NCBI GenBank assembly: GCA_001789205.1
Contig: MFYT01000108.1
Span: 1-27,863 of the forward strand
DNA from: Candidatus Raymondbacteria bacterium RIFOXYA2_FULL_49_16
GTDB taxonomy: Bacteria; Fibrobacterota; OXYB2-FULL-49-7; XYB2-FULL-49-35
Length of the DNA stretch: 27,863 nucleotides
Reading direction: 5' to 3'
The stretch's first letter is position 1. Every line of letters starts with the position of its first letter. Made by a program: the position numbers and the translations under genes. Below, piece after piece: positions 1-27,863 of this stretch. The notes under the pieces were generated by a model. It ran no database searches and was not told where the DNA came from. It saw nothing but the letters and a program-made list of their open reading frames with translations.

Positions 1-2
1 AC

Positions 3-1235
3 CGCTTTCCAAAGGGCGGCATGAACCAGCGTGTAACATGGGACCCCGTAACCACTGTTGATCACGCTGAATCCCTGAGTGTGCGCATACAATATACTCC
101 TGTCACGTTCCCCTTTGAATTCTATTATTTGCCTGATCCCAGGAACAGCACTTCCGATCAGTGCCCCTATCAAGGGTTTCCCGGTGTTTTCGCTGTGGAC
201 ATGACCCCGCGCCGCGTTCAGAACTTTTCCGTCATTCCGGGAAACCAGTATCACTGGTACCGCAATGGCGTTGAGATGGGAACCATTACAGCAAAACCAA
301 TATGGCCCGGTTCTTCCGACGGCATAGTAACCATACCCAATTATGACTTCCATCAGGGTTCTGCTTTGTGCACAAAGACCGCGACACTCACCACGCTCAC
401 GATTAAGGCAGGGGCAGGATCTGTTCCTGAGGATGTTGTTGCGCCAGGGTCTGTCACTGGTCTTGAGTTGGTTACAAACGAACCAACGACCGAATTCTAC
501 GGTCTTGGCAGATTCTGGGCGGATAATGATTCGATTGTAATTGTTAAAAGAGATTTTAACACCATTACCCTGCGGTTTGTTGCTCCTGGCGACGATGGTA
601 ACACAGGGACCTGCACACGCTATATCCTGAGGATATCGGGTAATTCAGGTGATGTTGCAACAAGTCCGACTATTGTACGCACTTTGCCTGCGCCGGTTCC
701 GGCTGGCCAGAGCGTTGAATTCACCTTTGGCACCTATTTCCTTTCCAGTGGCACGTATTATATGGCTGTTGAGGCGTATGACGAAAACAACAACAGTTCG
801 GGCATATCCAATGTGATCAGCGCATCAGTCACGTTCAGCGATAATGGCGGGGAATTTCGTATTTATAAAGACAATATTGATTCTCTTTTCGCGACGCTCG
901 GAGTGGGTGACCGCCTGGTGAATTTTGAGGAATTGACACCCCTGCTGAGCGTACGGCCCAATCCCTTTAATCCTGATCTGACCATCAATTTCAGCATACC
1001 CGCGTCTAGTGCGGAAAAGTATATTTCCCTTTCAATATTCGATGCCCTGGGAAAACGCGTCATGATCTACAACGGCCTGACAACCTGCCTCGCGGCAAGG
1101 CGGGCAAGCCAGCACGGCTGTGTTGTGTGGAATGGAAATGACAGATCAGGGCGCAAGGTCTCATCGGGTATATATGTGGTACGGCTGAAAGCAGGTAAAA
1201 CCGTGCTTGAACGCAAGGTAACACTGATGAAATAA
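3..1235 (+). CDS. C-terminal part of a secreted multidomain hydrolase with FN3 and sorting domain (5' end outside window)
   Basis: The reading frame is open from base 3 and the ATG at 21 is internal: the preceding codons (RFPKGG) match the paralogue starting at 12400, where this point is residue 494 of 896. What remains is 410 residues: a beta-rich region (CPYQGFPGVFAVD, NQYHWYRNGVEMG), a fibronectin-type-III-like domain (about residues 145-275) and a FlgD-like sorting domain (VRPNPFNPDLTINFS ... SSGIYVVRLKAG ... TLMK). The catalytic domain seen in the paralogue, with GGSMGG, lies outside the window. Compared with the paralogue the only net length difference is a 21-nt in-frame insertion near 1086-1106, inside the sorting domain. 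Secretion and surface attachment by a type IX-like system is inferred from the tail. The substrate is unknown. Confidence 0.85.
   Translation, partial: RFPKGGMNQRVTWDPVTTVDHAESLSVRIQYTPVTFPFEFYYLPDPRNSTSDQCPYQGFPGVFAVDMTPRRVQNFSVIPGNQYHWYRNGVEMGTITAKPIWPGSSDGIVTIPNYDFHQGSALCTKTATLTTLTIKAGAGSVPEDVVAPGSVTGLELVTNEPTTEFYGLGRFWADNDSIVIVKRDFNTITLRFVAPGDDGNTGTCTRYILRISGNSGDVATSPTIVRTLPAPVPAGQSVEFTFGTYFLSSGTYYMAVEAYDENNNSSGISNVISASVTFSDNGGEFRIYKDNIDSLFATLGVGDRLVNFEELTPLLSVRPNPFNPDLTINFSIPASSAEKYISLSIFDALGKRVMIYNGLTTCLAARRASQHGCVVWNGNDRSGRKVSSGIYVVRLKAGKTVLERKVTLMK
1084..1104. repeat. Small palindromic in-frame insertion in the sorting domain
   Basis: CCTGCCT and AGGCGGG flank a 7-base loop (CGCGGCA), giving a 7-bp stem with one G-T pair. 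The paralogue at about 14955-14990 lacks 21 nt here: it reads AAGQRGHIVWN where this gene reads TTCLAARRASQHGCVVWN. The extra codons add Cys and Arg residues in a loop of the sorting domain. It resembles the in-frame palindromic elements known in some bacteria, but only one copy was noticed. Confidence 0.45.
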
Positions 1236-1303
1236 GGGGGGCGCGGAAAAAACATGTTGCTTGCATTCCTGTGTCTATGCAAATCCCCCAAGCATACACC
1301 ACG
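1236..1303 (+). pseudogene. Remnant of the 5' end of a beta-helix protein gene
   Basis: The 68 bases after the stop of the first gene align almost base for base with 6691-6760, the ribosome-binding region and signal-peptide codons of the beta-helix gene at 6710. Both share a G-rich leader, an ATG (here at 1254) and the block CAAATCCCCCAAGCATACAC. A one-base loss in the leucine codons (CTGTTGC versus CTATGC) shifts the frame, and similarity stops near 1303. This is therefore debris of a former downstream gene and not the start of the phosphatase, although the frame from 1254 happens to run into it. Confidence 0.7.
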
Positions 1304-1418
1304 CTTAATGGAAAGCCTGTATGGGATGTACGGGATATTAACGGGAAAAACGCCGCATTTCGGCGACGGGACTTTGGTCCGAAAAGCGGTACTGCAGAAA
1401 CAAAATTTAAGGAGCAAA

Positions 1419-4094
1419 ATGCTTAAAATTTACACAATTATAATTATTGTATTAACTTTTTTTCCTGTTTTTTCCAACAAACAGGATTCAAAACAAAATA
1501 TCCGCAAACCCCAAATAATGGAAAAAATCTCCCGCATCTGGATTGGAAAGGACTTTTGGGCCAACAGATTGCAGGACTGGAGACTCAGAAACGGAAGGGT
1601 GGAATGCGTATGCCCTTATACGGGAATCCATCATCATCTGAGAACGCTTCATGTTGTTACATCTGAATTGATTGCTAAGAACGCAGGATTCACCATTTCG
1701 TTCCGTACCGGCATAAGAAGAGAAGGGGAATTCAGAGAAGGAAAAAGCTTTACCGGAGTCCTTATTGGAGCTGGCGCGGGTAAGCTCGATTACAGGGCGT
1801 CTTCTCTTATCCATTGTCTTCCAGGCCAGGGAGGCGGTATTATTTGCGCTCTTAATGATACGGGCGGGATCCAGTTTTTGTCAAATTCAGAAAATAATAT
1901 TGATAGCCTCTATCAATATATTGATGACCAAAAGCCGGACAGGAGATTAGGTATAGAATTTGACCCGTATAAGGTTTACACACTTACATTGACAGGCGCG
2001 CCACAGGGAGGAGGGGCCTATTCGCTTACCTTCTCTGTCTGGCATCCTGAAAAAAAAGAGCCGGTAAGCTCAGTAGTATTAGACAATATTACAGCAGAAT
2101 CACTGGCTGGCACTATTGCCCTTGTCTCTCACGGCGGAGCCAGAGGGTTTGCCGCAAATTACTGGTATAAAAACCTGGAGTTGTCCGGGGCTGATATCAG
2201 TTATCATCCTGAACGCGAATTCAGTCCTATAGTCAATTCACTCTACTCCATATCCGAAACAACGGTAAAAATGACCGTCCAGTTCCCTCCTCTTGGATTT
2301 AATGATTCAAGGGAGGTAATACTTAACGTAGATCCAGAAAATAGAAATAATAAAAAGAAAGAATACAAATCATTAATATCAGAGCCTTCATATACTGCAA
2401 AATTCAGAATTGAGAATTGGAAATCAAAAAAACCTGTCAGATATACTTTACAATACATTTATTTTGGAGAACTGTCAACTCTTTCCGGTGTGCTTAAAAA
2501 TGATCCTGTAAAAAAGGACTCCATAATTATTGCCGCATTTACCGGCAATATGAACTGCGGCAAACCTCCTGACGCTTCTTCCGGAGAAGAGGCTTATGGG
2601 ACAAAAGGCAGGTGGACTGCCGATAATATATGGTTCCCCCATTCATCAATGATATCACATGTGGTTTCTCAGCAACCTGACCTGCTCGTATATACCGGCG
2701 ATCAGATATATGAAGGGGGGAACCCAACATATAAGACGGTTGGAAGGAACAACACAATAGATTATCTGTATAAGTGGTTTATATGGTGCTGGGCGCACAG
2801 GGAGATCACGGCAAACATTCCGAGTATCGTGCTGATGGATGACCACGATTACTGGCAGGGAAATATTTTCGGAGAGGGCGGGGTCCTTAATTATATCAGC
2901 AACCATGATTCAGGAGGTTTTACCACAGACCCTGAATTCGTAAAGATGATCGAGGAGACACAGGTTTCACACAATCCTGATCCCTATGATCCCGCTCCTA
3001 TTGAGAACGGAATACCGGTATATTATGGCGGATTCAAATACGGCGGGGTGAGCTTTGCATTTATAGAAGACAGAAAGTTCAAGTCATCCTCAAGAATGGC
3101 AAGAAGAATATTGGAAGCCAGGGGCTTTACCATTAACACGTTAAAGGACCTGGCTCCTTTGCAACCGGATGATGCTGTACTGCTAGGGGACAGACAGATC
3201 GCTTTTCTTGAAAAATGGGTGAAAGACTGGGCGAATGCGGACATGAAAGTTGTTTTAACCCAGGGGATATTTAATTCATTGATAACCGACAATAACGGAG
3301 AGATGGGACTTTCAATTGATCAGGGAGGATGGCCGGTCAGCGGACGCAACAGGGCGCTCTCTGTTTTTAGAAAAGGGTGCGCGTTTATTATCGGCGGCGA
3401 CCAGCATCTGGGTTCCGTGCAGCAATATGGAATTAACGGTTGGGGAGATGCTGGTTATCAGTTCAGTGTTCCTGCCGTGGCATCCAAGTTCCGCAGGTGG
3501 TGGGATCCTGCAGAACCGGGAAAAAACCGTTTGCCGGGTTCTCCGGAATATACCGGTGATTTTACTGATAAACATGGAAACAAAATGACGGTCAAGGCAG
3601 TTGCCAATCCAAAGCTTGGTGCAATGGATGTGTACCAGAAATCCATGGAAAAGAACGGTAGAAAAAACTTTCACAACTTTGCTGATCGAGAACTTGGAGC
3701 CGACGGCTATGGAATTGTGAGGCTGATCAAACCTGATAGAAAAATCGTTATAGAAGCCTGGCCATGGGAATCCGGAAAAAAAGAAAACCCGGAACAGTTC
3801 AAGGACTGGCCAGTCTCAATCTCAATGTATGATAACTACGGCAGTAATGTTTCCCATGGTTTGCCAAGGATTATCAGTAAAGGAATAAAGAACCCTGTAA
3901 TAACGGTAATAGACGAAAATACAAACGAAACCGTTCTGGCCGTACGCACAAATGGAAACAGCTTTGAGCCGAGAGTTCATTCTCCTGGAAAATATACGGT
4001 TATTGTGGGTGAACACGGAAAAAAGACAAAGTGCTTTAAAGGGCTTACATCCCAAAAAGGAAAAACCGACCAGGAATTAAAAGCCATTTTCTAA
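1419..4094 (+). CDS. Secreted PhoD-like metallophosphatase with N-terminal LamG-like domain
   Basis: The start is set at 1419, behind AAGGAG with 5-nt spacing, giving 891 aa with an immediate signal peptide (MLKIYTIIIIVLTFFPVFS). The longer frame from 1254 is encoded by gene debris. Residues about 40-260 look like a concanavalin/LamG-like beta-sandwich. Residues about 370-760 are a PhoD-type calcineurin-like phosphoesterase with metal-ligand motifs TGDQIY (about 426), DDHDYW (about 474) and GGDQHLG (about 659). PhoD-family enzymes are metal-dependent phosphodiesterases or phosphomonoesterases; the substrate here is not evident. It lacks the NPFNP sorting tail of most neighbours, so it is probably periplasmic or released. 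Composition is clearly more AT-rich than the flanking genes, and both flanks carry fragments of locus genes, which suggests later acquisition. Confidence 0.85.
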   Translation: MLKIYTIIIIVLTFFPVFSNKQDSKQNIRKPQIMEKISRIWIGKDFWANRLQDWRLRNGRVECVCPYTGIHHHLRTLHVVTSELIAKNAGFTISFRTGIRREGEFREGKSFTGVLIGAGAGKLDYRASSLIHCLPGQGGGIICALNDTGGIQFLSNSENNIDSLYQYIDDQKPDRRLGIEFDPYKVYTLTLTGAPQGGGAYSLTFSVWHPEKKEPVSSVVLDNITAESLAGTIALVSHGGARGFAANYWYKNLELSGADISYHPEREFSPIVNSLYSISETTVKMTVQFPPLGFNDSREVILNVDPENRNNKKKEYKSLISEPSYTAKFRIENWKSKKPVRYTLQYIYFGELSTLSGVLKNDPVKKDSIIIAAFTGNMNCGKPPDASSGEEAYGTKGRWTADNIWFPHSSMISHVVSQQPDLLVYTGDQIYEGGNPTYKTVGRNNTIDYLYKWFIWCWAHREITANIPSIVLMDDHDYWQGNIFGEGGVLNYISNHDSGGFTTDPEFVKMIEETQVSHNPDPYDPAPIENGIPVYYGGFKYGGVSFAFIEDRKFKSSSRMARRILEARGFTINTLKDLAPLQPDDAVLLGDRQIAFLEKWVKDWANADMKVVLTQGIFNSLITDNNGEMGLSIDQGGWPVSGRNRALSVFRKGCAFIIGGDQHLGSVQQYGINGWGDAGYQFSVPAVASKFRRWWDPAEPGKNRLPGSPEYTGDFTDKHGNKMTVKAVANPKLGAMDVYQKSMEKNGRKNFHNFADRELGADGYGIVRLIKPDRKIVIEAWPWESGKKENPEQFKDWPVSISMYDNYGSNVSHGLPRIISKGIKNPVITVIDENTNETVLAVRTNGNSFEPRVHSPGKYTVIVGEHGKKTKCFKGLTSQKGKTDQELKAIF

Positions 4095-4151
4095 TTCAGC
4101 TTGGAATCCAGCAGGATACTAGATGTAATTATTCCAAAAAGACGGGCCTGT

Positions 4152-4187
4152 TTATATGGCTGTTGAGGTGTATGACGAAAACAATAA
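4152..4187 (+). pseudogene. Fragment of an FN3-coding sequence
   Basis: 34 of 36 bases match 758-793 of the first gene (coding YMAVEAYDENN) and the same region of the 12400 paralogue. It has no reading context of its own and lies between the phosphatase stop and the ribosome-binding site of the next gene. It marks the 3' edge of the rearranged segment that contains the phosphatase. Confidence 0.65.
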
Positions 4188-4206
4188 AGAAAAAAAAGGG
4201 GGGACA

Positions 4207-6690
4207 ATGAAAAGAATTTCTTTATTTTTTCTATTATTATTCATTCTGGCCATTCAATGCTATTGCGCCTCTCAGTTGCTGGTTGATTTTGGAAGCGACT
4301 CTGGCTCCACCACGTTCGGGAGCGATTATCCGGACTGGAACCAGGTCCTTCGCCATGCCGCATACACGCAGTTCGTTGATCCCGACGGCAATCCCGATCA
4401 CCAGGGCCTCTCTGAAACCGCTTCGATACCCGATGCCATGACCGCGTTTTTCGGCATCAAAGGCGCCACACCCATTAATTTCCAGGTTGGCCAAAAGATT
4501 GTGGCCACCTTTTACAACAGTTCATCATCAGCCATTACTTTCTCAGCCCGTGTCAGTCTGGATGATGAAGACAGTCCTGCCGATACCCTGCCATCCTGGT
4601 ATACCATGTATGGTGGTCCAGATGGATACTACGAGATCACCATAGCAGGGCAGTCCATGGGCGCCCTGGAATTCTATAGTACGGACTCCACGATGATCGC
4701 CCACAAGGACGCGATACCCGCACAGGGCCAGCACAGCCTGATCAACATTAATATAGCCGAGGGCGTCAACCGGAACCTTCTGATACTCACGAAAATTGAA
4801 ATTTCGGACGAGGTCGATATCACGCCGCCAACTCCTCCGGTCAACCTGCAGGCGCAGAATTATATAGTGTCACAGGAAGCTGGAAACAGCGCAATCAGGC
4901 TGACATGGGAACCAGCCTCGGATACAGGCGCATATGCCATGGGCGTATCGCGCTATTTAATCTACAAGAATGATTCGCTCCTTGACCTGCTGCCTGCAGA
5001 CCAAGTCCTGGCCCAGGGGGGCCATCTGGAATGGATCGATATCTGTTTGGCGCCGAATAGGGAATACACCTATACAGTCACGACCATGGACAAGGCCCCA
5101 TTCGGAAGTTATCCTAGCGTACTGGGGATATTAAACATCCGGCAGGGTAATGAAAGCGCCAAAACAGCGCAGGCAATAATCACCACACCAGCCTGGTCTT
5201 CCGAGACCTTGATCAATCCCTACCAGGACCTGGAATATCTTGGCGGGTTCCGCCTGCCCAACGCGAACGGCACTTCGGAATGGGCGTATGCAGGGTCGGG
5301 CCTTGCGTATTACCCGGATGGCAATCCCGGATATGACGCTGCATCGGAGTGGCCAGGGTCTCTTTACGGTTTCGGTAAGAATACTGTGGCCCATATCTCT
5401 GAAATCACCATTCCCAAACCCGTTGTTTCAGACAATGTCGCTGACATGTCTTATGCCAGGACCCTTCAGCCCTTTGTGAATCTTTGGCCCGCGGTCTACA
5501 ACGGCAACATCTACCCCTCAAGCGGCGATGGCATTGCCACAGGCCTGGGTTTTCATCCAGCCGCAAACGGGGTTGGGGCCATGCTCTATTACGGTCTGTG
5601 CGGCGCCTACAGCGGTTTGCTGGATGCACCGGGACACGGCGCCTTTGATCTTGATTTAACTCAGGCCACAGGCGCCTGGTTTGTGGGAGGAATGCCGCCT
5701 AACAATATATACGCGGGACTAACCGCCAAATGCGTTTTTGACGCGCCCTCTAAGTGGGCGGATTCGGTGACCGGCGGCCGTTCTTTAATAGTCAGCAATT
5801 CCTATATCAGCGCAAGCCGCAGCCGCTCGTATGGGCCCGCGCTATTTGCCATGGCGCCATGGGAGCGGGGGAGTCTGCCTGCAAACGGCGACTCGGTGAC
5901 CGCTGTTGAGCTTGTACGGTACAGTGTCGAGGGGTCGCAGGTGCTGAATTACTCAGGCGGCGAAATGAGTGACGGGGGCGCCTGGTTGTCAGCCAACAGC
6001 AGGGCCGCCATTGGAATTTCGCACCGCCGTACAACCGGCGAAGCCTGGTATGGCCAACCCGCGGGCCACTATAACTACCGAAACGATCTTCCCGCATGGA
6101 CCGGAGGAAACAAGGGCTACTGTACCACCCAATGGAAGAGCGGGCTGATGATGTATAACCCCAGGGACCTTGAAAGGGTCACGGACAACGAAAAACAGAG
6201 CCATGAAATCCAGCCCTACCTGATTTTTGATTTTATGCCCCATATTTTCCAGGGATTGGTAGGAGATGTGACCTATGACCGCGCAAACAACCATCTCTAT
6301 GCGATCATCACCAACGGTGATCCGGGATACCAATACGGTCGCAGCATGGTCCAGGTATGGAAGGTGGCGCCAGGCACGGCCCAGGCCGCTCCGCATCGCG
6401 CTCCCAAACAGGACGAAATTGAGCTTTCCGTGTGGCCGAATCCATTCAGCATGGGCGCTCTTATCACGGCGGGTTTACCGAATACGGGTAACCAGAGCCC
6501 AAACCTTGAGGTGCGAATATTCGATCTCCATGGCAGGCTTGTTCAATCGTTTGACCAAGTCAGGACCGCGAACAACAGTCAACGGTCCTCAATAAACTGG
6601 GACGCATCCAGGCATCCAAGCGGAGTCTATATAATAAAATTAAAGGTGGGTGGAACTGTTTTGTCAAGACGCGCGATTTTATTTAAATAA
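4207..6690 (+). CDS. Large secreted surface protein of unknown function with FN3 and sorting domain
   Basis: The start is set at 4207 (after AAAAAAAGGGGGGACA), giving 827 aa that begin with a signal peptide (MKRISLFFLLLFILAIQCYCA). The ATG at 4156 belongs to the FN3 debris. Residues about 20-200 look like an all-beta, carbohydrate-binding-like region (DFGSDSGSTTFG, Asp/Gly/Ser rich). An FN3 domain covers about 205-308 (PPTPPVNLQAQN ... YTYTVTTMD). A roughly 380-residue central domain begins near 335 (NPYQDLEYLGGFRLP) and is rich in Gly, Tyr and Trp; a beta-propeller-like fold is possible, but I do not recognise the family. The tail (VWPNPFSMGALITAG ... SGVYIIKLKVGG) is a FlgD-like sorting domain with NPFS in place of NPFN. 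No catalytic motif could be assigned. It probably binds or acts on an extracellular polymer, by context only. Confidence 0.75.
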   Translation: MKRISLFFLLLFILAIQCYCASQLLVDFGSDSGSTTFGSDYPDWNQVLRHAAYTQFVDPDGNPDHQGLSETASIPDAMTAFFGIKGATPINFQVGQKIVATFYNSSSSAITFSARVSLDDEDSPADTLPSWYTMYGGPDGYYEITIAGQSMGALEFYSTDSTMIAHKDAIPAQGQHSLININIAEGVNRNLLILTKIEISDEVDITPPTPPVNLQAQNYIVSQEAGNSAIRLTWEPASDTGAYAMGVSRYLIYKNDSLLDLLPADQVLAQGGHLEWIDICLAPNREYTYTVTTMDKAPFGSYPSVLGILNIRQGNESAKTAQAIITTPAWSSETLINPYQDLEYLGGFRLPNANGTSEWAYAGSGLAYYPDGNPGYDAASEWPGSLYGFGKNTVAHISEITIPKPVVSDNVADMSYARTLQPFVNLWPAVYNGNIYPSSGDGIATGLGFHPAANGVGAMLYYGLCGAYSGLLDAPGHGAFDLDLTQATGAWFVGGMPPNNIYAGLTAKCVFDAPSKWADSVTGGRSLIVSNSYISASRSRSYGPALFAMAPWERGSLPANGDSVTAVELVRYSVEGSQVLNYSGGEMSDGGAWLSANSRAAIGISHRRTTGEAWYGQPAGHYNYRNDLPAWTGGNKGYCTTQWKSGLMMYNPRDLERVTDNEKQSHEIQPYLIFDFMPHIFQGLVGDVTYDRANNHLYAIITNGDPGYQYGRSMVQVWKVAPGTAQAAPHRAPKQDEIELSVWPNPFSMGALITAGLPNTGNQSPNLEVRIFDLHGRLVQSFDQVRTANNSQRSSINWDASRHPSGVYIIKLKVGGTVLSRRAILFK

Positions 6691-6709
6691 GGGGTGCGCA
6701 GGAAAAACC

Positions 6710-7936
6710 ATGCTGCTTGCGTTGGTGTGCCTGTTGCAAATCCCCCAAGCATACACCACATGGGACCGCAAGGAGGTGCCGCCCCTGCCATTAAGCGGTT
6801 TGTCCGTGGTCTGTTCCACGGCGACCCAGTTGCATAGGGCGCTGCGCACCCAGCGGTCAGGGACAACAATCGTGATCAAAGACGGAGCATACGATGTTTC
6901 GCCCTTCGAGCCTCTCACCATAGATTCAAACCATGTCACTATACGCGGTATGCCAGGAGATCCCGCGAAAGTCATCCTGACCGGCAAGGGATTCAATTAT
7001 TGCGGCATGGAAGAGATGATCATTCTGAAGGCTGCTGACGCAACCCTTGCCAGCTTCACCATTTCCGAAGTACGCGGCAACGGCCTCAAGCTCCAGACAG
7101 GAAACAACCATAATTGTCTCCTGTATAACATGCGGTTCCTCAATATAGGCGAGCGCATGATCAAGGGGCCGGGAGTGGCGGTTTCGCGCAATTGGGAGAT
7201 ACGGTATTGCCATTTTGAGGACACAAAGGTCGCCCCCGCGGTCCGCTGCGGCGAGAGCGCCACGGATTCCTCAGGTGATTATATCGCCGGTATGGACATT
7301 ATGAACAGCGATTCGTGGGTCATCCATGACTGCGTATTCCGGAACATCAGGGGACCCGCTGGCGATGCCAGGGGGGGTATTTTCTTCTGGGGCGGCAAGG
7401 CGGGACATGCCAACACCAATGTAACCGTTGAGCGGAATACCTTCATCGGCTGCGACAGGGCCATCTCGTTCGGTAATCCATCGGGAACAAGCGATATAAA
7501 CGGAGGCGTCATACGGAACAATTTCATTGTGCGGGGATGCGGTATTGGCATTGAGATGGAGCACTGCACAAACGTGAAGGTCCTCAACAACACGCTCTAC
7601 AGTTCTGACGCGGCATATTTCCGCTCCGTGTATTTTGATGCCAACCCATCAGGTAATGAATTCCGCAATAACATCATTTTCGGCATGATCAAGGGAAACG
7701 TGCAATCCATGGCCAATAATATAAACAAGACTCTTGTACCAGATACCAGCGCCAATTGGTTCGCCAATATCACCACAGCAGACCTCCACCTGACTGCCGC
7801 CGCAGCACAAGCCATTAATACAGGAACAGCGGGCCTGGTCATTGACGACTGGGACCACCATGCGCGCGCAAACGGACAGTGCGACATTGGTGCGGACGAG
7901 TATGGTACGATCAACATTGAAAAGGAATTGCCATGA
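6710..7936 (+). CDS. Secreted right-handed parallel beta-helix protein (pectate-lyase-like fold)
   Basis: The ATG at 6710 follows CAGGAAAAACC and gives 408 aa starting with a short hydrophobic signal (MLLALVCLLQIPQAYT). The body shows regularly spaced Asn- and Val-rich coils typical of parallel beta-helices (NHVTIRGM, NVTVERNTFIGCDRAISFG, GGVIRNNFIVRGCG, NVKVLNNTLYSS, NEFRNNIIFG). It ends near DIGADEYG, a motif often seen at the end of such polysaccharide-lyase-like or surface beta-helix proteins. Substrates of the fold include pectate, alginate and glycosaminoglycans; which one applies cannot be read here. Unlike its neighbours it has no NPFNP tail, so it may be released, or it may have lost its tail. 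It lies 19 bp after the previous gene, probably in the same transcript. A decayed copy of its 5' end lies at 1236-1303. Confidence 0.8.
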   Translation: MLLALVCLLQIPQAYTTWDRKEVPPLPLSGLSVVCSTATQLHRALRTQRSGTTIVIKDGAYDVSPFEPLTIDSNHVTIRGMPGDPAKVILTGKGFNYCGMEEMIILKAADATLASFTISEVRGNGLKLQTGNNHNCLLYNMRFLNIGERMIKGPGVAVSRNWEIRYCHFEDTKVAPAVRCGESATDSSGDYIAGMDIMNSDSWVIHDCVFRNIRGPAGDARGGIFFWGGKAGHANTNVTVERNTFIGCDRAISFGNPSGTSDINGGVIRNNFIVRGCGIGIEMEHCTNVKVLNNTLYSSDAAYFRSVYFDANPSGNEFRNNIIFGMIKGNVQSMANNINKTLVPDTSANWFANITTADLHLTAAAAQAINTGTAGLVIDDWDHHARANGQCDIGADEYGTINIEKELP

Positions 7937-8053
7937 CAAGAAACCTGTAGAAACACATTTTAGTCGCAACAGGGGGGACTTAACAATTAATTGTATGTAT
8001 TTTTATTATTAAATGTCATTTATTATGCTTTAAGATAATAATAGTATTTACCT

Positions 8054-8072
8054 TTCTTGTTTAAAATCAGAA
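8054..8072. promoter_or_regulatory. 19-bp imperfect dyad upstream of module A
   Basis: TTCTTGTTTAAAATCAGAA is symmetric around base 8063, with TTCT/AGAA outer and TTT/AAA inner arms. The identical 19 bases occur at 21230-21248, at the same distance from the downstream element, while the surrounding sequence has diverged. Candidate operator or activator site; part of it (AATCAG) also resembles half of an IHF site. Confidence 0.5.
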
Positions 8073-8082
8073 CATTCATTAC

Positions 8083-8098
8083 GAGCACGTTTTTTGCA
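8083..8098 (+). promoter_or_regulatory. Possible sigma-54 (-24/-12) promoter, module A
   Basis: GAGCACGTTTTTTGCA resembles the sigma-54 consensus TGGCACG-N4-TTGCA, with correct 10-bp spacing between the -24 and -12 dinucleotides. However, the -24 GG reads AG. The duplicated module has the equivalent element at 21259-21274. A transcript would start near 8109, ahead of the small ORF at 8132. Confidence 0.4.
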
Positions 8099-8131
8099 CA
8101 AATAAAGTAGACCGCCTCAAGTATGTAAAAA

Positions 8132-8347
8132 ATGAAAAATAAAAAGGACACCATTATTCAGTTGGACGCCCTTTTGGAAGAACATAAAACTATACATCCC
8201 TTAAACAGAAGGACCACTAAATATTATGAAAATCTTCTTACTGTTCCTGACATTTTCATCACTGGTTTTTGCGCAGAACTATACCAGCGATTCGCTTATT
8301 GTGCAGGCACTGCTCGATTCCAACGGGTGGAACAGCTTCACTGTTGA
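8132..8347 (+). pseudogene. Truncated copy of the 64-aa small protein
   Basis: The first 22 codons (MKNKKDTIIQLDALLEEHKTI) match the intact small protein at 21309-21503. A deletion of 138 bp then removes the rest of the gene, including its stop, and joins it to the ribosome-binding region of LRR A. The remaining frame therefore reads on, out of phase, across the LRR start at 8226 and stops at 8347. The tail is not related to any protein seen here. Upstream bases and start codon are kept, so it could still be translated and overlap LRR A initiation. Confidence 0.65.
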
Positions 8348-10583
8348 AGAAATAAGCGAGGTGAGCGGCAATAGAATTACCGGGCTCAATCTCAGGGGCG
8401 AATCCATCTATACCAGTGAAGAAGCGAGCGCAGGGGTATATTCCAGCTGGTTCTTTTACCGTTCCATTACCTGGCTGCCTGCGGAGATCGGCAACCTGAC
8501 AGCACTGGAAAAACTCGACCTTGGCGGCCACCAGCTGTCAAGCCTTCCCTCCACCATGGGCAATTTGGTCAATTTGAAGTATCTCTACCTTGATCCGGAG
8601 CACTTTTGGAACAATACAATACAGGCCCATATCAACGACAATAACGGCGATGTCTATTACGGCGACAGCTTGCGCCATAAATATTATTTTTGGAACGATA
8701 CCTTGCTGAGAACCTATGCCGCGAGCGGCAGAATGAATGACTTTGACAAACACCGGCTCGGATTCAAGCTATCCGCGCTTCCCGCCACATTTACAAACCT
8801 TGCCAATCTGGTTGAATTGGACATAAGCAACAATATCCTCGATTCCATACCCTCATATATAGGCAATCGTACGGGTATGACAAAACTCTGGGCAGCTGGG
8901 ATCGACCTGTCCCAGTTCCCTTCTCAGGCGTTAAACCTGGTGAATTTGGAACTTCTTGACCTGGGCAGGAATATTATTACCACGGTGCCATCCGGAATCA
9001 GCGCATTGACCAAGCTGAAGTCGCTCAACCTGAGCGGTAATGAGATTGCGAGCCTTCCGGAAACCATGGGAAACCTTACCGCGTTGTCCGATCTGCTCGA
9101 CGTTTCAATAAACGAACTTACCTCGCTGCCCCAGGCAATAGGCAATTTCACCCTGCTCAAACGGCTCAATATTGACCACAACATGATTGCCGCGCTGCCG
9201 ACTTCCATTGGCAATTGCGCAAGCCTCACGCGGCTCGATGCGGAGGTGAATTGTATTGCCAGCCTGCCATCCACTATTGGCGGTTTGGACATGCTCGACA
9301 CCCTCTATCTCGAGTGGAACAACCTTGCCTGCCTGCCCCCGGAGATCGGCGGCCTGGCAAAGATCAAGAACCTCCAGGTAATGCACAACAATCTCACCAG
9401 TCTGCCGGATGAATTCTGCAACCTGGCCACACTGGCCGAACTCCGCATCGACCACAACCAACTGGCTTCGCTCCCGGATGCGTTCGGCATGCTTTTCAAC
9501 CTTGTGGTTCTTGAGGCGACGAACAACAAACTGACAACAATGCCCGCCTCGTGCGCAAGCATGAGCCTCCTGAACAGGGTCTATCTTTCAAACAATCTGA
9601 TCACCTCCCTGCCGGCAAGGGTCGGGTCCCGCCCCAGCGACCTTCAGCTCAACAATAATCTATTGACCTCCCTGCCTGCCACTCTCACCGCGTCAAAGTT
9701 GTCCATGCGCAACAACAAGCTCACCAGCCTTTCCGGGGCCATTTTGAAGTCCTCGCTGGGCTTTCTCGATGTTTCCTTCAACGAACTGACCGCGCTTCCC
9801 GATTCAATCTCCCGTGCCACCAATTTGGGGGAGTTTCACGCTGCCGGCAACAGGATTACCGCCATCCCCGCCCCGTTCCTGAATTTGACCAACCTGTCGA
9901 CCGTTGACTTTCATCACAACGAACTGACCGAGCTTCCGGACAGCATTGGATACAAAATGACCAGATTGACATTCCTCGATGTGCGCGGAAACAGCCTCTC
10001 CACGCTTCCAGCCTCTCTGGGAAAACTGACCAACTCCTATATGGAAGTATATGCCGACTCAAACCGCATTAGCTGGCTCCCCGACTCACTGATTGCCTGG
10101 CGTCATGATATCTGGCTGTTTCTCAACTTCAACCATTTGACCGTTGCCGGGTTGCCCTCCAACATACGGTCCCAGACTTCAGTGTTTCAGATTAACTACA
10201 ATTGGCTATGTGATGCCGACCCCACCCTTGACTATTGGTTACGCGGGAGAACATCGAACTATCAGCAAACCCAAGACTGCAGCGGTACCAACATAACGGC
10301 CGCGCCTGGTGCAAACGTCCTGGTCAATACGCTTTCGCAAAACACGCCAAACCCGTTCAACCCATCCACCAGCATCACCTTCTCCATCACCTCGCCGCGC
10401 CATGTGTCTTTGCAAATCTATGATGTCAAAGGCGGGCTGGTGACCTCGCTGGTCAATGCTCCACGACAGGCAGGGCGCCACTCAGTGACCTGGGACGCCC
10501 GAGGCCTGGGTTCGGGCATCTACTACTACCGGCTTGTTGCCGGTGATTTCAAGGCAATAAAAAAATGCATCGTAATCAAATAA
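8226..10583 (+). CDS. Secreted leucine-rich-repeat protein A with sorting domain
   Basis: 785 aa; start supported by AGAAGGA about 12 bases upstream and an immediate signal peptide (MKIFLLFLTFSSLVFAQ). An N-terminal cap (DSLIVQALLDSNGWNSFTV) leads into about 20 or more 23-residue LRRs of the LPxxIGNLxxLxxLxLxxN type (about residues 80-650). A non-LRR island of about 57 residues (about 123-180, containing NDNNGDVYYGD) interrupts the early repeats. The last 80 residues are a FlgD-like sorting domain (NTPNPFNPSTS ... GSGIYYYRLVAGDFKAIKK). Such proteins usually serve in protein or glycan binding at the cell surface; the ligand is unknown. The stop is 14 bp from the start of hydrolase A, so the two are very probably co-transcribed and perhaps translationally coupled. 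Copy B at 21540 has the same length. Confidence 0.88.
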   Translation: MKIFLLFLTFSSLVFAQNYTSDSLIVQALLDSNGWNSFTVEEISEVSGNRITGLNLRGESIYTSEEASAGVYSSWFFYRSITWLPAEIGNLTALEKLDLGGHQLSSLPSTMGNLVNLKYLYLDPEHFWNNTIQAHINDNNGDVYYGDSLRHKYYFWNDTLLRTYAASGRMNDFDKHRLGFKLSALPATFTNLANLVELDISNNILDSIPSYIGNRTGMTKLWAAGIDLSQFPSQALNLVNLELLDLGRNIITTVPSGISALTKLKSLNLSGNEIASLPETMGNLTALSDLLDVSINELTSLPQAIGNFTLLKRLNIDHNMIAALPTSIGNCASLTRLDAEVNCIASLPSTIGGLDMLDTLYLEWNNLACLPPEIGGLAKIKNLQVMHNNLTSLPDEFCNLATLAELRIDHNQLASLPDAFGMLFNLVVLEATNNKLTTMPASCASMSLLNRVYLSNNLITSLPARVGSRPSDLQLNNNLLTSLPATLTASKLSMRNNKLTSLSGAILKSSLGFLDVSFNELTALPDSISRATNLGEFHAAGNRITAIPAPFLNLTNLSTVDFHHNELTELPDSIGYKMTRLTFLDVRGNSLSTLPASLGKLTNSYMEVYADSNRISWLPDSLIAWRHDIWLFLNFNHLTVAGLPSNIRSQTSVFQINYNWLCDADPTLDYWLRGRTSNYQQTQDCSGTNITAAPGANVLVNTLSQNTPNPFNPSTSITFSITSPRHVSLQIYDVKGGLVTSLVNAPRQAGRHSVTWDARGLGSGIYYYRLVAGDFKAIKKCIVIK

Positions 10584-10597
10584 CCATGAGGTCTACC

Positions 10598-12379
10598 ATG
10601 AATACAATGAAAACCCCTGTCATCGTCAGCTTGTTAGTTGTACTTTTTGTTGTCGGAATATCGCTGGTTCCGGTGCAGGCTGAAAACCTGACCATTCCCC
10701 AGACGCTCATAACCAAGATGGACACCGCGGTCCCCCGATACCTTTCAGACACCCTTTGGAAGGAATTGGCATACGAATATACGCCCAGAATTAACCTGCT
10801 CGACAGCAACGATCTTCTTGTGCAGAAATACCTTCCGCGTCTGCAAGAAAAGATCCTGATCGTCTACCAATCTTTCAATAACGCTGATAGATATAATTCA
10901 AAACTATACCATTACCGGGCGGCCACCGAACTATCATCGAATTTCGAACTCTATGTGCATGCGCTGGAACACGGTGTTGACCCGGTGTTGTATCTTCGCG
11001 GTTCTTATATTGGCGGCGCGTACATTTCGCGCGCGGGTAATTATGTGGTCCCCTATCAATTCTCCATACCCGCTTCGTATTCGCCTTCACAGGCCATGCC
11101 GATTGTAGGGTGCTACCAATCCAATCCCGATCCAGCCACAGTGTCGCATTCGTCGTATATTTTCGCATGGGGGCTGGAAGACCCAAAAGAGGGCTTCATG
11201 GACATAGCAAAAGACCTGCATGTAGACCCCTTCGGGACCTACCTTGCTTCACATTCGGACGGCGCTCTCGCCGCGGCAAGAATAGTCGCCAATATTCCCC
11301 ACGGCTGCGCCGGATATGTGCCGCTCTCTTCCGGTATCCGGGAGCCCATCAGGTACGATACCTGGCAGTATGTCCGGTACCTGCAGAATGTCCCTGTCCT
11401 GGTCATGTGCGGAACAGGCGACCCCTTTATCGCGAACAATCAGGCGGTGTATCAAGAGATATCAGCGGCAGGCGGCATTGTTGAATGGCGTTCGTGGGTC
11501 GGCTATCATGAACAGAGCGTTCTGGCTGAACCAGAAAGATTCCAGATTATGACTGATTTCTTCGATAAGTACCGTCTTTATCCCTATCCTCAGACCGTGA
11601 CCCACCTTATTGAAAACATAAAATTTACACGCGCCTTCTGGGTCAACGGGCTCTTAAACAAGAATTATACTGCAACAAACGACCTCTTTATGCTCGGTGT
11701 TTCGTTCAAGATCACGGCGCACAAAGCAGCGAACACTATTGAGATAGAGTATGCGGATGACCATATATCAGGATTTGATTTTCTCCTGAACGATTCCATC
11801 GTTTCCGATATCACCCAGCCGGTCAAAGTGGTGTACGGTAGCGACACGCTTTTTAACGCCATTGTTCCCGTAAGCGGCACGCTCACGGTACATCTGTATG
11901 ATTCCAGCTCAATCCCCGCCTCATTGCCTCCCCAGCACAAGGCAGCAGGGTATTTTTCAAACATGGAGGACACGCTGTTGTGGGAAGAGCTCAATACAAT
12001 TGAACAGAACTATTTTGGTGTAACCACGCCCATGCCGTTCGAGTTACCCGCCCCTCAGACCAGCGTTGAAACGGATAATATCGATCACCAGGTTTTTGCC
12101 ATTACCGCGGGACCAAACCCGTTTAATCCGGCTATTAAAATAGCGGTTAGCGGGCAGGTCGCGGGCAGCGAAAAAATCGAAATCAACATTTATAATATAC
12201 GTGGAAAACTGGTCCAAAAACTGCCGGCTACCAGCTGCTCGCCTCGCATCGCGGGCGAAACAGGCCAGCCACCCGCTGGTTTTATATGGGATGCTGGGAA
12301 AATGCCTTCAGGGACCTACATTATCAGGGCAGTCAAAGGGAAACAGGCCATAACCAAACAGATTACATTACTCAAATAG
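10598..12379 (+). CDS. Secreted alpha/beta-hydrolase A (esterase/depolymerase-like) with sorting domain
   Basis: The ATG at 10598 follows TGAGGT and gives 593 aa; the earlier ATG at 10565 overlaps the LRR stop. A signal peptide ends near VPVQA. The alpha/beta-hydrolase domain (about residues 150-320) resembles the PHB-depolymerase/prolyl-oligopeptidase-like esterases. The proposed nucleophile is Ser220 in SHSDGA, where GxSxG would be usual; Asp275 (CGTGDPF) and His304 (GYHEQS) complete the proposed triad. A beta-rich region follows (ISGFDFLLNDSI), then a sorting domain (GPNPFNPAIKIAVS ... PSGTYIIRAVKGKQAI). The middle of that domain resembles hydrolase C more than copy B. The substrate is not deducible; an extracellular ester is the likely class. 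Confidence 0.8.
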   Translation: MNTMKTPVIVSLLVVLFVVGISLVPVQAENLTIPQTLITKMDTAVPRYLSDTLWKELAYEYTPRINLLDSNDLLVQKYLPRLQEKILIVYQSFNNADRYNSKLYHYRAATELSSNFELYVHALEHGVDPVLYLRGSYIGGAYISRAGNYVVPYQFSIPASYSPSQAMPIVGCYQSNPDPATVSHSSYIFAWGLEDPKEGFMDIAKDLHVDPFGTYLASHSDGALAAARIVANIPHGCAGYVPLSSGIREPIRYDTWQYVRYLQNVPVLVMCGTGDPFIANNQAVYQEISAAGGIVEWRSWVGYHEQSVLAEPERFQIMTDFFDKYRLYPYPQTVTHLIENIKFTRAFWVNGLLNKNYTATNDLFMLGVSFKITAHKAANTIEIEYADDHISGFDFLLNDSIVSDITQPVKVVYGSDTLFNAIVPVSGTLTVHLYDSSSIPASLPPQHKAAGYFSNMEDTLLWEELNTIEQNYFGVTTPMPFELPAPQTSVETDNIDHQVFAITAGPNPFNPAIKIAVSGQVAGSEKIEINIYNIRGKLVQKLPATSCSPRIAGETGQPPAGFIWDAGKMPSGTYIIRAVKGKQAITKQITLLK

Positions 12380-12399
12380 TATTAAAAAAGGGGTCTATC

Positions 12400-15090
12400 A
12401 TGCTAAATATTTTTACAGTACTCGTTGTGCTGATGGCGTTGCTTGCCCAGGCAAACGGCGCCATCAGGCTGAAGCACCACTATGGCCAGACCTTTGTGGT
12501 CTTTCCCCGCGGCACTGACACAACCGACTCGTTTAGAATCTACCGGTCAGCGGGAACCATTGACGCGGGCAACTATGCGGCCGCAACCCTGCTCGCGAGT
12601 CTGCCCTATGCCTGTTATTTTAACCTCTGCATGGTTAAACAGTATGTGGCAAAACCCATCACCAACTATGTCATTGATTCAATGGGCGTACCGCTTGCCG
12701 CTGACACTGGACTCTTTGTCAATACATCAAAGGACATTGGTACGTTCTACTACGGTGTTGTACGCGTCTCCACGGGCGCGGACAGCTTTCTCGGGTCAGC
12801 GTCGATAGCCGAACAGAAAAACGCGATCACTGTTCCCATTTTTGTTGACCTCAAGCTGAGCAGCGGAAAGGTCGTGGGCGCCTATCTTCTGCAATATGTT
12901 GATTTTTCCATATGGAACCCGCGCTGGCAGAGTTATGCCTATCCCTACAGCCTGGTAATACCAAGCGACTACTACGATGTGTCCGGCAATCCCGATGCGA
13001 CAAAAAAGTGGCGTTTTTCCATGAGCATGCACGGTCTTTCCGCGGGTACTGCCTATAACCAGCTGACTGGCCCTGGAAACGCCGGGTATCTTGAACTGCG
13101 TTGTGTTGATGATGCAAGCGATGGCCGCAGCACCTGGCACTACGGATTCTCAAACAAAAACAGCGCCACAGGCGGCGCTTCTATAGCGCCCGGCGACACT
13201 GTCTACAACTATACCCAATACCGCTACCTGAAAATGCTTGAGTACATACGTTCGGGCATCCACTGGCTTGTTCCGGATTCAAACAATATATACGTCTTTG
13301 GCGGGTCCATGGGCGGCACAGGCTGCATAGAAATGATGTTCCAATACCCGGACATCTTTGCAGCCGGTTACAACAGCATCGGTATTACCAACTGGCGGTC
13401 CGTGGGCGATTCGGGCGGTGCCAATTATCGCGACCTTGCAGGCCGAAGGCTCTGGGGAGAGTTTGCGTCAAACCAGATCTGCTGGGTCGATATGTACCGC
13501 AGGGAAAAAGGAGACACCGCGATACCCGCATATTGGCATGGGTCCAACATCTGGAAACGGCTTTCGATGAACGACTATTGGATCGACAGCGTGTACCGGC
13601 CAAACCTTGTTGAAAAAACGCAGACGCTCTATTACCGGGCCAAGCACAATTCCAATGATATGAACGTGGGCTGGCCAGAGAACGGCTATCCCTTCAATCT
13701 TGAAAATTCTCCGTTATGGGAAGGCCTGCTCCACCACGCGGAGTTCAATGAATTCGGCGGCCATAATTCAGCTGACGGATGGGGTGTGGTCACGGACGGC
13801 GATATCTATGCTAAAAATAAGGCCATTTTTGCCATGCACAATTGCACTGTGGACGAAATACAGGCAAGCAGGGACTACCGCTTTCCCAAGGGCGGCATGA
13901 ACTATCGCGTGAAATGGGACGCGAACACCATTGCGGACGCGGCTGAGTCGCTGCACGTACAGATCAGGTACGTACCTGTAATGTATCCCTTTGAATTTTA
14001 CTGCCTGCCTGATGCCCAGAACAACACAACCAACCAATGTCCGTATCAGGGCTTTCCCGGCGTGTTTGCGGTCGACATTACCCCGCGCCGCGTACAGAAC
14101 TTTTCCGTCACTCCGGGAAACCAATACCACTGGTACCGCAACGGCGTTGAAATGGGCACGGTCACCGCCAAGGCGGTTTGGCCCGGCTCTCCCGACGGCA
14201 TCGTAACCATACCCAATTATGACTTCCATCAGGGATCTGCCTCGTGCACAAATACAGCGACACTCACTACGCTCACGATTAAGGCAGGGGCAGGTTCCAT
14301 ACCCGAAGATATTGTTGCGCCAGGGCCTGTCACTGGTCTTGAGCTGGTTTCAAACGAACCAACGACTGAATTTTATGGTCTGGGAAGATACTGGGCTGAC
14401 AACAATTTCATCTCAGTTGTAAAAAGGGACTTTAACAACATTACCCTGCGTTTTGTCGCTCCCGGCGACGACGGCAGCACAGGTACCTGCACACGGTATA
14501 TCCTGAGAATAGCGGGCAATGAGGGCGATGTGGCGACAAGCCCTGTTATTGTACGCACGCTTCCTGCGCCCGCTGCCGCAGACCAGAGTGTTGAGTTCAC
14601 CTTTGGCACCTATTTTCTTGCAAGCGGCACGTATTACATGGCTGTTGAGGCATATGATGAGAACAATAACAGTTCGGGCATATCCAATGTGATCAGCACA
14701 TCGGTCACGTTCAGCAACAATGGCGGGTCTTTCAATGTTCATAAGGACAGTATCGATTCTCTTTTTGCAACACTCGGTGTGTCCGGCCGCATGGTGAATT
14801 TTGAGGAATTGTCACCTCTGCTTGGCGTGCGGCCAAACCCGTTCAATCCGGACCTGACCATCAATTTCAGCGTGCCTTCGGCTGTTGCGGCAAGGGACAT
14901 TTCACTTTCAATATTCAATAGCCTTGGCAAACGCGTCAGGACATACAATGGTCTGGCAGCCGGCCAGCGCGGCCATATTGTATGGAACGGCATTGACGCG
15001 TCAGGACATAAGGTAGCTTCGGGCGCGTATGTGGTGCGGCTGAAGGCAGGCACGTATGTGCTCGAACGTACTGTGACACTCATGAAATAA
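12400..15090 (+). CDS. Large secreted multidomain alpha/beta-hydrolase with FN3 and sorting domain
   Basis: The start is set at 12400 after AAAAAGGGG, 20 bp beyond hydrolase A, giving 896 aa with signal peptide MLNIFTVLVVLMALLAQANG. A beta-rich N-terminal region (about 20-170) precedes an alpha/beta-hydrolase domain (about 180-480) with nucleophile elbow GGSMGG (Ser303) and preceding SMHGLSAGT. A possible catalytic His lies in GGHNSADGW (about 454). Residues 494-896 parallel the left-edge gene: a beta domain (NQYHWYRNGVEMG), FN3 (about 640-770) and a sorting domain (VRPNPFNPDLTINFS ... TLMK). It is likely a surface carbohydrate or polyester esterase of the PHB-depolymerase-like superfamily. 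It sits between hydrolase A and LRR C in one gene string. Confidence 0.82.
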   Translation: MLNIFTVLVVLMALLAQANGAIRLKHHYGQTFVVFPRGTDTTDSFRIYRSAGTIDAGNYAAATLLASLPYACYFNLCMVKQYVAKPITNYVIDSMGVPLAADTGLFVNTSKDIGTFYYGVVRVSTGADSFLGSASIAEQKNAITVPIFVDLKLSSGKVVGAYLLQYVDFSIWNPRWQSYAYPYSLVIPSDYYDVSGNPDATKKWRFSMSMHGLSAGTAYNQLTGPGNAGYLELRCVDDASDGRSTWHYGFSNKNSATGGASIAPGDTVYNYTQYRYLKMLEYIRSGIHWLVPDSNNIYVFGGSMGGTGCIEMMFQYPDIFAAGYNSIGITNWRSVGDSGGANYRDLAGRRLWGEFASNQICWVDMYRREKGDTAIPAYWHGSNIWKRLSMNDYWIDSVYRPNLVEKTQTLYYRAKHNSNDMNVGWPENGYPFNLENSPLWEGLLHHAEFNEFGGHNSADGWGVVTDGDIYAKNKAIFAMHNCTVDEIQASRDYRFPKGGMNYRVKWDANTIADAAESLHVQIRYVPVMYPFEFYCLPDAQNNTTNQCPYQGFPGVFAVDITPRRVQNFSVTPGNQYHWYRNGVEMGTVTAKAVWPGSPDGIVTIPNYDFHQGSASCTNTATLTTLTIKAGAGSIPEDIVAPGPVTGLELVSNEPTTEFYGLGRYWADNNFISVVKRDFNNITLRFVAPGDDGSTGTCTRYILRIAGNEGDVATSPVIVRTLPAPAAADQSVEFTFGTYFLASGTYYMAVEAYDENNNSSGISNVISTSVTFSNNGGSFNVHKDSIDSLFATLGVSGRMVNFEELSPLLGVRPNPFNPDLTINFSVPSAVAARDISLSIFNSLGKRVRTYNGLAAGQRGHIVWNGIDASGHKVASGAYVVRLKAGTYVLERTVTLMK

Positions 15091-15128
15091 AAAAAGGACA
15101 CGCGGTCTTTATTGAAAGGAAAAATAGT

Positions 15129-16994
15129 ATGAAAACCATTGCCGCAATCCTCCTGTATGCCTCGCTTCTTTTTAGCCAGACCTATTCCGATGATTCGCTT
15201 ATCGTCAGAGGCATACTTGATTCTAATGCCTTGCCGTTCATCACAGTCAGCAGTGTCACGGTGGCGTCCGGGGGCAGGATAACATCCCTGCACGTGGAAC
15301 CCTTTTTGGGAGTGCGAGGCCGCTACTTTTATTTAGAAACCCTGCCCGCGTCAGTCTCCAATCTGACGGCGCTCGAGACGCTGTACGTGGCAAGTAACAG
15401 TTTGACAAGTCTGCCGCCTTCTATTGGCAGTCTGAGCAATCTGCGCACGCTTAAAGCAGGCAGCAATCAGATGTCCTCGCTGCCCGAGGAAATGGGTAAT
15501 CTGGGCAATCTTGAGGTCCTTGATGTCAGCAACAATATCCTTACCTCATTGCCAGCCTCCATCGGCAGGCTGGGCAACCTGACGTCTCTCAACCTTGCCA
15601 CAAACCTGCTTACGGTGTTCCCTGATTCCCTTGGCCGGCTGACCGGCCTAACATTTCTTGACGCGAGTTACAACCGTCTGACCGGGGTGCCGATGATCGG
15701 GCATTTGCGGAACCTGATCTACCTGAACCTCTCGTACAACCAGATAGCTGCGCTTCCCGAGGCAATCGGCAACTGCGACAGCCTGCACAAGCTGTTCCTT
15801 CAGCACAACAGTCTGACCAGTCTTCCGCTCGGTATCGGGAATCTCGGGGTTTTGTACGAATTTCAGGCCTCGTTCAACCAGCTTTCAGCTGTTCCTGACA
15901 CGCTTGGCAACATAGCCAGTAAAATGAGAACCGTTCATCGCTATGACTGGTGGTCGTACCCGACGCTGCTGTATCTGGACCACAATCAGCTTACTTCGGT
16001 CCCCGCATCGCTTGGAAAAATTTCCGCCCTTCGGGGTCTCAGACTCAACCACAACCTTATCACAAGCCTGCCCGGGGCAATTGTAAATCAGACTGGCAAC
16101 AGCAACCTGATATTCGAACTGCAGCACAATCAGCTGACAAGCCTGCCCGATTCCATGGGGGGCAGCTTCTTTTATTTCTGGATCCAGGACAACCAGCTGA
16201 CCACCTTGCCGCCGTCGATCGGCAGGTGCGGTTTCTATGATTTTTTCGCGTTCAACAATCAGATCGCAAGCTTGCCCGATTCATTCGGCAACATGTCGGT
16301 CCATGCGCTCTATCTCCAGCAGAACAGGCTCAGTGATCTGCCAGAATCTTTCGGCAATATACGGGCAGGAACAATAGATCTGAGCAATAATCTGCTGACA
16401 AGCCTTCCGCAATCAACGGGGAACCTGGTTCATACAGGTTACCTGTATCTTACGGGCAACAGGCTGACAAGCCTTCCGGATACAATCTGCGGCCTGGATA
16501 CCTTGAAGTGGTTCCGGGTTGACTACAATCAACTCACCGACCTGCCGGACAGTATCACAAAACTGACGCTGAGCAGTCCCATGTCCTCTTTTGACTGCAA
16601 TATGCTATGTGATATCACTCCTGCCAAAACACTATGGCTCAATTCCATTGATGATAAATGGGGCCGGACATGGAGCCAGACCCAGGACTGCGGTGTTACC
16701 CATGCTGAACAGGATGCGGCGCGCGGCGTTCCGGAGTTCGCGCTGCTCCAAAACACGCCCAACCCTTTCAATCCGGTCACATCCATGGGCTTTACGCTTC
16801 CCGCGCCCATGCACGTGAAATTGGAAGTGTTTTCGATAGATGGCACTCTTGTCGATGTGCTGATTGACGCGCAAAGAGCGGCCGGACATCATTTGACCTC
16901 GTGGGATGCGCGAACTCTTCATTCAGGGGTGTATTATTACCGGCTTTCCTCTGGAAAATACACAGCTGTGAAGAAGTGTCTTTTGGTTAAATAA
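15129..16994 (+). CDS. Secreted leucine-rich-repeat protein C with sorting domain
   Basis: 621 aa, start after GAAAGGAAAAATAGT, with signal peptide MKTIAAILLYASLLFSQ. The N-terminal cap (DDSLIVRGILDSNALPFITV) is like that of LRR A and B. About 18 LRRs of the LPxSIGxLxNLxxLxLxxN type follow (about residues 65-520), with a short interruption (about 262-280, MRTVHRYDWWSYPT). The tail from about 540 is a FlgD-like sorting domain (NTPNPFNPVTSMGF ... SGVYYYRLSSGKYTAVKK). It is a distinct, shorter paralogue lacking the N-terminal island of A and B. It lies 38 bp after the large hydrolase and 22 bp before hydrolase C, repeating the LRR-then-hydrolase order. Confidence 0.87.
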   Translation: MKTIAAILLYASLLFSQTYSDDSLIVRGILDSNALPFITVSSVTVASGGRITSLHVEPFLGVRGRYFYLETLPASVSNLTALETLYVASNSLTSLPPSIGSLSNLRTLKAGSNQMSSLPEEMGNLGNLEVLDVSNNILTSLPASIGRLGNLTSLNLATNLLTVFPDSLGRLTGLTFLDASYNRLTGVPMIGHLRNLIYLNLSYNQIAALPEAIGNCDSLHKLFLQHNSLTSLPLGIGNLGVLYEFQASFNQLSAVPDTLGNIASKMRTVHRYDWWSYPTLLYLDHNQLTSVPASLGKISALRGLRLNHNLITSLPGAIVNQTGNSNLIFELQHNQLTSLPDSMGGSFFYFWIQDNQLTTLPPSIGRCGFYDFFAFNNQIASLPDSFGNMSVHALYLQQNRLSDLPESFGNIRAGTIDLSNNLLTSLPQSTGNLVHTGYLYLTGNRLTSLPDTICGLDTLKWFRVDYNQLTDLPDSITKLTLSSPMSSFDCNMLCDITPAKTLWLNSIDDKWGRTWSQTQDCGVTHAEQDAARGVPEFALLQNTPNPFNPVTSMGFTLPAPMHVKLEVFSIDGTLVDVLIDAQRAAGHHLTSWDARTLHSGVYYYRLSSGKYTAVKKCLLVK

Positions 16995-17016
16995 TTAGCT
17001 TGAGGAGGACCATACC

Positions 17017-18486
17017 ATGAAATCCAGCACCTGCTATGTCCCAGCGCTTTGCCTGATGATCATGTCAACCGTCTTCGCGGTTCTTGTATCCGCGGCGCCG
17101 ACCCCTCCGCCTGCGGGAAGCGTCACCGATAGGACCTATACCGCGCACGGCCAGGTTCATACCTACAAGGTAACCGTCCCGTATTGTTTTGATCCGTCAA
17201 AATCATGGCCGCTCATCAGCGCCAACCAGATGCAGTCCGAGTTTCTCACGGATTACTGTAAAGTAGCGCTTCAGGTTCCGTACATTACACTGCCCAACTG
17301 CTACAACGACATGGAGGACATACTTGATATCGCAAAGGACATCAACATAGACCCATACCGTGTATATCAGACCGGTTTTTCGCAAGGCGGTCACATCTCC
17401 CTGCAGTCAGCATGGCAGTATCCGCATAATTTCGCGGCAGTCGTACCCAGTTCGCCCGACCTGCGTCTGCCCAACCAGTGGTTTTATTTCAATAACATCC
17501 AACAGCTGCGGAATGTGCCGGTGCGCATTGTCCAGGGCGACATGGACGATTATATAGACGGCACGCTGCAAGTGTATGAAACCATGCTTGCCGCAAGTTG
17601 CCCGGTCGAGATGATGACCTTCCATGCCGGACACAGCTATATGCTTTTTACCGCGCTTCCGGAGTTCAACCGCTATATCCGGACCTTTTTTGACGCCAAT
17701 GTGCTTGATCCTTTTCCAAAGACCGTGTACCATTGCATTGAATTCTGCCAGGCCGCATCGTATTCACGCGCGTTCTGGGTCAATGGCAAATTGGCAAAGT
17801 CCTATCCCGGCGGACTGTTCGGCGTGAATCCCGTGTTTCAGGTGACGGCCGACTCCGCGAATAATCTCATAACCATTGACAGCGCTGATCCCATGATCTC
17901 AGGTTTTGATTTTTACCTCGACAGCCACTTAGTCGACATCACCAAGCCGGTGAACGTGGTCAAAGGCGGCCAGAGTATATTTCTTGGCGCCATACCGCCG
18001 GATGGCAAAGTGCCGGTCACCCTTTATACCACATACGTTGAGCCGCCCTCGGGATCGTCAAAGGGCGGCTCCTATCCGGCGCAGTATGTGTGCAACAGCG
18101 AAGAAAAGGTACTGTGGCAAAAACTGGACTCCATCAGATGCGCTGTGTTCGGTGTATGCAACCAGCCGCCCATTGCCACGGAAGCGTCTAATAAAGGGCG
18201 GAATAACGGTCTGGCACTAAGCGTTTTCCCAAACCCGTTCAATCCACGGACGCGGATAGCGGTCAGTCCGCCGTATGACGGACAAGCAGCGGGCTGCGAA
18301 AAGGTACTATTTGAGATATATAACCTGCACGGCAAGCTTGTTCAGAAGCTACTAACTGCCGGTGGTTCCGCTGATGAGCGAACAGGCATCACCTGGGATG
18401 CTTCGGGTCTTCCGAGCGGTGTGTATGTCATACGGGCTCTTGCGGGAAACGCTACCGTGTCGCGTACGGTAACATTCTTGCAATGA
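17017..18486 (+). CDS. Secreted alpha/beta-hydrolase C (PHB-depolymerase-like esterase) with sorting domain
   Basis: 489 aa, preceded by a strong TTGAGGAGG ribosome-binding site. Signal peptide MKSSTCYVPALCLMIMSTVF ends near VSAAP. The hydrolase domain (about residues 35-225) has a canonical nucleophile elbow GFSQGG (Ser122), an Asp in VQGDMDDY (about 175) and His206 in FHAGHSYM. This is the layout of the PHB-depolymerase/feruloyl-esterase-like group. A beta-rich module shared with hydrolases A and B follows (ISGFDFYLDSHLVDITKPVNVV), then a sorting domain (FPNPFNPRTRIAVS ... PSGVYVIRALAG). It is shorter than A and B because it lacks their roughly 100-residue N-terminal segment. Last gene of the central string. 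Confidence 0.83.
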   Translation: MKSSTCYVPALCLMIMSTVFAVLVSAAPTPPPAGSVTDRTYTAHGQVHTYKVTVPYCFDPSKSWPLISANQMQSEFLTDYCKVALQVPYITLPNCYNDMEDILDIAKDINIDPYRVYQTGFSQGGHISLQSAWQYPHNFAAVVPSSPDLRLPNQWFYFNNIQQLRNVPVRIVQGDMDDYIDGTLQVYETMLAASCPVEMMTFHAGHSYMLFTALPEFNRYIRTFFDANVLDPFPKTVYHCIEFCQAASYSRAFWVNGKLAKSYPGGLFGVNPVFQVTADSANNLITIDSADPMISGFDFYLDSHLVDITKPVNVVKGGQSIFLGAIPPDGKVPVTLYTTYVEPPSGSSKGGSYPAQYVCNSEEKVLWQKLDSIRCAVFGVCNQPPIATEASNKGRNNGLALSVFPNPFNPRTRIAVSPPYDGQAAGCEKVLFEIYNLHGKLVQKLLTAGGSADERTGITWDASGLPSGVYVIRALAGNATVSRTVTFLQ

Positions 18487-18529
18487 TCCAACTTAGTATT
18501 CAATAAATTTCCGTGTCTGCCAAAAGCGG

Positions 18530-21034
18530 TCATTGCCCTGTCTGCCGGAAATACACCGTGCGGCCCAAACGCTGTTTAACTATCTTTCCCTGCCCGCACA
18601 ATACGCCAAGATATTTCCACCCCGTCACCTTCGAGATATTCAACCTGTCAACAAACTCCTGCATGGAAAAATCGTTCTTCTGAAACGAGGCGATCACTTC
18701 GTCTATTTTTTCATCCAGAGGCGCGATCAGCCCATGGCAAGCCATGTACCGTTTTATGGTATTGTAGGAACACCCGAAATAGACAGCCATTTTATGCGGT
18801 TTTCCGTGTAACTCGTTATATATGGATAGGAACGCGTCCTTGTCGCGGTATGTTTTCTTTTCCGCACCGCTCCCTGCAATCCTTTCCCGGCCCTTTTGCA
18901 GGGCAATGGCATCCCTGGTCTCTGCCGCGGTTTCGGGAATAGCCATGTTTTTTTTCATGAACATGGGAAAATGGTCGGGAGTCAGGATGCCTTCGCGGTG
19001 CACAACCAGCGCGTTCTCAATGGCGTTCTTCAACTCGCGCACATTGCCGGGCCAGCTATAATTCATGAGCGCGGGAAACACCATGTTGCTGATGGCGGGG
19101 ATTGGGACATCATTCTGGCTGGCAAGAGTGGCGATCAGATGATTCACAATGGGATAAATATCCATCAGCCGTTCGCGCAGCGGCGGCATATGGATGCCCA
19201 CCACCTTGATCCGGTAATACAGGTCCGGTCTGAACCGTCCCTGCGCGACCGCCTCCTCAAGGTCGGCGTTCGTCGCTGAAACAATGCGCACGTCGACCTT
19301 CAGTGTTGTCTTGCCGCCGATCCGCTCGAATTGGTGGTCCTGCAGAAAACGGAGCAGCTTGGTTTGTATCTCAACGGTCAGGTTGCCGATCTCATCGAGA
19401 AACACGGTGCCGCGGTGGGCAAGTTCGAACTTGCCAATCTGCCTGCGGTCCGCGCCAGTAAAAGCGCCTTTTTCGTACCCGAACAGCTCGCTTTCGATGA
19501 GCGTTGGCGGCAGCGACGCGCAATCGATTTTCACAAAGGGCCCCTTACGGCCGCTTTCCAGATGGATCGCCTTGGCAACAAGGTCCTTGCCCGTGCCTGT
19601 CTCGCCGGTGATCAGGACCGAGGCGCCCGACGACGCCACGGTCTTGATGGTGCTGATGATATTCTCGATTGCCGGGGAACTGCCGATAAATCCGTAGAAG
19701 CCTTTTTCCGTGTTCGCCAGCCGTATCAGCGCCCTGTCCCGCTCTTTTTTGTATGCTGCCATGCGCTCCTCTGCCCGCGCGACTTCACTCAGTTCGCGCA
19801 TCAGGAGCATGTTCTTAATGGTGTTTATGAAAAAGCCCGGCATAATCTGCATTTCATAGTAATTTTTTTCATCGTTTTTAAAGCGTACCAGCCTTCGGAA
19901 TTCTTTCATCTTATCATAATCATAGACGCTTGGCCTTGTCCGGATGACAAGCGATAAATAGGTTTCGTCCTGATCCGTAATTAGGCCGAACCGGTTAAGG
20001 GCCTGGTAATCGCTGTAGAACGGGATCTCGTCTATATGGCGCACCTCCTCTTGGCCATTGACGGAAACAGTAACCACCGGCCCGGTTTTAATAATCACGA
20101 CATCGCGGGCCTCTTCCCGGATGCTCCCGAAATTTACCGCGTTGGCGTTCCTTTTAATGATCGCCATGTTCTCATGAAAATGCACCAGGTATCCGTTTTC
20201 ATCGGGCGTAAGAAAGGGATTGTCAATGCCGCACATGAAGACGCCCCCGGCTCCATCTGACACGCGGTATTCTATGCGGTAATCCATATGAAAGAAGTCA
20301 AATGATTGCGAAGACATAAGAAAATTTACGTTTAAGACCGGATCCAGCTGCGCAAGGCGCACGCTGTTCCTTTGTATGTTCCATGAGCGGTTCGGCGCGC
20401 TGAAAAGCTGCGGAAACCCATGCTTTTGAGAATCGAACGCCAGTTCCCATCGCGCATCATTTTTCCCTTCCGATTCAAGAACGTATTCAAGAAAGGCCTT
20501 TCGCGTCTTTTCCCACTCCTGAAAATCAGCCCCGATCAGGCATTCCTTCAGGGCTGTACCCCGAAACCGCCTGTCCCCGAACATAGTAAGGAGTTTATAA
20601 TAGAGCCTGACACCAAAATCCTCGAAATGCAGCGTGCTGTCCAGCACTGCGAACAGCTCCTTCTCGTAATGCTGGTGTATCCGTTCAATGCCGAAAAGTT
20701 GCAGATTGATGGACCAGACGGAAAAATCACCATACTGTTGCATGCGCCTGATCAATGCATGAATACCCTCTTTACGCGACCGTTCCACGATGTTCATGGT
20801 AAGGCCGGGCCCGGGCATTATGCGGCAGCGTATACCCGTCTCGGTCTCTTCAATGATATCCAGAAGGGACCTGAAAGGCTTTTGGATAAGCTCATCAGGC
20901 GCATACCCGAACATCCGGGTAAAACTCTGGGAAATCCAGAGTATCCTTGATTCCAGATCGACCGCAAACAATGCCTGGTGCGAGTCATTGAGCAAAGGCT
21001 TGAGAGGTGTGTTTACAAACTCTTCAATATTCAT
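18530..21034 (-). CDS. Sigma-54-dependent transcriptional activator with PAS and probable concanavalin-like sensor
   Basis: The ATG at 21034 gives 834 aa; extension to a TTG at 21067 would run into a REP-like repeat. No strong Shine-Dalgarno is seen. A PAS-like domain occupies about residues 15-60 (ALFAVDLESRILWISQSFT). The region about 230-370 looks like a LamG/DUF1080-type beta-sandwich (VVIIKTGPVVTVSVNGQEE). A charged helical linker (about 405-445) precedes an AAA+ domain with Walker A GETGTGKD (about 477), the sigma-54 loop GAFTGA (523-528), Walker B VFLDEI (about 544) and FRPDLYYRI. Two HTH segments follow (HKMAVYFGCSYNTIKRYM and FSMQEFVDRLNISKVTGWKYL); a single Fis-type HTH is usual. 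It lies divergently beside module B, which suggests local control. There is no receiver domain, so it is probably triggered by ligand or protein binding. Confidence 0.88.
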   Translation of the reverse strand: MNIEEFVNTPLKPLLNDSHQALFAVDLESRILWISQSFTRMFGYAPDELIQKPFRSLLDIIEETETGIRCRIMPGPGLTMNIVERSRKEGIHALIRRMQQYGDFSVWSINLQLFGIERIHQHYEKELFAVLDSTLHFEDFGVRLYYKLLTMFGDRRFRGTALKECLIGADFQEWEKTRKAFLEYVLESEGKNDARWELAFDSQKHGFPQLFSAPNRSWNIQRNSVRLAQLDPVLNVNFLMSSQSFDFFHMDYRIEYRVSDGAGGVFMCGIDNPFLTPDENGYLVHFHENMAIIKRNANAVNFGSIREEARDVVIIKTGPVVTVSVNGQEEVRHIDEIPFYSDYQALNRFGLITDQDETYLSLVIRTRPSVYDYDKMKEFRRLVRFKNDEKNYYEMQIMPGFFINTIKNMLLMRELSEVARAEERMAAYKKERDRALIRLANTEKGFYGFIGSSPAIENIISTIKTVASSGASVLITGETGTGKDLVAKAIHLESGRKGPFVKIDCASLPPTLIESELFGYEKGAFTGADRRQIGKFELAHRGTVFLDEIGNLTVEIQTKLLRFLQDHQFERIGGKTTLKVDVRIVSATNADLEEAVAQGRFRPDLYYRIKVVGIHMPPLRERLMDIYPIVNHLIATLASQNDVPIPAISNMVFPALMNYSWPGNVRELKNAIENALVVHREGILTPDHFPMFMKKNMAIPETAAETRDAIALQKGRERIAGSGAEKKTYRDKDAFLSIYNELHGKPHKMAVYFGCSYNTIKRYMACHGLIAPLDEKIDEVIASFQKNDFSMQEFVDRLNISKVTGWKYLGVLCGQGKIVKQRLGRTVYFRQTGQ

Positions 21035-21056
21035 GTTTTTTATTTTAAATGAATAA

Positions 21057-21076
21057 CCCCGGAGCAAGCTCCGAGG
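21057..21076. repeat. REP-like palindromic repeat 1
   Basis: CCCCGGAGCAAGCTCCGAGG forms a 6-bp stem CGGAGC/GCTCCG with loop AA, extended by CC/GG across a mismatch, and is followed by TAT. It lies just upstream of the activator start codon and explains the spurious 5' extension of that frame. It shares AGCAAGCT and CGAGGTAT with repeat 2. Confidence 0.55.
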
Positions 21077-21103
21077 TATCGTGAAAAACCTGGAAATTTA
21101 GAA

Positions 21104-21119
21104 TCGCAGCAAGCTGCGA
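21104..21119. repeat. REP-like palindromic repeat 2
   Basis: TCGCAGCAAGCTGCGA is a perfect 7-bp stem with an AA loop, followed by GGTATTATACC. It has the same orientation and core as the repeat at 21057-21076, about 45 bp away. Such GC-rich hairpins are typical of REP sequences mobilised by Y1 (RAYT-type) transposases; no such transposase gene is in the window. Confidence 0.55.
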
Positions 21120-21122
21120 GGT

Positions 21123-21128
21123 ATTATA
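21123..21128 (-). promoter_or_regulatory. Possible -10 box for the activator gene
   Basis: On the minus strand this reads TATAAT, a perfect -10 hexamer; only a weak -35 (TTTATT) lies 17 bp upstream. It sits inside the 13-bp palindrome AGGTATTATACCT (21119-21131) that borders REP-like repeat 2. A transcript would begin near 21116 and carry the repeat-1 hairpin in its leader. Confidence 0.25.
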
Positions 21129-21229
21129 CCTGGACATACGAATAAAATAAAATATTATTAGATTAAATGTATATGTTTTTATTGTTAAATGTAATCTATT
21201 GTGTTTTAAAATAATAATATCATTCCCTT

Positions 21230-21248
21230 TTCTTGTTTAAAATCAGAA
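21230..21248. promoter_or_regulatory. 19-bp imperfect dyad upstream of module B
   Basis: TTCTTGTTTAAAATCAGAA is identical to 8054-8072 and lies the same distance from the sigma-54-like element as in copy A. It is in the divergent region next to the activator gene, so it is a candidate binding site for that activator or for a repressor. Confidence 0.5.
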
Positions 21249-21258
21249 TATTCAATAT

Positions 21259-21274
21259 GAGCATGCTTTTTGCA
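21259..21274 (+). promoter_or_regulatory. Possible sigma-54 (-24/-12) promoter, module B
   Basis: GAGCATGCTTTTTGCA keeps the -12 TTTGCA and the 10-bp spacing. As in copy A the -24 GG reads AG, which weakens the call. The predicted start is near 21285, 24 bases before the small gene. Confidence 0.4.
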
Positions 21275-21308
21275 TTGGATATGCTATACAAAAGGCTGTA
21301 ACAAAAAT

Positions 21309-21503
21309 ATGAAAAAAAACAACCACACCATTAACCAGCTGGACACCCTTTTAGAAGAATATAAAACCATATTCGAGGTCACTTCTCAAGCCACAGACAA
21401 AAACGCATATCTTAAAAACCAGAAAACGCTTGAAGAGCTTGGGGAAAAGATAAAGACCATGCAATTCAATGCAAGGCTTGGCTTAAAACCAGGGTTATTG
21501 TAG
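21309..21503 (+). CDS. 64-aa small protein of unknown function, leader gene of module B
   Basis: The ATG at 21309 is chosen because the module A copy begins at the equivalent position and the 13 codons upstream overlap the promoter element. The protein is short, charged and predicted mostly helical (INQLDTLLEEYKTIFEVTSQ ... LKNQKTLEELGEKIKTM). It has no signal peptide or membrane segment, so it should stay in the cytoplasm, unlike every other product of the module. It precedes LRR B by 36 bp. A truncated homologue is at 8132. Function unknown; a regulator or chaperone of the module is possible but unsupported. Confidence 0.6.
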   Translation: MKKNNHTINQLDTLLEEYKTIFEVTSQATDKNAYLKNQKTLEELGEKIKTMQFNARLGLKPGLL

Positions 21504-21539
21504 AAAAAATATCCCTTAAACAGGAGGATCACCAGTATT

Positions 21540-23897
21540 ATGAAAACCTTCTTATTGTTCCTGGCCTTTACCTCGCTGGTCTTTGCGCAAAACTATTCCA
21601 GCGACTCGCTTATTGTGCAGGCAATACTCGATTCAAATGGATGGAACAGCTTCACCGTACAGGAAGTAAGCGTCGTGAGCGGCAACAGAATCGTCGAACT
21701 CAAACTCAGGGGAGAGGCTATCTATTCCAGGGAACAAATAAGCAGCGGAGTGTATACCGGCTGGTTCTCCTACCGTTCCATTACCCGGTTGTCCGCGGAA
21801 ATTGGCAACCTTACAGCCCTGGAAAAACTCGACCTTGGCGGCCACCAGATGACCAGCCTTCCCTCCGCCATGGGTAATCTGGTCAATTTAAAATATCTCT
21901 ATCTTGATCCAGAACACTATTGGGACAATACAACAAAGGCCCATATACACGACGGCGATGGTGATGTTTTCTACGACGATAGTTTGCGCCATAAATACTA
22001 TTTTTGGAGCGATACCCTGCCGAAGCGCTACAGTACAACGGGCCGGATAAACGACTTTTCAAAATTTCGGATCGGAGCGAGGTTGTCTGCGCTCCCCTCT
22101 ACCTTTGTGAACCTTGCCAATCTGGTTGAACTGGACATAAGCAACAATGCCCTTGATTCTATACCTTCATATATAGGTAATCGCACTGACATGACGAAAT
22201 TTTGGGCAGCGTGCATTGGCCTGTTCCAATTCCCCCCTCTGGTGCTAAATTTGGTTAACCTGGAACTCCTGAACCTGAGCCGGAATTTTATTGCCACAGT
22301 GCCGTCCGGAATAAACGCGCTAACCAAGCTTACATCGCTCAACCTGAGTGGTAACGAGATTACCAGCCTTCCGGAAACCATGGGCGGCCTTACGGCGCTG
22401 TCCGATCTTCTCGATGTCTCGGTAAACGAAATTGCCTCGCTGCCCCAGGCAATAGGTAGTTATACCCTGCTCAAACGGCTTAATGTTGACCACAACCTGA
22501 TTACCTCACTGCCGTCCACTATTGGTAATTGCGCAAGACTTACACGGCTTGATGCGCAGGTGAACAGCATTGCCAGCCTGCCTTCCACCATCGGTGGTCT
22601 TGATATGCTCGACACCTTATTTCTCGAATGGAACAACCTTGCCAGCCTGCCCCTGGAGATAGGCGGCCTTGCAAAAATCAAAAACCTCCAGTTAATGCAC
22701 AATAATCTTACCAGCCTGCCGGCTGAATTCTGTAATCTGAGTACGCTGGCTGAGCTCTACATAAGTCACAATCAATTGACCGCGCTCCCAGACTCGTTTG
22801 GCAGACTCTCCAGCCTTACCATTCTTGAAGCGACGGACAATAAATTGACGGACATTCCCGCTTCGTGTGCCCGCCTTGGATATATGAAACGTGCCTATCT
22901 TTCAGACAATCTTCTTGCTTCCCTATCCTCAAAGATCGGTTCGCGTACCTACGACCTTCAGGTCAACAATAATCAGTTGACCTCCCTGTCGCCCGCCATC
23001 GACGCTGTCAAGCTATCAGTGCGCAATAACAAACTGACCAGCCTTCCTGGGTCCATCATGCTGTCATCGATGAACTTTCTCGATGTTTCCTTTAATGAAC
23101 TGACCACGCTTCCCGACTCCATCTCCTTTGCTGCAAATTTGACCGAATTTCATGGTGCGGCAAACAAGATTGCCAGCATTCCTTCCCCGTTCCTGAGTCT
23201 GACCAAGCTGGTAACACTGGATTTTCATCACAATGAGCTGACGGCACTTCCCGACAGTATTGGATACAAAATGACCAAATTGACGTTTTTTGATGTACGC
23301 GGGAATATGCTGACCACCCTTCCGGCTTCTCTTGGGAAACTGACGAACAACTACCTGAATATATATGCTGACTCGAACCATATTAGCTGGCTGCCCGATT
23401 CGCTGATAGCCTGGCGTCCAAACATCATGATGGAGATGTCCTTTAACCATTTGACTGTTGCCGGGTTGCCGGCCAATGTACGTTCCCTTACCTCAACATT
23501 TCATTTTAACTACAACCGGATATGCAATGCGGATGCAACCCTTGACTACTGGTTACGAGGAAAAACAAGTGGTTATCAGGTGACCCAGGACTGCAGCAGC
23601 ACCAACGTAACGGCCGTTTCCGGCTCGAATGCGCTGGTCAATATGCTTTCGCAGAACACGCCAAACCCTTTTAACCCATCCACAAGCATTAATTTCTCAA
23701 TTACATCGCCGCGCCATGTGACTTTGCAGATATATGATATCAAGGGCGGATTGGTAGCCTCGCTGGTCAATGCTTCCCAACAGGCAGGGCGCCATTCCGT
23801 GATCTGGGATGCGAGCGGCCTGGGTTCGGGCATCTACTACTACCGGCTTGTTGCCGGCGATTTCAAGGCAATAAAAAAATGCATCGTAATCAAATAA
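21540..23897 (+). CDS. Secreted leucine-rich-repeat protein B with sorting domain
   Basis: 785 aa, with a strong AGGAGG upstream and signal peptide MKTFLLFLAFTSLVFAQ. It is a full-length paralogue of LRR A: the same cap (DSLIVQAILDSNGWNSFTV), the same island at about residues 123-180 (HDGDGDVFYDDS), the same run of 23-residue LRRs and the same sorting tail (NTPNPFNPSTS ... GSGIYYYRLVAGDFKAIKK). Differences are scattered and include many exposed positions of the repeats. It is followed after 14 bp by hydrolase B, as in module A. A surface-binding role is inferred; the ligand is unknown. Confidence 0.88.
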   Translation: MKTFLLFLAFTSLVFAQNYSSDSLIVQAILDSNGWNSFTVQEVSVVSGNRIVELKLRGEAIYSREQISSGVYTGWFSYRSITRLSAEIGNLTALEKLDLGGHQMTSLPSAMGNLVNLKYLYLDPEHYWDNTTKAHIHDGDGDVFYDDSLRHKYYFWSDTLPKRYSTTGRINDFSKFRIGARLSALPSTFVNLANLVELDISNNALDSIPSYIGNRTDMTKFWAACIGLFQFPPLVLNLVNLELLNLSRNFIATVPSGINALTKLTSLNLSGNEITSLPETMGGLTALSDLLDVSVNEIASLPQAIGSYTLLKRLNVDHNLITSLPSTIGNCARLTRLDAQVNSIASLPSTIGGLDMLDTLFLEWNNLASLPLEIGGLAKIKNLQLMHNNLTSLPAEFCNLSTLAELYISHNQLTALPDSFGRLSSLTILEATDNKLTDIPASCARLGYMKRAYLSDNLLASLSSKIGSRTYDLQVNNNQLTSLSPAIDAVKLSVRNNKLTSLPGSIMLSSMNFLDVSFNELTTLPDSISFAANLTEFHGAANKIASIPSPFLSLTKLVTLDFHHNELTALPDSIGYKMTKLTFFDVRGNMLTTLPASLGKLTNNYLNIYADSNHISWLPDSLIAWRPNIMMEMSFNHLTVAGLPANVRSLTSTFHFNYNRICNADATLDYWLRGKTSGYQVTQDCSSTNVTAVSGSNALVNMLSQNTPNPFNPSTSINFSITSPRHVTLQIYDIKGGLVASLVNASQQAGRHSVIWDASGLGSGIYYYRLVAGDFKAIKKCIVIK

Positions 23898-23911
23898 TTG
23901 TGAGGTATACC

Positions 23912-25678
23912 ATGAATACAATAAAAAATCCGACCATCGTCAGCTTGTTTGTCGTTCTCTTTATCGCCGGGCTATCGCTGATTCCGGTGCAGGCCGAAAA
24001 CCTGACCATTCCGCAGACGCTTATAGCTAAAATGGACACAACAGTTCCTCGATACCCATCGGACACCCTCTGGAAGAAATTGGCATCAGAATATGCGTCC
24101 AGGATAAACCAGCTCGACAGCAGCAATCTTTTGGTGCAGAAAAACCTTCCACGGTTGCAGGAAAAGGTTCTGCTTATTTATAAATCCTTCAATAACATTG
24201 ACAGATATGGTTCAAATTTGTACCATTACATGGCTGCCACCAGTCTTTTACCGTATTTGGAATTATATGTGAGTGCATTGGAAAGAGGTGTTGACCCGGC
24301 GCGTTCATTTCCCGGCTCCCATATTGGCGGCGCGTTTATTTCGCCAAGCGGTAATTATACAGTAGGTTATCGGTACGCCATACCCGTTTCTTATTCGCCT
24401 TTAAAGGCCTTTCCGGCTGTTGTCTGTTTTCAATCCGAGCCGAATCCGGTGACAGTGTCGCATTCGTCTTATATTTTCGTATGGGCGCAAAGTGGAACCT
24501 CGAAAGAGACTTTTATGGACATTGCCAAGGACCTGCATATGGATCCGTTCGGTACATATATTGTTTCACATTCAGACGGCGCGCTCGGTGGGGTGCAAAA
24601 CGCCGCCCGTATCCCTCACAACTTCGCCGCATACGTGCCGCTCTCTTCCGGCATCAGGGAACCCATCAGGTTTGATACATGGCAATATATCCGGTACCTG
24701 CAAAACATCCCTGTCCTGATCATGTGCGGAACTACCGATCCTTTTATCGCAAACAACCAGGCGGTGTACCAGGAAATATCAGCGGCAGGCGGTATTGTTG
24801 AATGGCGTTCATGGGTCGGATATCATGAGCAAAGTGTTCTGTCTGAAGAAATAGAGTTTCAGATTATGACCGATTTTTTTGACAAGTACCGTTTATATCC
24901 ATATCCCCAGACTGTGACCCACCTTATTGACAACATCAAATATACGCGTGCTTATTGGGTGAACGCGCTTTTGAATAAGAATTATTCTGCATCAGGCACG
25001 GAACTTTATATGCTCGGTGTTTCGTTCAAGGTTACCGCACACAAAACCATAAATACCATCGAGGTAGAGTATGCAGATAACCATATATCCGGATTTGATT
25101 TTTTCCTTAACGATTCCCTTGTTTCAAACAAAAGCCAGCCGGTGAAAGTGGTGCGGGGCAGCGACACGCTTTTCAATGGCATCATTCCCGGCGACGGTAA
25201 ACTCACTGTCCACCTGTACGATGCCAGCTCGATACCCACTTCATTGCCTCCCATGCACCAGGCAGCAGGGTATTTTTCGAACATGGAGACCACGCTGTTA
25301 TGGGAAGGACTCAGCGCGATTGAACAAACCTATTTCGGCGCGACCACGCCGATCCCACGGGATGTACCTGCACAGCAGACCAGTGTTGAAGCGGATATTA
25401 TCAATGACCAGCAGCCGCTTGTGGTTACCGTGGGACCCAATCCATTCAATCCGGCAACTACTATTACCGTGAACCATGGCGGGGCTGTTACTGTGTCCCT
25501 CAAAATTTATACTATCAAAGGGGAGATGGTCAAAGACCTGACTCCGTCTTTCAGCAATACCGGATCTTCCGCGCATTCATGCGTATGGGATGCTGGGAAA
25601 ATGCCCTCAGGGACCTATATTGTCAGGGCTGTCAAAGGGAAACAGGCCATAACCAAACAGATTACGTTGCTCAAATAA
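23912..25678 (+). CDS. Secreted alpha/beta-hydrolase B (esterase-like) with sorting domain
   Basis: 588 aa from the ATG behind TGAGGT; signal peptide ends near IPVQA. It is a paralogue of hydrolase A with the same proposed triad: Ser221 in SHSDGA, Asp in CGTTDPF and His in GYHEQS. The last roughly 30 residues (DAGKMPSGTYIVRAVKGKQ ...) are almost identical to A. The preceding part of the sorting domain (GPNPFNPATTITVNHGGAVT) differs strongly, which suggests exchange of that piece in one copy. End of the module B unit; a GC-rich hairpin lies just downstream. Confidence 0.8.
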   Translation: MNTIKNPTIVSLFVVLFIAGLSLIPVQAENLTIPQTLIAKMDTTVPRYPSDTLWKKLASEYASRINQLDSSNLLVQKNLPRLQEKVLLIYKSFNNIDRYGSNLYHYMAATSLLPYLELYVSALERGVDPARSFPGSHIGGAFISPSGNYTVGYRYAIPVSYSPLKAFPAVVCFQSEPNPVTVSHSSYIFVWAQSGTSKETFMDIAKDLHMDPFGTYIVSHSDGALGGVQNAARIPHNFAAYVPLSSGIREPIRFDTWQYIRYLQNIPVLIMCGTTDPFIANNQAVYQEISAAGGIVEWRSWVGYHEQSVLSEEIEFQIMTDFFDKYRLYPYPQTVTHLIDNIKYTRAYWVNALLNKNYSASGTELYMLGVSFKVTAHKTINTIEVEYADNHISGFDFFLNDSLVSNKSQPVKVVRGSDTLFNGIIPGDGKLTVHLYDASSIPTSLPPMHQAAGYFSNMETTLLWEGLSAIEQTYFGATTPIPRDVPAQQTSVEADIINDQQPLVVTVGPNPFNPATTITVNHGGAVTVSLKIYTIKGEMVKDLTPSFSNTGSSAHSCVWDAGKMPSGTYIVRAVKGKQAITKQITLLK

Positions 25679-25694
25679 TGAATGCTTGACGGGG

Positions 25695-25736
25695 GGTGTC
25701 CGAAACAGCCCCTCCCCCCTTCTGTTTTCGGACACC
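25695..25736. terminator. Hairpin between convergent units
   Basis: GGTGTCCGAAACAG pairs with CTGTTTTCGGACACC (one bulged base) around a C-rich loop. It lies 17 bases after the hydrolase B stop, where the unit converges with the minus-strand genes. No T-run follows, so a classical intrinsic terminator is not certain; a REP-like element is an alternative. Confidence 0.4.
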
Positions 25737-25758
25737 TATCCTCTCGATGCACATTGAT

Positions 25759-25781
25759 ACAGGGTATTAAAAATACCCTGT
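25759..25781. terminator. Second hairpin, overlapping the stop of the barrel gene
   Basis: ACAGGGTATT and AATACCCTGT form a perfect 10-bp stem with an AAA loop. It overlaps the last codons and the TAA (25767-25769) of the minus-strand barrel gene. There is no T-run on either side; it may stabilise mRNA 3' ends or contribute to termination. Confidence 0.35.
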
Positions 25782-27020
25782 CACTTTCAGGTTCAGACTG
25801 TGATACGCTGACCCATACTCGCTGTTTTTCCTGGAGCCAGCGCTTATCAGGCCATTCACTTTGACTGTTATATTATCAGAAAATAGATATTCAATGCCAG
25901 GCAGTATAACACCTGAACCGTCGTTGAGATTGACAAGCCCAAACAGGGAAAGAGTTATATGCGCCACCACTTCTTTGCTGGTGCCAAGCATGAGATAATG
26001 CCGTGCAAACCCGTCCATTTCCCCGCCAAACATGCGGATAAGATCTGCACCTGAATAATCAGCGCTCTTTTTCTGACCCAGGCCATTGAAATAATATTCA
26101 GCCATCACATATATACCGGTCTCAAAGGTGTAATCCATGCCAGCGTCTATCTGCGCATAGAGCGAATCAAAATCACTATATCCCATGCCCGAGTACACAG
26201 GATTCACCAACACGCCTTCGGCCCATACACCCACATCAAAGATCTGGCCTGCAAAATCAGCGCCTGCCATGGTCTTTTTCGGAAGCCCCAACAGTTCAGC
26301 ATCAGCGCTCATGGCATACATGCCGCATACTGAAAGATCGAACCGGCCCGCATTAGTTTTGACCCGTATGCCCGCGTTTGAATGGCGCGGGTCTGTGCCG
26401 GGTGACACAATAGCCGAAATCCCGCTCATGGCTCCAAACGGCGCTTCGAGCCGCAGCGCATTTACGCCCAGCTTGGGCGCCTTGGGATCAAGCGGATTCT
26501 TCACGTTCCAAATATCAGTGGGATTGAATGCATACCCTGTTCCCCACCCCATCATCTGACGGCCAATATAGAGGTCAAAACGCTTTGTAAAAAGTTTGAC
26601 CAACGCGCGGTCGAGTGCGACATTGTCGTGCGGGTAAAACGAGGAATAGGGCAAATGGCGGACAAACCGGTCTATTTCATCCGATGATGAGGAGAAAATG
26701 GCAAGCGTAGACGAATCGAGATACGAGAGGACATCCCCCATAAGTTCGCCAGCAGCCCGATCCATGACAGAGCCGCTCCGAAACGCGGTAAAAGGATCCA
26801 GAGGCTGCAGCGCTGAGGTGACCAGCACATGCGCTTCAACGGCACTGTGTTTACCGTATTTCCATGCCCCCTCGAGACGCACCTCGGCACTGGTGGAAAA
26901 AGTCTTGTCCTGATCAAACATAACAGTTGTGCCTGTGTTTGCATACCCAGAAAACGTTGCCTCGGCCATGCACACGCCAGCGCACGCCAGTATGACGAAT
27001 AAAACAAAAACGTCTTTCAT
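25767..27020 (-). CDS. Outer-membrane beta-barrel protein (DUF1302-like)
   Basis: The start is set at 27020, six bases after AAGGA, giving 417 aa with signal peptide MKDVFVLFVILACAGVCMAE. The frame upstream of this point overlaps the preceding gene. The sequence alternates as in transmembrane beta-strands and ends in an aromatic residue (VTGYF), as outer-membrane barrels do. The motif YIGRQMMGWGTGYAFNPTDI is characteristic of the DUF1302/AlgE-like group. Such barrels often accompany a LolA-like protein and an RND/MMPL exporter in lipid- or polymer-export gene sets. It follows the LolA-like gene after 28 bp, on the same transcript. The substrate is unknown. Confidence 0.78.
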   Translation of the reverse strand: MKDVFVLFVILACAGVCMAEATFSGYANTGTTVMFDQDKTFSTSAEVRLEGAWKYGKHSAVEAHVLVTSALQPLDPFTAFRSGSVMDRAAGELMGDVLSYLDSSTLAIFSSSSDEIDRFVRHLPYSSFYPHDNVALDRALVKLFTKRFDLYIGRQMMGWGTGYAFNPTDIWNVKNPLDPKAPKLGVNALRLEAPFGAMSGISAIVSPGTDPRHSNAGIRVKTNAGRFDLSVCGMYAMSADAELLGLPKKTMAGADFAGQIFDVGVWAEGVLVNPVYSGMGYSDFDSLYAQIDAGMDYTFETGIYVMAEYYFNGLGQKKSADYSGADLIRMFGGEMDGFARHYLMLGTSKEVVAHITLSLFGLVNLNDGSGVILPGIEYLFSDNITVKVNGLISAGSRKNSEYGSAYHSLNLKVTGYF

Positions 27021-27048
27021 ACCCATTCCTTTACAAATAAGCGTCCGC

Positions 27049-27798
27049 CTACTGTTTGAGACTGCGCTCAGTGAACATTGCCTCGTCCAGGGGAATATCA
27101 TAGGCAATACTGTCCATGGTCATCACCGTCCTGGTGCCTTTGACCACGTTCTTCATCTCGATCTCCTTTGCGGTCCAGTATTTGCCAATGTGCGAAACGC
27201 CCCGTAGAAAGAGCTTCTTCCACAGCGTGTTATTTTCATCGTAGAAATGCGCTTCCCTGCCTACAAATTTCTGCGTATCGACCCAGAAAACAATTTTTGA
27301 ATAGGAGCCACTCTTCTTTTTAGACTTCAGCTCTATGATATGACAGGGAACGCCCTCCACCTCACCCTGGCCCGTAAGCGCACAGGTATAATCCTTGCGC
27401 CACTCCTTGGTCGAGAGATCTTCATACGAAAAATCGGAGTTGTTGACTGACTGGTTTTTCTGGTGGCTGGCAATCTTGCGCACACGCGCGGTGCGCGCGG
27501 AATAAAACCAAATGTCGTCGCCATCGTTGAGCATAAGGATTTTCATTCCCTTGATGCGCGCGGGCGACACATATTCCATGAGGCCCTTTTCCCCTTTTGC
27601 CGCTGACCAGCTCACCAGCTTCGACTCATTGACGCTGTTGTCAGCCGCGTATACAGCCTGGGTCATTTCAGTGCGCGCGGTGTTTGAACTTTCATTGGCC
27701 TCCATACTGTCCAGAATCGCCTCAGCCGTAATAGCAGCGCAGGGCAGCGCGAAAACGAGCAGCGCCAGTATTCCGCAGAGTTGTCGAGTAGGCGTCAT
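27049..27798 (-). CDS. LolA-like outer-membrane lipoprotein-sorting protein
   Basis: 249 aa; AAGGAG lies 6 bases before the ATG, with signal peptide MTPTRQLCGILALLVFALPCAA. The body matches the LolA-like family (PF17131 type): EAILDSMEANESS at the N-terminus, then VSPARIKGMKILMLNDGDDI, FSYEDLSTKEW, the GEVEGVPCHIIELKSKKKSG strand pair and YWTAKEIEMKNV. This family adopts the LolA/LolB half-barrel and is usually encoded beside RND-type exporters; it is distinct from canonical LolA. No exporter is visible, but the gene lies at the window edge and upstream genes are cut off. Confidence 0.82.
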   Translation of the reverse strand: MTPTRQLCGILALLVFALPCAAITAEAILDSMEANESSNTARTEMTQAVYAADNSVNESKLVSWSAAKGEKGLMEYVSPARIKGMKILMLNDGDDIWFYSARTARVRKIASHQKNQSVNNSDFSYEDLSTKEWRKDYTCALTGQGEVEGVPCHIIELKSKKKSGSYSKIVFWVDTQKFVGREAHFYDENNTLWKKLFLRGVSHIGKYWTAKEIEMKNVVKGTRTVMTMDSIAYDIPLDEAMFTERSLKQ

Positions 27799-27828
27799 AG
27801 TATCTCCTTACAATAAAGTGTATTTATC

Positions 27829-27863
27829 ATGAGAGACACCTTACGCCCCTCACAGAACCGGAC
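27829..27863 (-). mobile_element. Probable 3' end of a group II intron (domain V end and domain VI), cut by window edge
   Basis: Read on the minus strand the edge begins GTCCGGTTCTGTGAGGGG, the usual 3' strand of group II intron domain V and its link to domain VI. A following hairpin, TGAGGGG (27852-27846) with TCTCTCA (27836-27830), could be domain VI. The AGC triad, GAAA loop and any reverse transcriptase would lie beyond the window. The intron would end about 30 bases before the LolA-like start codon. Confidence 0.45.

Follow-up and report, generated by a model that had tools for sequence, protein, structure and literature searches.

The window analysed here, a stretch of 27,863 nt that corresponds to contig C108 of a Candidatus Raymondbacteria genome, contains three gene pairs in which a gene encoding a secreted leucine-rich-repeat (LRR) protein is directly followed by one encoding an α/β-hydrolase (HYD). 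Among the genomes listed, this one (5.43 Mb, 112 contigs) is the sole representative of its family. It contains 14 full-length genes of this hydrolase family, along with six for long LRR proteins of the paired family. Each of these six LRR genes lies immediately ahead of a hydrolase gene; three of the pairs are on C108, and contigs C17, C39, and C21 have one each. Our best reading, to which we assign a probability of about 0.5, is that these pairs are copies of a surface module, composed of an LRR protein and a CE1-like esterase, with a predicted function in polymer handling and a putative sigma-54 route of control. A two-gene module would have been multiplied within one bacterial lineage to give six copies, of which at least three would have a sigma-54-type promoter and, in divergent orientation, a sigma-54 activator gene upstream. 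Its LRR and HYD products would be exported by the Sec and type IX routes. The esterase would remove ester groups from an extracellular polysaccharide or another polymer, while the LRR protein would bind the polymer or another surface component and keep the esterase's substrate close.

An ORF check confirmed the positions that a preliminary description had given for the three pairs, as well as their shared strand and short gaps (14, 22, and 14 nt in pairs 1, 2, and 3). The genes concerned are as follows.

8226-10583, + strand: LRR1, secreted leucine-rich-repeat protein of 785 aa with an NPFNP tail (ORF, Pfam, NCBIfam)
10598-12379, + strand: HYD1, α/β-hydrolase with a type IX-type tail and the nucleophile motif SHSDG (ORF, NCBIfam, alignment)
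12400-15090, + strand: large α/β-hydrolase-type protein with a FlgD_ig tail, in the same gene run as pairs 1 and 2
15129-16994, + strand: LRR2, 621 aa, without the non-LRR insertion that the other LRR proteins contain
17017-18486, + strand: HYD2, α/β-hydrolase of 489 aa with the motif GFSQG, without the family's N-terminal helical region
21540-23897, + strand: LRR3, 785 aa, with an NPFNP tail (ORF, Pfam, NCBIfam)
23912-25678, + strand: HYD3, α/β-hydrolase with a type IX-type tail (ORF, NCBIfam, alignment)

A purine-rich, Shine-Dalgarno-like stretch precedes each of the three hydrolase starts. The large hydrolase-type gene between pairs 1 and 2, which had previously been overlooked, is related to the HYD genes and has a paralogue at 3-1235, cut by the window start, whose product is 82% identical in the overlap. 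From the layout, pair 1, this large gene, and pair 2 probably form a single run of five genes, separated by 14, 20, 38, and 22 nt, downstream of a putative promoter at 8083, and pair 3 would be a second unit downstream of another at 21259. In pair 2 both partners are shorter, LRR2 having no insertion and HYD2 no N-terminal helical region. This joint shortening is only a hint that the partners may be interdependent, since it is one case and the unpaired hydrolases keep their N-terminal region.

As for the LRR proteins and the export of both partners, the first gene of each pair gives strong matches to LRR models (Pfam LRR_8/LRR_4, E values of 1e-31 to 1e-37). Matches to type III secretion effector families and internalins fall far below the cut-offs and reflect shared repeats only. 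The sorting tail that had been noted on all six proteins is recognized in each by the NCBIfam type IX tail model TIGR04183, whose cut-off is 23 bits, with HYD1 exactly at 23. The six N-termini, judged by eye, resemble Sec signal peptides, in line with the same description. Moreover, the genome encodes the type IX translocon protein SprA (TIGR04189, 588.6 bits summed, contig C61). Because the tails are of the type IX kind and SprA is encoded, surface display of the LRR and HYD proteins is likely.

The hydrolases had been described as PHB-depolymerase-like, which holds as a distant resemblance. However, the NCBIfam scores are far below the cut-offs for HYD2 (28.6 vs 150 bits for TIGR01840 and 21.3 vs 107.85 for NF050058), HYD1 and HYD3 give no match to either family, and other esterases are closer. 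A profile built from the 14 hydrolases has as its best match the C-terminal esterase of LC-Est1 (LC-Est1C; 3wyd), with an E value of 6e-16, followed by a PHB-depolymerase-family esterase and carboxylesterases. The catalytic part of HYD2 was modeled by AlphaFold with five aligned sequences (pLDDT 81.5; single-sequence pLDDT 34.5). When residues 5-203 of this model, the part covered by the fold comparison, were superposed on known structures, 3wyd was again the best match (Z 19.6, 172 residues, 2.4 Å), and many esterases and S9 peptidases, CE1 feruloyl esterases included, were found near Z 17. The shared α/β-hydrolase core, with Ser, Asp, and His at matching places, extends to the CE1 feruloyl/acetyl-xylan esterases 5vol, 1jt2, and 9j08. 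The catalytic columns are invariant in the alignment of all 14 hydrolases, and SHSDG replaces GxSxG in the enzymes of pairs 1 and 3 and of C17. Identity to LC-Est1C and the CE1 enzymes is ~20%, and, unlike these, the hydrolases here add a helical region at the N-terminus, a beta-rich stretch that follows the core, and a sorting tail. By homology and modeling, this is thus an α/β-hydrolase closest to LC-Est1C and CE1-type esterases. Genes for GH106, a SASA esterase, a BD-FAE/polysaccharide deacetylase, and a beta-helix protein lie near the hydrolase loci. Because of these carbohydrate genes and the CE1-like homology, the predicted activity is most likely de-esterification of an extracellular polysaccharide or another polymer.

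The history of the pairs is written in their sequences. Pairs 1 and 3 are duplicates, with 76% (LRR) and 71% (HYD) protein identity and roughly 76-81% DNA identity in the listed repeat stretches, and they have in common 113 bp of upstream DNA (7986-8098 and 21162-21274, 83%). Since pairs 1 and 3 are near-duplicates down to this upstream DNA, the three pairs in the window do not count as independent cases of the pairing. To both of them, pair 2 is a diverged paralogue (about 33-41%). Genome-wide, the LRR and HYD trees split into the same two subfamilies, one formed by pair 1, pair 3, and C17 and the other by pair 2, C39, and C21, and the pairwise distances of the two proteins correlate across the six pairs with r = 0.985 (11 of 720 label permutations are as good). 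For both genes, dN/dS is about 0.15-0.25 in most comparisons with unsaturated dS, indicating purifying selection. Because there are six LRR-then-HYD pairs with matched distances and purifying selection, we consider that the two genes were duplicated, and have been retained, as a unit, and the simplest account would be one ancestral pairing copied as such at least five times. Within the group of pair 1, pair 3, and C17, the LRR and HYD trees are in weak conflict (support 65 and 82), so that these copies may have recombined with each other.

The earlier view that the constant pairing marks a functional unit is therefore supported within this genome, where six of six LRR genes are paired, distances co-vary, and both genes are under selection. 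However, it mostly fails as a general rule. Eight of the 14 hydrolases have no LRR neighbor (three on C15, two on C39, and one each on C57, C2, and C6), most of these adjoining other NPFNP-tailed genes, and two shorter LRR genes (C5 and C23) have no hydrolase neighbor. The phylum's 166 other genomes gave only short, weak matches to the esterase core and no full-length hydrolase. These relatives often encode secreted LRR proteins with the same DSLAVRAILD-type N-cap, and none of the 20 LRR loci inspected there has a hydrolase of the paired family as neighbor. At four loci in phylum relatives (L164, L174, L176, and L180), a secreted LRR gene lies beside genes that by eye resemble that of glycine cleavage T protein, a recurrent arrangement. 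When GTDB contigs were scanned with the six paired hydrolases, no relative emerged, and a scan with all 14, tails removed, found two homologues in Phycisphaerae, neither with an LRR neighbor or a tail; 397 genomes sampled from Phycisphaerae yielded none beyond these two at E ≤ 1e-20. The check proposed in the preliminary description thus speaks mostly against generality. Because the relatives have no full-length hydrolase, and neither their LRR loci nor the Phycisphaerae homologues are paired, the pairing appears, as far as can be seen, to be a feature of this lineage, so far confined to the one genome, rather than a general system. We found no description of an LRR-esterase pairing in the literature searched, which took in few subscription journals.

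The preliminary description had also overlooked a putative control layer. In front of three pairs (pair 3 and those on C17 and C21) lie a divergent sigma-54 activator gene, a −24/−12-like site, and a small, conserved ORF. The elements in the window are as follows.

8083-8098, + strand: sigma-54 −24/−12-like site GAGCACGTTTTTTGCA upstream of pair 1 (agrees with the consensus at 10 of 12 positions; equalled by 2 of 1000 shuffles)
8132-8227, + strand: decayed copy of the small ORF with its 3' two thirds deleted (50% identity over 35 aa to the ORF at 21309)
18530-21034, − strand: sigma-54 activator with PAS, a ~330-aa sensor region, AAA+ with GAFTGA, and a C-terminal region (Pfam Sigma54_activat, 7e-68)
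21259-21274, + strand: sigma-54 −24/−12-like site GAGCATGCTTTTTGCA ahead of pair 3 (9 of 12 positions; 32 of 1000 shuffles as good)
21309-21503, + strand: conserved small ORF of 64 aa, no signal peptide seen, with homologues in the same place on C17 and C21

The activator is of the NtrC type by its AAA+ domain (PF00158), and its GAFTGA motif is invariant in six paralogues. Those adjoining the pairs on C17, C21, and C108 are 53-64% identical to each other; paralogues also occur on C23, C67, and C74. Its ~330-aa sensor region matches no Pfam or PDB profile, and an initial guess that it might be a ConA/LamG-like lectin was dropped since neither profile search supports it. The genome encodes about seven near full-length activators with this region, which the rest of the phylum almost entirely lacks. 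The site GAGCACGTTTTTTGCA falls inside the upstream stretch repeated ahead of pair 3, and the place of the pair 3 site is conserved on C17 and C21. At five loci (pair 3, C17, C21, a C23 locus, and pair 1), such a site is found 43-60 nt upstream of the small ORF, the best matches being equalled by 1-32 of 1000 shuffles; two are weak (17 and 32). The genome encodes RpoN. From the divergent arrangement and these sites, we infer sigma-54 control of the LRR-HYD operon.

The small ORF between activator and LRR gene encodes 58-64 aa at the pairs and 53-64 aa overall and has no convincing Pfam match; its homologues are L061:5567-5743 on C17, L064:6394-6573 on C21, and others on C67, C74, and C23. Its product might partner the activator in a feedback loop. 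Several small-ORF copies lie behind sigma-54-like sites, and in five of seven cases they are on the activator's side. On C17, two ORFs of 595 and 171 aa (L061:3087-5389) with no Pfam match lie between activator and small ORF, and in the window two short palindromic elements resembling REP-type repeats, with AGCAAGCT cores and then CGAGGTAT, occupy 21056-21130 between activator and pair 3. The combination of activator and small ORF is also present on C67 and C74, upstream of other surface genes, which means that the cassette is not exclusive to the LRR-HYD pair. Pairs 1 and 2 and the C39 pair have no adjacent activator.

Could the pairs be mere neighbors? In a cargo-rich region, they might have been copied together by segmental duplication without any joint function, which would fit the upstream DNA common to pairs 1 and 3, the duplication of the adjoining large hydrolase, and the NPFNP-tailed neighbors of most unpaired hydrolases; one ancestral pairing explains all six. 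We consider passive linkage of this sort rather unlikely, however, since the pair is intact across two subfamilies (about 32-42% identity) and four contigs with differing surrounding genes, and purifying selection persists on both partners. It is likewise doubtful that the LRR protein works by itself as an adhesin for cells or surfaces, next to a hydrolase with a separate task, the two sharing a promoter because the same habitat calls for both. Such a division agrees with the wide occurrence in the phylum of secreted LRR proteins with the same N-cap and no paired hydrolase, and with hydrolases that occur without an LRR, yet leaves unexplained why each long LRR gene of the family precedes a hydrolase. 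As for the enzyme, fold neighbors that include prolyl tripeptidyl and dipeptidyl peptidases (Z 16-19), together with Abhydrolase_2 and distant PHA-depolymerase matches, would suit a peptidase or a lipid/polyester hydrolase. We nevertheless find this improbable, because LC-Est1C is the top match in both sequence and fold, thermostable and CE1-type esterases come next, and carbohydrate genes are close by.

We therefore retain the reading of a multiplied surface module with a polymer-directed esterase, against which count the three pairs with no adjacent activator, the broken small ORF in pair 1, and the two weak promoter matches. In this module, the most natural role for the LRR protein would be to concentrate activity by binding polymer or enzyme. 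That it positions the esterase, as originally suggested, is plausible, even if the esterase does not need an LRR neighbor, as eight of 14 hydrolases and both Phycisphaerae homologues are unpaired. A dedicated two-protein surface machine seems a long shot. The LRR protein would dock or target its partner esterase, paralogous pairs would differ in specificity, and some sets would be under a sigma-54 activator whose sensor region is new, together with a small regulatory protein. If the LRR protein does target the esterase, it would represent a new strategy, alongside carbohydrate-binding modules and SusD-like proteins, by which a bacterium with type IX secretion directs an enzyme to a polymer, and the six natural paralogous pairs would serve as a ready set for partner-specificity tests.

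Among known systems, polymer-degrading surface proteins exported by type IX include Fibrobacter cellulases with TIGR04183 tails (PMC6851124) and Paraporphyromonas cellulases (PMC5831590). The LRR-HYD pairs resemble these in their apparent signal peptides, TIGR04183-type tails, hydrolytic enzymes predicted at the envelope, and SprA in the genome. They differ in that an LRR protein is co-encoded with an esterase, the pair is multiplied, and it includes no glycoside hydrolase. The polysaccharide utilization loci of Bacteroidota are regulated clusters that combine a surface binding protein with degrading enzymes, and the pairs here likewise join a putative surface binding protein and an enzyme in a putatively regulated cluster. 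The window proteins scanned have no Pfam match to SusC/SusD. Unlike in those loci, control here looks to be of the sigma-54 type rather than through HTCS or ECF/anti-sigma systems, and the cassette of activator, promoter, and small ORF thus suggests a way of controlling surface-enzyme operons that differs from that of Bacteroidota.
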